From contig CAJOIF010000015.1 in NCBI GenBank assembly GCA_905234765.1, positions 64,035 to 128,034 on the forward strand: 64,000 nt of DNA. The letters are read 5' to 3'. Below are positions 1 through 64,000 of the stretch, piece by piece. Position 1 is the stretch's first letter, and the number at the start of each line of letters is the position of its first letter. The position numbers and the translations under genes were made by a program. This stretch comes from an uncultured Bacteroidales bacterium. GTDB lineage: Bacteria > Bacteroidota > Bacteroidia > Bacteroidales > F082. Below the pieces are notes generated by a model. That model was not told the DNA's origin. It worked only from the letters and a program-made list of their open reading frames with translations, and searched no databases.

Positions 1-60
1 TTATTTTTGAAAAATTGGCTACTTTTGTGCATGAATAATTCATCTAAAACACATAATTCC

Positions 61-1692
61 ATGAAAAAAATTACCTTGATTCTTGCATCGTTTTTGATGC
101 TTATCTGCTTGACAGTTCACGCACAAAACGAACGTGTTTTGCTGTTCGAATGTTTCACCAACACCAGTTGCGGACCTTGCGCCTCACAGAATCCGGCCTT
201 GGACGCGCTCATCAATGCCAATGCCAATCGCATTGCAGCCATCAAGTATCACATGAACTGGCCTGGCGCCAACGATCCGATGTACTTGCATAATACGGTT
301 GACAACAATGCCCGCAAGGGAGTTTATTCTGTCAATTCAGTGCCACATACCGTGGTCGACGGCATACGCTTCTCCAACGTGCCATCTGGTCTTAGCCAAA
401 ATGCGGTCAACAACTGGCTGGCCATTGATTCGCCACTTGAACTGCGCTTGAGCTATGAGTTGGAAGAACCTGCCAACCTTATTACGGTGCATGTCATGGG
501 ACGCTTTACCTCCGCCGTCGAAGGGAACTGCAAACTGTATGTCGGTGTCATCGAGAAGGAAATCCATTACAGCTCGGCTCCTGGCTCAAATGGCGAGCGT
601 GATTTCTACAGCGTGATGAAAAAGCTCCTTCCTTCATCCAGCGGCATTGCCCTCAACAGCACGGAGGCGGGAGATTACTTTGCCTATTCCTTTACGTGGG
701 AGTGGGCCAATGTTTATGATGTGGAACAGTTGGATGCTATTGCTTGGGTGCAGAATGCTGGTACGAAAGAGGTGTATCAAGCATGCAAGTCGAGCACTAG
801 CATCGAACCATTTTTCACGAACGAGGCTGCCTTGAGCGACATCACCAATGTCAAGTCGATGACTTGCACGGGTGTATTCCAACCTAAGGTCGTGTTGACA
901 AACAATGGCAGTGCTCCTTTGACCTCTGCTGAGATTGAAGTACTCGTCAATGGTGGATTGCTGGAAACCGTAAATTGGTCGGGCAACTTGGCCACCTTTG
1001 GTTTTCAGACTGTTGATCTTGGCGCAATCAGCTTCCCCTTTGAGTCGCAGAATGAGTTGACAGTGAGAATCAAGAGCATTAACGGTGTGGCCGATGAATC
1101 TTCTCTGAATGATGCTGTATCATGTTCTTTCATTGGCTCTCCTGATAATGCCGGTAAGGTCCTGAAATTGACAGTTCGTACCGACAACAACCCACAGGAA
1201 ACCACTTGGACAGTGACTAATACAGAAACGGGAGAGATCGTTCTCGAAGGAGGTCCGTACGACACCCCAAACCATAACTATACCGAAACGTTGGAGATCA
1301 CAGCTGACGGTTGTTATGATTTCACTATTTATGATGCAGGTGGCGATGGCCTCACTGATGGTTCGGGTGTCTACGGCCTGAAAGCCGGTGGCACTACCTT
1401 GTTCTCTGGCAACGACTTCGGTTATAGCGAGAGCAACGAGTTCTCGTACGAAGTGTCTGTTGGTGTCGATGAAGTATCAGATATGGTGACAAAGGTTTAT
1501 CCCAACCCGACTTCTGGCCTGTTGAACATTGTTTGCGAAGGCAAGCAGAATGTCACCTTATTTAGTATGGCTGGTCAGCGCGTTTATGAAGGCGTTGCTG
1601 ATGGCTGGCTTCAAATCGACATGAAGGTTTATGGCGCAGGCATCTACGCCGTCCAAATCGGCAACGAGACGCAAAGAATCGTTGTGAAATAA
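61..1692 (+). CDS. Secreted Omp28-like (thioredoxin-fold) protein with T9SS sorting domain
   Basis: This 543-residue protein starts at the ATG that gives a clean signal peptide (hydrophobic residues 4-20, ending HAQ). An upstream in-frame start at 7 would add a non-signal extension and was rejected. After the signal comes an Omp28/thioredoxin-like region with Cys31 and a CGPC motif at residues 37-40, as in redox-active thioredoxin folds. A beta-rich middle follows. The last 75 or so residues begin VYPNPTSG and end TQRIVVK, a typical type A C-terminal sorting domain, so the protein is probably exported by the type IX system and anchored at the cell surface. The stop overlaps the birA start by one base (TAATG), which suggests translational coupling. 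The substrate is unknown. Confidence 0.85.
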   Translation: MKKITLILASFLMLICLTVHAQNERVLLFECFTNTSCGPCASQNPALDALINANANRIAAIKYHMNWPGANDPMYLHNTVDNNARKGVYSVNSVPHTVVDGIRFSNVPSGLSQNAVNNWLAIDSPLELRLSYELEEPANLITVHVMGRFTSAVEGNCKLYVGVIEKEIHYSSAPGSNGERDFYSVMKKLLPSSSGIALNSTEAGDYFAYSFTWEWANVYDVEQLDAIAWVQNAGTKEVYQACKSSTSIEPFFTNEAALSDITNVKSMTCTGVFQPKVVLTNNGSAPLTSAEIEVLVNGGLLETVNWSGNLATFGFQTVDLGAISFPFESQNELTVRIKSINGVADESSLNDAVSCSFIGSPDNAGKVLKLTVRTDNNPQETTWTVTNTETGEIVLEGGPYDTPNHNYTETLEITADGCYDFTIYDAGGDGLTDGSGVYGLKAGGTTLFSGNDFGYSESNEFSYEVSVGVDEVSDMVTKVYPNPTSGLLNIVCEGKQNVTLFSMAGQRVYEGVADGWLQIDMKVYGAGIYAVQIGNETQRIVVK

Positions 1693-2423
1693 TGCTCAAA
1701 TACGTTCATTTAGAGCAGATTGACTCCACCAACGCCTATCTGCAAAGGATGCAGTCAGAGGCCGACATCCGCAACTGGGTGGTGAGTGCCGACGAGCAGA
1801 CTGCGGGCAAGGGTATGGGGAGCAACAGCTGGGAAAGTGAGGTTCTTTCCAACCTCACTTTCTCTTTGGCCTTGGACGTAAGTTTTCTGCCCGCCGAGCG
1901 GCAATTCCTTTTGTCGGAGGCCGTGGCCTTAGGGCTGATACAGGCTTTGGATGATTTACTTCCCACTGAGAAGCTCCACATCAAATGGCCAAATGACATT
2001 TTCTTTGATAACCACAAACTCGCCGGCATCCTTATCAACAGCACGATAAAAGCCAATCGGATGGATGTTTCCATCATCGGCATCGGACTGAATGTCAACC
2101 AGATGCAATTCAAAGATTGGCCAACACATCCGATTTCGCTGCAGCAAATCACGGGCAAGGAATACGACTTGCAGCCATTATTGGAGAAAATCGTAGAAAG
2201 CCTTTATAATAAGGTGGAAATCCTGAAAACCGCCCCGACCGCGATTGAAGAGGCCTATCTGCAACGGCTTTATCGCTACAAGGCATGGGGTAATTACGAG
2301 GTGGACGGAAAGGAAATGCGATTATTCATCACCGACATCGACCCGTTTGGAAGGCTTCTCCTTCAAGATGAAGCGGGGAAAGGCTATGGTTTTGATGTGA
2401 AAGAGATAAAGTTTATCCTCTAA
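1692..2423 (+). CDS. birA: Biotin--[acetyl-CoA-carboxylase] ligase
   Basis: The product is a 243-residue biotin protein ligase, which adenylates biotin and transfers it to a lysine of the biotin carboxyl carrier protein. Visible family motifs are the biotin/ATP loop KGMGSNSW near residues 40-47 and KWPNDIFFDNHKLAGILI near residues 96-113, including the conserved KWPND. There is no N-terminal helix-turn-helix, so this is the monofunctional form that does not repress transcription. The start overlaps the stop of the upstream secreted-protein gene, so the two are probably co-transcribed although no functional link is obvious. Confidence 0.93.
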   Translation: MLKYVHLEQIDSTNAYLQRMQSEADIRNWVVSADEQTAGKGMGSNSWESEVLSNLTFSLALDVSFLPAERQFLLSEAVALGLIQALDDLLPTEKLHIKWPNDIFFDNHKLAGILINSTIKANRMDVSIIGIGLNVNQMQFKDWPTHPISLQQITGKEYDLQPLLEKIVESLYNKVEILKTAPTAIEEAYLQRLYRYKAWGNYEVDGKEMRLFITDIDPFGRLLLQDEAGKGYGFDVKEIKFIL

Positions 2424-2456
2424 ATCATTCCATCATCATCTTAGACGGAATGATTC
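2424..2456. terminator. Hairpin between convergent genes
   Basis: A perfect 9-bp stem (AATCATTCC at 2424-2432 with GGAATGATT at 2448-2456) and a 15-nt loop lie directly after birA and just before the end of the opposite-strand small gene. There is no strong T-run, so it may be a weak or bidirectional terminator. Confidence 0.45.
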
Positions 2457-2458
2457 TG

Positions 2459-2644
2459 CTATACATAGCAAGCGTCTAGTTTTTGGTGAAACAATTCCCC
2501 AAAACGTTCCAAAGACATATAGCCTTTAGGAATGTCGTTCGTTTTATATGACAATGGCATTGAAGATTGAGTTTTTCCGTAAACCACATTCGGCTCTGAT
2601 GCCATTGAGGCTTTTGTTTCTTCAATATTGTCGTATGATTCCAT
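2459..2644 (-). CDS. Small unknown protein (61 aa) with its own promoter
   Basis: This is a 61-residue acidic to neutral protein ending in a segment that reads GYMSLERFGELFHQKLDACY. That tail resembles the end of small Bacteroidetes proteins often found in front of toxin-like partners. No partner gene lies beside it here. The case for a real gene is the -7 box TATTTTTGC at 2671-2663, 18 nt upstream of the start on the same strand, and the hairpin after its stop. No known domain is recognised. A lone antitoxin or small regulator is only a guess. Confidence 0.5.
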   Translation of the reverse strand: MESYDNIEETKASMASEPNVVYGKTQSSMPLSYKTNDIPKGYMSLERFGELFHQKLDACYV

Positions 2645-2662
2645 AGCTCATCCGTTTGGATT

Positions 2663-2671
2663 GCAAAAATA
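2663..2671 (-). promoter_or_regulatory. Promoter -7 box for the 61-aa gene
   Basis: TATTTTTGC on the minus strand matches the Bacteroidetes -7 consensus TAnnTTTG. It lies 18 nt before the start codon of the small gene. Confidence 0.55.
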
Positions 2672-2902
2672 CACATTTTCATAAAAAAATCCATCTCTTT
2701 TTTCCACTTTTCCCTTGCGCAAAAGGAAAAATCTTTAATTTTGCTCCAACAAACACGAAGTCTAACCAATTAGCATTGAAATGAACAAAGCGCATTAGGC
2801 GCAACGACGAAAAACGGCATATTTTAAACCATAGCGTTTGCTATTTGTTCGGTAACATTCTGAAACCTGAGAAATTTCAAAAAATGTTTCAACTAGAACA
2901 AG

Positions 2903-3062
2903 TTGTAAATGTCTGCGTAAAGCGTGGGCACGACTTGTCTGTTGAAACGGGTATTCTCAGGACCTCAGAATGTGGATAAGAAATGTCCACGTTTTTATTG
3001 TCCTGCATGAACCCCGTTTCCGATAAGTAGCCACGCAAATCATAAAGCAGACAATAATACAA
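2903..3062. ncRNA. Candidate long-hairpin RNA (6S-like shape)
   Basis: The gap between the small gene and the GLUG-repeat gene holds nested complementary segments forming one rod of about 160 nt. Pairs from outside in: TTGT 2903-2906/ACAA 3059-3062, TGTCTG 2910-2915/CAGACA 3048-3053, GCGTGG 2922-2927/CCACGC 3031-3036, GAAACGGG 2944-2951/CCCGTTTC 3013-3020 (with one wobble or bulge), CAGGAC 2958-2963/GTCCTG 3000-3005, GTGGA 2972-2976/TCCAC 2986-2990. The largest internal loop lies midway, between the GCGTGG and GAAACGGG stems, as in 6S RNA. No clear promoter or T-run terminator was found, so strand and function are open. It could instead be a structured leader of the downstream gene. Confidence 0.4.
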
Positions 3063-3081
3063 ACAATAAAATCTAATCGCT

Positions 3082-5922
3082 ATGAATAAATGTATTAAAA
3101 CAATGGTCATCAGCTTATTGCTGATACTCTCCATGCCGATGGCAAAACTCTCGGCACAAGTTTCCACTTGGGATGGCACTTATGAGCCTTGGACCCACGG
3201 CACAGGAACGGAAGCCGACCCGTTCTTGATAGAAAACGCGCAACAGTTGGCTTATTTGGCCTATCGCGTGAACAATGGCTTGGATGCTGGCGGTGGGCAT
3301 GTTTCTAACCATGATTACCATTACAAATTGATGGTGGATGTTGACCTTAATGGCAGTGAGGATTTTCAATGGACACCGATTGGGTATTGGAATTCTGATG
3401 CTGATTATCAATGCTTTGGTGGTCATTTTGATGGAAATAATTATGTCATCACAAACTTGTATATATCTAGCAATGCAAATAGAATCGGTCTTTTTGGATT
3501 TGTAAATAATGCCATTATTGAAAATTTAAATACCGTTCAAAACACTGTCGTTACTACTAATTATGCGGCAGGAGGTATCGTGGGATCTGCTATTGGAACG
3601 ACATCTATTAGAAATTGCAATAATCTATCTGGTAGCGTTTCTTCTGAAGATTCTTCTGGAGGTATACTAGGAAGTTGCTTAAATAATGCAATAGTTCATA
3701 TTAGCAATTGCAGTAACCATGGAGAAGTCTCTTCTCACAAACAGGTAGGAGGAATTGCTGGATGTATATACTATAGTGATGTTAGTATTATAAATTGTTA
3801 CAACAAAGGTAATGTTGAGGTCTCGGGTGGAATAAACTATCAGCATGCTGGTGGTATTCTTGGACTTAATTTTGTAAGTACAGCAATTGTTACAAATTGT
3901 TACAATACAGGCAATGCTAGTATTGTTGGCGATGGACATTCACATTTTGCAGGAGGAGTGGTCGGTTTAAGTAGTTATAATGTTGCAAATGTGACGAATT
4001 GTTATAATGTTGGGAATGTTGCTATTACCAGTTATGGAAATGTCGGTGGAATAGGAAATATCGATTATGGGGGAAGTGTAAACGCCATCAATTGTTATTA
4101 TCTCAACACTTGTGGAGGCAATAATACCTATGGTGGCGAGCCTAAAACGAGTGTCTATATGAAGTCTCCAGAATTTATTGATGTCCTTAATAGTGGTACA
4201 GATATTTGGACACAGGATATTTATAATGTCAATCAAGGATATCCTATCTTCTCAGATATTCTTTATATGTCAATAACTACCACAGATGCCACTAACATTA
4301 CACAAACACATTCAACTCTAAATGGAAGTACCTATCCTGAAGAAATGATAGTATCATCAGGCTTTGAGTACAAAAAAGCATCCGATTTGAGTTTTCAAAC
4401 CATAACAATCCCTGGTAGTGGAACCATCTCAACAACATTGTCGGGATTAGAGCCAAACACCCAATACCAGTATCGTGTTTTCTGCATCCTAAATGATAAC
4501 AGCACTTATTATGGCGGTGTTAAAACCTTTACTACGTTGCCTGTAAGTATTACCACCTATTCTGCTACAGATGTAGCAGCAACCTCGGCCACTTTGCACG
4601 GCTCCATTGATGTTGGAGATGCCACACTAATCAATAAGGGTTTTGAATATCGCGAAGTTGGCGAAACGGACTATATTACAATAAATATTGTAGAGAATGC
4701 GAATGTTTTTGCCGCACAACTATCTGAACTTCAGGTGAACACCACATACGAGTACAGAACCTTTTTGAATGTCGCCGAAAGTCCATCGACCTATTATGGT
4801 TCAACAAAAACTTTTGAAGTAACATGGTTGAATTTGGACACTATCTGCGTTTATGATGCCGAAATGCTCCGTTGGGTTTCAGAACAATGCAATAGTGGCA
4901 TCACATTCGAGGGCAAATGTATCAAGTTGATGAATGACATCACGCTTCCGCTGAATGTTCCTAACAACATGACATCCATTGGTGCATATCCGAATTACCC
5001 ATTCAAAGGCACTTTCGATGGCAACGGGAAACTTATCACCAATCTCTACATTGACCAACCCAACACGCCTTACCAAGGCTTCTTTGGCTATACATTGAAC
5101 GCCAACCTTTACAACGTCGGATTGGTGAATATCACTGCCAGCGGACGAAACTATACTGGCGGCATGGTCGCATACGCAAAGAACACTTACATGCGCGATT
5201 GTTATGTAAACGGTGGAACATTGTTTGCCTTGAGTTATTGCGGTGGTTTGATGGGATATCAGGAGCAAGGCACCAACTCCATCATTTCGGGTTGCTACAA
5301 CACTTGCGAAGTGACAGGCAATAACTACGTAGGCGGCTTGATTGGCTTTAGCAACTACAGCACAGTGCGCAATAGCTATGTGGCAGGTAGGGTTTCCGCC
5401 CAAGGTGAGCCAGTCGGTGCCATTATCGGAGGGGCCAATGAAGTGCTGATGTACTACTGCTATTTCAGCACAGAACTCACAGGACAGACCAATGCCATAG
5501 GTTGGAACAACATAGGCAAAGACGGCGGACAAATGCGTGACCCGCAATTCGTAAACACCTTGAACCAAAATCTGACGACACCTGTATGGATGGCAGACTA
5601 CACGAACCATATCAACAACGGATTCCCCATCATCAAATGGCAACGTCCAGGCACTGGTGTAGAGGAACACGATGCTGCGAAGAGCTGCATTTCTCTCTAT
5701 CCTAATCCTGCTAATGATTTCGTCATTATCCAATCAGACGATTCAAATGTTTCATTAAAATATGTGGAAGTCTATGATGTCACAGGAAGAATGGTGATGT
5801 CAGAGGTCTTGGACGGACAGAACCAAATGTTCAATGTCGCCAAACTTGTTTCTGGCGTCTATCATGTTCGTGTGCAAACCAGCAATGGATGTTGTACGAA
5901 TTTGAAACTGATTGTCCAATAA
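3082..5922 (+). CDS. Secreted GLUG-repeat protein with FN3-like domains and T9SS sorting domain
   Basis: This is a 946-residue secreted protein. The signal peptide covers residues 1-25, ending LSAQ. Residues about 30-390 and 600-860 hold repeats of the GLUG type (recurring GG(I/L)xG and N-C-Y-N motifs such as GGIAGCIYYSDVSIINCYNK), which are predicted to form beta-solenoid surfaces. Between the blocks are two fibronectin type III-like domains of about 90 residues each (both with TTY and TYxY(R) strands). The C-terminus starts SLYPNPANDF and is a T9SS sorting domain. The likely role is adhesion or binding at the cell surface, but the ligand cannot be read from the sequence. Part of the gene (3440-4300) is more AT-rich than the rest. 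Confidence 0.82.
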   Translation: MNKCIKTMVISLLLILSMPMAKLSAQVSTWDGTYEPWTHGTGTEADPFLIENAQQLAYLAYRVNNGLDAGGGHVSNHDYHYKLMVDVDLNGSEDFQWTPIGYWNSDADYQCFGGHFDGNNYVITNLYISSNANRIGLFGFVNNAIIENLNTVQNTVVTTNYAAGGIVGSAIGTTSIRNCNNLSGSVSSEDSSGGILGSCLNNAIVHISNCSNHGEVSSHKQVGGIAGCIYYSDVSIINCYNKGNVEVSGGINYQHAGGILGLNFVSTAIVTNCYNTGNASIVGDGHSHFAGGVVGLSSYNVANVTNCYNVGNVAITSYGNVGGIGNIDYGGSVNAINCYYLNTCGGNNTYGGEPKTSVYMKSPEFIDVLNSGTDIWTQDIYNVNQGYPIFSDILYMSITTTDATNITQTHSTLNGSTYPEEMIVSSGFEYKKASDLSFQTITIPGSGTISTTLSGLEPNTQYQYRVFCILNDNSTYYGGVKTFTTLPVSITTYSATDVAATSATLHGSIDVGDATLINKGFEYREVGETDYITINIVENANVFAAQLSELQVNTTYEYRTFLNVAESPSTYYGSTKTFEVTWLNLDTICVYDAEMLRWVSEQCNSGITFEGKCIKLMNDITLPLNVPNNMTSIGAYPNYPFKGTFDGNGKLITNLYIDQPNTPYQGFFGYTLNANLYNVGLVNITASGRNYTGGMVAYAKNTYMRDCYVNGGTLFALSYCGGLMGYQEQGTNSIISGCYNTCEVTGNNYVGGLIGFSNYSTVRNSYVAGRVSAQGEPVGAIIGGANEVLMYYCYFSTELTGQTNAIGWNNIGKDGGQMRDPQFVNTLNQNLTTPVWMADYTNHINNGFPIIKWQRPGTGVEEHDAAKSCISLYPNPANDFVIIQSDDSNVSLKYVEVYDVTGRMVMSEVLDGQNQMFNVAKLVSGVYHVRVQTSNGCCTNLKLIVQ

Positions 5923-5972
5923 CCATGTAGATGAGCAACATTAGTTTACATATTGACTTAGGACTACAGAAA

Positions 5973-6110
5973 CTGCGTCGCTTTGCGTCATTGCGAGGCA
6001 CGAAGCAATCCAGAGTTGTGGCTTCAGAAGCAGATGGCACTTCATCGTTTGCTGGCACTTCATTTCTGGTTTGCTTCGTCGTTCCTCCTCGCAATGACGC
6101 GAAGCGGCAG
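5973..6110. repeat. Palindromic intergenic element (family R2), two inverted arms
   Basis: Two arms of about 43-46 bp in opposite orientation (5973-6015 and 6065-6110) share GCGTCATTGCGAGG and GACGAAGCAA-type ends. They enclose about 50 bp that contains TGGCACTTCAT twice. A single arm of the same family lies at 59494-59534. The element sits in the leader of the lipoprotein gene at 6166. It has no coding capacity and resembles a small non-autonomous palindromic repeat. Confidence 0.75.
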
Positions 6111-6165
6111 ATATGTCTCTCGTATTAATGCAAACCAAATCATCTATTTATCATACTTTACTATC

Positions 6166-8133
6166 ATGAATAAACGACATTTGACCATCCTATCATTCGC
6201 CACGCTATTGTGCGTGATGTTTCTCGGTGTATCTTCTTGCAAAAAAGATGATGCACCTAATGCAAATAAAGCGGATTTCTTCATAGATGCCGCATTCCTA
6301 CCTGAAAGCGAAACCAATGGTGAAGTAGCACCTCGTCTTGTGGTCAACTTTAATGATGAAGCGGCTATGATTGAACTCCGACGGCCCTCTTCTGGCAATC
6401 CGATGGAAACCGTACTCCTCCTTTGTCCTGACAATGAGGCTATGATGATGTGCGGCAACGATAGCCAAATGTTCTGTGCCGCATACGACATGGAAACCTA
6501 TACACCGTCGCACGATGTGCTTATTGTAACTCCTATGGACGAGAATTCGTTGCTGCTTACTAAAGGTTTTATGAACTGGAACACAAACACACTGACGACA
6601 GGAGACATGATGGTTCTTCCATTGGAAGGAACTGCAAAAAGCCATAGAAGAAATGGAAATGATGACATTGATGGATTCACCAGAAAGTATTTCTTCAATC
6701 ATTTCGTTAAGCCACTTGCGGAAAAATTTGACCAAGTAGAGAGCTTTTGTGGCGTTTTCGGAATACAGGGCGGCATTGCATTTACTTACATAAAAACAAC
6801 AATAACAACAGGGCTTACTACCATTTTGTATTCTGATGATCCTGAGGGATTATACGATGCCACGGAATACTCTGTCACAAATTGGACAGGCTCAGTGGTC
6901 CAAGATGGCATCCTGAATCTACTTCCAGAAAAGTACAGCGAAGTGGCATCCAGATTCTTCTCCATATTAAGTTGGCATGAAGATGGTGGTCATGGCAAAG
7001 TTAATGATTACGTAGGTGAGGAAAACGATGACTTTTCTTATACCACCTTCTGGGGGCAATCGACTAATGCGGCAGAATCGGCAGGAGTAATTGCTATTCA
7101 TCCTCCAGCGTATCATGTAAACTTGGATGTATCAAATGTTACAGAAAACTCTGCCTATCTAAAGGGTCGCTTTCAATACACTTCCAGCATAACGCCAGTA
7201 GAGATGGGCTATATATTCAAGATAAGCGGAGGTCCGGAGCATACAGAACAGGACATGAATTTCCAAGGGAGAACCGTGTCTGATCTGCAAAAAGCCACCA
7301 AATATACGGCATTCGCATACGTAAAAAACGCCTTTGGCGACAGAGTGTTAAGTCCTGGAGTATCCTTTTGGACACTTGGCTTTGAGGCTTTCCCCAATTC
7401 GCTTACCTTCCCCGCTGAAGGCGACACCAAGTATGTGGGATTATGCTATTCCCATGATGACATCACCAGTTGGGACATCACAAGCAAACCATCTTGGTGT
7501 TCCACCACTATAGATGAACTTGGATTGCTTGCTGTGACAGTTGGCGCATCGACAGAATCTCGTAGCGGCACTATCATCATTAAAGCCCACTCCAACGCAC
7601 TTGGCACTATTACAGAGAACCTCGAGGTGACACAGCTTGGCGCAAATGGTTGGGATGGTACTGCATGGGTGTTTACGGGTAGGGTAACAACCAACGATTT
7701 TGAAGGTCATACCTCATCCGAGGAAATAACATTGACCCTTATGGTGAATAGCGTTTCAAATAAAGACATCATGTTCAGTTGGGCAGAAGCACTTTCTGTC
7801 GCTGCTAACAATGGTTACAGCGACAATTATGTATTAAACGGAAACGGAAAACTGGTTTATTCCGCTACCGCGGGATATTCTGGAAATTGGGGCAGTAACC
7901 ACATCACCAGCCAAGTCACTTTTGTTCGTACGAGTTCAACTACGGCAACTGCAAACTTAAACTACAGAGAAACCTTTAGCAATTATGTTACAACAGTGTC
8001 TGGAACATTGCAAGGGACTTTGATTAATGCCAAAGAGATTGGAGATTACGAGGCTATCAACAATTTCAGCCTTCCCATTTGTAATCATAGAGTGCCGAAA
8101 AGTTCCGAACACTTTCGATATCAAGGAGATTAA
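6166..8133 (+). CDS. Lipoprotein with FN3-like and BACON domains
   Basis: The product is a 655-residue predicted lipoprotein: the signal peptide ends LGVSSC at residue 24, followed by KKDD. The ATG at 6166 is chosen because it gives the lipoprotein signal. A longer reading from 5983 runs through the palindromic repeat and is not credible. Residues about 25-310 are of unknown fold. Residues about 315-410 look FN3-like. Residues about 410-490 (from FPNSLTFPAEGDTKYV to LEVTQLG) match the BACON domain, often found in surface proteins for polysaccharide or mucin binding. The C-terminal 150 residues are unassigned. A strong terminator follows the stop. Confidence 0.75.
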   Translation: MNKRHLTILSFATLLCVMFLGVSSCKKDDAPNANKADFFIDAAFLPESETNGEVAPRLVVNFNDEAAMIELRRPSSGNPMETVLLLCPDNEAMMMCGNDSQMFCAAYDMETYTPSHDVLIVTPMDENSLLLTKGFMNWNTNTLTTGDMMVLPLEGTAKSHRRNGNDDIDGFTRKYFFNHFVKPLAEKFDQVESFCGVFGIQGGIAFTYIKTTITTGLTTILYSDDPEGLYDATEYSVTNWTGSVVQDGILNLLPEKYSEVASRFFSILSWHEDGGHGKVNDYVGEENDDFSYTTFWGQSTNAAESAGVIAIHPPAYHVNLDVSNVTENSAYLKGRFQYTSSITPVEMGYIFKISGGPEHTEQDMNFQGRTVSDLQKATKYTAFAYVKNAFGDRVLSPGVSFWTLGFEAFPNSLTFPAEGDTKYVGLCYSHDDITSWDITSKPSWCSTTIDELGLLAVTVGASTESRSGTIIIKAHSNALGTITENLEVTQLGANGWDGTAWVFTGRVTTNDFEGHTSSEEITLTLMVNSVSNKDIMFSWAEALSVAANNGYSDNYVLNGNGKLVYSATAGYSGNWGSNHITSQVTFVRTSSTTATANLNYRETFSNYVTTVSGTLQGTLINAKEIGDYEAINNFSLPICNHRVPKSSEHFRYQGD

Positions 8134-8145
8134 ATTCTTGCTGTA

Positions 8146-8174
8146 GAGGGCGACTAAAAAGGTCGCTCTCTTTG
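8146..8174 (+). terminator. Rho-independent terminator after the BACON lipoprotein gene
   Basis: A 9-bp stem (GAGGGCGAC 8146-8154 with GTCGCTCTC 8162-8170, one G-T pair), a 7-nt loop and a following T-rich run begin 12 nt after the stop codon. Confidence 0.8.
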
Positions 8175-8396
8175 TTTGGTATTAAAGTCAGCCTTAGAAA
8201 CCCCTATTTTGAACTGTAACGGTGTAACGCTAGTCTTTTCCTGATTTTGGTTGACAGTTTTTTGCTTTTTTCCTGACACCGTTGACAGTATTCATTTTTC
8301 CGTGTGGTTTTCAATGATAATCTCCCATATTTCGAATACTGTTCGTACAGAGTCTTCGGATAGGAAATTTATTTTGATCCCTTAAAATTCTGCAAA

Positions 8397-8429
8397 TTTG
8401 GTATCTTTTTCGGAAAAAGTGTATTTTTG
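8397..8429 (+). promoter_or_regulatory. Promoter of ATPase A
   Basis: TTTG at 8397-8400, a 21-nt spacer and TATTTTTG at 8422-8429 match the Bacteroidetes primary promoter. The -7 box is part of the first 33-bp repeat unit, so whatever binds the repeats would cover the promoter. Confidence 0.75.
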
Positions 8430-8488
8430 CCACATAAAATCATAAGAAAAAGTGTATTTTATAGGCATGATTTTTAAGGAAAAAGTGT
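8413..8488 (+). repeat. Three-unit 33-bp array of ATPase A
   Basis: GAAAAAGTGT begins at 8413, 8446 and 8479, an exact 33-bp period. The first two units continue ATTTT and are joined by an A/T-rich linker containing AAAAT or ATTTTT. The unit core AGTGTA is specific to this gene. The array covers the -7 box and the whole leader up to the start codon at 8496. Confidence 0.9.
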
Positions 8489-8495
8489 TAAATAT

Positions 8496-9812
8496 ATGTT
8501 ATTCAGAAAGATAGAAAAAGAAATCAGAGACTATTGCCAGAACAAGCCCAACAAGATTTTGGTCGTTGATGGCGCCCGTCAAGTCGGGAAGTCGTTCATC
8601 ATCCGACATGTCGGGCAGCAAATGTTTGACAACTACATCGAAATCAATCTGTTGGAGGATGCTGATGGGATGCGTTTTTTTGAGTCGGTCAAAACCACGG
8701 AGGATTTCTATTTTCGTTTGAGTTCGGTTGCCAAAGGCAGGTTGGGCAACAAGGAAAACACATTGGTCTTTCTCGATGAGATTCAGGCATATCCGCATAT
8801 TTTCACGATGTTGAAGTTTCTGAAAGCCGAAGACCGTTTTACTTATATTGCCAGCGGCTCGTTGTTAGGCGTGGCATTGGCCAAGTCGGTTTCCATTCCC
8901 ATTGGAAGCATACAAGTAAGTCACATGTATCCGCTTGATTTTGAAGAATTTCTTATAGCCAATGGCATCGGTCAAGAGGTGATTGGTTACTTGCAAAAGC
9001 AATTTGAACAAGAGTTGCCGCTTGACGAGGGTTTTCATTCCAAAATACTCGATTTGTTCAAGAAATATTTGCTGGTGGGAGGTCTTCCCGATGCAATCAA
9101 CACCTATTTGGCGACTACCGATATTGTAGAGGTGAGACGTGTCCAGTTGGAAGTGCATGAATACTATGGTGCAGACGCTTCCCAATATGATATTGCAAAC
9201 AAGTTGAAAATCAAGAATGTATATGATTCCGTACCGTCCAATCTCGAGAATAAACGTAAAAGGGTGTTTGCCAACCGAATCGAAAACAAGAAAGGCAAGC
9301 GTTTCGATGACTATTTGGATGAATTCGATTATTTGGTCAATGCGGGTATTGCTTTGCAGGTGAAGGCCGTGTCGCAGCCCAAGTTCCCGCTTTTGGAATC
9401 GATGCAGAAGAGCCTTTTGAAGCTGTACCTCAATGATGTAGGCATTTTGACTGGACTTTTGTATGGTCGCAATGTGGCCGCCGTGCTTGACGACATCAGA
9501 AGCATCAATTTAGGGTCGGTGTATGAGTCGGTGGTGGCCCAAGAACTTCACGCCCACGGTCATCGGTTGTTTTATTACGACAACAAGAAGCATGGCGAGG
9601 TGGATTTCCTTGTAGAAAGCGATATGCTATTGTCGGTGGTGCCGATTGAGGTGAAGTCGGGCAAGGATTACACTGTCCATAGTGCGCTGACGAACTTCAT
9701 CGCGACGAAAGACTACGGCATCAAAAAGGCATACGTGCTTTCCAACGACCGAAATGTCTTCACGGAAGAAGGGATTACCTATTTGCCTATCTATTATGTG
9801 ATGTTTTTCTGA
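8496..9812 (+). CDS. ATPase A: AAA-type ATPase with DUF4143 nuclease-like C-terminus
   Basis: This 438-residue protein belongs to a large Bacteroidetes ATPase family. Walker A is GARQVGKS at residues 26-33, Walker B LVFLDE at 90-95 and a sensor-like YIASGS at 117-122. The C-terminal DUF4143-type domain carries a restriction-endonuclease-fold signature: GEVDFLV with Asp370, then IEVKSGK with Glu385 and Lys387, all intact. The biochemical role of the family is not established. It is closely related along its length to the proteins at 14524-15906 and 33150-34478. A promoter embedded in a 33-bp repeat array precedes it. No partner gene is adjacent, so it is a single-gene unit. Confidence 0.88.
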   Translation: MLFRKIEKEIRDYCQNKPNKILVVDGARQVGKSFIIRHVGQQMFDNYIEINLLEDADGMRFFESVKTTEDFYFRLSSVAKGRLGNKENTLVFLDEIQAYPHIFTMLKFLKAEDRFTYIASGSLLGVALAKSVSIPIGSIQVSHMYPLDFEEFLIANGIGQEVIGYLQKQFEQELPLDEGFHSKILDLFKKYLLVGGLPDAINTYLATTDIVEVRRVQLEVHEYYGADASQYDIANKLKIKNVYDSVPSNLENKRKRVFANRIENKKGKRFDDYLDEFDYLVNAGIALQVKAVSQPKFPLLESMQKSLLKLYLNDVGILTGLLYGRNVAAVLDDIRSINLGSVYESVVAQELHAHGHRLFYYDNKKHGEVDFLVESDMLLSVVPIEVKSGKDYTVHSALTNFIATKDYGIKKAYVLSNDRNVFTEEGITYLPIYYVMFF

Positions 9813-10072
9813 AGTCGTGAAGCGTATGATGCGGCGAGAGTTGCTCAACGACGGCAAAATGCCTCGAAAAAGGCCTTTCATAAAATCCTGAAAGCAAGCC
9901 TATTGTATTCTATTGGTTTTACTCCCCTTTTGCTCTCCTATTGATCACTTTTTGCATAACTCTGACGTAACTTTATAATAACAAGCACGTGACAACGTTG
10001 TGTGTATAATAAAGGTACGGTGCGCCAACAATGGAGGCGACCCGAAGGCATAACGAAACACAAAAATATCCT

Positions 10073-10780
10073 ATGGCAAAGGTAGAACCCTCACTTATCG
10101 AAGTAATCGGCACCATTGACGACCGAGTCTATTACAAACGTTTCGGCAAATACTATAGCCGCAACAGGGCAAAATCTTTCAATGACCACAAGTCGGAGGC
10201 TCAACTACGGCAACGGGCCCTCTTCAAGGCTATGCAACACACCTCCTCGCTCCTCGGCTCCATACTGCAGCGAGGCCTCTCCAAAGAAGCCCACAGCAAC
10301 GGACATACCGAAGCCAACGAGTTTGCCAGCCTCAACAAGCAACACTTCGTCTTTGACGACGGTCAGGTTCGCATCGACTATCCTCGCCTGCTGCTCTCCA
10401 CAGGTCAGGTAGCCCGGGTGAAGCCCATCCAATGTAGCGCCAACGGTCTCCATGTAGAGCTTCGATTCGACCCATGCCTAAATACCGGCCATTCCTATCC
10501 GGATGATGTGGTCCACATCTACGCCGTCGAGTTTCAAGTAGAGGTCTGCCAACTCGTGGTCAGCGTAAGTCGAGAGTCTGGCAGCGCCGCCTTCGATCTC
10601 CCCGACCTCACTGATGACCCCGACTGCAAATCCACCCCAGTCTTTCACCTATACGCCATCGTTGAGGCTGCCAACACCGCCTGCATCCCCACCCTGTCTA
10701 CCGACGAGAAAAAATCCGACAAAAGCCACCGCAACATCAACAGGCGCGTCTCGCCTACAGTGTTTATTGGCAAGGTGTGA
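10073..10780 (+). CDS. Conserved unknown protein, possibly DUF6266-like
   Basis: A 235-residue protein starts at the ATG giving MAKVEPSLIE; an in-frame upstream ATG at 10031 would add only 14 polar residues. Residues about 1-70 (YKRFGKYYSRNRAKSFNDHK and a basic helix) resemble the start of DUF6266 proteins. The middle and C-terminus form predicted beta-strands. There is no signal peptide or membrane segment. The base composition is richer in G+C than the ATPase gene upstream. The gene stands alone. The assignment rests only on general resemblance, so treat the function as unknown. Confidence 0.6.
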   Translation: MAKVEPSLIEVIGTIDDRVYYKRFGKYYSRNRAKSFNDHKSEAQLRQRALFKAMQHTSSLLGSILQRGLSKEAHSNGHTEANEFASLNKQHFVFDDGQVRIDYPRLLLSTGQVARVKPIQCSANGLHVELRFDPCLNTGHSYPDDVVHIYAVEFQVEVCQLVVSVSRESGSAAFDLPDLTDDPDCKSTPVFHLYAIVEAANTACIPTLSTDEKKSDKSHRNINRRVSPTVFIGKV

Positions 10781-10813
10781 TGGATAAAAACCAAGGTCTC
10801 TCTCTGTAAATTT

Positions 10814-10851
10814 AACTGCAACAACTGCAACAAACTGCAACAAAAAGCAAC
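10814..10851. repeat. Short tandem CTGCAACAA repeats
   Basis: Three imperfect copies of a 9-10 bp unit (AACTGCAACA) and a fourth degenerate one lie directly after the DUF6266-like gene. They probably arose by slippage; no function can be read. Confidence 0.6.
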
Positions 10852-10933
10852 CATTCAATTTGTACACCAATACAAATCAAAGGGTTGTGCTCTTTTTAAA
10901 AATTCATGAAAAATCTCATTCAAATCATTCGTG

Positions 10934-10960
10934 AACCGCATTTTCGCGGTTATACTTTTG
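10934..10960 (+). promoter_or_regulatory. Orphan promoter-like site with a hairpin
   Basis: A 6-bp stem (AACCGC 10934-10939 with GCGGTT 10946-10951) is followed by TACTTTTG at 10953-10960, a good -7 box pointing right. No open frame follows before the pyrE stop at 11020 on the other strand, so any transcript would be non-coding or antisense to pyrE. It may also be a relic. Confidence 0.35.
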
Positions 10961-11019
10961 CGCCGTCAATGCAACCGAGACCCGATGCTTAACCCCGTTC
11001 TTTGACATCTTGAGAACAA

Positions 11020-11667
11020 TTAGTTCCACCGGTCGCTCCAAGCCTGCTGGTCCTTGCGCCATTCCTTCAAGGACTGCACGTCTTCCTCGGAGACATATTT
11101 CTCTTCAACGGCCTTGTGGATCAGCGTCTCGTAGTTCGACAAGGTGACCAACTCACAATTCTTCTCTTCGAAGTTCTTCTTGGCAAGGTCCATCTGGTAG
11201 GTGAAAATGGCCAACATGCCCTTCACCTCAGCACCAGCCTCACGCAAGGCATCGACAGCCATGAGGCTCGACTTGCCCGTGGAGACCAAATCTTCGATAA
11301 CCACCACCGACTGTCCTGGCGTAATGACACCTTCAATCTGGTTTTGCATGCCGTGCGACTTCTTCTCAGAGCGCACATACACGAAGGGAAGTCCCAACTC
11401 CTGGGCCACCAACGCGCCTTGGGCGATGCCACCCGTGGCCACGCCTGCAATCACATCGGGCTTGCCGAAGTTTTGCATCAACTTCTCCACAAACTGCTGT
11501 CGGATATAAGTGCGGACGGCAGGGTAGGAGAGCGTGACGCGGTTGTCGCAATAAATGGGGCTTTTCAGTCCCGAGGCCCAAGTGAACGGGGCTTTCGGGC
11601 TGAGTTTCACGGCCTTGATTTGCAGCAGATGCTGGGCCAATGTCAATGCAGAGTCGTCGTATTTCAT
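11020..11667 (-). CDS. pyrE: Orotate phosphoribosyltransferase
   Basis: This 215-residue enzyme joins orotate to PRPP to make OMP in pyrimidine synthesis. The PRPP-binding motif VVVIEDLVSTGKSS is clear, and so are the flexible-loop segment SEKKSHGMQNQIEG and GVATGGIAQGALVA. The start is the ATG giving MKYDDSALTLAQHLL; a longer frame to 11790 is rejected because it runs through the divergent promoter region. It is transcribed away from the NUDIX gene, with a -7 box on the minus strand at 11719-11712. Confidence 0.95.
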   Translation of the reverse strand: MKYDDSALTLAQHLLQIKAVKLSPKAPFTWASGLKSPIYCDNRVTLSYPAVRTYIRQQFVEKLMQNFGKPDVIAGVATGGIAQGALVAQELGLPFVYVRSEKKSHGMQNQIEGVITPGQSVVVIEDLVSTGKSSLMAVDALREAGAEVKGMLAIFTYQMDLAKKNFEEKNCELVTLSNYETLIHKAVEEKYVSEEDVQSLKEWRKDQQAWSDRWN

Positions 11668-11675
11668 AGTTTTTG

Positions 11676-11719
11676 TATTTTTGTCGTCCACAAACCATTC
11701 AAAACTGGCTACAAATGTA
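11676..11719. promoter_or_regulatory. Divergent promoters of pyrE and the NUDIX gene
   Basis: TATTTTTG at 11676-11683 points right toward the NUDIX gene. TACATTTG on the minus strand (11719-11712) points left toward pyrE. Both match TAnnTTTG and lie in a 47-bp gap or its edge, so the two promoters overlap back to back. Confidence 0.6.
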
Positions 11720-12341
11720 CAAGATTTTTCATGAAAACAAAACATTGGTTTTCCCAAAAATTGAGGGCGATTCTTTGATATTGGGTGCAACGCTCCAAGA
11801 ATCTGACAGATACGATTGCGAGTTGTTGCGCGATTTTTTCCCGGAATGGCTTGACGACCGCGACCCTGGTGACACTTTCATCCACGAAGTGGGCGAAAAT
11901 GCCGTGGTCGAAGCCTTGAAACAGACCTTTAGGATGGCTCCTGCAGCAGGAGGCGTCGTCGTAAAAGACGGTAGATTTGTATGCATCGTGCGTCACGGCA
12001 TTCCTGACTTGCCCAAAGGTCACATCGAGAAAGGCGAGAACCCTGAACAGGCCGCCATACGTGAGGTGGAGGAGGAGACAGGTATCGGCAAGTTGCACAT
12101 CATCAAGGAGTTGCCATCCACTTGGCATTGCTATCAACTCGGTGACGAATGGCGACTGAAATGCACCTATTGGTATCTGATGGAAAGCGAGGGAGTCATT
12201 CAACCTAAGCCCCAGACCGAGGAAAGTATCAGTGAAGTGAAATTCATTGGTGCAGAAGGGATTGACGCGTTCTTGAAAGAAACTTTCCGCTCCATCAGTG
12301 AAATTTTGGGCGAAGATTTGCGTCAGGTCGTGGCAAAATGA
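11715..12341 (+). CDS. NUDIX hydrolase
   Basis: This 208-residue protein has a NUDIX domain in its C-terminal half. The box begins GHIEKGENPEQAA and continues REVEEETGI, giving the full GX5EX7REUXEEXGU pattern that binds the metal for pyrophosphate hydrolysis. The first 75 residues are a non-catalytic extension. The substrate cannot be predicted. The start is the ATG giving MYKIFHENKTL; the in-frame codons further upstream would fall in the -7 box of its own promoter. Confidence 0.85.
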   Translation: MYKIFHENKTLVFPKIEGDSLILGATLQESDRYDCELLRDFFPEWLDDRDPGDTFIHEVGENAVVEALKQTFRMAPAAGGVVVKDGRFVCIVRHGIPDLPKGHIEKGENPEQAAIREVEEETGIGKLHIIKELPSTWHCYQLGDEWRLKCTYWYLMESEGVIQPKPQTEESISEVKFIGAEGIDAFLKETFRSISEILGEDLRQVVAK

Positions 12342-12342
12342 T

Positions 12343-12350
12343 ACTTTTGC
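12343..12350 (+). promoter_or_regulatory. Promoter -7 box of coaD
   Basis: TACTTTTG begins 2 nt after the NUDIX stop codon. It is separated from the coaD start by a palindromic repeat (R1), which therefore lies in the coaD leader. Confidence 0.55.
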
Positions 12351-12362
12351 AGCCGAAAAAAG

Positions 12363-12431
12363 GACACGAGACTACGTGACTGCGGGACTACGAGATAATC
12401 CCGCGTCCCGAAGTCTCGCAGTCTCGCAGTC
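12363..12431. repeat. Palindromic element R1, copy 1
   Basis: GAC-rich left arm (GGACACGAGACT, GACTGCGGGACT) and its inverted right arm (CCCGCGTCCC, GTCTCGCAGTC) can fold into a long hairpin. Related copies lie at 51332-51402 and 52653-52725. This one fills the coaD leader. Confidence 0.8.
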
Positions 12432-12445
12432 AAAAAGAATAAACA

Positions 12446-12916
12446 ATGAAAAGAATAGCCGTATTCCCCGGTTCCTTCGACCCCATCACTTTGGGACACC
12501 GTTCCATCGTATTGCGCGCACTCCCCATGTTCGACGAGATTTATGTTGCCGTCGGTATCAACATGGAGAAACGTTCCACCTTTGAATTGGAAGACCGCAT
12601 CGCATGGTGCAAGGCCGTCTTCGCTGATTATCCGCAAGTGAAAGTGGAGAGCTACGAAGGTCTCACCGCCGACTTTTGCAAGAAGGTGGGTGCCAACACC
12701 ATCATCCGTGGATTGCGCTGTGGCAGCGATTTCGAATACGAGAACATGATCGGCCACGCCAACAAGCGCCTACATCCTGAGTTGGAGACCATCTTCCTCC
12801 TCACCGAGAGCGAGCTGGTGGGCGTGTCGTCGAGCGTCGTCCGCGACATCTACAAGAACGGCGGCGACACATCCAAGTTCCTGCCCGTTGAGGTGAAGTT
12901 GCCCGAAAAGCAATAA
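12446..12916 (+). CDS. coaD: Phosphopantetheine adenylyltransferase
   Basis: The 156-residue enzyme transfers AMP from ATP to 4'-phosphopantetheine, the penultimate step of coenzyme A synthesis. The N-terminal FPGSFDPITLGH carries the nucleotidyltransferase HxGH-type site as TLGH. RGLRCGSDFEYE near residue 89 and SSSVVRDI near residue 129 are the other family motifs. The length is normal for bacterial CoaD. Confidence 0.95.
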   Translation: MKRIAVFPGSFDPITLGHRSIVLRALPMFDEIYVAVGINMEKRSTFELEDRIAWCKAVFADYPQVKVESYEGLTADFCKKVGANTIIRGLRCGSDFEYENMIGHANKRLHPELETIFLLTESELVGVSSSVVRDIYKNGGDTSKFLPVEVKLPEKQ

Positions 12917-12942
12917 TTCCGCATTTTCCTCGTTTTCACAGC

Positions 12943-14313
12943 ATGAAACGCAGGATTATCACCCTCTTATTATCTTTGCTCGTCATCGCGGCAAACGCAC
13001 AAAGCGTAACCATCACAGGACGGAGCAACAAGACCAATGCCTTGATTAGGCTCTTTGCCTACGAAGACCTTCTCAATGAAACTGGTGTTTTGCTGGATCA
13101 AAGCCAAACCGATGCACAAGGTCATTTTATCCTTGAAGGTACTGTGAAACAAATCCTTCCTGCCCGCATTTATGTTGGTCTGGAATATGTCGACCTCGTC
13201 CTCACGCCCAATGCTACGTATGGCATCGATATCATCGTCCCCGAACAAAAGGAGAACGTTTCTTACTTCGAGAAGGAGTTGCCCACCATCCGCGTGAAAC
13301 GCGCCACCGACCAAGGCATTTACCGACAAATCATCCTGTCCGAGGAAATCGTCAACGGCTACCTCATTGAGCATTTCAACCAGATTTACCGTGGGCGGCA
13401 GCTGCGCTACATCGATTCCATCCAGAACACCATCAACAAGGAATTGCCAGACATCAAGTCGGACTATGTGAAGGCGCACAATCGCTATAAGATTGCTTCC
13501 GTTCGTTTGGGTATCAGCACCGATGGCGGCAGGAAAATCATCAAGGACTACTTCGACGGACAGCCTGTCTTGTACACGCATTATGCCTATATGGACCTCT
13601 TCAAGGAGTTGTTTGACGGCTATTTCAATAGTTCGGCATATGACAGTCACTTGCTGAACGAAGCCTTCATAAAAGGTCCCGCTGTTTTCCAAAAATACCT
13701 TGACGCAGACCCGTTCAGGGCAAAGAACCCACGTCTTGCCGAATTGATTACAATTTACAACCTACAAAAACTCTGTTACGGTGACCGCAATACAAGCCGT
13801 TTGGCTAAGGATCACCTTAATTATATCAAGAGCCAGACGAAATACGCCGAGCACAAGACTATCATCAGTGATTTCTTTACGAAATTCAACCGTCTTGCGC
13901 CTGACACGCCTGCTCCCGAGTTCACGTTGAAAGACAGCGAAGGCAAGTCGGTCAGCCTTTCGGATTACAAAAACGGCTTGGTGTTGTTGCAGTTCATTGA
14001 CGGTATGTCGCCCGTGAGCGAACGGCAATTTGCCGAGTTGCGTAACCTGCACTATCAATGGCAGGATAGTGTGCAGATTCTCACTATCGCCACGCACAAT
14101 AAGATGGATGTCTTCAAGCAACAATTTTCGGAGAAAAAACAAGACTGGCCGCTTCTCGACCTCGGCGATAACATCCTCCTTTTGGAGGCCTACAACATCC
14201 GCACCTTCCCCGAGTACATCCTCATTCGCAAGGGCAACAAGATTGGCGAGGCGCCAGCACCATCGCCAGAGAGGTATTTGGGTGAAAGAGTTACTAAAAT
14301 GTACGGGAAGTGA
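12943..14313 (+). CDS. Secreted TlpA/AhpC-like protein lacking the CxxC site
   Basis: The 456-residue protein has a signal peptide (residues 1-19, ending ANAQ). An N-terminal beta-rich region begins SVTITGRSNKTNALIRLF and recalls the domain that precedes thioredoxin folds in Bacteroidetes. The C-terminal part starts TPAPEFTLKDSEGKSVSLSD, the usual opening of a TlpA/redoxin domain. Where the redox CxxC should follow QFIDG, the sequence reads MSPVSERQF, with no cysteine. It therefore probably has a structural or binding role rather than a disulfide reductase one. It begins 26 nt after coaD on the same strand. Confidence 0.75.
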   Translation: MKRRIITLLLSLLVIAANAQSVTITGRSNKTNALIRLFAYEDLLNETGVLLDQSQTDAQGHFILEGTVKQILPARIYVGLEYVDLVLTPNATYGIDIIVPEQKENVSYFEKELPTIRVKRATDQGIYRQIILSEEIVNGYLIEHFNQIYRGRQLRYIDSIQNTINKELPDIKSDYVKAHNRYKIASVRLGISTDGGRKIIKDYFDGQPVLYTHYAYMDLFKELFDGYFNSSAYDSHLLNEAFIKGPAVFQKYLDADPFRAKNPRLAELITIYNLQKLCYGDRNTSRLAKDHLNYIKSQTKYAEHKTIISDFFTKFNRLAPDTPAPEFTLKDSEGKSVSLSDYKNGLVLLQFIDGMSPVSERQFAELRNLHYQWQDSVQILTIATHNKMDVFKQQFSEKKQDWPLLDLGDNILLLEAYNIRTFPEYILIRKGNKIGEAPAPSPERYLGERVTKMYGK

Positions 14314-14325
14314 GTTTTCAAAATC

Positions 14326-14474
14326 GGAAAAAGTCCCTTTTTTGACCCTTAAAATCATGGAAAAAAGTCCCCTTTTTAGGGGTTAAAATATCGGAAAAAG
14401 TCCCTTTTTTGGCTTGAGTTTTTCGGAAAAAGTCCCTTTTTTGGACGTAATTTTATGGAAAAAGTCCCTTTTTG
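14326..14474 (+). repeat. Five-unit array of ATPase B, period about 33 bp
   Basis: GGAAAAAGTCCC-type units begin at 14326, 14359, 14393, 14425 and 14457, with spacings of 33, 34, 32 and 32 bp. Each reads GGAAAAA-GTCCC-TTTTT. The linkers vary but usually contain AAAAT or ATTTT. The array starts 12 nt after the stop of the redoxin-like gene and ends in the -33 region of ATPase B. Confidence 0.92.
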
Positions 14475-14505
14475 TTGCGGGAATGAATTGATTTATATAT
14501 TTTTG
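14471..14505 (+). promoter_or_regulatory. Promoter of ATPase B
   Basis: TATTTTTG at 14498-14505 is a perfect -7 box. The nearest TTTG (14471-14474) is the end of the fifth repeat unit, at a slightly long spacing of 23 nt. The repeats therefore abut or contribute the -33 element. Confidence 0.6.
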
Positions 14506-14523
14506 CGGCAAAATTGATAAATC

Positions 14524-15906
14524 ATGCTGTACAGGAAGTTTGAAAAGCGCATTGAAAATTTCTTTCAAGAAGAGCCAAATAAGATTCTTTTGGTGAATGG
14601 TGCCAGACAGATAGGCAAGTCGTATCTCATCCGATATGTCGGCAAAAGGATGTTCAAGAACTACATCGAAATCAACCTCAAGGAAGACAAGGAAAGCCTG
14701 GGTGTTTTTGCCAACGTAAAAAGCACCAATGATTTTTACATTCAGTTGGGTGCCATTGCCGGCAACCGTCTCGACACCAAGGAAAACACTTTGGTCTTTT
14801 TGGACGAGATCCAGAGCTATCCCCATTTGATGACGATGTTGAAGTTTTTGAACCAAGAGGGGCGATACACTTACGTGGCCAGTGGCTCGCAATTGGGTGT
14901 AGCCTTATCGGAAACCGCATCTGTGCCTATTGGTAGTGTCGAGATTGAAGAGATGTATCCTCTTGACTTCGAAGAGTTTCTATTAGCCATGGGTTGTGGA
15001 CAAGAAACCATCGAGAGCATAAGGGAAAAGTTCCTTGCAGGTGAGGCATTGAACGAATCATTGCACAACTACATGATGCAGCAGTTCAAAACCTATCTGT
15101 TGGTGGGAGGATTGCCCGAAGCCATCAACAAGTTCTTGAAAAACAGAAATATGGCTCATGTCAGGAAGGTGCATCGCGACATCCATGAGCTTTATAGAAT
15201 CGACGCTTCGCAATACGATACAGAGAAGAAATTGCTGATTCGGAAGATTTACGACATGATTCCGTCCGTCATGGAAAACAAAAAGAAGCGAATTGTTGTG
15301 AAGCGCATCGAGGAAACCTCCAGCCACAAGCAGTTCAGTGACTATGCCAACGAGTTTGAGTACCTGACCAATTCTGGCATTGCCCTCGGTGTGCAAGCTG
15401 TCAGCAATCCAAGATTTCCATTGTTGGAATCGGAAAGCAAAAACTTGCTCAAGCTATACATAAATGATGTAGGCCTACTGACAAACATCCTTTACGGCCT
15501 CAACATCAACGCCGTGCTACGAGACGAGCGGAGCATCAACCTTGGCTCGGTGTATGAGACTGTGGTGGCGCAAGAACTCCACGCCCACGGTTTTCCGCTG
15601 CATTACTACGACAACAAGCAAAAGGGCGAAGTGGATTTCCTGGTTGACGACTACGAGCACCTGACCGTGCTGCCCATTGAAGTGAAGTCGGGAAAGAACT
15701 ACACCGTTCATAGTGCTTTAAACAATTTCATGAGCACGCCCGACTACCACATCCAAAAAGCCGTAGTATTGAACAATGAGCGGGAAGTCTCTGTAAAAAA
15801 CGGGATTACTTACCTGCCTGTTTATTATTGCATGTTTTATCAGCGGGATTATGTGCAAGACGAGAGGGAATTGGTGATTCCGGAGATAGTGTATTCAGAG
15901 AAATAA
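14524..15906 (+). CDS. ATPase B: AAA-type ATPase with DUF4143 nuclease-like C-terminus
   Basis: A 460-residue paralog of ATPase A and ATPase F. Walker A is GARQIGKS at residues 26-33 and Walker B LVFLDEIQ around 90-97. The C-terminal PD-(D/E)XK-like signature (GEVDFLVDD, then LPIEVKSGKNYTVHSAL) is intact. It carries about 20 extra residues at the C-terminus (DYVQDERELVIPEIVYSEK) that A lacks. A private five-unit repeat array lies directly upstream. It is a stand-alone gene; the role of the family is unproven. Confidence 0.88.
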   Translation: MLYRKFEKRIENFFQEEPNKILLVNGARQIGKSYLIRYVGKRMFKNYIEINLKEDKESLGVFANVKSTNDFYIQLGAIAGNRLDTKENTLVFLDEIQSYPHLMTMLKFLNQEGRYTYVASGSQLGVALSETASVPIGSVEIEEMYPLDFEEFLLAMGCGQETIESIREKFLAGEALNESLHNYMMQQFKTYLLVGGLPEAINKFLKNRNMAHVRKVHRDIHELYRIDASQYDTEKKLLIRKIYDMIPSVMENKKKRIVVKRIEETSSHKQFSDYANEFEYLTNSGIALGVQAVSNPRFPLLESESKNLLKLYINDVGLLTNILYGLNINAVLRDERSINLGSVYETVVAQELHAHGFPLHYYDNKQKGEVDFLVDDYEHLTVLPIEVKSGKNYTVHSALNNFMSTPDYHIQKAVVLNNEREVSVKNGITYLPVYYCMFYQRDYVQDERELVIPEIVYSEK

Positions 15907-15949
15907 TTCATTTCTGACTTTTTACGTGTTCTTTTTTAATAGGACTATA

Positions 15950-15957
15950 TATTTTTG
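15950..15957 (+). promoter_or_regulatory. Promoter -7 box of the PD-(D/E)XK-like gene
   Basis: TATTTTTG lies 15 nt before the chosen ATG. It also rules out an in-frame TTG start at 15955, which would lie inside the promoter. Confidence 0.6.
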
Positions 15958-15972
15958 CAAAAAAATCTAATT

Positions 15973-17700
15973 ATGGATGCAAAAATACCGTCTAAAGATT
16001 TAGAAATAAATGCAAAAGTAGTACCGACATACAAAGACATCTTTGATGACGACCCAAACATTTTTGTCTCATCGATTGATGCCATTCCGGTACAATTTGT
16101 AACGATAATATGCGAGATTAATGCACTATTCTATAAGTATGACGACCAAGACGCAATTGACCATGATATAATCACTGTTCTTTTTGGGAAAGTGTTATCA
16201 TCTACTTCTGATGGAAAGAGAATTCGTAATTGGATGCTTCAACATAATTCCAATACTATTCTGAACTCATACACAGTATCTCAATTATATATCACATTAT
16301 TTTCAATTAATAGTTTCAAGCCAGAAAACTACTCGATAAAAGATGAAGATTTCTTAGTACTTTTAAAGCTGGTTCTTGTATCTAATCAAAAGAGGATGTA
16401 TCCAGAAAACAGATTGTCTTTCATCAAAGAGAACATTAACAGAGAGGATCTTAACGCAGATTTTTTTCAAAGAATTGCATGGGGGCACAATTTGGCCCAA
16501 ATTGATAGTTATGTAAATTGCAATTTTACATTCGAGGCGTGTCGATGTATAATAATGATGCAATTCTTGTTATCCCATATTGAGACGAAGCCAATTGTTG
16601 AAGATTTTTTGAAGAGAAGGCATATTGATAGTCCTTTATCGTACGGGGTACTATTTGTTCTTATTATACATAACATTTACATTAAAGATAATGAAGTGAA
16701 TTTCAGATATATTGCCGAGCCTCAAATAGAAGCATTATTAACTCCACTGTGTATGACTACACCACCAAAAGACTTGATTGATGTAAAAAAGCACCCCGTT
16801 TTTCGTTCAGGCAATTTCTTTTATATACTAAGCTTAAACTATTTGACCTCGCAAATATTCACGGGTACATATTTCTTACTAAAGGATGAAATCAGAAGAC
16901 GAGCCCATAGTGATAATTTGAAATCAACACTTGGGACGATTATGGAAGCTCGCCTCCTAAAGCCGACAATAAGAAATAGTTTTTTGGGACATGCCTCCAA
17001 AATGATATTTGATTGTGATTATTCCAACAAAGGTTTGCCTGATGCTATGCTGCAAATTGGAGATTCTATTTTTGTCTTTGAATTGAAAGACAATTTGTTG
17101 GATGAAGACACAATGGAATCACGTGATTTTGAATTGATAACCAGTAAACTTGAGGAAATTTTTGTGGAATCAGCTAACAAAAAACCTAAAGCCGTAATAC
17201 AGATTATTAACTATATAGAGAAGTTATTAGCTGGTGAATATGACAACAATGTATTAAGATTTGGTTACAATCAATCTTGTAATGTTTATCCAATTATTTT
17301 GTTTACTGATTATAGATACAACTCCTCTGGTCTCGGTTATTACATAAGAAAACGTTTCTGTGAAATTATAAAACGAAAGGAAAGTATTATTTCGAAGTGT
17401 TTTAGAAAAGGGAGTGTTAAACCTGTGACTTTTATAGGCCTTGAATTCTTTTTCAATAATATACACTCGTTTTCAAAAGACAAAAGGTTGTTGAAAAAAC
17501 TGATAGATGGATATCTTTTTGAAATAAAAAAGGAAGAATGTATTAATACTTTAGCTCCAAAACCTTTTGAACGAGATTTATTTCCTTCATTTGAACGTTT
17601 TCACACCGGTTACAATTATGTAATACCACCAGTTGAGGATCCAATAGAGTTTTTTAAACTATTTGGAATAAATTTCCCCCAACAACATACACTTAATTGA
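15973..17700 (+). CDS. Unknown AT-rich protein with possible PD-(D/E)XK nuclease motif
   Basis: This 575-residue protein belongs to no family I recognise. It has no signal peptide or membrane segment. Around residues 356-372 it reads PDAMLQIGDSIFVFELK: Asp357, then Glu370-Leu-Lys372, the spacing and strand context of a PD-(D/E)XK nuclease core. The N-terminal 330 residues look mostly helical. The gene is clearly AT-richer than its neighbours, with little codon bias, as expected for acquired DNA. It has its own -7 box and stands alone between ATPase B and an RNA candidate. A defence or mobile-element nuclease is possible but unproven. Confidence 0.6.
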   Translation: MDAKIPSKDLEINAKVVPTYKDIFDDDPNIFVSSIDAIPVQFVTIICEINALFYKYDDQDAIDHDIITVLFGKVLSSTSDGKRIRNWMLQHNSNTILNSYTVSQLYITLFSINSFKPENYSIKDEDFLVLLKLVLVSNQKRMYPENRLSFIKENINREDLNADFFQRIAWGHNLAQIDSYVNCNFTFEACRCIIMMQFLLSHIETKPIVEDFLKRRHIDSPLSYGVLFVLIIHNIYIKDNEVNFRYIAEPQIEALLTPLCMTTPPKDLIDVKKHPVFRSGNFFYILSLNYLTSQIFTGTYFLLKDEIRRRAHSDNLKSTLGTIMEARLLKPTIRNSFLGHASKMIFDCDYSNKGLPDAMLQIGDSIFVFELKDNLLDEDTMESRDFELITSKLEEIFVESANKKPKAVIQIINYIEKLLAGEYDNNVLRFGYNQSCNVYPIILFTDYRYNSSGLGYYIRKRFCEIIKRKESIISKCFRKGSVKPVTFIGLEFFFNNIHSFSKDKRLLKKLIDGYLFEIKKEECINTLAPKPFERDLFPSFERFHTGYNYVIPPVEDPIEFFKLFGINFPQQHTLN

Positions 17701-17708
17701 AATCTTCG

Positions 17709-17716
17709 TATATTTG
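17709..17716 (+). promoter_or_regulatory. Promoter -7 box before the hairpin RNA
   Basis: TATATTTG fits TAnnTTTG and would place a transcription start about 25 nt before the long hairpin. No good -33 TTTG was found. Confidence 0.45.
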
Positions 17717-17749
17717 CCGATGATTGTTCGGAGAGAAATCTGAACAGTT

Positions 17750-17954
17750 GAAGGCAATTTGTGCTTATATCCCAGTACATAAAATCTGGAAAATTTTGAG
17801 AATGGGTATAAGATACGAGTTTGCTAGCCTAATTTGTATTCAAACAGTTTTTCTGTTGATACATACAGGCTAGGTGAACAGTATCTATTTTATTCTCAAA
17901 GGTGCTCCAGAGCCTGTGTACTGAAAATAGGTGCGAATAAGTTTCCTAGCCTTC
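17750..17954 (+). ncRNA. Candidate 205-nt long-hairpin RNA, 6S-like
   Basis: The 313-nt gap holds a nested set of complementary segments: GAAGGC 17750/GCCTTC 17949, CTTAT 17764/ATAAG 17937, CAGTACA 17773/TGTACTG 17917, CTGG 17786/CCAG 17907, GAGAAT 17798/ATTCTC 17892, and GCTAGCCT 17823/AGGCTAG 17867, closing on an AACAG/CTGTT loop stem. Together they form one interrupted rod with internal loops, the size and outline of 6S RNA. A -7 box lies just upstream. No T-run terminator is obvious, so it could also be the leader of the gene at 18014. Confidence 0.45.
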
Positions 17955-18013
17955 TTATGCATGGTTTTGCTGAATCCGGGAGACTATAGGCAACAGAAAA
18001 GTATCGAAATAAC

Positions 18014-19192
18014 ATGCAAAAGAAGGCAAAAACGACAATTATCTTATTCCTAATATATACTGGTTGCATGTACGCTCAATCCAATCCTACAGACTGGGAA
18101 ACGTATTCAATTCCCAATGTGTGTAGCTTCAAGGTTCCATCGACAATGGAAGTGCGTCTTCCAGACTCTTTTTTTGGTAGATTTGTAAAATCAGTTCACC
18201 AGTCTTCATTTTATGAAATGATTTGTAATGAGTGTGACTTGTTTTTTGAAGAAGCACAAATAGTGTTGCAGCCAAAGGGATTGAATGGAGATCCTTTTAG
18301 CAATGAGTTTAGGGATGCCAACAATAGCTATGGACGAATTATCTTTAAGTTTGCCTACGATGACTTCCTAACACAAGAAGACCTTGCCACAGTGGTTCCA
18401 TCAGAGTTAACCATATTAGATACTTTGTGGAGGAATGAAACAAAAGAAGGCTTGGATTGTATAGGACGATTTTGGGGATTTGAAGGTTCGTTTTCTTGGT
18501 TCCCACTACGAAAAGAAAAGTACAGCAGTTTATTCGCCTTGGTGACAGAATACGATCGACCTGGAACTGGAGCCAAAACGCATGTACGAGAATATAAGTT
18601 TTTCTACGGAGGTAGGTTTTTGCGAATAACTACTAGTTATAACCTATGTCAGGAAGAAAAATATCGAGATGACTTCATGACCTTTATGCAACTATTAAAC
18701 ATAGAGACTAATGAGGCATACGGTAAAGTTAACCAAAGCCAAGAAGGATTGTTCAGGTCTGATGAATATCACATAAGTTATGCTTATAATCCAAGCATGT
18801 ATAGAGAAGCAAAAATACAAAACGCCACATCACATTGCTTCTTCAAATTGGAATCAAACGACGGGTCAACTATTCTTTTCTCAGCATGGGATATGGATGT
18901 TTCGACCGATGACATTTCTATTCACGACAATGAAGTCGTTGAGGAAATGAGACAACATGATAAAACGCTGGAAAATCTAATAGTAAATTGCGAAAAACTG
19001 AAAATAGGAAACACGAAAGCGTTGATGAGCATGGCAATCAACAATGTGTATGGCACTAAATATGTTTATACAACTTATCGCTTGTTTTACAAAAACAGGT
19101 TTTATACGATTGATTTTCACATCCCTGAAAGTATATATAATAAGGATAAGAGCATTGTGGATGAACTCATTAAAGGATTGAAATTTAACTAA
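18014..19192 (+). CDS. Unknown exported protein
   Basis: The 392-residue protein has a signal peptide (KTTIILFLIYTGCMYAQ, residues 6-22); the Cys at residue 18 could be a lipoprotein site but is not followed by the usual residues. The rest looks like two related alpha/beta halves (about 30-230 and 240-392) with similar hydrophobic strands. No family is recognised. It opens a three-gene run with 8-nt and 13-nt gaps to the next genes, so it is probably co-transcribed with them. Confidence 0.6.
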   Translation: MQKKAKTTIILFLIYTGCMYAQSNPTDWETYSIPNVCSFKVPSTMEVRLPDSFFGRFVKSVHQSSFYEMICNECDLFFEEAQIVLQPKGLNGDPFSNEFRDANNSYGRIIFKFAYDDFLTQEDLATVVPSELTILDTLWRNETKEGLDCIGRFWGFEGSFSWFPLRKEKYSSLFALVTEYDRPGTGAKTHVREYKFFYGGRFLRITTSYNLCQEEKYRDDFMTFMQLLNIETNEAYGKVNQSQEGLFRSDEYHISYAYNPSMYREAKIQNATSHCFFKLESNDGSTILFSAWDMDVSTDDISIHDNEVVEEMRQHDKTLENLIVNCEKLKIGNTKALMSMAINNVYGTKYVYTTYRLFYKNRFYTIDFHIPESIYNKDKSIVDELIKGLKFN

Positions 19193-19200
19193 TCAACCAT

Positions 19201-20034
19201 ATGGAAAACAACAAAGAAAAGAAAGCCATCACCATCAAGCAAGGAACGGGCGACGATGCCATTGATATGACAATCCAAGTAACTCAAGAGGAACTTGAAA
19301 CCATGGAGCAGATACGCAGGTTCAGCCCAGAAAATTGGGAAGGAAAGGATTTGGAATTGTTACACGAGGCAAGGAAGATTATCAAAGAAAAGCCTGTCGT
19401 GCCACCAACGCCCCAACCACAAATCCAAAAAAACACTACAACAGAAATAGAAGCAGAGCCTAAACACAATAATGCAGGGTTGTGGTGGACACTTGGATTA
19501 TTGGCTGCCGTTTTCATTGCTTATCAAATCTTTAACTATACTGTAAATAAGAGGACACAAGAGGTGATTGTCCCTTATGTGCTGAACAAAAGAACAGAAA
19601 CGCTTAAATATAAAGGCCTGACATTGAATCATCCTGGAAACTGGTTTTTCACTCAAAACGAAGTTGCAGAGGGAATGTATATGGTAGGCGGTCGAGACCA
19701 GTCAGACTCTGAATTTGGTATAATATGGATGGAAAATGACGGTATGCCATTGGAAACGTCTATTGACAATATCATAACTGGTTATGCTCATTCCAGCAAA
19801 TTCAGCAACGTGGAATACAGTGCCATTTACAACACGACCTTCAACGGAAAAGCAGCAAAAGCCGCCGATTATTCATACATCAATGACGGTAAGACTTTTT
19901 TTGCAAAAGTAATCGGGCTCGTTATTGACGGGAAAACGGTAATCATCAATCCAATAGCCCATACAAAAGCCACTTTGTCGAGCGATGATTTCAAGATGAT
20001 GGAAAACAGCATTTCTTTTTCAACTTCTTATTAA
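19201..20034 (+). CDS. Unknown single-pass membrane protein sharing a module with its neighbour
   Basis: In this 277-residue protein, residues 10-65 form an acidic helical module (GTGDDAIDMTIQVTQEELE...). A Pro/Gln linker follows, then one membrane helix (about residues 97-113), then an extracytoplasmic domain of about 160 residues beginning LTLNHPGNWFFTQN. That opening resembles PsbP- or DUF1795-type envelope domains. The acidic module recurs in the next protein. There is no signal peptide, so the N-terminus is predicted to be cytoplasmic. Confidence 0.6.
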   Translation: MENNKEKKAITIKQGTGDDAIDMTIQVTQEELETMEQIRRFSPENWEGKDLELLHEARKIIKEKPVVPPTPQPQIQKNTTTEIEAEPKHNNAGLWWTLGLLAAVFIAYQIFNYTVNKRTQEVIVPYVLNKRTETLKYKGLTLNHPGNWFFTQNEVAEGMYMVGGRDQSDSEFGIIWMENDGMPLETSIDNIITGYAHSSKFSNVEYSAIYNTTFNGKAAKAADYSYINDGKTFFAKVIGLVIDGKTVIINPIAHTKATLSSDDFKMMENSISFSTSY

Positions 20035-20047
20035 AATCAAGTAAGCC

Positions 20048-21772
20048 ATGATTATCTTCACAATACCCATTGCCGTTGTAATAGGCATTTTGATTTCAAG
20101 AAAATATGCACCTAAAACCAAATCGGAAAAGATTTGGGCTTCAATTCTTATCCCTTTGATTAGCGGAGTCTTGATACATTTATTAGTAGCTTCTTGTAGA
20201 AATTCGGGATATGGTTTTGCATTTGACCTGGGTGCTACGATGGTATTTGTGACCATTCCTGCTGTAGCTTTACTCATTACGTTGTTCATTGCGCTAAAAG
20301 CGGGGAAAGAAGATAAAACAAAAATCAAGGATACTAACGAAACTTTTGAGGTGCCACTTCATTATGGAACGGGCGAAAACAGGGTCGATTTTGAACTTCA
20401 ACTTACGAAGGAAGAAATAGTAAAGCTGGGAGAAATGCGCAGAGAAGACCCTGCCAGATGGGAGGATAATGATTTGGAATTGGTTAAGGCTGTAAAGAAA
20501 GAACTATTAGGAGGGGATTCTGTTCAAGAAGAAGTTGCGCAAGAGGCCTTGAAAGTAGCAGAAACTACGTCTGAAGTTAATGTCTCAAAAGTTGAAGAGG
20601 GGCAGCACGAAACGCAATTTGTTGACAAGTCGGTTCCAGTTACTAAAGTGGAAGTAAGGCCAATACAAGCAAATGAAGTGTCCGACGACAATCAAACAAT
20701 TCCAGAAACTCAAGCTGAGGCAAAACTTACGCCAAACAAAAAGGGAAAGAAAAAAGATGGCAACACTTTATCCAAATGGTTGAAAGTTTTACTGATTGTC
20801 ATTTTGACAACAGGTGTCATTCTTGGTCTTGGTGTGTTGATAAGTTTTGTTTATATAAGATATGTCTATCCGTCAAAAGCAAAGGCAGAGGACGAAAAGC
20901 TAATTCAAGAGGCAAAGGATAATCCCTCCAAGGCATACGAAATTGCACAAGAAATGTTTAAAAGACATGGAAAAGGGCATCAAAGTGAATTTAGGAGTCT
21001 TTTTTCAGGGGAACATGGGATTTGCTTGTATAATCATGAACAAGCGGGAAAAGAAATAGCTAAAATATATTGCCAATACATGAAAGAACATGCCAAGAGA
21101 AATCTTTCTATGTCTGATGAAATCGCTCGAAATCTATTCATGAATTATGATAACCATTGCAATCAATTATACAATGAAACAGGAATTGAAATATTAAAGT
21201 ATGCTTCTGAGCAAGAAGATTCGGGAGCGCAGTTCGCATTAGGCTGTTACTATGATGGTCTAAATTATACAAAAGATCATTCATGGTGGAGTAGTACAAC
21301 CATTGATAACAAAAATCTCGATCCTGCAAAAGCCGCATATTGGTATTCTAAGGCAGCAGACCAAGGCAATACTGCTGCTATGGGAAACTTAGGAATGGCA
21401 TATATGCAAGGGAAAGGTGTAAATAGAAACGAGCAAAAGGGATTGGATTTAATCAAAAGAGCAGCTGAGCATGGCGATGCTTTTTATCAGTGTAGATTGG
21501 GTGATTTTTATCGAGATGGAATTAAAATGCAAGTAGGCACTCACAAAGAGACTCGTAAAGACACAGATGGAGGATGGTATGATTCGGAAGACAAAGTGAG
21601 AGAATATTGGGATGATTACAGAATGGAATGGGTAACCGTATATCAAATTGAAGTCGCTGATTATAAAACCATTCTTCCGAGAGACATGAAACAAGCGAAG
21701 TATTGGTGGAAAAAAGCCGCTGACAATGGGAATGAAACTGCGAAAGAAAGACTTCAACAAATATACGAATGA
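20048..21772 (+). CDS. Membrane protein with C-terminal Sel1 repeats
   Basis: The 574-residue protein starts with two or three membrane helices (residues about 2-18, 35-55 and 58-78). It then has the same acidic module as the preceding protein (GTGENRVDFELQLTKEEIV, then LGEMRREDPARWEDNDLEL), a charged linker and another membrane helix (about 245-270). The C-terminal half contains Sel1-like/TPR repeats (AAYWYSKAADQGNTAAMGNL, then MAYMQGKGV and KYWWKKAADNGNETAKERL). Sel1 repeats mediate protein contacts. The shared module and gene order suggest a membrane assembly with the neighbouring protein, but the function is unknown. Confidence 0.7.
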   Translation: MIIFTIPIAVVIGILISRKYAPKTKSEKIWASILIPLISGVLIHLLVASCRNSGYGFAFDLGATMVFVTIPAVALLITLFIALKAGKEDKTKIKDTNETFEVPLHYGTGENRVDFELQLTKEEIVKLGEMRREDPARWEDNDLELVKAVKKELLGGDSVQEEVAQEALKVAETTSEVNVSKVEEGQHETQFVDKSVPVTKVEVRPIQANEVSDDNQTIPETQAEAKLTPNKKGKKKDGNTLSKWLKVLLIVILTTGVILGLGVLISFVYIRYVYPSKAKAEDEKLIQEAKDNPSKAYEIAQEMFKRHGKGHQSEFRSLFSGEHGICLYNHEQAGKEIAKIYCQYMKEHAKRNLSMSDEIARNLFMNYDNHCNQLYNETGIEILKYASEQEDSGAQFALGCYYDGLNYTKDHSWWSSTTIDNKNLDPAKAAYWYSKAADQGNTAAMGNLGMAYMQGKGVNRNEQKGLDLIKRAAEHGDAFYQCRLGDFYRDGIKMQVGTHKETRKDTDGGWYDSEDKVREYWDDYRMEWVTVYQIEVADYKTILPRDMKQAKYWWKKAADNGNETAKERLQQIYE

Positions 21773-21826
21773 AAAGTGGCGGTATGTATTATTGCTATAT
21801 TGATGGTTTAATCTGAAAGACTTGAT

Positions 21827-22825
21827 TTATTGTTTTTTAGTTTTGACACACAATAACTGGGCAATTAACTTCTCGCCTTTTTTTGTTAGGCACCATCTTT
21901 CCTCATCATGACTAATTGGTATCTTGTTAATAACTCCATAAGTTGTAAATTGATATCTAATTGTAGTTAAGTCTTTATAGTTAATTATAAATTTACAATC
22001 GTCAAGGTTGTTTGCATCTCTGATTATTGCAGAGAATATTTTGTCTATTCCCATGTAATTTCGGTAACTATCATCTAATTCTGATGCAATCAGTTTAAAC
22101 CACTCAATCCAAGTGTGTGTTATCTTGATGCTTTCCCGATTAGTTGCATTGTTCCAAACATCAAAAAGACTCTCTTTAGTAAACTTTGCAGTGAATTCTT
22201 CGTTCCAATCAGCAATATCTATAGAAAATTCTATGTTTTTTTCATGTTTGGCTTTGTAGGCTTTTAATAATTCATTTTCTTTTCTTAGTTCATTTATTTC
22301 TTGTAAGGATTCTCCATTGGTCATCAAATTTGCTTTAACCCAACCTGTTCTGGGAAACATTTTGATAGTTTTTGGCAAACTGATAGCAACTTTCGCATTG
22401 AGATCGTCTGCATTTTTCCAATGCTGAACCAATCTTCCCTTTTTCACTTTTTTGTAGAATTTATTCAGTTTTTTCCTTAAGTTATTATCCAAATCTGCTT
22501 TATCTATGGGGATGGATGGTATATTATCATGTAAAAAGGCCAACACTGGAATGCCTTTGTTAACAGCATAGTCGTACTCCTTTTCGGTATAACTGACCCC
22601 GTTTTCATCTATACTGCCATACCTTGCTCCGACAATCAAAAGATAATAGTCGCAATCGTCAATTATTCTTTTGATAAATTCAAATTGTTCTTCGTCCATT
22701 GCGGGAAACAATTCCATGCCAGCAGGAATGCAATCCAAACTCATGATAGTTTGCATAACTTTGTTTCGCTCTTCTTTTAAGTCTGAATATGTGGAGCTAA
22801 TGAAAATTTGATAGCGTTTGTCCAT
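21827..22825 (-). CDS. DUF4062-domain protein
   Basis: This 332-residue protein starts at the ATG giving MDKRYQIFISSTYSDLKEER, the characteristic opening of DUF4062. A frame that begins at 22990 would add a spurious hydrophobic extension. DUF4062 covers about residues 1-150 (ISSTYSDL, then YYLLIVGARYGS and SYTEKEYDYA) and resembles TIR-like alpha/beta folds found at the front of some STAND-type proteins. A short coiled coil (about 165-185) leads to a C-terminal region with a winged-helix look. No STAND NTPase is attached. DUF4062 proteins often occur in accessory and defence regions, which fits the AT-rich setting. The function is not established. Confidence 0.75.
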   Translation of the reverse strand: MDKRYQIFISSTYSDLKEERNKVMQTIMSLDCIPAGMELFPAMDEEQFEFIKRIIDDCDYYLLIVGARYGSIDENGVSYTEKEYDYAVNKGIPVLAFLHDNIPSIPIDKADLDNNLRKKLNKFYKKVKKGRLVQHWKNADDLNAKVAISLPKTIKMFPRTGWVKANLMTNGESLQEINELRKENELLKAYKAKHEKNIEFSIDIADWNEEFTAKFTKESLFDVWNNATNRESIKITHTWIEWFKLIASELDDSYRNYMGIDKIFSAIIRDANNLDDCKFIINYKDLTTIRYQFTTYGVINKIPISHDEERWCLTKKGEKLIAQLLCVKTKKQ

Positions 22826-23044
22826 TTTATTATGTTTTTTTTGTATTATATCAAAATCTTTTCCAAACATATTAAGGCTTTGTTTTGCACAATTATTCTG
22901 ACTTTTTGGCACAAATCCCAATAAACACAATAGCAACACATCTAATAACACTTGCAAACAGATGAAAATAATCAGCCTTGCAAATTCCATTAATGGGGAT
23001 GCGTCTAAAAAATAGCCTTACAAACGTCCATTAGACCGGCTTTT

Positions 23045-24310
23045 TCATTGTTGCTCCAAAGAAACACTCCACTTCGCCACAGGCACAACATCTATCCTAA
23101 ACCCATCTTTCTCTATAATGCGCTCCTCGTTGCTCGTCACTATGGCAAGATTGCTGCAATTCAGTTCCTCTGCACATTCTATGAGGCTGTCCACCTCACG
23201 TTTTTCCGTCTTGGCGTTGCTCATATCATAGCAGACCTGCACTAATTGTTCTATGTGCGTGCCTTTACGCAAGACGAAATCCACTTCCTTGTCGTTGCGC
23301 GAACGATAATAAAACATGGTCTTATCGGTGTCATACCCCTGCCGCAACAACTCGACAAACACCTGGTTTTCAAGCAGACGTCCTAAATTATCACTCAAAG
23401 AGAACGCTTTGGCAGCAACAAAGCCGTTGTCAACCACATAGACTTTCCGAGGTGACTTCTTCATCAACTTCAGCTTGTTGTTGTAACGCGGTAGATAATA
23501 GAACAGGTAAGGCTCGTGCAGATAGTCCATGAACTTCTTGGTGGTATTCACACTGGAGAAGCCTAATTCTTCTGTCAGCTCATTGGCACTTACGGGATTG
23601 CAGAAATTAGAGACCAGATACAGAGCCAGGTCATTTAAGTCCGTGACGTTTCTGACACTATGGCGCTTGGCCACATCTTTCCACACGATGGAATCAAACA
23701 AGGTATCAAGGTAGGTGCGTGTCAACTGGCGCGATGCCACCACCTCCGGATAGCCGCCATTCCTCAGATAGTCGTCCATCAACGCAGAGACGTCTGCTTG
23801 TTGCTCAAGATTCAACTTACTGAGATCCAGTTTATTCCAATCGAAAAACTCCTCAAGACTGAAAGGCAACATCTCAACCTTTAGGTACTTCCCCGTCAGC
23901 GCCGTAGCCATCTCGCTCGAAAGCATCTTGGCATTGCTTCCCGTAATGACAAGGTTTTTCCCCAACCTATATAGCTCACTAACCCAAAGATCCCACGCCT
24001 CAAGGTTTTGAACTTCATCGAGCAATAGGTACTCGTAACCCGGGTACACATCATCCAGCATCCGCATGACCAGGTCGGCATCCCAAGCATCCAACAGCTG
24101 CTGACTATCGAAGTTCAAATAGGCAAAATTCCTGTTTCGCAACATCAGCAATGCCTGCGTAGATTTGCCCACACGCCGAGGTCCCGTTATCAACTTGATA
24201 AGGTGGCTGTTCAGCAACAAATCCATATCTTGGTTGCTCCGACGTTCCAGATAAGGGCGCGAAAGCAGTTCGTCACGCTCTTTTCGTTGATTCTGAAGGA
24301 TAGTCTTCAT
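23045..24310 (-). CDS. ATPase C: AAA_14/DUF4143-type ATPase
   Basis: A 421-residue ATPase from a different branch than A, B and F. Walker A is GPRRVGKST at residues 43-51. Walker B is YLLLDEVQN, followed by VITGSNAKM, the sensor segment of the AAA_14 family. Near the C-terminus KEVDFVLRKG keeps the first acidic residue of the nuclease-like fold, but the expected E-x-K strand reads LVQVCYDM, so nuclease activity is probably lost. A promoter embedded in a tandem repeat of about 42 bp precedes it. Confidence 0.88.
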   Translation of the reverse strand: MKTILQNQRKERDELLSRPYLERRSNQDMDLLLNSHLIKLITGPRRVGKSTQALLMLRNRNFAYLNFDSQQLLDAWDADLVMRMLDDVYPGYEYLLLDEVQNLEAWDLWVSELYRLGKNLVITGSNAKMLSSEMATALTGKYLKVEMLPFSLEEFFDWNKLDLSKLNLEQQADVSALMDDYLRNGGYPEVVASRQLTRTYLDTLFDSIVWKDVAKRHSVRNVTDLNDLALYLVSNFCNPVSANELTEELGFSSVNTTKKFMDYLHEPYLFYYLPRYNNKLKLMKKSPRKVYVVDNGFVAAKAFSLSDNLGRLLENQVFVELLRQGYDTDKTMFYYRSRNDKEVDFVLRKGTHIEQLVQVCYDMSNAKTEKREVDSLIECAEELNCSNLAIVTSNEERIIEKDGFRIDVVPVAKWSVSLEQQ

Positions 24311-24333
24311 GTTCTTTCATCTAATTTCGCTGA

Positions 24334-24341
24334 CAAAAATA
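24334..24341 (-). promoter_or_regulatory. Promoter -7 box of ATPase C
   Basis: TATTTTTG on the minus strand, 23 nt before the start codon and inside the promoter-proximal repeat unit. Confidence 0.65.
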
Positions 24342-24416
24342 CGACTTTTTATTCAATTTATGCGTTCTATTGCACAAAAAACATACTTTTTTATGCAGTA
24401 CAGCGTATTTATTGCA
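24334..24416 (-). repeat. Two-unit 41/42-bp tandem repeat of ATPase C
   Basis: Units at 24334-24374 and 24375-24416 align end to end. Both begin CAAAAA on the plus strand, contain ACTTTTT near the middle and end ATTGCA. Read toward the gene, each contains AAAAA, a short GT-rich core and TTTTTG, similar to the ATPase A unit. The promoter-proximal copy contains the -7 box at 24341-24334. Confidence 0.7.
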
Positions 24417-24524
24417 TAAAATTGGAAATTTACATGGTGATTTGTATTGGTTGCATCGTAAAGTTTAGAACTGCTGTTTTTCTGACTTTTTGTCGCTTTT
24501 TTCCCACCATTCAAGGAAATTCCG

Positions 24525-24532
24525 TACCTTTG
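24525..24532 (+). promoter_or_regulatory. Promoter -7 box of secA
   Basis: TACCTTTG, followed by GCACG, fits TAnnTTTG. It lies 68 nt upstream of the secA start. Confidence 0.6.
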
Positions 24533-24600
24533 CACGAAATTTGCCCAAAGGCAACCAACTAATTGTCAATTATCAATTTTTAACTATCAATTATAAATAA

Positions 24601-27600
24601 ATGGGATTTTTCAAGAAACTCTTCGGCGACAAGGCCTCACGCGACAACAAGGCCCTGGAGCCCATACTCCAAAAGACCCTCAAGGCTTACGAGCAGATCG
24701 TGAAACTCGACATCGACAGCCTGAGACATAAGACCGTAGAATTCAAGGAATACATCAAGAACAAGACCGCTGCCGAGGTGGCCGAAATCGCCGAGCTGAA
24801 AGCCAAGGCCGAAGCCAACTTCGACATGAGCCCCGATGAGAAGGAGAAACTCTACAACCAAATCGACAAGCTTGAGAAACAGGAGCTTGACCATATCGAA
24901 GAGGCTCTGAACGAGATTCTTCCTGAGGCGTTCTCTGTGGTGAAGGCCGCCGCCAAATACTTCTGCGAACACGAGACCGTGGTGGTAACCGCCACCGACC
25001 TTGACCGTGAGCTGGCTGCCAAATACGAGCATGTCACCATCGAGGGCGACAAGGCCTATTTCAAGAACAGCTGGATGGCTGGCGGCAACATGGTGACTTG
25101 GGACATGGTGCACTACGACTGCCAGATCATTGGCGGTATCGTGTTGCATCAAGGCAAGATTGCTGAGATGGCCACCGGTGAAGGTAAGACCCTCGTGGCT
25201 ACCCTGCCCGTCTACCTGAACGCCCTTGCAGGCAAAGGTGTCCATGTGGTCACCGTGAACGACTATCTGGCCAAACGTGACTCGGAATGGATGGGTGCGA
25301 TGTATGAGTTCCTCGGTCTCACCGTCGACTGCATCGACAAGCACGAGCCTAACTCCGCCGCCCGCCGCCGCGCCTATAACTGCGACATCACATACGGTAC
25401 CAACAACGAGTTCGGCTTCGACTACCTGCGTGACAACATGACAGGCAACCCCGAGGAGCTGGTGCAGCGCAAGCATCACTATGCCATCGTTGACGAGGTC
25501 GACTCGGTGTTGATTGACGATGCCCGTACGCCTCTGATCATCAGCGGTCCGACTCCACGTGGCGACCAGCAGGAGTTTGACGAGTTGAAGCCCGATGTGG
25601 TGAAGCTCTTCGAAGCCCAAAAACGCTACGTGACGGGTATCTTAGCCGAGGCCAAGCGCATCCTTACCGATCCCAATGCTACTGAAGACGAGAAGAAACA
25701 TGGTGCCGACCAGCTTTTCCGCGCTTTTCGTGGTCTGCCAAAGAATAACGCTCTCATCAAATTCCTCAGCGAGGAAGGCATGAAGTCGTTGATGCAGAAG
25801 ACTGAGGGCTTCTACATGCAGAATCGTAACGAAAACATGCACATCATTGACGACGAGCTGTATTTCGTCATCGATGAGAAACTGAATACTGTCTTCCTCA
25901 CCGACAAAGGCTGTGAACAGCTTGCCCAATCCTACAACGATCCGTCATTCTTTATCATTCCCGATGTGGGCAGTGAAATTGCTGAACTTGAACACTCTGG
26001 CCTCAGCAACGACGAGAAAGTGCTGCGTAAGGCCGAGTTGATGCGTAACTTCGCTGAGAAATCTGAACGTTTGCATACTGTACAGCAATTGCTGAAGGCC
26101 TATACCTTATTTGAGAAGGATGTCGACTACGTTATCATCGACAACAAGGTGAAGATCGTGGATGAGCAGACGGGCCGTATTATGGAAGGCCGTCGTTGGA
26201 GTGATGGCCTGCATCAGGCTGTGGAGGCCAAGGAAAACGTGAAGGTGGAAGCCGCCACGCAGACCTACGCCACCATCACTTTGCAGAACTATTTCCGCAT
26301 GTACCACAAGCTGGCTGGTATGACGGGTACTGCTGAGACGGAAGCGGGTGAGTTTTGGGATATCTACAAACTTGATGTGGTGGTCATCCCGACCAACCGC
26401 CCCATCGCCCGTATCGACCAGGAGGACATGATCTATAAGACCAAACGTGAGAAATACAACGCCGTCATCGATGAGATCCAAAACTTGGTCAATGCAGGAA
26501 GACCTGTACTGGTGGGTACCACTTCGGTGGAAGTATCCGAGTTGCTCAGCCGTATGTTGACCCGTAAGAACATCCCGCACAACGTGTTGAATGCCAAGTT
26601 GCATTTCAAGGAAGCACAAATCGTCAAGGAAGCCGGTCAGGCAGGCACGGTGACCATCGCCACCAATATGGCTGGTCGTGGTACCGATATCAAGCTTGGT
26701 CCTGGTGTGAAGGAGGCCGGTGGCCTAGCCATCATCGGCACTGAGCGCCATGAGTCGCGCCGTGTCGACCGTCAGTTGCGCGGTCGTTCCGGCCGTCAAG
26801 GTGACCCGGGTAGCTCTCAATTCTACGTCTCGTTGGAGGACAACCTGATGCGTATGTTCGGCTCCGAGCGTATCGCAGGCATTATGGACCGTATGGGTTT
26901 GCAGGAAGGCGAAGTCATTCAGCATCCGATGATTACCAAACAGATTGAGAAAGCTCAGAAGAAAGTCGAGGAGAACCACTTTGGCGTGCGTAAGCACTTG
27001 CTCGAATATGATGATGTGATGAACGCACAGCGTGAAGTCATCTACAAGAAACGCCGTCACGCTTTATTTGGCGAGCGCCTCTCCATCGACCTCAACAATA
27101 TGATGTCCGACTTCGGTGAGAAATTGATCGAAGAATACCAAGATGCCAAGGATTACGAAGGCTTTAAAATGGAACTACTCTCCACTATGGGTATTGATGC
27201 ACCCTTCAGCGAGGAGGAGTTTGATAGACTGAAGACCAAAGAGTTGGCCGATACATTGTTTAATTCCGCCCTTGAGCACTATCGCGAGAAGGCCCGCATT
27301 ATTGGTGAGAAGACATTGCCCGTCATCAAGAATGTGTATGAAAATCAGCACCACTTCGAAAACATTGCCATTCCGATTACCGATGGTAAACGCGGCATGA
27401 ACGTGATTGTCAATCTGAAGCGAGCTGTAGAGAACGGTGCCCGAGAGGTGAACCTATGCATCGAAAAAAGCATCACCCTCGGCCTCATCGACAACGCTTG
27501 GAAGGAACACCTTCGCGAACTCGACGACCTGAAGGAATCGGTACAAAATGCTTCGTACGAGCAGAAGGACCCATTGGTCATCTACAAGTTGGAGTCGTTC

Positions 27601-27900
27601 AACCTGTTCAAGGCCATGTTGGAGAACATCAACGAAGATGTCATCTCCTTCTTGATGCGTGCCGACATCCCGACGCAAGACCCGAACACCGTGCGTGAGT
27701 CGCGTCCGCAAGGCATTGACAAGTCGAAGATTCGCGAGCAGCGTCAAGACCTGCTGGCGCAGTCGCATAGCGACACACAACAGCGACAGGTCACACAGCC
27801 CATCCGCAAAGAGGTGAAAGTTGGCCGCAACGACCCCTGCCCCTGCGGTAGCGGCAAGAAGTACAAACAATGTCACGGGCGAATGGAAGCTACTGAGTAA
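24601..27900 (+). CDS. secA: Preprotein translocase ATPase SecA
   Basis: The 1099-residue SecA is the motor that drives unfolded preproteins through SecYEG. The N-terminus [15 protein letters not shown], the DEAD-motor Walker A (MATGEGKT) and Walker B ([16 protein letters not shown]) and the second motor domain ([17 protein letters not shown]) are all present. The C-terminal zinc-binding tail [16 protein letters not shown] keeps its CxCx8CH ligands. The length is usual for Bacteroidetes, which have an insertion in the motor. The gene is followed by its own terminator and then by ATPase cassette D. A second, diverged copy of the last 25 codons lies at 29699. Confidence 0.97.
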
Positions 27901-27921
27901 GCTGTCCATTACCATAAAGAT

Positions 27922-27960
27922 CGAGCGGAATTAGGGTTTAATTCCGCTCGGTTTGTTTTT
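27922..27960 (+). terminator. secA terminator
   Basis: CGAGCGGAATTA (27922-27933) pairs with TAATTCCGCTCG (27939-27950), followed by GTTTGTTTTTT. A diverged duplicate lies at 29796-29833. The D repeat array begins at 27963, immediately after the T-run. Confidence 0.9.
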
Positions 27961-27962
27961 TC

Positions 27963-28078
27963 GTGGACACAAAACAAATCAAAAAGTGTCCATGAAGTGA
28001 TAATTTTATACTTTTGTGGACACTTTTTTAATCAAAATATGTCCATGAAAATGATTAAAAGCGGTTTCGTGGACACTT
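27963..28078. repeat. 53-bp tandem repeats at the 3' side of ATPase D
   Basis: GTGGACA(C) begins at 27963, 28016 and 28069, an exact 53-bp period. Between them TGTCCAT recurs at 27987 and 28040, also 53 bp apart. GTGGACA and TGTCCAT/C are inverted arms. The last copy abuts the stop codon of D. The same repeat lies on the other side of D at 29543-29656. Confidence 0.92.
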
Positions 28079-29498
28079 TTAATCGATGGCGAACAAGTAA
28101 TCCATCGTTATAACTGACTGGAAACGATTGGAATACTTGTTTTTGGAGAGGCCGTATGTTGTCACTAATGACAAATGGATAGATTTCTTACAGGAAGTGT
28201 CCTCAACAAAACGTTCCACTTTCTGGCGAAGCTCGGCATCATAATCCTTGTCGATGGAAAACTCGTCGGCAACGAATTTCATTTCACAAAGGTTGACTAC
28301 GCGGTCGCTTCGGTCGAATAGCAAGTCTACCTGCGCGTTGCCGGTCTTGCTGCGCCACGGAGCCACAATCGCATCAACGGCACCAAAGCCCAATGCCTTC
28401 TTGATTTGCGCCTCATGAAGCAGACACACCTCTTCGAAAGCCAAGCCCCGCCAAGTGTTCAATTCAGGAGTACGGATGTTTTTCGTCCAAAAGCCTTGGC
28501 GAGATGGTTTCTTTCCGTCAAGGAAACTCAGATGGAACAACGAAAGCCTGTCCACCAGTTTGTAATAGACATTCCGCGCACTGCCTCCAAAATAAGTGTA
28601 GGTGGTCACGAAATCGCTTTTTTCCAACGCCTGCAACATCTTGGAAAGCCGCCCGTTGTAGGCTATCGAGGTCTGTTCCGCGATTTCCTTTCGCGTGAAA
28701 CCGCCGCGTTTGGTGGCCAACAGCCGCACAATCTCCATGTATTTCTCCGAGTTGGAATACAAGGAACTGTAAAGCCGCTCGAACTCTTTTTGAAGTCGTC
28801 CGTTCTTGGCAAAAAAGAGATTGTCAATGTTTTCCGAGAGGCTGTTTTCAGGCTTGAGGTAATTGAGGTAGTAGGGAATGCCGCCAAATACCATATAACA
28901 TTGCACTTGCTCATAACGATCCATGCTGATGCCGCGCGACTCATAATACAGTTCACATTCCGCCAAATTGAACGGCGAAAGGTGCATCTCGTAGGTGAGG
29001 CGGCCATAAAGCCCGGTTCATCCACGAAGCCGCCGAGCCGCAAACGATGAGCATCAGGTCGGTTCGGCCTGCGCCCCAACCGTTCCAGAAATGTTCCAGT
29101 GCAGATACGAACCCCGACCGCTCCGAATCCATCCAAGGCAACTCGTCGATAAAGACCACTTTTCGCTCCGTGTTGTCTTGCTGTTCCAGCATGGCGCGCA
29201 AGCAAGCGAAAGCCTCAAACCAGTCGGAAGGCATGGTGTCCCAATCGCCACCAAACTGCTGGATGCTTGAGCAAAACGCTCGCAATTGCTCCCATTTCAA
29301 ATCCTTTTTCTTGCCCTGAAAATCAGCGGGTGAGATAGCAGTGTGATAGAATGCAAAGCGACCTGAGAAATGCTCGCGGACGAGAAATGTCTTCCCCACG
29401 CGCCTACGGCCATAGACTGCCACGAACTCCGGCCTCCCCGAATTGTAAAGCCTTTCAAGTTCCTTTCTTTCTGTTTTTCTACCGATAATTTCCTGCAT
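28079..29498 (-). pseudogene. ATPase D: archaeal-type ATPase with DUF234-like C-terminus, frameshifted
   Basis: Two overlapping frames (29498-28953 and 28987-28079) together make one ATPase of about 470 residues. The first has Walker A GRRRVGKT at residues 30-37, Walker B VVFIDELPWMD and the sensor CGSAASWM. The second opens GLYGRLTYEMHLSPFNL, the normal continuation of this family, and ends in a DUF234-type nuclease-like domain with QVDLLF and CEMKF (D...E-x-K intact). The break lies near 29005-28990. Family members usually have several more residues between SWM and GLYGR, so a small deletion is likely. It may also be a sequencing error. The gene is flanked on both sides by 53-bp repeats and inserted just behind secA. 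Confidence 0.8.
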
Positions 29499-29518
29499 AA
29501 CACATTGTTTTTATGCTG

Positions 29519-29526
29519 CAAAGATA
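29519..29526 (-). promoter_or_regulatory. Promoter -7 box of ATPase D
   Basis: TATCTTTG on the minus strand, 20 nt before the D start. The repeat arm at 29543-29549 falls in the -33 region. Confidence 0.65.
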
Positions 29527-29542
29527 CATAACTTTTCTTTTT

Positions 29543-29656
29543 ATGGACAATAATAGAATAAAAAAGTGTCCACTAAGATACAAAAATTCAGTTTCGTGGA
29601 CACATTTTAATTTAAAATATGTCCATGAAAATGGTTTTTAGTGCTTTCGTGGACAC
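29543..29656. repeat. 53-bp tandem repeats at the 5' side of ATPase D
   Basis: ATGGACA at 29543 and GTGGACAC at 29596 and 29649 are spaced 53 bp. TGTCCA(C/T) lies at 29567 and 29620, also 53 bp apart. About 60 bp here (29596-29656) are nearly identical to 28016-28076 on the far side of the gene, in the same orientation. Confidence 0.92.
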
Positions 29657-29698
29657 TATTGGCAAATCTTGCCACCCAACTGCATCGGGAAGAAGATA

Positions 29699-29776
29699 TG
29701 CCGCAACGACCCCTGCCCCTGCGGTAGCGGAAAGAAATACAAGCAATGCCACGGAAGGCTGGAGGCGGCAGAGTAA
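29699..29776 (+). pseudogene. Duplicated secA 3' end (25 codons plus stop)
   Basis: The segment encodes the SecA zinc tail, beginning [18 protein letters not shown] and ending LEAAE with a stop. It has no start codon or rest of the gene. Bases 29701-29730 are identical to secA 27825-27854; outside that stretch third positions differ, so the copy is diverged rather than recent. Weaker similarity extends upstream to about 29671. It is followed by a second copy of the secA terminator. Confidence 0.9.
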
Positions 29777-29795
29777 GTATTCCTTTAAATGGAAA

Positions 29796-29833
29796 ACCGA
29801 GCGGAACTAAACCTTAGTTCCGCTCGGTTTTTT
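29796..29833 (+). terminator. Duplicated secA terminator
   Basis: ACCGAGCGGAACTAA (29796-29810) pairs with TTAGTTCCGCTCGGT (29814-29828), followed by a T-run. It shares the GAGCGGAA...TTCCGCTCGG stem with the terminator at 27922 and lies at a similar distance from its secA end. Confidence 0.88.
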
Positions 29834-29848
29834 CTTCAAGACAAACGA

Positions 29849-29896
29849 CCTATTTTAGGTTGCCTATTTTAGGTAATTACAAAAACACCTATTTAG
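29849..29896. repeat. ATPase E flanking repeat, 3' side
   Basis: Two 12-bp units CCTATTTTAGGT at 29849 and 29863 (period 14) and a degenerate third (CCTATTTAGA) at 29888. The 26 bp at 29849-29874 recur exactly at 31084-31109 on the other side of ATPase E. CCTA...TAGG is itself a short palindrome. Confidence 0.9.
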
Positions 29897-29909
29897 ATTA
29901 AAAACAAAA

Positions 29910-31037
29910 CTACAAGTTTTCTTGTATCCAACGCAAGAAAAAAACATCGTAAATCTTATAGGCAGTTTTTCGCGATTTCACGACTGGCAACAGCAGTTCC
30001 TTTTCAGAAAGTGACTGCGCCATCCGTTTTGCGGAAGTCGCCCCGCCGATATTATAGGCGGATAAAAATCTTGTAGAACTCAATTGCTCCACTTCGCCTT
30101 CTTTGGCAACAGCGATAAGAAAATTCCACTGCGCTGGCGTTACCAACTCCCTGTATTGCAAATAGTTATCCGTCAATCCTTCCAAAATATCAGCACAAGC
30201 CGTCCTTACCACCTCAATAGTGACTCGTGAGGGCAACATACCATATACGGCATTGCAAACCGTCTGCGTATAAAAAGTATAACCCTGAGTCCATTCCATG
30301 ATATATTCCAAAGCCTCTGGATTAATGTCAATACCTGCCTTCCCGAACTGAGACCTTATGAACTGCTTGTATATTTCCTCATCAATTTTATCCAACGACA
30401 TCATCCTTGAACTTGAGAAAAACGGACGTTTGGCGTTCAAAAACATCTCACTCATCACAGACCGCTTGCTACCGCAAAAAATGAAATGCGTGTTGTGCAT
30501 TTGTTGAATATGGGTTCGAAGCAACGCCTCCATATTCGTTTCAGGATATTCCGCAATCTGCTGAAATTCATCAATAGCCAAAACAATATCAATTTGTTGT
30601 GAATTAATGAATTCAAGCAATCCACTAAGGGTATGCTCTTTCTCGGCCGCCATTTGATAATTGAATTGGACTTGAGGAACACCTGTTAGCGAGTCATACG
30701 AAATCACGGGGCGCAAACCTTTGATAAAGGTGATGAACTTGCTTCCAATATGCGTTTTTTCCGGGAATTTTTTCATCACCGCCTCTGCCACGACCTTGAT
30801 AAAATCAGAAAGCGAACGGGTGGCGAAAACATCCACATATAGCGTTTCGTAGGGAAGTTTCTTTCGCTGAATAGCATCGAACAAATGTAATATCAAGCCT
30901 GTTTTACCATACTTCCTAGGGGAAATCAGCGTAGTATCCACACCATTCTGAATGTTGCGCAGCAAGGCTTCTGTTTCTTTCTCTCGGTCGCAAAAATACT
31001 CTGGCGACACATAACCTTTAACCAAAAAAGGATTCAT
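29910..31037 (-). CDS. ATPase E: archaeal-type/AAA ATPase without nuclease domain
   Basis: The start is the ATG giving MNPFLVKGYVSPEYFCDRE (375 residues); a longer frame would start inside the -7 box. Walker A is SPRKYGKTGL, Walker B is VLAIDEFQQIAEYP, and the sensor HFIFCGSKRSVM is typical of archaeal-type ATPases. The C-terminal 100 residues look like a winged helix (VTPAQWNFLIAVAKEGEVEQ) and no PD-(D/E)XK motif is visible, unlike A, B, D and F. Identical 26-bp repeats flank the gene. It lies behind the second secA tail, so the secA downstream region has received two such cassettes. Confidence 0.87.
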   Translation of the reverse strand: MNPFLVKGYVSPEYFCDREKETEALLRNIQNGVDTTLISPRKYGKTGLILHLFDAIQRKKLPYETLYVDVFATRSLSDFIKVVAEAVMKKFPEKTHIGSKFITFIKGLRPVISYDSLTGVPQVQFNYQMAAEKEHTLSGLLEFINSQQIDIVLAIDEFQQIAEYPETNMEALLRTHIQQMHNTHFIFCGSKRSVMSEMFLNAKRPFFSSSRMMSLDKIDEEIYKQFIRSQFGKAGIDINPEALEYIMEWTQGYTFYTQTVCNAVYGMLPSRVTIEVVRTACADILEGLTDNYLQYRELVTPAQWNFLIAVAKEGEVEQLSSTRFLSAYNIGGATSAKRMAQSLSEKELLLPVVKSRKTAYKIYDVFFLRWIQENL

Positions 31038-31056
31038 CACAAACGCTATTTTGGCG

Positions 31057-31064
31057 CAAAAATA
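31057..31064 (-). promoter_or_regulatory. Promoter -7 box of ATPase E
   Basis: TATTTTTG on the minus strand, 19 nt before the chosen start. The E repeat lies 20-45 bp further upstream, in the -33 region. Confidence 0.65.
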
Positions 31065-31083
31065 CAACTTTTTGCAAAAACAA

Positions 31084-31109
31084 CCTATTTTAGGTTGCCT
31101 ATTTTAGGT
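31084..31109. repeat. ATPase E flanking repeat, 5' side
   Basis: Two units CCTATTTTAGGT, period 14. The 26 bp are identical to 29849-29874 and in the same orientation. Confidence 0.92.
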
Positions 31110-31147
31110 GATTTCTAGAAATATCATGCTTAAACCACTGAAATGGG

Positions 31148-31169
31148 CGGTTGGAGGCGGCGGAGTTAG
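31148..31169 (+). other. Possible third fragment of the secA 3' end
   Basis: Twenty-two bases match the last codons of the secA tail copy (29756-29777) at 18 positions and encode RLEAAE in one frame. They lie about 38 bp beyond the outer repeat of ATPase E, the position a further displaced secA end would occupy. The match is short, so chance is possible. Confidence 0.35.
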
Positions 31170-31195
31170 CCTATGATAGATTTGCAAAGTGCTTC

Positions 31196-31456
31196 TCAAT
31201 AATTCAATACCTCAATGTCGCTGCCCGAACTGAAGATGATGTATTTGCGACCATAAATGCTGACGATTTCGTAATCGGCATTACGGACAGCACCAGACGA
31301 CATGACTTCAAAAGATTTTTCCGTTTCGGGAAGTTTTAGCGTGTTTTTCTCGTTTTCGGCATGTGCCTTGGCAAATAGCCCATTGAATGACAGACCAAGT
31401 ATGAAACCAAGAGCCGTAAAAGCAACAAACAGCAAGTATTTGTGGTTGTTTTTCAT
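31196..31456 (-). CDS. Small unknown membrane-anchored protein
   Basis: An 86-residue protein starting MKNNHKYLLFVAFTALGFI: one N-terminal membrane helix (residues 6-25) or uncleaved signal, then a polar domain with a beta-strand end (YEIVSIYGRKYIIFSSGSDI). It starts 7 nt after the upstream gene stops, so the two form an operon. No family is recognised. Confidence 0.6.
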   Translation of the reverse strand: MKNNHKYLLFVAFTALGFILGLSFNGLFAKAHAENEKNTLKLPETEKSFEVMSSGAVRNADYEIVSIYGRKYIIFSSGSDIEVLNY

Positions 31457-31463
31457 AATTGTG

Positions 31464-32204
31464 TCAGATTGCAAATTCCTTTGTCATTTTCTCTGCATGT
31501 GCCCAAAAGCCGATGCTGAACAACTCTCTTGCGAATGGCCGTTTCTCAATCGGTGTGTATTGGTTGATGTGTTGCGAGAACAATACGAAACTTCCTTTGA
31601 GGTTGGTTTCTTTGATTTCGGGGGCAATTCTTTCATGGCTGTTCAAAAGTCCTGTGATTCTGAGCAATTCGCCACAGTCCATGTTTTGGATGAACTCGAA
31701 TTTATAGCCCATCCACACCCATCCCTTTTCTTCGAATAGTTTTCCGAAATAGGCCCATGATTCCTTGTTTTTCACGATGATAAGCCTTGGTTGGATGACT
31801 TCTTCGATGATGTGTTGCGTGAGATTCAGTTGGTCAACCGTGAAGCGGATGCCATTAGGGTTGGGAAGAATCTGTTTTTGCATAAACTCCTGATTTTGTT
31901 CGCGGAAATAGAACAAATCGGTGTAAGCGGCTTCACCTCTGATATCAATGTTGTATTCGTCCTCATACAGCATTTTCTTGACGGGTGAGAAGTAGTTGTC
32001 GTGGGTAGTGTCGTAGAAATCCACTTTGAAACTTGTGTTGCCCATGTGGTCTTGCCCGTCTCTGAATGAGGGATTGAAGCCTGTGATGAGGAAAGGCTTC
32101 TTTTCACTGTTTTCGGCAAAGCAATAACCTCGTTTGACTTGGAATGGCAGTGATGTGATGTAATCCTGCGACCAAATTTCATCTAATCGTTGTTTGATAT
32201 TCAT
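31464..32204 (-). CDS. Unknown protein, weakly like uracil-DNA glycosylase folds
   Basis: The 246-residue cytoplasmic-looking protein contains PFLITGFNPSFRDGQDHMG near residues 37-55 and RLIIVKNKESWAYFG near residues 139-153. These recall the GxNPG and later strands of uracil-DNA glycosylase-like proteins, but the catalytic residues cannot be assigned with confidence. It is the middle gene of a three-gene minus-strand run (32224, 31464, 31196) with 19-nt and 7-nt gaps. Confidence 0.6.
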   Translation of the reverse strand: MNIKQRLDEIWSQDYITSLPFQVKRGYCFAENSEKKPFLITGFNPSFRDGQDHMGNTSFKVDFYDTTHDNYFSPVKKMLYEDEYNIDIRGEAAYTDLFYFREQNQEFMQKQILPNPNGIRFTVDQLNLTQHIIEEVIQPRLIIVKNKESWAYFGKLFEEKGWVWMGYKFEFIQNMDCGELLRITGLLNSHERIAPEIKETNLKGSFVLFSQHINQYTPIEKRPFARELFSIGFWAHAEKMTKEFAI

Positions 32205-32223
32205 AGTGTTGTAAATTAATTCG

Positions 32224-32799
32224 TTACCAACCCATTATGTCGAAGAAGCCAACTAATAACAAAAAGCCAATAAAAAGGAACAAGATTATGTAAAGAACAG
32301 TGAACTTCTTCCAACTTTTGATAAACCGGGCTTTTCTATATGCCTTTTTGTAATACGGTAGTAAAGGCTCGTTTGGGTCAATGGCTTTTAGGCGAATTAA
32401 CCCTTGCTTGTATTTTTCCAATAATGCATCGTTGAATTTGTTTCTGATTTTCGATTCATCATCCCCTGTATAGTGATATTTGTTTGCAGAAAGTTGCACT
32501 GACAGTTCCGAAAGTTGTTCGATTAATTCTGTTTTGTCTGCTGAGTATCTGAATGTTGCTACCTTATCAATATTGCTCAAAACGGCAGCATCAATTAGAT
32601 TGAGTTGGTCTTTGTCTTTGCGTTTTTCGTTGCTTTCGATTCTTATTTTGTCGTTTTCGCCTTGTATTTTGGCTCTTTCGCTTATGACTTTATGAGGTGT
32701 AGACCATTTGTCGCCAAACAAGAAATTACTAACCAGTTTTCCCGTGTTTTTTCCGACCTCGCGTTTGAAAGACTTGCCAAATGTACCTTCGTCACCCAT
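32224..32799 (-). CDS. Unknown protein with a C-terminal membrane anchor
   Basis: A 191-residue protein chosen to start at the ATG giving MGDEGTFGKSFKREVGKNTG; the longer frame to 32880 adds a poorly supported hydrophobic stretch. A basic N-terminal region with GKNTGKLVSNFLFGDKWSTP leads to a charged helical middle, and residues about 165-188 form one membrane helix near the C-terminus. The topology suggests a tail-anchored protein facing the cytoplasm. No family is recognised. It is probably the first gene of the run that includes 31464 and 31196. Confidence 0.55.
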   Translation of the reverse strand: MGDEGTFGKSFKREVGKNTGKLVSNFLFGDKWSTPHKVISERAKIQGENDKIRIESNEKRKDKDQLNLIDAAVLSNIDKVATFRYSADKTELIEQLSELSVQLSANKYHYTGDDESKIRNKFNDALLEKYKQGLIRLKAIDPNEPLLPYYKKAYRKARFIKSWKKFTVLYIILFLFIGFLLLVGFFDIMGW

Positions 32800-33099
32800 A
32801 ATGATTGCAAATGTCCATCCTCCAGTTCCCCCAAGGACGATTACACAAAAGAAGCGTGGAACTGTATGCCACATTTCCAAGTCGAAGGTCCTGAGAATTA
32901 CCTATTTGTCGCAAATATGAGATAGCAGCCCACGCTAAAGTGGTAGCCACTATGCTCCTTGTGACAAATAAAGTCAATGAATTTCTCAGGTTCTCGACTT
33001 ACAAGACAAGCATAACGCTTCTTTCAATATGTACGGACAGGCCGAAACCAATCCGACAGCAAAAATAGAAAAAAGAAGGCATTTGCAAGCCGATTGAAG

Positions 33100-33118
33100 A
33101 AAAAAATCTGTTTTCCTC
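33100..33118 (-). repeat. Possible degenerate F-type unit downstream of ATPase F
   Basis: AAAAAAATCTGTTTTCCT resembles the F unit (AAAAAACTGCGTTTTCCT on the plus strand) with one gap. It lies 32 bp beyond the stop of F and may be a worn copy of a downstream flank. Confidence 0.25.
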
Positions 33119-33149
33119 AAGAGATATGGAAGAGAATTGGTAAAAGATT

Positions 33150-34478
33150 TCAGAGAGCAGTTCCTAAAAACATCACATCATAAACCGGCATATAGGTCAC
33201 GCTGTCCTTTACTTCAACGGTTCCTTCGTTGCAGAACACGATGGCGTTTTTCACGGAATAATCCTCATTTTCAATGAAATGATCCAAAGCACTATGCACA
33301 TAATAATCTTTTCCCGATTTGATTTCCAACGGCAATACTGAAAGATGCTCATAGTCGTCGATGAGGAAATCGACTTCGCCTTTTTTCTTGTTGTCGTAAT
33401 AGAACAACTTGAAGCCATGCGCCTTCAGTTCTTGCGCCACCGCCGATTCGTACACCGTTCCCAAATTCACGCTGCACTCGTCATTCAAAATCGGATTGAT
33501 GTTGTTTCGATAGAGGATGCCCGTCAAAATGCCGACATCGTTGAGATACAACTTCAACAAGTTCTTGCTCATCGACTCGACGAGTGGGAAAACTGGTGTC
33601 GAAATGGCCTTCACATCAAGGGCGATGCCCGAAGCAATCAGATAATCGAACTCGTCTTGATAGTCCTTGAAACGCTTGCTGTCCATTCCTTCAATGTCGC
33701 GGGCAACGATGCGCTTCTTCTTGTTTTCCAATACCGAAGGAATCATGTCATAGATACGCCTGATTTTCAGACGGTTTTCTTGGTCATATTTTGAAGCATC
33801 AATGCCGTAATACTCATGGATTTGGCCTTGGATTTGTCGTACGGTAGCTATATTAGTGTCGTTCACAAACGACTGCACCGCTTCGGGCAATCCCCCAACC
33901 AACAAATACTTGCGGAACAGGTCCATCATCCGCCGATGTAAACTCTCTTGCAGGCTTTTCTTGGCCAAAAACATCTCGTGACAATGGCTGATGAACTCTT
34001 CGCCCACGCCATTTGCCCAAAGGAACTCCTCAAAATCAAGCGGATAAAGATGGCGCACTTCAATACTTCCCATAGGGATGGAAAGCGTCTTGAACAAGGT
34101 GATGCCCAACTCCGAACCACTGGCAATGTAGGTATAGCGGTTGTCCTGATTAAGGAATTTGAGCAAAGTGAGCAAATGCGGATAAGCCTGAATCTCATCG
34201 AGAAAGACCAAAGTGTCCTCCTTGCTGCCCAACTTTTCTCCTGCCAAAGCACTCAGTTGTAGGTAAAAACCCGCAACCGATTTCGCATCGGCAAAGTTCC
34301 GCTCGTTCAGACTGTCGTCCAACAAGTTGATTTCCACATAGTTCTTGAACATCCGCTGTCCAACTTGACGGATGATGAAGGTCTTTCCCGTCTGTCGGGC
34401 ACCGTCCAAAATCAGGATTTTCTGCGGTCGTGGAGCCAAGAAATCCTCAATGTAAGCCTCTATTTTTCGCTTCAGCAT
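33150..34478 (-). CDS. ATPase F: AAA-type ATPase with DUF4143 nuclease-like C-terminus
   Basis: A 442-residue paralog of A and B, starting MLKRKIEAYIEDFLAP. The in-frame ATG at 34511 (reading MYFCGKI) is a translation of the promoter -7 box and is rejected. Walker A GARQTGKT is at residues 26-33, Walker B LVFLDEIQ follows, and GEVDFLIDD with LEIKSGKDY give an intact D...E-x-K nuclease-like signature. A private 33-bp repeat array lies upstream, between this gene and the divergent DUF4249 lipoprotein gene. Confidence 0.88.
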   Translation of the reverse strand: MLKRKIEAYIEDFLAPRPQKILILDGARQTGKTFIIRQVGQRMFKNYVEINLLDDSLNERNFADAKSVAGFYLQLSALAGEKLGSKEDTLVFLDEIQAYPHLLTLLKFLNQDNRYTYIASGSELGITLFKTLSIPMGSIEVRHLYPLDFEEFLWANGVGEEFISHCHEMFLAKKSLQESLHRRMMDLFRKYLLVGGLPEAVQSFVNDTNIATVRQIQGQIHEYYGIDASKYDQENRLKIRRIYDMIPSVLENKKKRIVARDIEGMDSKRFKDYQDEFDYLIASGIALDVKAISTPVFPLVESMSKNLLKLYLNDVGILTGILYRNNINPILNDECSVNLGTVYESAVAQELKAHGFKLFYYDNKKKGEVDFLIDDYEHLSVLPLEIKSGKDYYVHSALDHFIENEDYSVKNAIVFCNEGTVEVKDSVTYMPVYDVMFLGTAL

Positions 34479-34500
34479 GGCCGTGATTTTTATTTTGCCG

Positions 34501-34530
34501 CAAAAATACATATTTTCAGTGAATTACAAA
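34501..34530 (-). promoter_or_regulatory. Promoter of ATPase F
   Basis: On the minus strand TTTG (34530-34527), an 18-nt spacer and TATTTTTG (34508-34501) match the Bacteroidetes promoter. The repeat array begins just upstream of the TTTG. Confidence 0.7.
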
Positions 34531-34532
34531 AC

Positions 34533-34616
34533 AAAAACTGCGTTTTCCTATAAAATTCACTTTTAAAAAACTGCGTTTTCCTATAAAATTTGGCTCCAAA
34601 AAACTGCGTTTTCCGA
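34533..34616 (-). repeat. Three-unit 33-bp array of ATPase F
   Basis: The plus-strand CTGCG core begins at 34538, 34571 and 34604, an exact 33-bp period. On the coding strand each unit reads GGAAAA-CGCAG-TTTTT (the third starts CGGAAAA). Linkers vary (GGAGCCAA or AAAAGTGA) and end ATTTTATA. The core differs from those of A, B and G. Confidence 0.92.
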
Positions 34617-34679
34617 TGGATCCATAACATCAATGATGTTTGTTAGGAATCTGATTTTTGAAAAAAAACAGCAAAAAAG

Positions 34680-34710
34680 TTTGGATATTGAAAAGTTTGT
34701 TATAATTTTG
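34680..34710 (+). promoter_or_regulatory. Promoter of the DUF4249 lipoprotein gene
   Basis: TTTG at 34680-34683, a 19-nt spacer and TAATTTTG at 34703-34710 match the Bacteroidetes promoter. Confidence 0.7.
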
Positions 34711-34734
34711 TATCGAAAAAAATATAGTTCAGAT

Positions 34735-35760
34735 ATGAAAAAGAATATTTCAGTACTGTTTTTTGCTGTTTTTATAGTTTGCTCCTCATGCAGGAAAGAC
34801 ATTGACCTCTATGCGGATTATAAAATAGTTCCAATCGTTTATGGTTTACTTGATGCCAATGCCGATACCAATTTCATCAAGATCACGAGGGCGTTTTATG
34901 CCCAAAACGACGATGCCACGCAAGTTGCAATGAATCCTGATTCAAGTGATTATCCTGGGAAGCTTGACGTGCGTCTCACGGAGTTTTGCAATGGTGACAG
35001 TATTCGACAAATCATTCTTGATACGATTACCATTAGGAATAAGCAAGAGGGAACATTTTATGCGCCCAAGCAAAAACTGTATTATACAGCGGAGCGGTTG
35101 GGCAAAAACACGAAGACCGACAGCTATTCATACCGTCTTTCGATTGTGCTTCCAGACCGCATTTTGGTTTCTGATGCAGATATTGTGGGTTCCGACGGTT
35201 TTTTTGTGAAAAGTCTTGCTGCCAATTTCTCGCAACAGTATTTCGGCACCAACCGTCCTTTGGAGTTTTATCCAGCTATTAACGCTGCCTCATACGATAT
35301 CACCATGTCGTTCACTTTTAAGGAACAGCGTACCCCGACTTCGGATTCTGTCCCGCGTACAATGTATTGGAAACTGAATACCTATGATGAGTACTATCTT
35401 GCTGCCCATTTGGAGGATGGGTATTATCACGTCACTTATCGGCCAGAGCAGTTTCATGAGATGCTGAGGGACTTTATTGGTGCCGACACTTCCATAGCGG
35501 GCTTATCGCGCTTCATTGGCGACTATCCTGTGGAAATCACCATTGCGGCGGCAGGGGAAGAGTTGACGCGTTATATTGAGTGGAATTCGATGGGAGGATA
35601 TGGTACGCAGGGCGGCAACGACTACACCCTTATCGATGGAGGCATGGGCGTTTTCTCGTCGCGTATGATAACTTCGCGAAAGGTTAGATTGGCAGGTACG
35701 ACAGTGCCCGAGCTTTTGGCGCACCGTAGCTGGTGCTTCAAGTTTTGTGGTGGAGATTAG
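34735..35760 (+). CDS. DUF4249-type lipoprotein
   Basis: A 341-residue predicted lipoprotein: the signal ends IVCSSC, then RKDIDLYADYKIVPIVYGLL, the usual opening of DUF4249 proteins. Repeating beta-strands follow (TYDEYYLAAH, WCFKFCGGD). DUF4249 genes normally sit beside a TonB-dependent receptor, and none is next to this one. The stop overlaps the end of the convergent methyltransferase gene by four bases. Confidence 0.78.
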   Translation: MKKNISVLFFAVFIVCSSCRKDIDLYADYKIVPIVYGLLDANADTNFIKITRAFYAQNDDATQVAMNPDSSDYPGKLDVRLTEFCNGDSIRQIILDTITIRNKQEGTFYAPKQKLYYTAERLGKNTKTDSYSYRLSIVLPDRILVSDADIVGSDGFFVKSLAANFSQQYFGTNRPLEFYPAINAASYDITMSFTFKEQRTPTSDSVPRTMYWKLNTYDEYYLAAHLEDGYYHVTYRPEQFHEMLRDFIGADTSIAGLSRFIGDYPVEITIAAAGEELTRYIEWNSMGGYGTQGGNDYTLIDGGMGVFSSRMITSRKVRLAGTTVPELLAHRSWCFKFCGGD

Positions 35761-36488
35761 CAGGGCTTGGTTAACTCGGCCATGATGATGGCAGCCGCAA
35801 CGGAAGCGTTGAGCGACTCCGTCACGCTTTCGCCGACACGGGGAATGGTGATAGGGTGAGTGATGAAAGGCATAACCTCGTTTCGGATGCCATGCGACTC
35901 GCTGCCGATGACGATGATGCCTTCGTGGTTGCATTTCGTTTCAAACAGGTTGTCCCCATCAAGCAAGGCGCCGTAAATCGTGTAGCCCTCGTTTTTCTTC
36001 TGTGCGAGGAAAGCGGGGAGCTTGGTTTCAAAAACGTTGATTCTAAAGATGGAACCCATCGTAGCTTGGATGACTTTGGGATTCCATACTTCCACACAGT
36101 CGGGGCTGCAAACGATGTCGTAAATGCCAAACCATTCGGCCGTGCGGATGAGGGTGCCCATGTTGCCTGGGTTGGCGATGCCGTCCAAGGCAAGGATGTG
36201 TCTCGGAGACGGTGACAGTCCTTGTTTTTCGGGGATGTACACCACGGCGAGGATGCCGGGAGGCGTATCCTGACCGCTCATCTGTGCCATCTGTACCTCA
36301 GTAACGGTTTCGGCCTGAGGGAAAAGGTCGTGGCAGGTTTCGGTAACATAAAGTGCTTTGACGGCAAAACGCGAGTGTAGTAGCTCTTCAACCATTTTTC
36401 GTCCTTCAACGACGAAGAGCCCCCATTCCTTGCGGAATTTCTGTTGCCGGAGTGATGCAACCTGTTTTATCTCGTTCTTGGTAACCAT
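35757..36488 (-). CDS. TrmH/SpoU-family RNA 2'-O-methyltransferase
   Basis: The 243-residue SPOUT methyltransferase starts at the ATG giving MVTKNEIKQVASLRQQK. It has the N-terminal substrate-binding domain (VVEGRKMVEELL) and the three knot motifs: DGIANPGNMGTLIRTAEWFG, IVIGSESHGIRNEV and IPRVGESVTESLNASVAAA. The methyl donor is S-adenosylmethionine and the target a ribose in rRNA or tRNA; which one cannot be told from the sequence. Confidence 0.9.
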   Translation of the reverse strand: MVTKNEIKQVASLRQQKFRKEWGLFVVEGRKMVEELLHSRFAVKALYVTETCHDLFPQAETVTEVQMAQMSGQDTPPGILAVVYIPEKQGLSPSPRHILALDGIANPGNMGTLIRTAEWFGIYDIVCSPDCVEVWNPKVIQATMGSIFRINVFETKLPAFLAQKKNEGYTIYGALLDGDNLFETKCNHEGIIVIGSESHGIRNEVMPFITHPITIPRVGESVTESLNASVAAAIIMAELTKPC

Positions 36489-36494
36489 TGGCAA

Positions 36495-36525
36495 GAAAAA
36501 GGCTGCCTCACGGATGGGGCAGCCC
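36495..36525 (-). terminator. Terminator of the rpsF-rpsR-rplI operon
   Basis: On the minus strand GGCTGCC (36524-36518) pairs with GGCAGCC (36507-36501), followed by a T-run (36500-36496). It lies just after rplI. Confidence 0.8.
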
Positions 36526-36550
36526 AATTGTTATGAAAAAGTTCTGATGT

Positions 36551-37000
36551 TCATTCGGCGAAGACGGTGAAGTCGACATCCACGCTCACTTCCTTGTGGA
36601 GGCGAATCTTGGCGGTATAGTCACCCAGTTCCTTGATGGCGTCTTCGTTGAGGACGATCTGCTTGCGGTCCACTTCGATGTTGGTGGCTTCCTTGATGGC
36701 GTTGGCGATCATGATGCTGTTGACCGAGCCGAAGATTTTGCCGGAGGTACCAGCCTTGGCAGGGATTTGCAGCTTCAGGCCTTCCAAAGCCTTGGCTTTG
36801 TCCATAGCTTCATTCTTAATCTTCTCTTCCTTGTGAGCCTGCTGGCGCATTTCCTCGGCCAAGATCTTGCGGTTTCTCTCGGTCGCCAGGATGGCCATGC
36901 CTTGGGGGATGAGGTAGTTGCGGCCGTAGCCGGGCTTCACGGTCACGATGTCATTCTTGTAACCCAAATTGGTGACGTCTTGTTTCAGAATAATATCCAT
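36551..37000 (-). CDS. rplI: 50S ribosomal protein bL9
   Basis: The 149-residue bL9 opens MDIILKQDVTNLGYKNDIVTV and contains GYGRNYLIPQGMAILAT, both diagnostic. A long connecting helix (about residues 41-75) and the C-terminal domain follow. It is the last gene of the rpsF-rpsR-rplI operon, 18 nt after rpsR. Confidence 0.97.
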   Translation of the reverse strand: MDIILKQDVTNLGYKNDIVTVKPGYGRNYLIPQGMAILATERNRKILAEEMRQQAHKEEKIKNEAMDKAKALEGLKLQIPAKAGTSGKIFGSVNSIMIANAIKEATNIEVDRKQIVLNEDAIKELGDYTAKIRLHKEVSVDVDFTVFAE

Positions 37001-37018
37001 GTGTTGTCCTCCTTCAAA

Positions 37019-37294
37019 TTATTTCAAACAGTCAGCTACAAAAGGCATCAGGGCGAGGTGACGGGCACGTTTGACGGCCTGGGCAACCTTGCGCTGGTAT
37101 TTCGTGGAAGTGCCGGTGATGCGGCGGGGCAGGATCTTGCCTTGCTCGTTGACGAACTTCAGCAAAAAGTCGGCATCTTTGTAGTCGATGTACTTGATGC
37201 GGTTCTTCTTGAAGCGGCAGTATTTCTTTCTCTTGGTATCTACGGCAATGGGGGTCAGATACTTGATGTCGTTGTTGTTGTTCACTTGTGCCAT
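37019..37294 (-). CDS. rpsR: 30S ribosomal protein bS18
   Basis: The 91-residue bS18 has the typical [37 protein letters not shown] and the basic [19 protein letters not shown]. It lies between rpsF and rplI, the conserved order. Confidence 0.97.
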
Positions 37295-37321
37295 GTCTCT
37301 TTCAATTTTAAGGGTTCAACA

Positions 37322-37690
37322 TTAGGCTTGCGCTTCGTTAGTGGCAGGAGCGTTCTCGGCTTCTGCTGCTTTCTTGCGTCTCTTCTCGTTGTAGGCGACG
37401 GCGTGCTTGTCAAGCTTCACGGTGAGGAAGCGCATCACGCGCTCGTCACGCTTGAGCTCGGTCTCGACATCGGCGATGACATTACCCTCGGCCTTGTACT
37501 CTATCAACTGATAGAAGCCCGTGGATTTCTTCTGGATGGGGTAGGCCAGCTTACGCATGCCCCAGTTCTCTTCATGAACGATCTCTGCACCAGCACCGGT
37601 CAGGTGATCTTCATACTTCTTTACCGCTTCCTTCATCTGATCTTCAGACAAAACGGGAGTTAAAATGAAAACGGTTTCGTACTGATTCAT
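37322..37690 (-). CDS. rpsF: 30S ribosomal protein bS6
   Basis: The 122-residue bS6 opens [20 protein letters not shown] and contains [20 protein letters not shown], diagnostic of the family. The C-terminus is an Ala/Glu-rich extension common in Bacteroidetes. It is the first gene of the operon; a -7 box lies about 57 nt upstream. Confidence 0.97.
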
Positions 37691-37746
37691 AATTAGTTGA
37701 TTGTTAATGATTTAATTAAATAGTGTTTTTACTTAAAAAGCGGGTG

Positions 37747-37754
37747 CAAAGATA
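37747..37754 (-). promoter_or_regulatory. Promoter -7 box of the rpsF operon
   Basis: TATCTTTG, then CACCC, on the minus strand fits TAnnTTTG. GCGGGT and ACCCGC lie on either side (37740-37774) as inverted repeats of unknown meaning. Confidence 0.65.
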
Positions 37755-37801
37755 CGAATTTTTTCTTTACCCGCAACACCTGATTCAAAAAAAAGTTTGT
37801 T

Positions 37802-39823
37802 TTAGTGCTGGATTGCCACTTTTCGGATTGTGATAGTCTTGTCACCAGCCACTTTCACAAAATAGATTCCTGTCGAGAAGCCGCTGGTCGGTATCTCGTG
37901 GTAAGAGCCTTGTATTATGCTGTTGTAGCAGACTTTCCCTTGAAGGTCATATATAGTCAGTTCTGCGTTGTGCATGGGTTTGCTGGCTGAAACTGTGATG
38001 AATGCAGAGGCGGGGGTGGGCGTAATCGTCAGAGACACTTCATTGGATTCAGCGATGAAGTCAGGCATGGCGGGCAGTTCGGTGTACCAGATGCCACCAG
38101 CCATAGGAGAAGCGTAAATCAACTCGCCATCGATGCAGATGTCAAGGATGGGTCCTTCCATAGGGATGTCTTCCATCTGTTGCCATTCATTGCAATGGTC
38201 GTATTTCAGGTATATGGAGCCGTCTTCGCAGCCCACGGCGATGATAGTATCCGTCGTGGTGATGCGCCTGATGGTGGCATCGCTGGGCAGCGCGTCGATG
38301 CTGTGCCAGGTCTCACCCATGTCGTCGCTGAAATGAAGGCCATGTTCGCGAGTGCCAAGATACAATCCATTGTCGTGATAACGCAAACTGGTGTAGTTGA
38401 CGCCTTCGAACGGTGAGTTGAGGACTTGCCAGTTGGAGCCTTGCTCGCGGCTGTGGCGCAATACGCCCTCGTAGGAGACATGGTACATGATGCTACCGTC
38501 CCAGGTGAGGTCAACAACGTCAATATCAAGTGGCAGGCAGGTGGGTACGTACCATTGCTGGCCAAGTCCGAAGGAGACATACATCCTGTCCTTGCTTCCC
38601 GCAATGATCTGCGAATCGCAGCGCACCAGACTCTGAAGCCATTGGTTCTCAGGCAGCCCAGAGCCCGCCGAACTGAATGATGTGCCTCTGTTGGTGGAGA
38701 GGAAACTACCCAGCATGTCGGTGCCGATAAACACGTTGTTGCCTTCCACCATCATGCCTCGTATCTCCACCGTCCCGATGTTGGTGCTTTGTGTCCAAGT
38801 GCTGCCATTGTCGGTGTAGAACATGTCGGAGCCATGGGTGGCGGCCAGAATACGACCGTTGCTGGTGCCGATATTGCCCACAGAGGCTAGGAACGCAGGT
38901 GTGTTGGTGCGTATCCAGCCGGTTCCATCGCTGTTGCCGCGGTAGATGTGTCCATCGGTGTCGCCGACGAAGATGTGTCCATCGCGAGCGTCCATGCACC
39001 AGAGGTTCTTTGACGCAAGGTTGGAGTTGAAGTCCTGCCAAGTGACGCCGTTGTTGTAGGAGACGTAGACACCCTGTCCTATGCAAGCGGCATAAAGTGT
39101 GTCGCCGAGGTGAGCATAGCCTTTGGCTTGCTTGTTGAGGTTGGCGCTCGTCCAGGTGTCGCCGTTGTTGCTGGAAGCCATGACACCTTGTCCAAGTACG
39201 GTGGCGAAGACCTTTCCGTTGTGGCAGTAGATGCCGAGCACATCGTTGTTTAGTCCACTATTGCATGACTCCCAGGAGGCTCCGTCATTGAAGGAACGGT
39301 AGACCCCGCGCCTGTAAGTGGCGATGAAAATGGCGTTTTCGTTGTCGGACATGAAATAGGGATAGCGCACGTCGCTGGGGAAGATGCCCGTGATGTACTC
39401 GCCTTGGGTGCCGTTGATGGATTGATAGACACCTTGAACGTAGGTGGAGGCAAGGAGTGAGCCGTGGTGAACCAGTATGTGCTTGACATAATGGTTATGC
39501 AGGTAAGGATCAGGTGTCCAGTGAAGACCGCCATCGGTGGTGCGGAAGATATTCTTGTCGGTGGCGAGGAAGACTGTGTCGTTATATGTGACGAGACATT
39601 TTGTGTCGCACGAGGTGAGTCCGTTGTTGCGGAACTCCCAGTTGAGGCCTTGGTCGCTGCTCACCAAGACGCCACCGCCTGTAGCAGCATAATAGAGGCT
39701 ATCGGTACAAAGAATGCTTCTGACATAACGACCTTGGGGCCCGTTCATGGGATGCCATTGTGCTTTCGCATCATAGAATAGCAGCGTGAGAGCAAAGAGA
39801 AGGAATAGGGCTCTGTTTTTCAT
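37802..39823 (-). CDS. Secreted BNR/VPS10-like beta-propeller protein with T9SS sorting domain
   Basis: The 673-residue protein has a signal peptide (ending DAKAQ, residue 21). Many BNR/VPS10-type repeats with S-D-x-G-x-x-W boxes follow (SSDQGLNWEF, STNRGTSFSS, SDDMGETWHS), predicting a seven- or ten-bladed beta-propeller. The last 75 or so residues begin LTITPTPASAFITVSASK and end RKVAIQH, a T9SS sorting domain. The sialidase catalytic Arg triad is not evident. The start lies one nt after the wecB stop, so it may be translated from the same mRNA. Confidence 0.82.
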   Translation of the reverse strand: MKNRALFLLFALTLLFYDAKAQWHPMNGPQGRYVRSILCTDSLYYAATGGGVLVSSDQGLNWEFRNNGLTSCDTKCLVTYNDTVFLATDKNIFRTTDGGLHWTPDPYLHNHYVKHILVHHGSLLASTYVQGVYQSINGTQGEYITGIFPSDVRYPYFMSDNENAIFIATYRRGVYRSFNDGASWESCNSGLNNDVLGIYCHNGKVFATVLGQGVMASSNNGDTWTSANLNKQAKGYAHLGDTLYAACIGQGVYVSYNNGVTWQDFNSNLASKNLWCMDARDGHIFVGDTDGHIYRGNSDGTGWIRTNTPAFLASVGNIGTSNGRILAATHGSDMFYTDNGSTWTQSTNIGTVEIRGMMVEGNNVFIGTDMLGSFLSTNRGTSFSSAGSGLPENQWLQSLVRCDSQIIAGSKDRMYVSFGLGQQWYVPTCLPLDIDVVDLTWDGSIMYHVSYEGVLRHSREQGSNWQVLNSPFEGVNYTSLRYHDNGLYLGTREHGLHFSDDMGETWHSIDALPSDATIRRITTTDTIIAVGCEDGSIYLKYDHCNEWQQMEDIPMEGPILDICIDGELIYASPMAGGIWYTELPAMPDFIAESNEVSLTITPTPASAFITVSASKPMHNAELTIYDLQGKVCYNSIIQGSYHEIPTSGFSTGIYFVKVAGDKTITIRKVAIQH

Positions 39824-39824
39824 T

Positions 39825-40970
39825 TTATTTCGTCGCGTTGATGAGTAGCATTTGTTCTAGCATGAACTCCGCCGCATGGCCGTCGCCGAATATCTTTGGG
39901 AAATCAGTCGGTGGATTTGCCTCGAAATGCTTCCACGCTTTCATGATGCGGTTCTCGTCGGCATCAGCGAGGATGGCATTGCCCGTTTCCACGATTTCCA
40001 CCCATTCGGTCTCGGGTCGCAGGATGATGCAGGGCTTTTTGAAAAAATAGGCTTCCTTTTGCACGCCGCCCGAGTCGGTCATCACCAATTGAGCGTGACG
40101 CTCCAAGGCGATCATCTCTAGGAAGGAGACTGGAGGGGTGAGGCTGATGCTCGAACTGTTGAAGATTTGCGTCTGTTTCTCGCTATTTAGGTTGGTTTTC
40201 AGCAGCTTGGCCGTCCTGGGATGTAATGGTAGCACGATTTGACATTCCTGTGATAATTGTATTAAGGCGCTGAAAATCGCCCTGAGTCGTTCAGGATGGT
40301 CGGTGTTGCTGTCGCGGTGGATGGTGGCTAGGATAAAAGGTTTATTCTCTATTCCTAACTTGCTGATAATTTGTGTTTTTTCTTCGGCAATGTTGGCAAA
40401 ATGCAAACTATTGTCGTACATGATGTCGCCGCAGTGATAGACTTTGGGATTGTCAATGGTGTAGGGACCGTTGTTATCCATTGGGAAGCCTTCGCGTTTT
40501 AGGTTCTCGACGCCAGCGAGGGTGGGCGAGAACAGCAGGGTGGAACAGTGGTCACAAACGATGCGGTTGATTTCCTCAGGCATGGCTTTGTTGAACGAGC
40601 GCAGTCCCGCCTCGATGTGGACGATGGGCACATGGATCTTGGCGGCTGCTATGGCACCAGCGAGGGTGGAATTCGTGTCACCATACAGCACAATGAAGTC
40701 AGGACGTTCTTTTTGTAGTATCTCTTCAATGCTTTCGGTCATGCGGGCAGTCTGTACGCCGTGGGAGGCCGAGCCGACATGGAGGTTGTAATCAGGGCGC
40801 GGGATGCCGAGCTCGTCGAAAAAGACCTGTGACATGTTGTCGTCGTAGTGTTGTCCCGTGTGGACGATGACTTCTTGGATGCGGTCGGAAAAGTGGTTCT
40901 TGATGGCACGACTCAACGCAGCCGCCTTGATGATTTGGGGTCTGGCCCCTATGATGGTAACGATTTTCAT
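39825..40970 (-). CDS. wecB: UDP-N-acetylglucosamine 2-epimerase (non-hydrolysing)
   Basis: The 381-residue enzyme interconverts UDP-GlcNAc and UDP-ManNAc, feeding surface polysaccharide. Motifs: GARPQIIKAAALSRAIK at the N-terminus, HTGQHYDDNMS, GDTNSTLAGAIAA, HIEAGLRSFNKAMPEE and VMTDSGGVQKEAYFF. The length is normal. It lies between radC and the T9SS propeller gene. Confidence 0.93.
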   Translation of the reverse strand: MKIVTIIGARPQIIKAAALSRAIKNHFSDRIQEVIVHTGQHYDDNMSQVFFDELGIPRPDYNLHVGSASHGVQTARMTESIEEILQKERPDFIVLYGDTNSTLAGAIAAAKIHVPIVHIEAGLRSFNKAMPEEINRIVCDHCSTLLFSPTLAGVENLKREGFPMDNNGPYTIDNPKVYHCGDIMYDNSLHFANIAEEKTQIISKLGIENKPFILATIHRDSNTDHPERLRAIFSALIQLSQECQIVLPLHPRTAKLLKTNLNSEKQTQIFNSSSISLTPPVSFLEMIALERHAQLVMTDSGGVQKEAYFFKKPCIILRPETEWVEIVETGNAILADADENRIMKAWKHFEANPPTDFPKIFGDGHAAEFMLEQMLLINATK

Positions 40971-40985
40971 GGGTGTTTAGTAGGT

Positions 40986-41681
40986 TTATTCCATTTCGCC
41001 ATGTTCCCTGAAACTGTAATAACCGCCTCTTTTTAGGATGATATGGTCTATAACGGTGATGTCGAGTAAGACGCCAGCGGCGGTGAATTTTTTCGTGAGT
41101 CGACGGTCGTCGACGCTGGGGCTCAGGCTTCCTGACGGATGGTTGTGTGCGATGATAATGCGTGTGGCTCCGACATTGAGAGCGTTTTTGAACACGATTC
41201 GTGGGTCGGCAATAGTATGGGTCATGCCTCCGTTGCTGACGCATTCGATTTTCAAGATGGTGTTCGATACGTCAAGATACATGACAATGAAGTGTTCTTG
41301 GCTGAAATCGTCAATGCAAGGTAGGAGCCGTTTGTATGCGTCGGCAGAATCTCTCAATCTGTCGGGAGTGTTGGCCTCGGTGCCCAATAGGCGTCTCCCC
41401 AACTCTAAACCAGCCATGACGGTGAGGGCTTTGGCCTCGCCGATTCCTTTGTGTTGCATCCAGTCTTCAATGCTGAAGTCGGAGAGGGTGATGAGATTGT
41501 TGCCTGCCGATTCGAGGATGGTGCTGGCCAGCCCAACGGCGGTTTGGTCACTGCTGCCCGAGCGGATGAGAATGGCCAGAAGTTCAGCATCGCTCAGGGC
41601 GGTCTTGCCTCTGTTGAGCATCTTCTCGCGCGGTCGGTCGCTGAGAGCCCATTCCTTGATGCATTTCTTTTCTTTGCTCAT
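40986..41681 (-). CDS. radC: RadC-family JAB-domain protein
   Basis: The 231-residue protein starts MSKEKKCIKEWALSDRPREK. It has the N-terminal helix-hairpin-helix region (LIRSGSSDQTA, HKGIGEAKALTV) and a C-terminal JAB/MPN domain with the metal motif AHNHPSGSLSPSVDDRRL. The family's role in DNA repair is doubtful despite its name. A -7 box lies on the minus strand at 41710-41703. Confidence 0.93.
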   Translation of the reverse strand: MSKEKKCIKEWALSDRPREKMLNRGKTALSDAELLAILIRSGSSDQTAVGLASTILESAGNNLITLSDFSIEDWMQHKGIGEAKALTVMAGLELGRRLLGTEANTPDRLRDSADAYKRLLPCIDDFSQEHFIVMYLDVSNTILKIECVSNGGMTHTIADPRIVFKNALNVGATRIIIAHNHPSGSLSPSVDDRRLTKKFTAAGVLLDITVIDHIILKRGGYYSFREHGEME

Positions 41682-41702
41682 GTCGGGTTGGCTATTACTG
41701 CG

Positions 41703-41710
41703 CAAAGGTA
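41703..41710 (-). promoter_or_regulatory. Promoter -7 box of radC
   Basis: TACCTTTG on the minus strand, 21 nt before the radC start. It lies just after the rpsT terminator. Confidence 0.6.
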
Positions 41711-41733
41711 CACTTTTTTCGCATACTGCAAGC

Positions 41734-41764
41734 AAAAAAGCCTCTCCTAACATGTAGAAGAGGC
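41734..41764 (-). terminator. rpsT terminator
   Basis: On the minus strand GCCTCT (41764-41759) pairs with AGAGGC (41745-41740), extended by two bases with one mismatch, then six Ts (41739-41734). Confidence 0.75.
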
Positions 41765-41795
41765 AACTGACTCTATGATGAAAATCAATCTTTTC

Positions 41796-42050
41796 TTACG
41801 CTAATTTGGCGGCGTGTTTCGTCATCTTCGACTTCAGGTTGGCAGCCTTGTTGCGGTGGATAATGCCACGCTTGGCCACGCGGTCGATGATGGAATAAAT
41901 CTTCGGGAGTTGGGCCTCGGCCTCGCTCTTGTCGGTCAAAGCGCGGAACTTCCTTACTTCGTTACGCATATTCTTGGCGTAGTAACGATTGTGCAAACGT
42001 CTCTTTTCGGTCTGACGGATTCTCTTTAATGCATCTTTGTGATTTGCCAT
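41796..42050 (-). CDS. rpsT: 30S ribosomal protein bS20
   Basis: The 84-residue basic helical protein opens MANHKDALKRIRQTEKRRLH and ends RNKAANLKSKMTKHAAKL, both typical of bS20. It is a single-gene unit with its own promoter and terminator. Confidence 0.96.
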   Translation of the reverse strand: MANHKDALKRIRQTEKRRLHNRYYAKNMRNEVRKFRALTDKSEAEAQLPKIYSIIDRVAKRGIIHRNKAANLKSKMTKHAAKLA

Positions 42051-42086
42051 ATCTATTTTTCCTTATAGTTTCTATTTTTCGGTCTG

Positions 42087-42094
42087 CAAAAATA
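42087..42094 (-). promoter_or_regulatory. Promoter -7 box of rpsT
   Basis: TATTTTTG on the minus strand, 36 nt before the start. Confidence 0.65.
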
Positions 42095-42147
42095 CAACTT
42101 TTCTGTGAAACCAAAGCCAAAAAGATAAAAAAAATCTTTCTAATTTT

Positions 42148-43446
42148 TTAATATGTTGGTTTACAGTCGAATGACATCTTTTCTTCGTTGTTGCGATGCA
42201 GGATTTCACCAAGCTTTATATTAATAAAGGTGTTCTTTTCGGCGGTGCAGTTGTTGAGAACGACTGGGATGTAGTTCTCGCCATAGCCTCTTGCCACGCC
42301 TTTGCTGTCGATACGTTCGATGAGCATGCGCTGTGTTTGTCCTTGCATAGATTCAAAATACTTAATTTTGTTCTCCAAGGAGATTTGTCGCATCACTTCG
42401 CTGCGTTCGGTTTTCACTTTCTCAGGTATTTGGTCGGGCATAGCAGCGGCTTTGGTGCCGTTGCGCACCGAGTATTTGAAGGTGTGGATGTGGCTGAAAC
42501 CGATTTCCTTGGCGAAGTCACAGCTTTCCTTGAAGGTGGTTTCGGTCTCGCCTGGGAAGCCCACGATGATGTCGGTGGTGAGGTTGAAGTCAGGACGGAA
42601 AGCCTTGATGCGCTGGGTCATGTCGCGGAACTGGGCGATGGTGTAGAAGCGGTGCATGCGTTTCAAGGTGTCGTCTGAACCGCTTTGTAGGCAGATGTGC
42701 ATGTGGGGTGCCAGTTTCTCGTGTTGGAACAAGGCGAGGAAACGGTCGCTGAACTGGTCAGGCTCGATGGAGGAGACGCGGACGCGGAAGTCGCCATCAA
42801 TGTCCAAAATGTTCTCCACAAGTTGCTCGAAGTTGGTGTCTTCGTATTGGTATCTTCCCATATTGACACCGGTCAGCACAACTTCCTTGAAGCCGTGGGC
42901 GACGACCTCGCGCACATTGTTATAAATATCCTCAGCGGGACGGCTTGTGGAACGCCCTCTTACCATCGGGATAATGCAATAAGAGCAGAAGTTGTTGCAA
43001 CCGTCATGGATCTTGATGAGGCTGCGCGTGTGGAAGGTGTCGAAGGCAGGCTGGTAGCTGAACAGGTCGCGGTCGTAGCCCTCGGGGTCGCTGTGACCTG
43101 TGCGGAAATGTTCATCGATGATGTCGAACAGGGCGGATTTTCTTTCGTTGTCAATGACATAATCAGCAATGCCCGATTGCAGTAACTCATCCTTCCTATG
43201 ATTGACCATGCAGCCTGTAACCGCGATAATTGCCTCGGGGTGTTTCCTCCGAATCTGGTGGATGGCTTGGCGGCATTTCTGGTCACTGGTGTTGGTGACG
43301 GTGCAGGTGTTCACGACGAAGACATCAGCATCGGCATCGCTGTCGGCGATGTCATACCCCGCCGCCTTGAAGCGCGACGCTAAGGCATCGGTCTCATAAA
43401 GGTTGACGCGGCAACCTAGGGTTTTGAAGGAGATTGTTTTGTTCAT
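42148..43446 (-). CDS. mtaB: tRNA (t6A37) methylthiotransferase
   Basis: A radical-SAM methylthiotransferase of 432 residues that adds a methylthio group to t6A at tRNA position 37. The UPF0004 domain has the first cluster cysteines (TLGCRVNLYETDAL, VNTCTVTNTSDQKC, TGCMVNHR). The radical-SAM domain has GCNNFCSYCIIPMVRG, and a C-terminal TRAM region follows. The start shown gives MNKTISFKTLGCRVN, the normal family beginning; ATGs at 43455 and 43464 are alternatives. It is the last gene of a run that begins with miaB, a second enzyme of the same family. Confidence 0.92.
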   Translation of the reverse strand: MNKTISFKTLGCRVNLYETDALASRFKAAGYDIADSDADADVFVVNTCTVTNTSDQKCRQAIHQIRRKHPEAIIAVTGCMVNHRKDELLQSGIADYVIDNERKSALFDIIDEHFRTGHSDPEGYDRDLFSYQPAFDTFHTRSLIKIHDGCNNFCSYCIIPMVRGRSTSRPAEDIYNNVREVVAHGFKEVVLTGVNMGRYQYEDTNFEQLVENILDIDGDFRVRVSSIEPDQFSDRFLALFQHEKLAPHMHICLQSGSDDTLKRMHRFYTIAQFRDMTQRIKAFRPDFNLTTDIIVGFPGETETTFKESCDFAKEIGFSHIHTFKYSVRNGTKAAAMPDQIPEKVKTERSEVMRQISLENKIKYFESMQGQTQRMLIERIDSKGVARGYGENYIPVVLNNCTAEKNTFINIKLGEILHRNNEEKMSFDCKPTY

Positions 43447-43475
43447 TTCTTTCATACTTTTCAATACATCCCAAC

Positions 43476-44114
43476 CTAATCGTTTGTGCCTTTCAACGGC
43501 AAATGCACATAAACCACTCGAAGCTTGTTTTCTTCACCAAACCGCTTTACATATTGCCGCACTTGGCGAAGATGTCTTTTCGTGTAGTAGCGTGAACTGC
43601 TGGGCCATATTACCATGAGTGTATAATCGTATTTTTGTGTTTCTTCCAATAGCTGTTGCTTCTCTTGTTCGGTGGCCACGAGAAAATGAACATCATTGTA
43701 AAAACTCACTTTGGGATTGACGTACCCGTTCACCTGCTCATATTGGCTTGCGATAGGCACGTTCTCAAAGATTTCAAGGAATTTAGCGTTGCCCATGCAA
43801 ATCTCATAGCCGCCGACAATGTGTCCAATCGAATCATACATTCGTGTTTGTATAAGGGAATAGGATCCTTTTTGTGCACTCTGCGTATTAAGGAAATAAC
43901 TCTCATTCTGCCTCAAACTGTCATCATATTGCGCGTCAAACTCAAACTGGCCGTGTGGGCAGTCCGGCATGAATTTGTCGATGTTGTGTACTTGTTCCTT
44001 GTCCATTCCTGAAAACGGCATCACCATCATGTCCCACAGCATTTCGCGTGGCATACGGCAACTGTTTAGGGTTAAGGCGACTATGGCCAGCAAGACAAAG
44101 ATTGGTTTTTTCAT
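43476..44114 (-). CDS. Unknown lipoprotein
   Basis: A 212-residue predicted lipoprotein starting MKKPIFVLLAIVALTLNSCR, with the lipobox ending LNSC at residue 19. An in-frame longer start at 44165 would lie inside the upstream gene and spoil the signal. The mature part is alpha/beta and ends with YTKRHLRQVRQYVKRFGEE and a strand. No domain is assigned. It lies two nt after the DUF6624 gene and 29 nt before mtaB. Confidence 0.65.
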   Translation of the reverse strand: MKKPIFVLLAIVALTLNSCRMPREMLWDMMVMPFSGMDKEQVHNIDKFMPDCPHGQFEFDAQYDDSLRQNESYFLNTQSAQKGSYSLIQTRMYDSIGHIVGGYEICMGNAKFLEIFENVPIASQYEQVNGYVNPKVSFYNDVHFLVATEQEKQQLLEETQKYDYTLMVIWPSSSRYYTKRHLRQVRQYVKRFGEENKLRVVYVHLPLKGTND

Positions 44115-44116
44115 TT

Positions 44117-45400
44117 TTAGAATGTTATGTTGGTTGGACAAGCCTTGCTTCTGATGTCTTCCCACACCTCAATTGATGGCAATTGAATCTCCCTACGCCT
44201 TTCATTTACCATTTCTTCCTCGAAAAGTGGAACTTCCTTGTCAAAAGTCTTTTGTCCATAGTATGATTTCCCAAACAATCGGCAATAGACTTCATCGTAC
44301 AATTCGGCATAGTCGAATAGGTGGTAGTTGCCTATAATAACTTGCTTGTACAGCCAATCAAAGAACTTCAAATAATCACTTTCACTGACTTGCTCTGCAT
44401 GTTTCTGTATAATGAAAGGGATGATATTGTTCCATGCATCAATGCTGTAGCGGGGATGTTGTTTGAAATCTAACAATTCCTTGATTGCGTTGAATGATTG
44501 CATCGAATCAAACAACGCATTCGTTTTGTTGTCCAACTGCAATCGGTATTCCTCGACCAAAGCCGCGTATTCCTTTGCCACTGAATCACGCAAAAGGCCA
44601 TCCAACAGAGTATCGTTTTTCAAGCGGTAACCGCACAGAACCATTTTCCGTGCCGTGGCAACCGCTTTCAATGTGTCATTGCTCGCAAGGTAGGCATCAC
44701 ACAACAGTTTAAGGTCTCTCGGAAACGGATAGTGCAGCGTGCCAAACGACCGAATCGTTTTCGGATAATCTCCTTCCCAATAAGCGTCGAATGCATTTTT
44801 AAGGTTTAAGTAATAATAACTATGGTAATCCAAGAAAAAGTCAGCCACGACAATTGTGTCAAGGTTGAATCTTCTCGCATATTCCTTGATGGGTTCCAAT
44901 CCCATCGACTGCCTGCGTTCATCTATGCCGTCAATGTTGGCTATCGGGAAATAGGCATTGTGTCCAAACAATTGGGAACCATATAATTGAGGTAATCCTT
45001 CATTCATCCTGTGACGGTCTTCCATCAATGCGAGGTTGGTCTTTTCTGCATTGTTTTCTTTCACGGCTTTTCTGTATGATTTCAAAAACTCAGCAAGGAA
45101 CTCAGGATTTGAATGCTGGGCGATTAACCAAGCCTGACCCGAAGCCGCATACCCAACAAGACCCCAAGTTGGGAAACCGTATTGTGCAATCAATGCTTTC
45201 AGATGAGCCGTATTGGTAGAATCAATGACGTCCATTTTTTGTATGTTCTCTTCGCTCCATGGTGCCATCCTTATGGCTTGGTCTCTTGCCACCATGGCAT
45301 TCAGGGAATCGACAAACGGCTGGCATGATTGGGCAAAAATTGAATTTCCTACCGCAAACAGCAGGAAAACAAGCAAGATGTGGGATTTTGGATTTCTCAT
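44117..45400 (-). CDS. Secreted DUF6624-domain protein
   Basis: A 427-residue protein with a signal peptide (from MRNPKSHILLVFLLFAVGN to IFAQ). Residues about 20-150 match DUF6624 in style: NTAHLKALIAQYGFPTWGLV, then AWLIAQHSNPEF and LMEDRHRMNEGLPQLYGSQL. The C-terminal 250 residues are helical, with tetratricopeptide-like spacing, and unassigned. It is two nt from the next lipoprotein gene and 18 nt after miaB, so it is part of the miaB-mtaB transcript. Confidence 0.72.
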   Translation of the reverse strand: MRNPKSHILLVFLLFAVGNSIFAQSCQPFVDSLNAMVARDQAIRMAPWSEENIQKMDVIDSTNTAHLKALIAQYGFPTWGLVGYAASGQAWLIAQHSNPEFLAEFLKSYRKAVKENNAEKTNLALMEDRHRMNEGLPQLYGSQLFGHNAYFPIANIDGIDERRQSMGLEPIKEYARRFNLDTIVVADFFLDYHSYYYLNLKNAFDAYWEGDYPKTIRSFGTLHYPFPRDLKLLCDAYLASNDTLKAVATARKMVLCGYRLKNDTLLDGLLRDSVAKEYAALVEEYRLQLDNKTNALFDSMQSFNAIKELLDFKQHPRYSIDAWNNIIPFIIQKHAEQVSESDYLKFFDWLYKQVIIGNYHLFDYAELYDEVYCRLFGKSYYGQKTFDKEVPLFEEEMVNERRREIQLPSIEVWEDIRSKACPTNITF

Positions 45401-45418
45401 GTCAGCAATTAACATGTA

Positions 45419-46804
45419 TCATTGTACCAGTTCTCCCTCAATTGATAGCGGCGAAGCCGATGTGACCTTAACATTCACGATTTGTCCAATAAGATTCCTA
45501 TCCCTTGAAGCAAAGCGAATAACAATCTTCCCTTCGGTGTGGCCAGTGAGGTAGCCGTTCTTGCGGTCTTGGCTCTCCACGAGCATCTTGACGGTCTGCC
45601 CGATGAGACCTTGGTTGTAGACGAGGCTGTGCTTCATCAGTTCCTCGGTGAGGCGGTGGTAACGCTGGCGTTTCACTTCCTTCGGCACGTCGTCGTCCCA
45701 TTCCGAGGCCACGGCACCTGGGCGTACGCTGTATTGCGCGATGAACGCCATGTTGTACTTGAACTCCTCCATGGCCTTGCGCGTGTTCTCAAACTCCTCT
45801 TCGGTCTCATGCGTGAAGCCCACGATGATGTCGGTGAAGATGGTGGCGGTAGGTAGTTTCTCGCGGATGGTTTGGATGATATGTCGGTAGGTGGCCAGGT
45901 CGTGGTGGCGGTTCATGCGTTGCAGCATGTTCTCGTCGCCTGACTGGATGGGGATGTGGATCTGCTTGCCGAGGCAGTCATATTGCGCCATCACCTCTAT
46001 CACGTCGTCCTTCATGTCGCGGGGATGCGGTGCGGTGTAATACACCCAAAACTCCTTGCCCGAGGCTTTTCCAAACTCGCCCACACGGCGCAGAAGTTCC
46101 GTAAAATCAATTTCTTCGCCTTTCTTGTCGAGGCCGTATGAGTTGACATTTTGTCCCAAAAGCGTGATGCTTTTGTAGCCTTTATCGACGAGGTCTTTCA
46201 GCTCGGCCAGAATCTCTTCCGAAGGACGTGACACTTCGCGGCCACGGGTATAAGGCACGGCGCAGTAGGTACAGAATTTGTTACAGCCGTTCTGAATCGG
46301 GATAAAAGCCTCGAAAGTGGAAGTCTGCGTTGGCGTGATGGCCCAGAACTTGTCCATGTTGGCCGACGGGTTGATTTTGTCGTCCTTATGGAACAGCGGT
46401 GCCAAAGGCTTGACCACAGGTTGAAATTCAATCTCTTCTCCGTAGCGCAATGAGGCTGGCGTGACGATACCGTATTGGCGGATCATGTCGGGGAAGTTGG
46501 GCAATTCGTTCATGGCGAAGACCAGGTCGAAGAGCTTGAGGAAGCGCAGACGGTCGGCGGGTAGGATGCAGCCCGACACGAAGGTGATGACGTTCTGGCG
46601 GTTCTTCATGGCGTTCCATTTCTCGATGCGACCATACACCTTGTCAATGCCTTTCTGGCGCACCGAGCAGGCGATGATGCCGAGGATGGTGGCCTCGTCT
46701 TCTTTGTCGGTCTCGACGAAGCCCATGCCGTTGAGCACCGTGCGCACGCGTTCCGTGTCGCTTAAGTTCATCTGGCAGCCTAAGGGGAGAAGATAGTATT
46801 TCAT
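45419..46804 (-). CDS. miaB: tRNA-2-methylthio-N6-dimethylallyladenosine synthase
   Basis: A 461-residue radical-SAM methylthiotransferase that converts i6A37 to ms2i6A37 in tRNAs reading U-starting codons. N-terminal cluster cysteines are in LLPLGCQMNLSDTERV, ACSVRQKG and FVSGCILPADR; the radical-SAM cluster is GCNKFCTYCAVPYTRGREVS; a TRAM domain is at the end. The promoter is at 46937-46930, and two repeat elements lie between it and the start codon. Confidence 0.95.
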   Translation of the reverse strand: MKYYLLPLGCQMNLSDTERVRTVLNGMGFVETDKEDEATILGIIACSVRQKGIDKVYGRIEKWNAMKNRQNVITFVSGCILPADRLRFLKLFDLVFAMNELPNFPDMIRQYGIVTPASLRYGEEIEFQPVVKPLAPLFHKDDKINPSANMDKFWAITPTQTSTFEAFIPIQNGCNKFCTYCAVPYTRGREVSRPSEEILAELKDLVDKGYKSITLLGQNVNSYGLDKKGEEIDFTELLRRVGEFGKASGKEFWVYYTAPHPRDMKDDVIEVMAQYDCLGKQIHIPIQSGDENMLQRMNRHHDLATYRHIIQTIREKLPTATIFTDIIVGFTHETEEEFENTRKAMEEFKYNMAFIAQYSVRPGAVASEWDDDVPKEVKRQRYHRLTEELMKHSLVYNQGLIGQTVKMLVESQDRKNGYLTGHTEGKIVIRFASRDRNLIGQIVNVKVTSASPLSIEGELVQ

Positions 46805-46841
46805 TCAGTTATCAGTTGGCAGTTATCAGTTGTTCAGTTAA
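46805..46841. repeat. R3 repeat (CAGTTATCAGTT-type), copy 1
   Basis: Four short related units (CAGTTATCAGTT, GCAGTTATCAGTT, GTTCAGTT) form a low-complexity run that begins directly at the miaB start codon. A related run with ATCAGTTGTTCAGTTA lies at 59455-59493. Confidence 0.7.
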
Positions 46842-46849
46842 TGCAGGTT

Positions 46850-46904
46850 GCTGAGCCTGTCGAAGCACCGTCATTCTATCGGTCGGCCCTTCGACTGGCT
46901 CAGG
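46850..46904. repeat. Inverted repeat R4 (GAGCCTGTCGAAG arms)
   Basis: CTGAGCCTGTCGAAG near 46851 and CCTTCGACTGGCTCAGG at 46888-46904 are inverted arms with about 22 bp between them. This sequence type is a widespread genomic repeat in Bacteroidetes. It lies in the miaB leader. Confidence 0.75.
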
Positions 46905-46929
46905 GAGCTTAACCTGTTAAATAGGCCTG

Positions 46930-46937
46930 CAAAAATA
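46930..46937 (-). promoter_or_regulatory. Promoter -7 box of the miaB operon
   Basis: TATTTTTG on the minus strand. The leader to miaB is about 120 nt and is filled by repeats R3 and R4. Confidence 0.6.
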
Positions 46938-46948
46938 CGGTTTTTTAT

Positions 46949-47911
46949 TCAGCTGTAGATCAAACCGATGATGTCACGCAAGATTTCGTTATCCTTGTCA
47001 AAGGCAGGTGCTGTTTTTGTGCTGCTGCCTTGCAAGAGCTGTTCGGCCTGACGGATTGTCCCAGGTTCAAGGCAGTCGGAGGCGATTTGTGCCTCGGTGA
47101 TAATGGATTTTGCCTCGTCGATATGCAATGCAATGTCGACATTACCCCAAGGGAATTGGGCCTTTTTCATGGTCTTGAATTGTCTCCAGCGGCCGAAAAG
47201 GAAATCTCGAGACGAAATTTCCGACATGATGTCTTGAACCTCATTCATATTAATAAAGGTGTCGAAGTCAAGCATAGTGGCCTTACCGCCGTAAACCTTT
47301 TCAAATGAGGCAATCAAAGGTTGTTTGATGTTCTCCGAGGTCAGTTCGGGGACAAGTTCGCTGAGGTTGACAACCCGGCTGGCCACGCTCTTCACACCGT
47401 TTTTCATCAGTTTGGCTTTGTCGACGGTGAGGTAACGTTGCATCATGGCGCCGTCGGTTTTGATGAGGATGGTGCCGTGGTGCAGGTTGTTCCTTTGCCC
47501 TTTTGCGAAGGCGTTGCCGCTGAACTTTCGACCCTGGCAGGTGAGGTCGTTACGCCCTGAGATTTCGGCCTGCAAGCCGTAGGAGAGGAGTGCGTCTTGA
47601 ATGACGGAAAGCTGTTTTTTCACGTCATACATTTTTTTGTCAGCAATGAACGAGAAGTTGATATTGCCCAAATCATGGTAGACGGCACCGCCGCCCGTGC
47701 CCCGCCGCATGAGGTGACCGCCTTCGTTGAGCAAAAGCTGCACGTTGCATTCCGAGTAGGGATTTTGGTTGTAGCCGATGACGACGGTCTGTCGGTTTTT
47801 CCAGAGGTACATAGTGACGGTGTCTTCCTCTTGATGCTCTGTGAGATATTGCTCAACGGCGCGGTTGAGGAAAGGGTTGTATTGGTTGCTGATGAGGGTT
47901 TGTAACTTCAT
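46949..47911 (-). CDS. lplA: Lipoate--protein ligase A
   Basis: The 320-residue ligase attaches lipoate to the E2 and H proteins. It has the BPL/LplA catalytic domain with RRGTGGGAVYHDLGNINFSF and GRNDLTCQGRKFSGNAF. The C-terminal accessory domain, starting about residue 240 (FPWGNVDIALHIDEAKSIIT), is present. It lies directly after the tRNA-Glu terminator on the same strand, with no clear promoter between them. Confidence 0.92.
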   Translation of the reverse strand: MKLQTLISNQYNPFLNRAVEQYLTEHQEEDTVTMYLWKNRQTVVIGYNQNPYSECNVQLLLNEGGHLMRRGTGGGAVYHDLGNINFSFIADKKMYDVKKQLSVIQDALLSYGLQAEISGRNDLTCQGRKFSGNAFAKGQRNNLHHGTILIKTDGAMMQRYLTVDKAKLMKNGVKSVASRVVNLSELVPELTSENIKQPLIASFEKVYGGKATMLDFDTFINMNEVQDIMSEISSRDFLFGRWRQFKTMKKAQFPWGNVDIALHIDEAKSIITEAQIASDCLEPGTIRQAEQLLQGSSTKTAPAFDKDNEILRDIIGLIYS

Positions 47912-47922
47912 GGCGTTGACAA

Positions 47923-47949
47923 TAAAAAAGCCCGCATTTTGGCGGGCTT
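47923..47949 (-). terminator. tRNA-Glu terminator
   Basis: On the minus strand AAGCCCGC (47949-47942) pairs with GCGGGCTT (47936-47929), followed by a run of Ts. It lies between the tRNA and lplA. Confidence 0.85.
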
Positions 47950-47953
47950 AGTT

Positions 47954-48030
47954 TGGTAGTCTCTCCGGGATTTGAACCCGAGTTACCAGGATGAAAACCT
48001 GACGTCCTGACCAGACTAGACGAAGAGACC
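47954..48030 (-). tRNA. tRNA-Glu (UUC)
   Basis: A 77-nt cloverleaf including an encoded CCA end. Acceptor stem GGTCTCT with AGAGACT (first pair G-U), anticodon loop TTTTCAT giving anticodon UUC, and T-loop GGTTCAAAT. The G-U first pair is usual for this tRNA in Bacteroidetes. Confidence 0.95.
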
Positions 48031-48122
48031 ACTTCGTGTCATTTTTGACGCTCGATACCTACAACACTTTTGGGCAAAAAAAACGGATAATTGTTTTAAT
48101 TTACTGAAAATCAATATGTTAA

Positions 48123-48923
48123 TTATTCAAAAATCAACGAAACTTGGAATAGTTTGTTGCGTAATTGAGCGATGGGAGCAGTGTACATAAAGGCTTCACC
48201 TTTCATGATGTCAAGAAAACCATAGCTCATTTTAACCTCAATGCCCATTTTGAACCATTGGTTGTAAATGTCAAAACCTGTGCCAAGCTCGGCGGCGCAA
48301 TCGAAACGTTTGGTGACGAGGTTGTTGATGAATTCCTGGCCAGAGGCATCCGTCATTTTGTTGTCTTTTTGGGAAGCCAAGTCGAGTTTTGGGTTGACGC
48401 CACCAAAGACATAAGCGCCGATATTGTTATAGCGTTTCGAACGGTATTTGATGTTGAGCGGAAACTCGACGAAGGTGGTACCGATGGATTTGGTGATGTC
48501 TCTCATGGTGATGTTTCCATCGAGGTCTTTGATGGCGATGTCGTAGCGCATTCTGCGCTCGCTGAAACTCAGCGAAGGGATGAAACGCAAGTCGAAATAA
48601 CGCCCCAAACGCTTGCTGCCGATAATGCCCACGGTAAAACCAGGTGTCTGCAACGTCTCGATGTTGTAGATGGAGATGTACTGGGTGTTCGGGATGCTGA
48701 TAGGGCCATTTGGCCACGATTCGGGGTCGAGTTCGAGATTTTGGTAGTTATCGACGGTCTTCACCGTGTACATCATCTGGTTGTAAGCCAACAAAAAACC
48801 GAAGTGATAAGGCTCGTTTTCGTAGTTGGCCAAATAGCGGATGGTTCGACGTTGGGCTTGTGTGGGGATGGCAATGACGCTGAGCATCAATGCGATGGCG
48901 AGTATTCTTAATGCTTTTTTCAA
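48123..48923 (-). CDS. porT: Type IX secretion system protein PorT
   Basis: The 266-residue protein has a signal peptide (ending PTQAQ, residue 24), then RRTIRYLANYENEPYHFGFL and alternating strands of an outer-membrane beta-barrel up to LFQVSLIFE. The opening after the signal, the length and the position beside ubiE fit PorT/SprT, which is needed for T9SS assembly. Its presence agrees with the three T9SS cargo proteins in this window. Confidence 0.85.
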   Translation of the reverse strand: MKKALRILAIALMLSVIAIPTQAQRRTIRYLANYENEPYHFGFLLAYNQMMYTVKTVDNYQNLELDPESWPNGPISIPNTQYISIYNIETLQTPGFTVGIIGSKRLGRYFDLRFIPSLSFSERRMRYDIAIKDLDGNITMRDITKSIGTTFVEFPLNIKYRSKRYNNIGAYVFGGVNPKLDLASQKDNKMTDASGQEFINNLVTKRFDCAAELGTGFDIYNQWFKMGIEVKMSYGFLDIMKGEAFMYTAPIAQLRNKLFQVSLIFE

Positions 48924-48987
48924 GAGGTTCGGGTTTTAATTCAAAATGTAACGCGATTCGTTTTGATTTATTGCGCTATAATGGCGG

Positions 48988-48995
48988 CAAAAATA
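48988..48995 (-). promoter_or_regulatory. Promoter -7 box of porT
   Basis: TATTTTTG on the minus strand, 64 nt before the start. Confidence 0.6.
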
Positions 48996-49012
48996 GGAAA
49001 AAAGGCAATGTG

Positions 49013-49708
49013 CTAGCTTTTTACAGCAGAATAAAGTGTGGCAATACCAAAGCCAAAACGCTGAACAGTGCCTTTTGAGAAGCCATAAAGGGAAAGTGTT
49101 CGTGTGAAATCAACAGGCTTTGGAAACCGCTCTACTGATTCGGGCAAGTAGGAATAAGCCCAATCGTCTTTCGAAACCTGTTTCCCGATTTTTGGAAGTA
49201 TTTGCTTGAAATACAATCGATAAGCCTGTTTGATAGGAAACCTTTCGGGCATCGAGAACTCCAGAATATAAACTTGTCCATTAGGCTTCAAGACGCGACA
49301 AATCTCTGAAAGACCTTGTTGCAAGTCCTCGAAGTTACGCACGCCGAAGGCCACCGTGACGGCATCGAAAAATTGGCTCTCGAAAGATAAGGCGGCAGCA
49401 TCGCCAAGACGTAAATCAATTTGGTTTTCAAGGCCTTGCTTCTTGACCTTTTCTTTTCCTATGGCCAGCATCTTTTCGGAAATGTCCAGGCCGATGATAT
49501 GGGCTTGTGGGTTGTATTTTGCCAAAGCGATAGCCAAATCCGCCGTGCCCGTGGCAAGGTCGAGAATGGTTTCGGGCTGGCTTTTGGCGACGGCTTTAGC
49601 GGTTTTTTTGCGCCATGTCTTGTCGATGTTGAGAGATAATAAGTGATTGAGTCGGTCGTACTTTGGCGAGATGCGGTCGAACATTCTGGCGATGGGGGAA
49701 TCACTCAT
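49013..49708 (-). CDS. ubiE: Demethylmenaquinone methyltransferase
   Basis: The 231-residue class I SAM methyltransferase performs the last step of menaquinone synthesis (also called menG). The start MSDSPIARMFDRISPKYDRL is the usual one and overlaps the upstream glycosyltransferase stop by 8 nt. Motifs: ILDLATGTADLAIALAKY (SAM), DAVTVAFGVRNFEDLQQGL, then CRVLKPNGQVYILEFSMPE. Co-directional with the GT9 gene, DUF4254 gene and porT. Confidence 0.94.
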   Translation of the reverse strand: MSDSPIARMFDRISPKYDRLNHLLSLNIDKTWRKKTAKAVAKSQPETILDLATGTADLAIALAKYNPQAHIIGLDISEKMLAIGKEKVKKQGLENQIDLRLGDAAALSFESQFFDAVTVAFGVRNFEDLQQGLSEICRVLKPNGQVYILEFSMPERFPIKQAYRLYFKQILPKIGKQVSKDDWAYSYLPESVERFPKPVDFTRTLSLYGFSKGTVQRFGFGIATLYSAVKS

Positions 49709-50708
49709 GACCGACCAGTTTTTCAATGATTTGGCTCGGTGTGATGCCGTTTAAGCAAGCGTAATCACCTCTGAAACAAGGCTTATTGCCGTAAACAGAG
49801 CATGGCCGACAAGGCAGATCGACTTGGATGCAATCATTTGGGTTTTGTTTCCAGCCCAAGAAGCCCGCGTAAAGATGCGTTTCACCCCAAACGGAAACGA
49901 CTCTCGTCCCGACCAAAGATGCCAAGTGCATGTTGGCGGAGTCCATAGAGAGCATTACATCCAATTGGCCCATCAAAGCAAGTTCGCCTTTCAAACCTTG
50001 CTGACTTTGTGCTGGTTGCACATTGGGATATTTGGCGTGTAGTTCCGCGATTTGCCGTTTTTCCTCTTCGCCGCCGCCAAAAAGGAATATAGTAGTGTTT
50101 TCCCTCTGACTCAAAGCCTTGATGACTTCTTCCATTTTCTCCATAGGGTAAACTTTGGCGGGATGTTTGGCAAAAGGCGCAATGCCAATCCATGTCTCAT
50201 TAGTCGCTTTTTGCGTCTCGCAAAAAGAAGAATAGTCAAGCTTTGTGAATTGTGGTTTAATTGGGAAACCTAGTTCTTCCAATACTTTAGCATAACGCTC
50301 AAACGAGGTGGCCTGCTGCTCGAAAACCTTGTTTTTTTGCCGCGTTAAAGCCTTTTTCCCTTTGCGTCCCTTGTCGATGACGGCAATTTGCCACCCCGAC
50401 ATTCGACAGTTTAATCTCAGTAGAATGGAGCGTAATACATTATGGAAGTCGGCGACGCGGTCAAATTCTTCGTAGAGGATTTCTCTTATAAGACGATTTA
50501 AGCCCCAAAAGCCTTTGTGCCGACCTTTCAGGTCAGCAGCGAAGAAATGCACATTGTTGGGCAAGAGTTCAAATAAAGGTCTCGCCATCTCTCGGCTGAG
50601 TATGGTGATGTCCCAATCGGGGTATTGTGTGGCCATGTCATAGACGACAGGCACCGTCATGGCGATGTCGCCCAAGGCCGAGAACCGTATGACAAGGAGC
50701 TTTTTCAT
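49701..50708 (-). CDS. Glycosyltransferase family 9 (heptosyltransferase-like)
   Basis: A 335-residue GT-B enzyme opening MKKLLVIRFSALGDIAMTVP. The donor side holds WIGIAPFAKHPAKVYPMEKM, FLFGGGEEEKRQIAEL and LMGQLDVMLSMDSANMHLAS, the normal GT9 pattern. It probably adds a sugar to the lipopolysaccharide core. It overlaps the DUF4254 gene by 4 nt and ubiE by 8 nt. The pairing with DUF4254 is common in Bacteroidetes. Confidence 0.88.
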   Translation of the reverse strand: MKKLLVIRFSALGDIAMTVPVVYDMATQYPDWDITILSREMARPLFELLPNNVHFFAADLKGRHKGFWGLNRLIREILYEEFDRVADFHNVLRSILLRLNCRMSGWQIAVIDKGRKGKKALTRQKNKVFEQQATSFERYAKVLEELGFPIKPQFTKLDYSSFCETQKATNETWIGIAPFAKHPAKVYPMEKMEEVIKALSQRENTTIFLFGGGEEEKRQIAELHAKYPNVQPAQSQQGLKGELALMGQLDVMLSMDSANMHLASLVGTRVVSVWGETHLYAGFLGWKQNPNDCIQVDLPCRPCSVYGNKPCFRGDYACLNGITPSQIIEKLVGHE

Positions 50709-51316
50709 TTTTGCCCGTAAAGCACCGGATTGAGTGCGGGGTCGTTGTACATCTTCATCTGCTTATAGACCTTCATTACCTTTTCGCCCTTCTTGTAACA
50801 CTCCATCAGCTGGTCGATGGCGGTGCAAAGGTCAGTGTTTTGCTCTTGTAAAACACGCAGTTTTTCCTCACATTTCGCCTTGTGTTCCTCGCTGACATCG
50901 GCGCGCTCCACCTCGGCCTTCATGTGGTAAATTTTCAGTTGCAGAATCGAAAGGCGGTCAATGGCCCAAGCGGGACTTTCCGTGTTGAGCGTGGCATTGG
51001 GCTGTGGTTCAACCTTTTGGAAAAGCAGTTGGTAATAGCCGTCAATCATCTCCACGATGTCGGTGCGGTCTTGGTTCGACTTGTCGATACGGCGTTTCAA
51101 GGCCAAGGCCGCCACTGGATCGATATTTGGGTCACGGATGAGGTCTTCCAAATGCCACTGCACCGTGTCAATCCACGCCTTATTATAAAGGTACCATTCG
51201 ATGGTCAGTTTCTCGTAAGGGTTTTCGCAAGGATGGTCCACGTCGTCAAACTTGTGGTAGTCGGCGATGGCTTGGTTGAAGATGGGGAGGATGGGTTCGG
51301 TGGAAAGGATGATCAT
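50705..51316 (-). CDS. DUF4254 protein
   Basis: The 203-residue, mostly helical protein contains ENPYEKLTIEWYLYNKAWID, WHLEDLIRDPNIDP and ALKRRIDKSNQDRTDIVEMI, typical of DUF4254. The function is unknown. It overlaps the GT9 gene (ATGA), so the two are probably translated together and act in the same lipopolysaccharide step. Confidence 0.82.
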   Translation of the reverse strand: MIILSTEPILPIFNQAIADYHKFDDVDHPCENPYEKLTIEWYLYNKAWIDTVQWHLEDLIRDPNIDPVAALALKRRIDKSNQDRTDIVEMIDGYYQLLFQKVEPQPNATLNTESPAWAIDRLSILQLKIYHMKAEVERADVSEEHKAKCEEKLRVLQEQNTDLCTAIDQLMECYKKGEKVMKVYKQMKMYNDPALNPVLYGQK

Positions 51317-51331
51317 GGCAGATGATTTTAT

Positions 51332-51402
51332 GACACGGGACGCGGGACTTCAGGACATGGGACAACCCTGTCTCGCAGTCTCGCGTCTCGCAGTCTCGCG
51401 TC
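51332..51402. repeat. Palindromic element R1, copy 2
   Basis: GACACGGGACGCGGGACT left arm and a duplicated GTCTCGCAGTCTCGCGTC right arm. It begins 16 nt upstream of the DUF4254 start and ends 3 nt from the aspC stop. Confidence 0.8.
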
Positions 51403-51405
51403 TTT

Positions 51406-52554
51406 TTAGTGCAGCTTGGTCAACGCGGCCTTGATGCGCTTCACTGCCTCGATGAGTTTGTCCTCGGAGGTCGCATACGACAGGCGGATGCAGTCGTCGT
51501 TGCCGAAGGCGTTACCGGCCACGCAAGCCACATGGGCGTTGTAAAGCAGCCACATGCAGAGGTCGTCGCTGCCCTTGATGACGGTCTCGCCGTCGGTCTT
51601 GCCGTAGAACGACTTCATTTCGGGGAACACGTAGAAGGCACCAGCGGGAGTGTTGCATTTCACGCCAGGAATCTCGTTCAGCAGCTTCACGAAGGTGTCG
51701 CGGCGGTGGCGGAAGGCCTTCAGCATCTCTTGGATTTCCGTGGAGTTCTCGGGGCTGAGTTCCATGGCCTTGGCAGCGGCGGCTTGTGCAATGGTGCAGA
51801 TGCCGGAGGTGATTTGGCCTTGGATCTTGTTGGTGGCTTTCACAATGGCTTGGGGAGCAGCGATGTATCCGATACGCCAACCCGTCATAGCATAGCCTTT
51901 GGCAACGCCGTTGACGAGAACAAGGCGGTCCTTCAGGAACTCGAACTGGCCCATAGTCTCGTGCTTTTGTTCATATTGTATGAACTCATAGATTTCATCG
52001 GAGATGATAATGATGTTCGGGTATTTTCTCAACACTTCGGCAATGGCGGTAAGTTCGGCTTTGGTGAAGACGCTGCCGCTGGGGTTGCAAGGCGTGTTGA
52101 GCATGAAGACCTTGGTCTTGGGTGTGATGGCCTTTTCGAGTTGCTCGGCAGTAACCTTGAAGTCGTGCTCGATGTCGCTCTTGATGATGACGGGCACGCC
52201 GCCAGCCAACTTCACCATTTCGGGGTAGGACACCCAGAACGGCGCGGGAATGATGACCTCGTCGCCGTCGTTGACGACAGCCAGCAGCACGTTGTTGATG
52301 GCCTGCTTGGCGCCGTTGGAAACCAGAACGTCGGTGTCCTTGTAGTCGAGGCCGTTGTCGCGTTTCAGTTTGTTGGCGATGGCCTTGCGCAGTGCGGGTG
52401 TGCCAGGTACAGGCGGGTAGTGCGTGTCGTTATTGTTGACGGCATTGATACCGGCTTGTTTGGCCGATTCGGGCGTGTTGAAGTCGGGTTCGCCGATGCT
52501 CAGGCTGATGACGTCGATGCCTTGGGCCTTCAGCTCGCGGCTCTTGTTGGTCAT
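51406..52554 (-). CDS. aspC: Aspartate/aromatic aminotransferase, 5' end frameshifted
   Basis: A PLP-dependent class I aminotransferase of 382 residues. It has the PLP lysine segment GVAKGYAMTGWRIGYI, the NTPCNPSGSVF loop and the substrate Arg segment near CIRLSYATSEDKLIEA. The visible frame begins MTNKSRELKAQGIDVISLSI, about 20 residues short of the family start. The missing part is encoded just upstream in another frame (52612-52570: MSEIILSNRVLNMAE). A 2-nt deletion or 1-nt insertion near 52570 restores a normal N-terminus. This is either a real truncation or a sequence error. The gene would then run to 52612. Confidence 0.9.
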   Translation of the reverse strand: MTNKSRELKAQGIDVISLSIGEPDFNTPESAKQAGINAVNNNDTHYPPVPGTPALRKAIANKLKRDNGLDYKDTDVLVSNGAKQAINNVLLAVVNDGDEVIIPAPFWVSYPEMVKLAGGVPVIIKSDIEHDFKVTAEQLEKAITPKTKVFMLNTPCNPSGSVFTKAELTAIAEVLRKYPNIIIISDEIYEFIQYEQKHETMGQFEFLKDRLVLVNGVAKGYAMTGWRIGYIAAPQAIVKATNKIQGQITSGICTIAQAAAAKAMELSPENSTEIQEMLKAFRHRRDTFVKLLNEIPGVKCNTPAGAFYVFPEMKSFYGKTDGETVIKGSDDLCMWLLYNAHVACVAGNAFGNDDCIRLSYATSEDKLIEAVKRIKAALTKLH

Positions 52555-52652
52555 GGCCAGCGTTGCACTCAGCCATGTTCAAAACTCTGTTGGAAAGGAT
52601 GATTTCGCTCATGATTTATGTTTAAATGTTGATTGTTTAATTGTTGTTGTTT

Positions 52653-52725
52653 GACGCGAGACTTCGAGACGCGAGACACGGGACTTTTTGTTGTCTCGTA
52701 GTCCCGTGTCCCGCAGTCCCGCGTC
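52653..52725. repeat. Palindromic element R1, copy 3
   Basis: GACGCGAGACTTCGAGACG left arm and TAGTCCCGTGTCCCGCAGTC right arm are inverted around TTTTTGTTG. It lies in the aspC leader, between the -7 box and the start codon. Confidence 0.82.
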
Positions 52726-52735
52726 TTTGAAAGGG

Positions 52736-52743
52736 CAAAGGTA
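52736..52743 (-). promoter_or_regulatory. Promoter -7 box of aspC
   Basis: TACCTTTG on the minus strand. R1 copy 3 separates it from the coding start. Confidence 0.55.
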
Positions 52744-52792
52744 AGCCTTTTTTCGATAGGGTCGGCAGAATAACGCGAAAAATAGAATATGC

Positions 52793-52894
52793 GTGCTAAA
52801 TCCCCGAAATTTTCCGAGTTTTAGCTATAAAATAGCGATTCGAGTGCTAAAACAGTAAAAAAGTGACGGTTTTAGCTACTGAATCCGAAACTTT
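52793..52894 (+). repeat. Two-unit 51-bp repeat before the EcsC-like gene
   Basis: GTGCTAAA begins at 52793 and 52844, and TTTTAGCTA at 52819 and 52870: both pairs are 51 bp apart. GCTAAA and TTTAGC are inverted arms within each unit, as in the 53-bp unit of ATPase D. The sequence between the arms is not conserved. The array ends just before the -7 box. Confidence 0.75.
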
Positions 52895-52897
52895 TCG

Positions 52898-52905
52898 TAG
52901 TTTTG
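52898..52905 (+). promoter_or_regulatory. Promoter -7 box of the EcsC-like gene
   Basis: TAGTTTTG fits TAnnTTTG and lies 32 nt before the start codon, immediately after the 51-bp repeats. Confidence 0.6.
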
Positions 52906-52937
52906 CCCAAAATAGATATTTTTTGAAAATACAAAAT

Positions 52938-53636
52938 ATGTCAACGTCATTTGTGGAAAAAGCAATTAAAGCGGCAATGAACCTTCCTGGGGTGAAAGTA
53001 GATCGTGATGGTTTTTTGCAGAATAATTTCCGAAAATATGGGAATTCGGAACAATTGAGTTCCAAAAGTACTCGTGAGATTTACGGTGACAAAGAAATAG
53101 ATGAAGTTGCTAAAGCTGTTGTTAAGCGTCATATAACAGAAGTAACAGCTTTATCTGCTGCATCTGGATTGCCAGGTGGTTTATGGGCGATTCCTGCATC
53201 AATTGGAGACCTTTCAAATTTTTATGCTCAACTGTTAATTACAGCACAAAAACTTGCGTATGTCTATGGAATGCCTGATATTTTAGATGGAAAAGATGAT
53301 TTGGATGAAAACGCATACCAAACATTAATTGTTTTGTTAGGCGTGGCTGCTGGAGTGGAAGGAGCTAGTCAAATGTTTGCTAAAATTGCTCAAGGAGCGG
53401 TAAAACAATATGCAAAAAAAATAGCAGCAAAACCAGCTTCTAATATGATTAAGCAAATCGTTACAAAAATACTTGAGTTTTTGGGAAAGAAGTCAACAGA
53501 TAAAGCGGTGGAAGGTTTTATTAAAAAATCAATTCCTGGTGTATCAGCTATAATTTCAGGTGCTTTGACTTATGCATCATTTAGGCCGATGACTAAAAGA
53601 TTGAAGAAAGAACTTAAGAAGGATATAGTTTTATAA
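52938..53636 (+). CDS. EcsC-like protein
   Basis: A 232-residue protein starting MSTSFVEKAIKAAMNLPGVK. The middle has ALSAASGLPGGLWAIPASIG and DLSNFYAQLLITAQKLAYVYG, which resemble the glycine-rich core of EcsC-family proteins. Two hydrophobic amphipathic stretches (about 150-165 and 210-225) suggest membrane association. The gene is AT-rich. EcsC-like proteins have no settled function. It stands alone and carries a promoter-proximal repeat pair like the ATPase genes. Confidence 0.6.
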   Translation: MSTSFVEKAIKAAMNLPGVKVDRDGFLQNNFRKYGNSEQLSSKSTREIYGDKEIDEVAKAVVKRHITEVTALSAASGLPGGLWAIPASIGDLSNFYAQLLITAQKLAYVYGMPDILDGKDDLDENAYQTLIVLLGVAAGVEGASQMFAKIAQGAVKQYAKKIAAKPASNMIKQIVTKILEFLGKKSTDKAVEGFIKKSIPGVSAIISGALTYASFRPMTKRLKKELKKDIVL

Positions 53637-53688
53637 AAATGGAGAAATTCCTCTGAAGTATGGTTTCCAGTTAATATAAGGTGGTGAA

Positions 53689-53850
53689 CTATAAATACGC
53701 CGCATAATACACCGGCAAACAAGTAACAACCTCGTCTTTTAGATAGTCCTTGGTATAAAGCAAAATGCGCTCGCCAATGCGCGAAGGATATTTTTTGCAG
53801 AACTCGTCCAAGGATTTGTGGAGATTATAAGGGCGTTGTTTTACTTGTAA
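53689..53850 (-). pseudogene. ATPase G remnant (DUF4143-type C-terminus)
   Basis: On the minus strand the segment reads RPYNLHKSLDEFCKKYPSRI, then GERILLYTKDYLKDE and TCLPVYYAAYL with a stop. This is the typical last 50 residues of DUF4143 ATPases. In-frame stops appear about 20 codons upstream, and neither Walker motif is present. An orphan 33-bp repeat array lies upstream of it (53909-54040), where the array of a complete ATPase gene would be. The body of the gene has evidently been deleted. Confidence 0.8.
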
Positions 53851-53908
53851 AAATTGAAAAATTGTAATCTACTGTATATCTTTTTGTTAATACATATTTT
53901 TCAATTAT

Positions 53909-54040
53909 CGCAAAATGTTTTTCGCCTAAAACTGCACTTTTCGCAAAATCTTTTTCGGCTGAAACGACAGTTTTCGCAAAATCTTTTTCGTCCAAAACTG
54001 CACTTTTCGCAAAATGTTTGTTGGTCAAAAACGGCCTGAA
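53909..54040 (-). repeat. Four-unit 33-bp array of ATPase remnant G
   Basis: CGCAAAAT begins at 53909, 53942, 53975 and 54008, an exact 33-bp period. On the strand of the remnant, units read GAAAA-GTGCAG-TTTT, with one variant CTGTCG core, followed by a linker ending ATTTTGC. The fourth unit is degenerate. Because 33 is divisible by three, the array stays open in one frame and gives a false repeated peptide. Confidence 0.92.
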
Positions 54041-54069
54041 ACTTAAAAACAATCCCTATTCCAAAGGAT

Positions 54070-54100
54070 TTTGCACATCTCCGAAAATTCCCTACCTTTG
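54070..54100 (+). promoter_or_regulatory. Promoter of the DUF7935-like gene and lpxD
   Basis: TTTG at 54070-54073, a 19-nt spacer and TACCTTTG at 54093-54100 match the Bacteroidetes promoter. Confidence 0.7.
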
Positions 54101-54118
54101 CCGCCAAATTAGAACACA

Positions 54119-54637
54119 ATGAACACCTGGATAATCTATTCACTAATGGGCGCGGGCCTCTTGCTGATGGTCGCGGCCATGATACTTTTGTCTCGGCTGA
54201 TTAAGATGAAAGATTCCGAACTCCGCAATGGGAGCAAGATGGAACTGAAGGTGCAAGCCTTGAAGATTATCATGCCGCTGAAGGTGCAAGCCTACGAGCG
54301 TTTTCTGCTTTATCTTGAACGTGTGCAACTGCCTCAGTTGGTGAAGCGTGTCTATGTTCCAGGCATGGAGAAAGGTGCGTTCCATCTCCAGCTTTTACAG
54401 AATGTGAGAGAGGAGTTTGAGCACAACCTCGCCCAGCAGCTTTATGTCTCCAATTCCACTTGGAACGCCGTGGTGAATGCCAAGGAAGAACTCGTCAACC
54501 AAATCAATTCGACTTTTGAACAGCTTAAGGACGAGGAGGATGTCTCCATCCTCGCGCAAAGCCTTGTGGCGTTGCCGAACCCCATGGTGGAGCAGGCCGT
54601 GGCCGTCTTGAAACATGATTTTGAACGGCTGCTGTAA
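54119..54637 (+). CDS. Unknown single-pass membrane protein (DUF7935-like)
   Basis: A 172-residue protein with one N-terminal membrane helix (residues 5-27). A cytoplasmic helical region follows with [20 protein letters not shown] and [20 protein letters not shown]. The pattern is a conserved Bacteroidetes family, possibly the one called DUF7935; the role is unknown. It lies 41 nt upstream of lpxD and has a good promoter. Confidence 0.65.
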
Positions 54638-54678
54638 TAAAACACGGTTTTTGCCGTTCAGATACAAACACGAAACAC

Positions 54679-55725
54679 ATGAAATTTACCGCTACTCAAA
54701 TCGCCGAACTGCTTTCTGGAAAGGTGGAAGGCAACCCCAACGCAGAGGTCTGGAATGTGGCCAAAATCGAGGAAGGTGCCCCTGGGATGTTGAGTTTCCT
54801 GGCCAATCCGAAATATACGCACTACATATACGAAACCAAGTCGTCTGTCGTCATCGTGAACGAGGATTTCGAGGCCACGGTGCCCATTCAGGCCACTTTG
54901 ATTCGTGTACCCGATGCCTATGCGTCGTTTGCTAAATTGTTGGCCTTTTACGACCAAATGACACAGAACAAGCAGGGCGTTTCGTCTTTGGCTTTTGTCT
55001 CTAAATCAGCGCAATGTGGTGAGAACCTGTATCTTGGCGAGTTTGCTTTCGTGGGCGAGAATGCCAAGATTGGCAACAACGTGAAGGTTTATCCGCAGGT
55101 GTATGTGGGAGATGGTTGTGTCATCGGCGATAATACGGTGCTTTATCCAGGTGTGAAACTCTACCGCAATACGGTTGTCGGCAACAACTGCATCCTCCAT
55201 GCAGGTGTGGTGCTTGGTGCGGATGGTTTCGGTTTCGCGCCACAGTCCGACGGGCATTATGAGAAGATTCCGCAAGTGGGTAATGTGGTTATCGAGGACA
55301 ATGTGGAAATCGGTGCCAACACCACCATCGACCGCTCCACGATGGGTTCTACGCGCATCCACAAGGGCGTCAAACTCGATAATTTGGTGCATCTTGCTCA
55401 TAACGTGGAAGTTGGAGAGAATTCTGCTTTGGCAGCTCAAGTGGGTGTCAGTGGCTCGACTCGACTCGGCAAGAACTGCGTCGTCGGCGGGCAGTCGGGC
55501 TTCGTGGGACACATCACCATCGCTGATGGCTCACAGTTTGGTGGCCAAAGCGGCATCATGGGCAGCATCAAGCAAGAAAACCAACAGTTTATGGGAACGC
55601 CGATACAGCCTTTGCGACAGTATTTGGTTTCCAACGCGCGTTTCCGCCATATCGACGAGATGGCACGCAAGTTAGATGCCCTTGAAAAGGAATTGGCTGA
55701 ATTGAAAGCTAAATCCAACCTTTGA
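54679..55725 (+). CDS. lpxD: UDP-3-O-acylglucosamine N-acyltransferase
   Basis: The 348-residue enzyme adds the N-linked acyl chain in lipid A synthesis. The N-terminal uridine-binding domain opens [19 protein letters not shown]. The left-handed beta-helix is made of hexapeptide repeats, and the catalytic His lies in [10 protein letters not shown]. The C-terminal helix is present. The 3' end overlaps the convergent YdcF-like gene by 17 nt. Confidence 0.95.
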
Positions 55726-56395
55726 GACGGTAATACGCCAGCGCGGAATATTCCCTCACGCAGGTAATTTCCAATTTCAGATAATTGAAGAACGTATAGC
55801 GCATTTTGACGCTTTCTATCGATGGAATGGCCTTGTTCCCACCGAGTTTCTGTTTTTTCAGCGACAGGTCGAAATCCACAGTGGCAGGGTAGGCTGCCTT
55901 GCCGATGATATTTTGGAATCCGACTTTGTTCAGACATTTCACCGTGCGTCTGATATGCTCTGGCGAAGTGACAACAATAAGTTGCTTTTCAGTAAGTTCA
56001 GGATGTAAAGCTTTCAATTCCAATGCTTGTGAGCGCGTGTTGGTACCTTCGGTCATATAAAGGACACTGTCAATGCCGCCTTGACGCAAAAGTCGGGTCA
56101 TTTCGGCTTGGCAGAGCGAGTCTTCGGGATGCACCAATAGGACGGGGACATCGAAATGGCGCGCTAAGGCTGCCGTATGGTACAAGCGCATCAGATTGTC
56201 CTCAGAAGGCATTCCGGCTCCGCCGAACATAATGATGTATTCAGGATGCGTTATGACCGTAGTTTTGTCGGGATTTTGCCCCAGATTGAAATACCAATAA
56301 AATGGTTTGGAAGTGAACGCCAGCACAATCATTGCGAGGAAAATAGCGCCAAGTGTGAAAAAAATGACTTTTATGGTTTTTGCTAAATGCTTCAT
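55709..56395 (-). CDS. YdcF/SanA-like (DUF218) envelope protein
   Basis: The 228-residue protein has an N-terminal membrane helix (about residues 7-27) and a periplasmic DUF218 domain. [20 protein letters not shown], then [19 protein letters not shown], match the family. Related proteins are linked to envelope or cell-wall maintenance. It lies opposite to, and between, lpxD and lpxC, with a -7 box at 56442-56435. Confidence 0.82.
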
Positions 56396-56434
56396 TATGT
56401 GTGTTTTCTATTTTTAGAGCTTTGTAAAAGTGTT

Positions 56435-56482
56435 CAAAGGTACGGTTTTTTTTGTAGGTTGAAGAATATTTTCCTATTTTTG
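56435..56482. promoter_or_regulatory. Divergent promoters of the YdcF-like gene and lpxC
   Basis: On the minus strand TACCTTTG at 56442-56435 faces the YdcF-like gene. On the plus strand TTTG 56451-56454, a 20-nt spacer and TATTTTTG 56475-56482 face lpxC. Confidence 0.7.
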
Positions 56483-56521
56483 CCCGTTTTTTGTGGGCAA
56501 GTTCCACATAACTTAGTTTTT

Positions 56522-57436
56522 ATGCAAGATAAACAATGTACGCTCAAAAATAGAGTCAGTGTCAAAGGAGCAGGCCTCCACACGCGTCAGTGCGGAACCC
56601 TCACCTTCAATCCGGCTCCCGTAAATTCTGGAATTCGTTTTCGTAGAATAGACCTTGAAAACCAGCCAATTATTGAGGCAGACGTAGATAATGTCATTGA
56701 TACTGCGCGTGGTACTACCCTTGGTAAAGGTGGCGTGAAAATTTACACTGTTGAACATGTTTTGGCTTCCTTGCGTGGCATGGGTATTGATAATGTGCTG
56801 ATTGACATTGACGTAGAAGAGACGCCTATCATGGATGGTAGCGCGAAATTCTTTGTCGAGGCCATTCACCAAGCTGGTATCGTCGAGCAGAACGCGCCTC
56901 GCAACTATCTCGTCATCGAGGAGCCTATTTCCTACAAAAACGAAGTCTTGGGCATTGAGTTGAGGATGGAACCTTGCGACCGTTTTGAAATCGATGTGAA
57001 GGTGAAATACAACACCAAGGTTTTGGACGAACAGCATGCTTCATTGCATGACTTGAAGGATTTCGAGAACGAGATTGCACCTTGCCGCACCTTTGTTTTC
57101 TTGCATGAGTTGGAAACACTTATCAGCCGTAACCTTATCAAGGGCGGCGATTTGACCAATGCCATCGTGTTCGTCAACCGTAATGTCTCTGCTGAGGAAC
57201 TTGATCATATCGCTGCTTTCTTTAAGAAACCGAAGGTTACTGTGAAAGAGGGTGGTATTTTGAATAATGTGGAGCTTTATTTTGACAACGAGCCTGCTCG
57301 TCACAAGCTGTTGGATGTTATCGGTGACCTGACATTGGTCGGCCGTCCCATCAAGGGCAAGGTGACCGCAGTGAAACCTGGACATTTCTCCAACACGGCT
57401 TTCGCGAGAAAAATCAAGCACACCTTATTGTATTAA
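56522..57436 (+). CDS. lpxC: UDP-3-O-acyl-N-acetylglucosamine deacetylase, not fused to FabZ
   Basis: The 304-residue enzyme removes the acetyl group in the committed step of lipid A synthesis. The start MQDKQCTLKNRVSVKGAGLH is typical. Zinc ligands are in YTVEHVLASLRGM and RHKLLDVIGDLTL (His and Asp). In most Bacteroidetes LpxC is fused to FabZ in a protein of about 460 residues; here the chain stops at KIKHTLLY and lpxA starts 3 nt later. FabZ must therefore be encoded elsewhere. Confidence 0.95.
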   Translation: MQDKQCTLKNRVSVKGAGLHTRQCGTLTFNPAPVNSGIRFRRIDLENQPIIEADVDNVIDTARGTTLGKGGVKIYTVEHVLASLRGMGIDNVLIDIDVEETPIMDGSAKFFVEAIHQAGIVEQNAPRNYLVIEEPISYKNEVLGIELRMEPCDRFEIDVKVKYNTKVLDEQHASLHDLKDFENEIAPCRTFVFLHELETLISRNLIKGGDLTNAIVFVNRNVSAEELDHIAAFFKKPKVTVKEGGILNNVELYFDNEPARHKLLDVIGDLTLVGRPIKGKVTAVKPGHFSNTAFARKIKHTLLY

Positions 57437-57438
57437 GC

Positions 57439-58233
57439 ATGAACCAGTCTTTAGCCTATATCCATCCCAACGCCCGCATCGCGGAAGACGTGAAGATTGA
57501 GGCGTTCGCGTGGATTGGCGAGGATGTGGAGATTGGCAGCGGCACTTGGATAGGTCCCAATGCCACCATTATGGACGGTGCGCGCATTGGAAAAAACTGC
57601 AAGATTTTCCCTGGCGCGGTCATTTCGGCCATTCCTCAAGACTTGAAATACCAGGGTGAAACCACTTATTGCTACATCGGCGACGGTACTACGGTGCGTG
57701 AGTCGGCGACGGTTAACAAGGGTACAGCGGCCTCGGGTAAGACCGTGGTGGGCAAGGACTGCCTGCTGATGGCGTTCACCCATGTGGCCCACGATTGTTA
57801 TCTCGGCGACCATGTCATCATGGCCAATGCTGCCACACTTGCGGGACACATCACCGTTGACGATTGGGCCATCTTTGGCGGTTTGGCGGCGGTGAGCCAG
57901 TTTTGTCGTATCGGTGCTCATGTGATGATTTGTGGTGGTGCTTTGGTCAACAAGGATATTCCGCCGTTTGTGAAGACGGGTCCGGGCTATCCCGTATGTT
58001 ATGCGGGTGTCAACTCCATCGGCTTGGTGCGTCGCGGCTTCACCCGCCAACGCATCAATGCCATTCAAGATGTGTATCGCGTGATTTACAGCGTAGGCAT
58101 GAATGTCACCCAATCGGTACAGTACATCCGCGAAAACCTTCCCGCCTCGGAAGACCGCGACTTCATCCTCAGTTTCGTGGAAAGTTCCAAAATTGGCATC
58201 ATGAAAAACGCCGTTGGGAACAACGAAGACTAA
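57439..58233 (+). CDS. lpxA: UDP-N-acetylglucosamine O-acyltransferase
   Basis: The 264-residue acyltransferase makes the first transfer in lipid A synthesis. Hexapeptide repeats run through residues 5-190, the catalytic His lies in AFTHVAHDCYLGDHVIMANA, and HITVDDWAIFGGLAAVSQFC follows. It starts two nt after the lpxC stop and overlaps the convergent glycosyltransferase by 4 nt. Confidence 0.95.
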   Translation: MNQSLAYIHPNARIAEDVKIEAFAWIGEDVEIGSGTWIGPNATIMDGARIGKNCKIFPGAVISAIPQDLKYQGETTYCYIGDGTTVRESATVNKGTAASGKTVVGKDCLLMAFTHVAHDCYLGDHVIMANAATLAGHITVDDWAIFGGLAAVSQFCRIGAHVMICGGALVNKDIPPFVKTGPGYPVCYAGVNSIGLVRRGFTRQRINAIQDVYRVIYSVGMNVTQSVQYIRENLPASEDRDFILSFVESSKIGIMKNAVGNNED

Positions 58234-59456
58234 GCTTTCTCGATTACCTTCTTGTATTCCTCAAAGATTTGTCGTCCAATGTTTTCGGCGGAAAAAGTCT
58301 TGACTGCATATTTGCGAATGTTTTCGCGGTTGTAGTCTTGATAGTGGTCAAGCATCTGGTTCATGCCTTGCAGCAAAGCACTCTCGTCGCCTTGTGGGAT
58401 GAGGATGCCGCGTTCATGAGAAAGGATCTCAGCGATACCGCCCACGGCAGTGGAAAGCACGGGAACGCCACTGGCGAAAGCCTCCACAATGACGCAGGGC
58501 AGATTCTCAAAGTTGGAGAACAGCACAAAGAAGTCGGCCTGCTGGTAGGCTTCAGCCACCTCAGCGGAGGTCTTCTTGCCGTGGAAAATGACGCAGTCTT
58601 CCAAATGATGCTCCTTTACAAAAGCCTTAAATTCAATGGCTTCGTAGTCATGGATGACGTGCAGCTCGAAGTCGTTACGCTGCTGGCGCAGGCGCTCAAT
58701 GGTGCGCAGAATGCCGCTGAAGTTTTTGGCCTCGTCGCGTAAAGTGGAGATGTGGAGCATTCGTTTCTTGTCCGATGGCATGTCATGCCGAGTTTCGCCG
58801 TCCATAGATACGCTCACTTCCTTCGTTGTTCGGTATGACATGGACGGTGAATCGAGAGCATCTATGCCATCGGCTCGGGGCTTGAACATGTCGGTATTCA
58901 CCAAGTTGTAAATCACCTTGAAGCGGTTATGCACACCGTGGCCTTCCATGCAATGCTGCAAGTCGAGGCTGACGGGCATGATAAGCTCAGCATTGTTGGC
59001 AATCTTGACTATCTTTTTCTTTAATCTGCCCACTAGAACGTCCTTGTTTTGAGGCTGATAGATGGTCCAATGCTCAGTGAGGACGTATTTGTATCCGAAC
59101 AATTTTTTCCACAGCAAAGCTACTTGTCCAAGTGGATAGGTGACATGCAAATGAATCAAGTCAGGATTGAAGAAGCGTTTCTTGATGTATCGCAAACCAT
59201 ATTGATACAACCATAACATCTTCAGTTTGCGAATCGCATTGACCTTCGGCGGACGGATATATATCTGCACATGGGTGTGGTGTGCGCCCTCAATCTCCTT
59301 GACCTCAAACGATTTCGTCATGCTCTTGCCGTCGCAGACGGAGAGGATGACGGAATGGCAATCCTTGGGCAGCGCGTCGATCATGCGGACGCAAAAGTTG
59401 CCCAAGGTGGGATCGTCGGGGGTGGGGAACCAGCTCAGCAGGTGCAGAATGTTCAT
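58230..59456 (-). CDS. Glycosyltransferase family 4
   Basis: The 408-residue GT-B enzyme opens MNILHLLSWFPTPDDPTLGN. The donor-binding part has VIFHGKKTSAEVAEAYQQAD, then LPCVIVEAFASGVPVLSTAV with the nucleotide-binding Glu. The acceptor is unknown; with the methyltransferase and flippase next to it, an exopolysaccharide or O-antigen role is likely. R2/R3 repeats fill the space before its start. Confidence 0.88.
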   Translation of the reverse strand: MNILHLLSWFPTPDDPTLGNFCVRMIDALPKDCHSVILSVCDGKSMTKSFEVKEIEGAHHTHVQIYIRPPKVNAIRKLKMLWLYQYGLRYIKKRFFNPDLIHLHVTYPLGQVALLWKKLFGYKYVLTEHWTIYQPQNKDVLVGRLKKKIVKIANNAELIMPVSLDLQHCMEGHGVHNRFKVIYNLVNTDMFKPRADGIDALDSPSMSYRTTKEVSVSMDGETRHDMPSDKKRMLHISTLRDEAKNFSGILRTIERLRQQRNDFELHVIHDYEAIEFKAFVKEHHLEDCVIFHGKKTSAEVAEAYQQADFFVLFSNFENLPCVIVEAFASGVPVLSTAVGGIAEILSHERGILIPQGDESALLQGMNQMLDHYQDYNRENIRKYAVKTFSAENIGRQIFEEYKKVIEKA

Positions 59457-59493
59457 CAGTTGTTCAGTTATTCAGTTACCAGTTGTTCAGTTG
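59455..59493. repeat. R3 repeat, copy 2
   Basis: A run of CAGTT-rich units (ATCAGTTGTTCAGTTA shared with 46805-46841) starts at the glycosyltransferase start codon. Confidence 0.65.
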
Positions 59494-59534
59494 TCGCTTC
59501 GCGTCATTGCGAGGAGGAACGACGAAGCAATCTA
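59494..59534. repeat. R2 element, single arm
   Basis: GTCGCTTCGCGTCATTGCGAGG, then AGGAACGACGAAGCAATCT: one arm of the palindromic element at 5973-6110, here without its partner. It directly follows the R3 run. Confidence 0.8.
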
Positions 59535-59543
59535 GAGTGTTAG

Positions 59544-60353
59544 TTATTCAATTCTATGAGTCTTAATATCAATTTCGAAGTATTTCTGCGGCATCTCGTA
59601 AGGCACGAGTTTGTGCGTTGGTAATTCCTCAGGCAGATAGACGGCACAAAGGGTGTTGGAAATGTGATAGATATGTTTGCGTTTCTCAGCAGGTGCACCG
59701 TCCAAGATGGCACCCATCACATCCCAACGGATGGTCTCGGGGTCGAGGGTATAGTCGTGCCAGACGATGATGCTGTGCTCGTTCTTCAACAGTTTGAAGG
59801 CGGTTTCGGTGTCTTTTTTTACGCTCTCATAATGATGGTCACCGTCGATGAAGACCATGTCGTATTTGCCGAAATGTGGCGCAAAGTCAAAGGTCTGAGA
59901 ATCGCCGTAGAGCTGTTCCACATTGGGCAAGTCCTTACTGAAGAAACTATGCAAGTCGGCGTATTGTTGATTGCCAGTCAGCTTGACGATGTGCTCTTTC
60001 GGCAGGTTGAAGGTGACGCAATGCTCTGCCACTTCGGCCAGGTTGGCCACGCTCTCACCGCGCCATGTGCCGATTTCGAAATAGTCCTTCACCGCATAGC
60101 GTTTCGCCAAAGCTCGCAGCAAAGCGATGTCGATGGGCATGGTGGCACCTGAAAGGTAGGCGTAGGGTTTCGCAATCTCGTGGAAGTCGGGGAACAACTC
60201 ATTGATCTCTAGCATAGGAAGTCCGTCTGCGAGATTGTATTTCTGGATGACCTCTGCCTTATTGCTGCTTTCATCCTGTAGAACAAGGTTGAGCAGGTAT
60301 GGATGCCTGATGATACGCCCAACGGCTTTGGTGAATTTTTGTATCTTATTCAT
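59544..60353 (-). CDS. Class I SAM methyltransferase (Methyltransf_24 type)
   Basis: The 269-residue protein starts MNKIQKFTKAVGRIIRHPYL. The SAM-binding DYFEIGTWRGESVANLAE and the acidic KYDMVFIDGDHHYESVKKD match the family found in cell-surface sugar clusters. The start is preferred to 60395, which would overlap the flippase gene. It is 10 nt from the flippase. Confidence 0.85.
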   Translation of the reverse strand: MNKIQKFTKAVGRIIRHPYLLNLVLQDESSNKAEVIQKYNLADGLPMLEINELFPDFHEIAKPYAYLSGATMPIDIALLRALAKRYAVKDYFEIGTWRGESVANLAEVAEHCVTFNLPKEHIVKLTGNQQYADLHSFFSKDLPNVEQLYGDSQTFDFAPHFGKYDMVFIDGDHHYESVKKDTETAFKLLKNEHSIIVWHDYTLDPETIRWDVMGAILDGAPAEKRKHIYHISNTLCAVYLPEELPTHKLVPYEMPQKYFEIDIKTHRIE

Positions 60354-60363
60354 TTTCTGCGTT

Positions 60364-61641
60364 TTATTTCGAAAATTGTTGTTTGAGTTCCGCAATATAG
60401 TTCTGCACCTCGTTCTTTCTCAGGATGAAGTCTTTGCCTTTGAAGCGCGACTCCTTGAGGAAGAAAACGAACAGGAAGATGGCGTTCACCGTGTACGACA
60501 CTGCCGAGGTGATGGCCGCGCCAGTGACGTCATACTGGGGTATCAGCGTAAAGCCGAGGATGCAGGTGGCGGCCAGACCGCAGAGTGCGGCAAAGGTGTT
60601 CATCTGATAACGTCCGATGCCCGAGTAATAGTGCCCGAGGATGAGGAAAATGCAATAGAACAGCACACCGGGCGCAAGGATGCGGATGATGCCCGCCATC
60701 TCGCCGAATTCGGGACCGAAGACAAAGGTGTAGACTTGAGGCGGCAGCAGGGCCAATACGATGACGGCCAAAGCTGAGATGACAAGGCAAATTTTGCTCA
60801 AATCCAACGTGAGTTTTTGCGAATAGGCGCGGTCGTTGGCATTGGCGATACGCGCATATTGTACTAGCGCGATGCTGTTGCTGATGATCCAGATAGCCTC
60901 GGCCAAGGAGACCGAGCGTGAGAAGACACCTACTTGTCCTCTTCCGATGTAACTATCTAATAGGTAATAACTAAGTCTAAGGTTGAAAAATTGGACGAAA
61001 TGACCTGTTTGGTTGAGGAAACCGTATTTGAAGAGGTCTTTTAACACGGGGCCATACTCACGGTCTTTATCGTGAGGAAGTTGTGCGTAGTCTTTCCGAA
61101 GCATCCACACACCCAAAAAGAAAGTACCGAAATAGGCGGCATAGAGTCCGATGATGTAGCCGTAGATGTCGGTACGTTTCAAGATGATATAATACACCAC
61201 CAAAGTCAGCGTCAGCAGGACAGGTTGGAGCAATGTGTTGTAATTGGCCTTTTGGATTTCCTCCTTGCCGACCAACAGACGGAAATTGATGTTGCTGAGC
61301 GAGGAGATGAAAGACAGTACAGCTACATGAACGGTCAGCTCGGACTCCAAACCTGGATAGAACAGCCTGATACAGAAGCCCATCACCAACGCAATCAACC
61401 CCGACCATAGCACCGAGGCCATCAAAATCTTCTTGAACGAATGACGCGGGGCGAGGTAGACGATGCTGGCGCCACAGACAATCTCGGAGAAGATGAGGAT
61501 GAAGGTGATGAAAGTCAGCACAAGTGACTGTGTCCCAGAGCCGTCGTCGCCCAAGGTCTGGGAGATGATAATGGCAATGAGGAGATTAAGTGCCGCCGCC
61601 AGAGTCTTAGTTCCAAAGGTATTTAGGATCTTCTTGAACAC
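60364..61641 (-). CDS. Polysaccharide flippase (MATE/PST type)
   Basis: The 425-residue integral membrane protein has about twelve hydrophobic helices (first LAAALNLLIAIIISQTLG), followed by a charged tail. The pattern fits the polysaccharide transporter family that moves lipid-linked repeat units across the inner membrane. It is first in a run with the methyltransferase and glycosyltransferase. Confidence 0.85.
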   Translation of the reverse strand: MFKKILNTFGTKTLAAALNLLIAIIISQTLGDDGSGTQSLVLTFITFILIFSEIVCGASIVYLAPRHSFKKILMASVLWSGLIALVMGFCIRLFYPGLESELTVHVAVLSFISSLSNINFRLLVGKEEIQKANYNTLLQPVLLTLTLVVYYIILKRTDIYGYIIGLYAAYFGTFFLGVWMLRKDYAQLPHDKDREYGPVLKDLFKYGFLNQTGHFVQFFNLRLSYYLLDSYIGRGQVGVFSRSVSLAEAIWIISNSIALVQYARIANANDRAYSQKLTLDLSKICLVISALAVIVLALLPPQVYTFVFGPEFGEMAGIIRILAPGVLFYCIFLILGHYYSGIGRYQMNTFAALCGLAATCILGFTLIPQYDVTGAAITSAVSYTVNAIFLFVFFLKESRFKGKDFILRKNEVQNYIAELKQQFSK

Positions 61642-61663
61642 GATGTCCGCAATTTAGTCCCTG

Positions 61664-61671
61664 CAAAAATA
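61664..61671 (-). promoter_or_regulatory. Promoter -7 box of the flippase operon
   Basis: TATTTTTG on the minus strand, 22 nt before the flippase start. Confidence 0.6.
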
Positions 61672-61675
61672 GGAA

Positions 61676-62734
61676 CTATCTGTTAGATTTCCAAATCCTC
61701 CCACTACAACTGTCACTCTCCGCTCCAGTCACCGATGCCAACACATTGGTCTTGCCTTCCATTCGCAAAAGTCCGAGAAAAGCAAAAACCAGAGCCTCCT
61801 TGTAGTCGATGGTCATCTTATCAGGAATGACAACTTCGTGCGAGCTGCGGGCTTGAAGGCGTTCCATTAGGAACTGGTTCCTGGCACCACCGCCAGTGAC
61901 AAGGATCTTGCCCTTGGGCAGATGACTCACACCCAATGCGATTTGCAAGGCAATATGTTCCGTGAAAGTGGCTAGCATATCTTCAACGGACAAATCTTTC
62001 AACAACTCCTTTTGGTTGGCTTCGAAAAACTCTCTGCCTAAGGATTTTGGTGGTAGTTGTCCATAAAACGGATGTCTGTTCAATCGTTTCAGCAAGTCCA
62101 TATCGACTTCGCCACTGCGGGCGAGCTGTCCATCGCGGTCGTAGGGGAGGCCTTTCATTTGGGCGAGGTAGTTGAGGGCTTGGTTGGCGATGCAGAGGTC
62201 GTAGGCGATGCGCTTGCCGTTTTCGTCGTACGAGACATTGGCAATGCCGCCGATGTTAAGGCAGATTTCATAATCGCCGAATAGTACCTTGTCACCAATG
62301 GGCACCAGCGGTGCACCCTGTCCGCCTTTGTTTACATCTTCGCTGCGGAAGTCGTTAATGACGGTGAAGCCACAAGCTTTGGCCAACTCCTGCCCATCAC
62401 CAATTTGCAGGGTGTAATGCTGTTCGGGCTTATGGAAGATGGTGTGCCCGTGTGAGGCTACGAAGTCGGGCTCGGCGTTGAGTCTCTTTGCAAAAGCCAA
62501 GACTTGCTCGCCAAGATATTTTCCGTATTCCTTGTCCAGCTGCACTAGGTCTTCGGGTTGCTTGTGGAAGGCCTCGGAGAGCTGTTTTGTCCAATATTCG
62601 GGATAAGGCAGGGTCTCGGCGGCTAGGATTTGAAAGGTGTATTTGTCGTTCTTTTCCTGGAAGCGTACGAGAGCGAGGTCCAGCCCGTCCAACGAGCTGC
62701 CTGACATCAATCCTATAGCTGTCGTGGTTCTCAT
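61676..62734 (-). CDS. anmK: Anhydro-N-acetylmuramic acid kinase
   Basis: The 352-residue enzyme phosphorylates and opens anhydro-MurNAc in peptidoglycan recycling. It has AIGLMSGSSLDGLDLALVRF at the N-terminus, ASHGHTIFHKPEQHYTLQIG and ILVTGGGARNQFLMERL. It overlaps murF by 4 nt, so cell-wall recycling and synthesis genes are coupled. Confidence 0.94.
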   Translation of the reverse strand: MRTTTAIGLMSGSSLDGLDLALVRFQEKNDKYTFQILAAETLPYPEYWTKQLSEAFHKQPEDLVQLDKEYGKYLGEQVLAFAKRLNAEPDFVASHGHTIFHKPEQHYTLQIGDGQELAKACGFTVINDFRSEDVNKGGQGAPLVPIGDKVLFGDYEICLNIGGIANVSYDENGKRIAYDLCIANQALNYLAQMKGLPYDRDGQLARSGEVDMDLLKRLNRHPFYGQLPPKSLGREFFEANQKELLKDLSVEDMLATFTEHIALQIALGVSHLPKGKILVTGGGARNQFLMERLQARSSHEVVIPDKMTIDYKEALVFAFLGLLRMEGKTNVLASVTGAESDSCSGRIWKSNR

Positions 62735-64000
62735 AACAGAGGTAACACCTTTCCTAATTGTATGCTGTTTGATCCTTTGACGAGAATTATCTTTCCGCTG
62801 ATGGGATGGCCTTCAAGGTATTGGCACAAGTTCATGACGTTCTCGAAGGTTTTCCATGCGGCATTTTCGTTGTAGGCACAGAAGTTCTGCCCAACAAGCA
62901 AAGTCTCCTTAAAGCCGAGTTCTTTCATCAGTCCGAGGATGTTGCGATGCTCTTCCTCGGATGCCGTACCCAACTCACGCATGTCGCCTAAAATCAACAA
63001 GTGGTTTTCTCCGCAAATGGTGTGGAAGTTGATCAAGGCAGCGCGCATGGAGGTCGGATTGGCGTTGTAGGCGTCCATGATGACCCGATTCTTTCCCGTC
63101 TCAACGACCTGTGAGCGGCTGTTGGTGGGCGTGTAAGCCTCCAACGCCTCCACTATCTTTTCATCTTCAACTTCGAAATATTGTCCCACACCGATGGCAG
63201 CGGCCACGTTTTCGAAGTTGTAGTTGCCCACAAGGTGGGTCTGGATGAGACGCTTCCTCCAAACGACACTCAGATACGGGTTGCATTGTCCGGGCGCAAC
63301 AGGGCAGAAGGCACCACAATGCCTCCCATAACTGATACGTTCTTGTCCTTCAGACTGTTTCCACAGTAGAGGGTTGCCTTGGTTGACGAATACAGCCTTG
63401 CCATGGGCCTTGATGTGCCGATACAGTTCCGTCTTGGTCTTGATGACGCCTTCAAAACTACCGAATCCTTCCAAATGCGCCTTCCCAATATTGGTGATGA
63501 GACCGTAGTCGGGGTCGGCGATCTTGCAGAGGAAGTCAATCTCTCCGGGGTGGTTGGCACCCATTTCCACAACGGCGAGCTCGGTCTCGGGCTTGATGCT
63601 CAGTAAGGTCAGCGGCACACCGATATGGTTGTTGAGGTTGCCCATCGTGTGGATGATGTCATATTTCTTTGCCAACACCGCCGAGACGAGTTCCTTGGTG
63701 GTCGTCTTGCCATTGGTGCCGGTGATGCTGAGCACCGTGGCCTTGCTTTGTTGGCGGTGGTAGGCCGCCAAGTCCTGCAAGGTCTTCAATGCGTCTTCCA
63801 CGATGAGGATGCGCTCGTGTTTGGGAAGGTCTTTACGGTCGGCGACGACGAGGCTGGCTACGCCTTGCTCGGCCACTTGCAGGGCGAAGTCATTGGCATC
63901 GAAGTTCTCGCCTTTGAGGGCGAAGAAGACGGCATCTTGCTCGACTTTGCGGCTGTCTGTGGTGACTTTATAAGCTTTTTGGAAGTGTCTGTATATGGTT
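62731..64000 (-). CDS. murF: UDP-N-acetylmuramoyl-tripeptide--D-Ala-D-Ala ligase, 5' end outside the window
   Basis: This is the C-terminal 422 or so residues of MurF, which joins D-Ala-D-Ala to the UDP-MurNAc tripeptide. The frame is open to the window edge and reads TTDSRKVEQDAVFFALKG near the cut, so only the first few residues are missing. The ATP loop is LSITGTNGKTTTKELVSAVL, then AVVEMGANHPGEIDFLCKIA; NPTSMRAALINF and LILGDMRELGTASEEEHRN follow. It overlaps anmK by 4 nt. Confidence 0.95.
   Translation of the reverse strand, partial: TIYRHFQKAYKVTTDSRKVEQDAVFFALKGENFDANDFALQVAEQGVASLVVADRKDLPKHERILIVEDALKTLQDLAAYHRQQSKATVLSITGTNGKTTTKELVSAVLAKKYDIIHTMGNLNNHIGVPLTLLSIKPETELAVVEMGANHPGEIDFLCKIADPDYGLITNIGKAHLEGFGSFEGVIKTKTELYRHIKAHGKAVFVNQGNPLLWKQSEGQERISYGRHCGAFCPVAPGQCNPYLSVVWRKRLIQTHLVGNYNFENVAAAIGVGQYFEVEDEKIVEALEAYTPTNSRSQVVETGKNRVIMDAYNANPTSMRAALINFHTICGENHLLILGDMRELGTASEEEHRNILGLMKELGFKETLLVGQNFCAYNENAAWKTFENVMNLCQYLEGHPISGKIILVKGSNSIQLGKVLPLL

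Follow-up and report, generated by a model that had tools for sequence, protein, structure and literature searches.

The DNA analysed here (the window) is a 64,000-nucleotide stretch from an uncultured Bacteroidales bacterium, and it contains three genes (A, B and F) for related ATPases with a DUF4143 domain, along with the remnant of a fourth (G). A tandem array lies upstream of each. The original prediction held that each array has a shared scaffold and a core of its own, and that each protein recognises its own repeat, which raises the question of whether core and protein are paired beyond these loci and what the arrays do.

The three proteins are 59-61% identical to each other and match the PDC-S01 profile PDLC04792 over its full length (E 4e-177, 6e-183 and 3e-176 for A, B and F, respectively); PDC-S01 is the same protein family. 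According to the available parts of two accounts, PDC-S01 is a very abundant candidate defence family, present in rumen genomes too, in which an ATPase is fused to PD-(D/E)XK, and those parts are silent on cis arrays, on any code, and on autoregulation or mobility (PMC12988326, PMC13356809). We found no report of such arrays in the open-licence PMC literature.

Arrays and proteins in the window

Copy positions and period tests confirmed periodic arrays of about 33 bp at A, B, F and remnant G (Table 1). Copies start at 8412, 8445 and 8478 in array A, at 34614, 34581 and 34548 (minus strand) in array F, and at 14326, 14360, 14393, 14425 and 14457 in array B, whose spacing is 34/33/32/32 rather than the 33/34/32/32 first given. 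For A, B and F the observed period value was reached by none of 200 dinucleotide shuffles of each array; array G was outside this test, its period of 33 being that reported by Tandem Repeats Finder. The window has 10 occurrences of GGAAAA-N6-TTTT (0.82 expected; none of 100 shuffles reached 10), eight of them inside arrays A, B and F. As to the claim of an identical core throughout each array, copy 3 of array A reads AGTGTT instead of AGTGTA, and the claim fails for the middle copy of array G, whose core is different. The start of gene F, previously placed at 34511, is probably 34478, as judged from alignment.

Table 1. Array loci and associated features of the window
Feature	Position	Strand	Details
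Array A, 3 copies of GGAAAAAGTGTA	8412..8495	+	33/33 bp; ends at gene A start codon
Gene A: AAA_14 ATPase + winged helix + DUF4143 (PD-(D/E)XK-like fold)	8496..9812	+	438 aa; Arg269
34-bp clpB fragment, directly 3' of gene A	9816..9849	+	94% identical to relatives' clpB 3' region
Array B, 5 copies of GGAAAAAGTCCC	14326..14473	+	directly upstream of promoter
Gene B: AAA_14 + DUF4143	14524..15906	+	460 aa; Gln269 equivalent
Distant superfamily member	23045..24310	-	~23% identical over a part; PADLOC PDC-S01 model PDLC04787
Gene F: AAA_14 + DUF4143	33150..34478	-	start from alignment; Arg269 equivalent
Array F, 3 copies of GGAAAACGCAG	34533..34614	-	33/33 bp
Remnant G, C-terminal	53692..53850	-	weak match (E 0.86), last ~55 family residues only
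Array G	53908..54019	-	33/33 bp; core GTGCAG in 2 copies, middle copy differs

Pfam assigns only AAA_14 (above cut-off) and DUF4143 to A, B and F, which carry Walker A and B motifs (GARQxGK and FLDEIQ) and fit the P-loop fold. In the PD-(D/E)XK motif as we assign it across 92 sequences, E344 and K387 are invariant and D370 and E385 are present in at least 90%. The DUF4143 domain also has the fold expected of the PD-(D/E)XK nuclease superfamily and is a candidate nuclease. An AF2 model (pLDDT 91) has a helix at 270-283 followed by two strands, resembling a winged helix. Its fold neighbours are CED-4/NLR, Orc1/Cdc6 and the archaeal ATPases 2qen (PABY2304) and 2fna (SSO1545), the last two at only 13-16% identity, and by this model the protein is predicted to be an AAA+ ATPase of the STAND/archaeal-ATPase/Orc1-Cdc6 type.

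Arrays among relatives

The phenomenon is more general than the four loci first noted. In upstream regions of close and distant relatives, a period of 32-34 rose above shuffling in 77 of 81 testable cases (78 relatives plus A, B and F), the best lag being 33 in 59 of them and 32 in 16. Genomes carry 24-58 DUF4143 matches each. Two rumen Bacteroidales genomes have clear arrays at 59 of 94 DUF4143 genes, compared with 5 of 200 other genes, while the remaining 35 are without a clear array by the score used. Periods in these genomes are mostly 32-34 bp, with 22-23 in some subfamilies; the 33-bp period noted for the arrays of the window is not general to all paralogs, two subfamilies having 22-23 bp. 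Loci were found in long contigs and in plasmids. Of eight plasmid records, two have clear arrays, Collinsella (L220) and Agathobacter (L224). Weaker ones occur in three: Vibrio (L217) has three palindromic copies, Vescimonas (L223) has two seen by eye, and Bacteroides (L221) has two, likewise seen by eye, at a spacing of 66 bp. The Acinetobacter (L218), Fusobacterium (L219) and Ruminococcus (L222) records gave no convincing array.

Across 80 arrays, core columns 6-10 have an identity of 0.90-0.99 within arrays and 0.26-0.51 between them, and identity at linker columns 17-24 is 0.26-0.40 within arrays, near chance (columns 1-3 score 1.0 by construction, as the anchor requires GAA; the fourth copy in L023-type arrays and the fifth in L044 are spurious or weak). 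Given that linkers have diverged and cores have not, the copies are not recent duplicates, and selection would therefore be keeping one core per array. Neutral tandem repeats or chance might be suspected in such A/T-rich upstream regions, but the shuffle, column-identity and motif-count controls exclude this, and the survival of cores beside linkers at near-chance identity reduces it to a negligible prospect. The arrays were also rejected as CRISPR arrays: conservation within an array extends to only about 12-16 of its 33 columns, and there are no near-identical full-length repeats.

Core sequence tracks residue 269

Repeat units matched at 11 or more of 12 positions in 98% of 173 pairs of at least 85% protein identity, in 44% of 239 pairs at 70-85%, and in about 10% of pairs at 50-70%. 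In a covariation scan the top column was residue 269, which sits where the recognition helix of the predicted winged helix begins. Its effect of 0.70 was equalled by none of 1000 label shuffles (95% point of the shuffle maxima, 0.34), in a scan that itself selected the residue, with shuffles that ignore phylogeny, L059 and L072 left out, labels set by hand for L006, L069 and L077, and L008 assigned to the TTCT class from its pattern. Among 88 rows, R goes with YGY in 43 (a loose class, defined after the training set had been seen), Q with TCCC, TCCT or TGAC in 32 and T with GTCA in 8; S occurs in 3, and I and H in 1 each. Classes overlap in L076 alone, where CGT occurs within the TCCC unit as well. 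Rows with T are not monophyletic (p-AU 1.3e-7). Residues 6, 380, 156 and 201, outside the winged helix, also covary above the shuffle line, as expected from shared ancestry. Well-supported independent changes of residue and core are few, with 3/3, 2/2 and 2/2 pairs in the expected direction (sign-test p 0.25-0.5); one of the 3 pairs that differ in YGY shows no difference in R.

The rule was then applied to 22 genes distant from the training genes. All 14 with R have YGY, both with T have GTCA, and none of the six with K, H or S has YGY in its core; the R or T genes thus agree in 16 of 16 cases. Cores of five plasmid loci in this set were read by eye. Several of these proteins are orthologs of each other, and their identity is partly 24-33%, which makes the alignment at 269 less sure. 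L111 and L117 are divergent neighbours whose one common array is counted twice. Cores do track with protein, apparently down to a single residue of the predicted recognition helix. As relatives have arrays and their cores follow the protein, recognition of its own repeat by each protein is a well-supported prediction.

Within one genome cores are mostly private; globally they are not, as GTGTA is widely shared. Avoidance of the same core by co-resident genes was not clear: unit matches of at least 11/12 make up 6% (n 48) and 4% (n 23) of same-genome pairs at 50-60% and 60-70% identity, and 8% (n 2007) and 13% (n 1164) of other pairs in the same bins. The GGAAAA scaffold, common to most arrays, is what would be expected if another host protein, a shared factor and not the encoded ATPase, bound them. 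However, paralogs of the same cell have different cores, these vary together with a residue of the protein encoded beside them, and scaffold and R/YGY pairing recur in records from Bacteroidota, Bacillota, Treponema and Collinsella, so that such a factor is very improbable.

Promoter register and autoregulation

Arrays keep register with the promoter. In 73 arrays from outside Bacillota and Treponema, the nearest -7 box (TAnnTTTG) is offset from the repeat by 9-11 in 31 (a class in which the place of L044 is unsure, because of its fifth copy), by 40-43, one period on, in 30, by 51-52 in 7 and by 103 in 2; 3 have none. The box of array A lies inside copy 1 of the three. In the Bacillota loci L008, L016, L018 and L063, the TTGAAA of the repeat can be read by eye as a -35 element, with a -10-like hexamer 17 nt on. 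Because arrays of the GTCCC class lie entirely upstream of the promoter, they may serve in activation or have no regulatory role.

Two cores were searched in three genomes. Seven of the 8 matches to GGAAAAAGTCCC are in arrays at a family gene, as are 6 of the 8 matches to CCGAAAAACGGACA, whose other 2 form an orphan array. The one stray match in 16 (genome G005, contig C119; no family gene within 2.2 kb) equals the level of the reversed-pattern control. A regulon was rejected for these two cores, which in the three genomes are otherwise restricted to arrays. Together with the promoter register, this lack of other sites for the two cores lends indirect support to autoregulation by each protein.

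We therefore regard it as likely, on sequence evidence, that each protein binds the ~12-bp sites of its own array, with paralog-specific cores, and most likely represses itself. Array and gene would constitute one cassette. The ATPase would bind asymmetric sites spaced one per 32-34 bp, or about three helical turns. Conserved parts of the protein would read the constant GGAAAA, and the recognition helix of the winged helix, chiefly through residue 269, would read the private core. Since the array overlaps the promoter of its gene or adjoins it, at a register that is kept, the probable outcome would be repression of the gene, and divergence of cores would allow dozens of paralogs to coexist in a genome without cross-repression. 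Selection for such coexistence, and a role of ATP and the nuclease, we infer as parts of the same scheme.

The array might instead be a self/non-self mark for a defence nuclease, sequestering or restraining the protein until phage infection or shielding its own locus. The listing of the family as defence candidate PDC-S01 (PMC12988326), the STAND-like fold neighbours of the model and the conserved PD-(D/E)XK residues would all suit such a mark, but the available part of that account describes no PDC-S01 experiment (PMC12988326), and two array patterns sought on viral contigs revealed no cognate arrays, one matching 3 contigs (other repeats, no family gene in the stretches examined) and the other 0. 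We consider this reading unlikely.

Relocation of array and gene

Array and gene have relocated together. Homology blocks run from the first repeat to near the stop codon, with differing flanks; of 29 pairs at least 90% identical, 7 share no flank, 11 share one and 11 both (the pairs are not independent, and 577 with short flanks were dropped). Gene A has no clpB on its left, yet a 34-bp clpB fragment at its end, apparently the scar of an earlier site; the corresponding gene of relatives is ClpB by Pfam. In L003 a complete second cassette separates A from the clpB terminator. In G005, the orphan CCGAAAAACGGACA array directly precedes an L192-type cassette, which has R269 and a GTGTA array of its own, and the best G005 match to L134 (55% identical) is located elsewhere. 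Direct repeats, 25-217 bp where present, flank 8 of 77 loci versus 2 of 408 random placements (Fisher p 1e-5), although the 8 loci amount to about four events (L055 and L074 are one; L002, L038 and L050 have short repeats that are not flush).

These observations would fit an array that serves, like an iteron or a transposon end, as the handling site of a mobile element, at which the AAA+ nuclease assembles to excise, copy or insert the cassette, any promoter effect being secondary. There is, however, no right-end array and no fixed terminal sequence, ordinary recombination at hot spots could give the same pattern, and an end would not need to be locked to a promoter; a search for a clean empty site bearing a fixed target duplication found none. 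Handling of this kind is possible, though we doubt it. A classical DDE-type transposon was rejected, as right ends vary beside the stop codon and the direct repeats are not short and of fixed length.

More speculatively, PDC-S01 genes, at least in Bacteroidales, could be single-gene mobile elements with the array as an incompatibility- or immunity-like identity tag. The protein would load on its own array and limit its own expression, its nuclease would act at or near the tagged DNA during moves, and the coexistence of 24-58 copies per genome would drive a fast-diversifying code centred on one residue.

Relation to known systems

Coexisting related proteins with diverged private sites, and asymmetric repeated sites, are known from temperate-phage repressor/operator heteroimmunity, L5 stoperators and iteron plasmids. 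The private sites are alike; the STAND/Orc-like AAA+ fold, the nuclease-like domain and the mostly chromosomal single-gene cassettes set the present family apart. Orc1/Cdc6 initiators have a winged helix. In haloarchaea, as the available parts of two studies describe, each origin, with its ORB repeats, depends specifically on the co-located cdc6, incompatibility has been reported for an oriC2 plasmid, and origins have evolved or translocated (PMC3936714, PMC3528665). On that description, an AAA+ protein with repeats beside its gene is the common element. Unlike Orc1/Cdc6, A, B and F match AAA_14 and DUF4143, not Cdc6, in Pfam and have a nuclease-like domain; unlike ORBs, their arrays are direct tandem repeats that flank a single gene on one side only, in promoter register, with 24-58 DUF4143 matches per genome. 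The paralog-specific specificity is perhaps best read as resembling phage heteroimmunity or archaeal Cdc6/ORB pairs.

MalT is a STAND transcription regulator. Another, IniR, binds and induces the iniBAC promoter, and the available part of its description predicts for both an AAA+ domain similar to that of SSO1545, with no mention of a private array per paralog or a nuclease domain (PMC5760070). Both differ from the present family in targeting other operons and in their DNA-binding domain.

Significance

PDC-S01 is among the most frequent prokaryotic gene families called defence, and we found no function reported for it. A likely, predicted binding site can now be named for tens of paralogs in each genome, and there is a candidate specificity residue to swap; the order of genes shows joint movement of array and gene. 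Dozens of such genes are present in gut bacteria, and because a single residue of the predicted recognition helix tracks the promoter tag, each protein is probably specific for its own gene, recognising and controlling no other. If true, the family would provide naturally diversified, orthogonal pairs of repressor and operator whose code is easy to read.

Repeat arrays and family genes in the window

Three AAA_14+DUF4143 genes in the window (A, B and F) have arrays, rows of repeats evenly spaced at about 33 bp, upstream of them, and a further array accompanies G, a remnant of such a gene. The array positions given in the original prediction held, with small corrections.

Family genes and remnant in the window
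Feature	Coordinates	Strand	Description
Gene A	8496-9812		AAA_14+DUF4143
Gene B	14524-15906		AAA_14+DUF4143
Gene F	34478-33150	minus	AAA_14+DUF4143
Distant family member	24310-23045	minus	
Remnant G			C-terminal; weak match

The A, B and F proteins are 59-61% identical. For the scaffold pattern of the arrays, GGAAAA-N6-TTTT, 0.82 matches would be expected in 64 kb; there are 10, eight of them within arrays A, B and F. TGCAATA/TTATGCA half-sites lie upstream of the distant member, at 24310-24430; similar sequence adjoins gene B in the right flanks of L042 and L075, two related loci. Cassettes (array plus gene) of the distant type may thus carry, upstream, conserved repeats of a different form. 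Short tandem repeats of the GTCTCGC/GTCCCGC type, unlike the arrays, lie at 12412-12431, 51370-51403 and 52692-52725.

Distribution of the arrays

Scanning the A/B/F alignment against genome contigs yielded 80 loci (the best 80 of 81), 55-95% identical, mainly from Bacteroidales MAGs but also from Bacillota and Treponema. With A, B and F included, 81 of 83 upstream regions were long enough for a periodicity test (L020 and L066 were too short). The 33-bp periodicity sought upstream of relatives is present: at lags 32-34, no more than 2 of 200 dinucleotide shuffles did as well for 77 of the 81, and 78 lay above the 95th percentile set by 177 control stretches. The four that missed the shuffle criterion (L036, L054, L060 and L069) each still have two or three anchored copies.

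Six relatives' genomes (G001-G006) contain 39, 54, 58, 54, 49 and 24 DUF4143 matches. The 97 matches in G003 and G001 gave 95 loci (one contig-edge match was omitted and one region holds two), with a gene obtained in all except L157. Among these 94 genes the best lags, within a range of 20-79, were 33 (37 genes), 32 (20), 34 (4), 23 (7) and 22 (5), others being scattered; lag 23 belongs mostly to the GPKWCGKT type and lag 22 to the GPRQ type. Clear arrays (chain score at least 8) precede 59 of the 94 (37/55 and 22/39 by genome), versus 5 of 200 other-gene upstreams, two of them in L060, home to two further family genes, and, among random stretches, 2 of 126. Repeats at the other 35 are weak, palindromic or absent. 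Eight plasmid records had clear arrays in two cases, weaker ones in three and none in three.

Several arrangements were observed besides. Three family genes lie inside 5 kb in L060, two of them adjacent on opposite strands, and a divergent pair in G003 contig C16 (L111/L117) has a single 22-bp array between the genes, common to both. Palindromic upstream repeats were seen by eye at L128, L183, L116, L172, L162, L164 and L163, all G003/G001 genes, which suggests subfamilies reading inverted rather than direct sites. A family gene resides on a widely shared plasmid type: a 98-kb Bacteroides xylanisolvens plasmid (L221) carries the motif GTGCGGAWAAATGTAT twice, 66 bp apart, and similar matches occur across many plasmids of Bacteroides and Parabacteroides. 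A viral contig (L227) has irregularly spaced TATGTCGGAAAAGTGTAATC repeats and no family gene in the stretch examined.

A shared scaffold with a private core

Cores had been predicted to be the same within an array and different between arrays, and column identities across 80 arrays aligned at GGAA agree: within arrays, columns 6-10 of the core reach an identity of 0.90-0.99, versus 0.26-0.51 between arrays. Linker columns 17-24 are only 0.26-0.40 identical within arrays. From this divergence of the linkers the copies must be old, and the core common to each array's copies is therefore under selection. Relatives at least 85% identical share units in 98% of 173 pairs, and pairs 50-70% identical mostly do not. 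The GTGTA core is widespread and occurs on several deep branches; clades are marked by GTCCC/TTCCC/TTCTC, CGCAG, TGACA and GTCA.

Across G001, G003 and G005, GGAAAAAGTCCC has eight matches, one stray and seven in arrays at B-type genes (L189, L139 and, in G005, a gene sharing 97% identity with L139). CCGAAAAACGGACA also has eight, six in the L185 and L134 arrays and two in an orphan three-copy array of its type in G005 (L228, C104:13200-15200), which lacks a gene of its own. Immediately downstream of the orphan is a complete cassette, with GGAAAAGTGTA three times and an R269 gene 83% identical to L192. G005, a genome that may be incomplete, yielded no close relative of L134; the best match is 55% identical.

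A protein residue that tracks the core

The anticipated covariation of core with protein residues was found, foremost at residue 269 (protein A numbering). Among 34 representatives less than 80% identical, this column was the strongest against core class labels (effect 0.70, 0/1000 label shuffles; 95% of shuffle maxima at 0.34). The 0.34 line was also exceeded at residues 6, 288, 380, 156, 265 and 201. In the aligned loci, R269 accompanies GTGTA, GTGCG and CGCAG; Q, TCCC, TCCT and TGAC; T, GTCA (6/6); S, TTCTC (3); and I, GTTCT (1), with no exceptions.

Of 28 added genes, the six close to training genes all agree. Among the 22 others, R269 goes with a YGY core in 14/14: nine loci (L126, L132, L136, L146, L148, L177, L182, L186, L192) and five on plasmids (L217, L220, L221, L223, L224). 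T269 pairs with GTCAC (L140, L187), K269 with CGGACA (L124, L134, L185) or a mixed GTGGCA-like core (L125), H269 with GTGGT (L191) and S269 with GTTAC (L178). The resulting 2x2 table of R269 versus YGY (14/0 and 0/8, Fisher p 3e-6) involves non-independent genes, cores judged by the analyst and a loose YGY class.

In a tree of 88 rows (six held-out genes included) built without the winged helix, residue 269 changes 10 times and core class 11 times, and a single clade of T269 rows is rejected (p-AU 1.3e-7). Independent pairs with support run in the expected direction in 3/3 (T), 2/2 (R) and 2/2 (Q) cases, and by YGY in 2/3, one pair not differing; both sets are too few for significance.

A structure model (pLDDT 91) places helices at 233-250, 259-262 and 270-283 and strands at 286-292 and 303-312; as modeled, this order is that of a winged helix, placed after the AAA+ domain. 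Residues 265, 269 and 288 fall inside this predicted winged helix, 269 at the start of its recognition helix. Archaeal ATPases, CED-4/NLR proteins and Orc1/Cdc6 are closest in fold; the C-terminal domain weakly resembles restriction-endonuclease-like folds.

Mobility of array and gene

Homology between close relatives is often limited to array plus gene. Across G001-G006, the A gene lies at most about 4 kb from clpB (the L005 gene matches Pfam ClpB_D2-small and Clp_N), with varied inserts between them, that in L003 being a whole second cassette. In L002, L004 and L005, A is followed by a duplicated clpB 3' end. Window A has a different left neighbor, whose product matches BACON below threshold, yet 34 bp of clpB remain downstream of the A stop codon. 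In L002, a short internal-deletion derivative of A lies about 4 kb upstream of the A gene; its array end is joined to the gene end, like remnant G, and a clpB fragment is attached. Direct repeats flank 8 of 77 loci versus 2 of 408 placements, reducing to about four independent, near-flush events (L005, L010, L064 and L055/L074). We take COG1373 to be the family of A, B and F. A published set of horizontal-transfer candidates from gut bacteria includes 19 COG1373 genes (PMC10782964).

Relation to known systems

The family of A, B and F is PDC-S01, a PADLOC candidate defence family. It is ranked fourth in frequency among prokaryotic defences by one account, according to which most such candidates still await validation (PMC12988326), and a rumen survey found no individual locus more often (PMC13356809). 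Our searches of the open-licence PMC literature turned up no mention of such arrays. Archaeal Cdc6/ORB pairs appear similar in architecture and logic, although their Pfam membership differs; archaeal origins are described as dependent on co-located cdc6 genes (PMC3936714).

Register of array and promoter

We located the TAnnTTTG box nearest the gene in 73 arrays (Bacillota and Treponema left out). It starts 9-11 nt after a repeat start in 31 (L044 on a weak copy) and at 40-43 nt, one period later, in 30; offsets of 51-52 occur in seven and 103 in two, and the box is absent in three. At L008, L016, L018 and L063, the repeat itself provides TTGAAA, and a -10-like hexamer follows 17 nt later (by eye). 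This register of box and repeat implies that array and promoter are coupled, and autorepression would be the simplest basis for that coupling.
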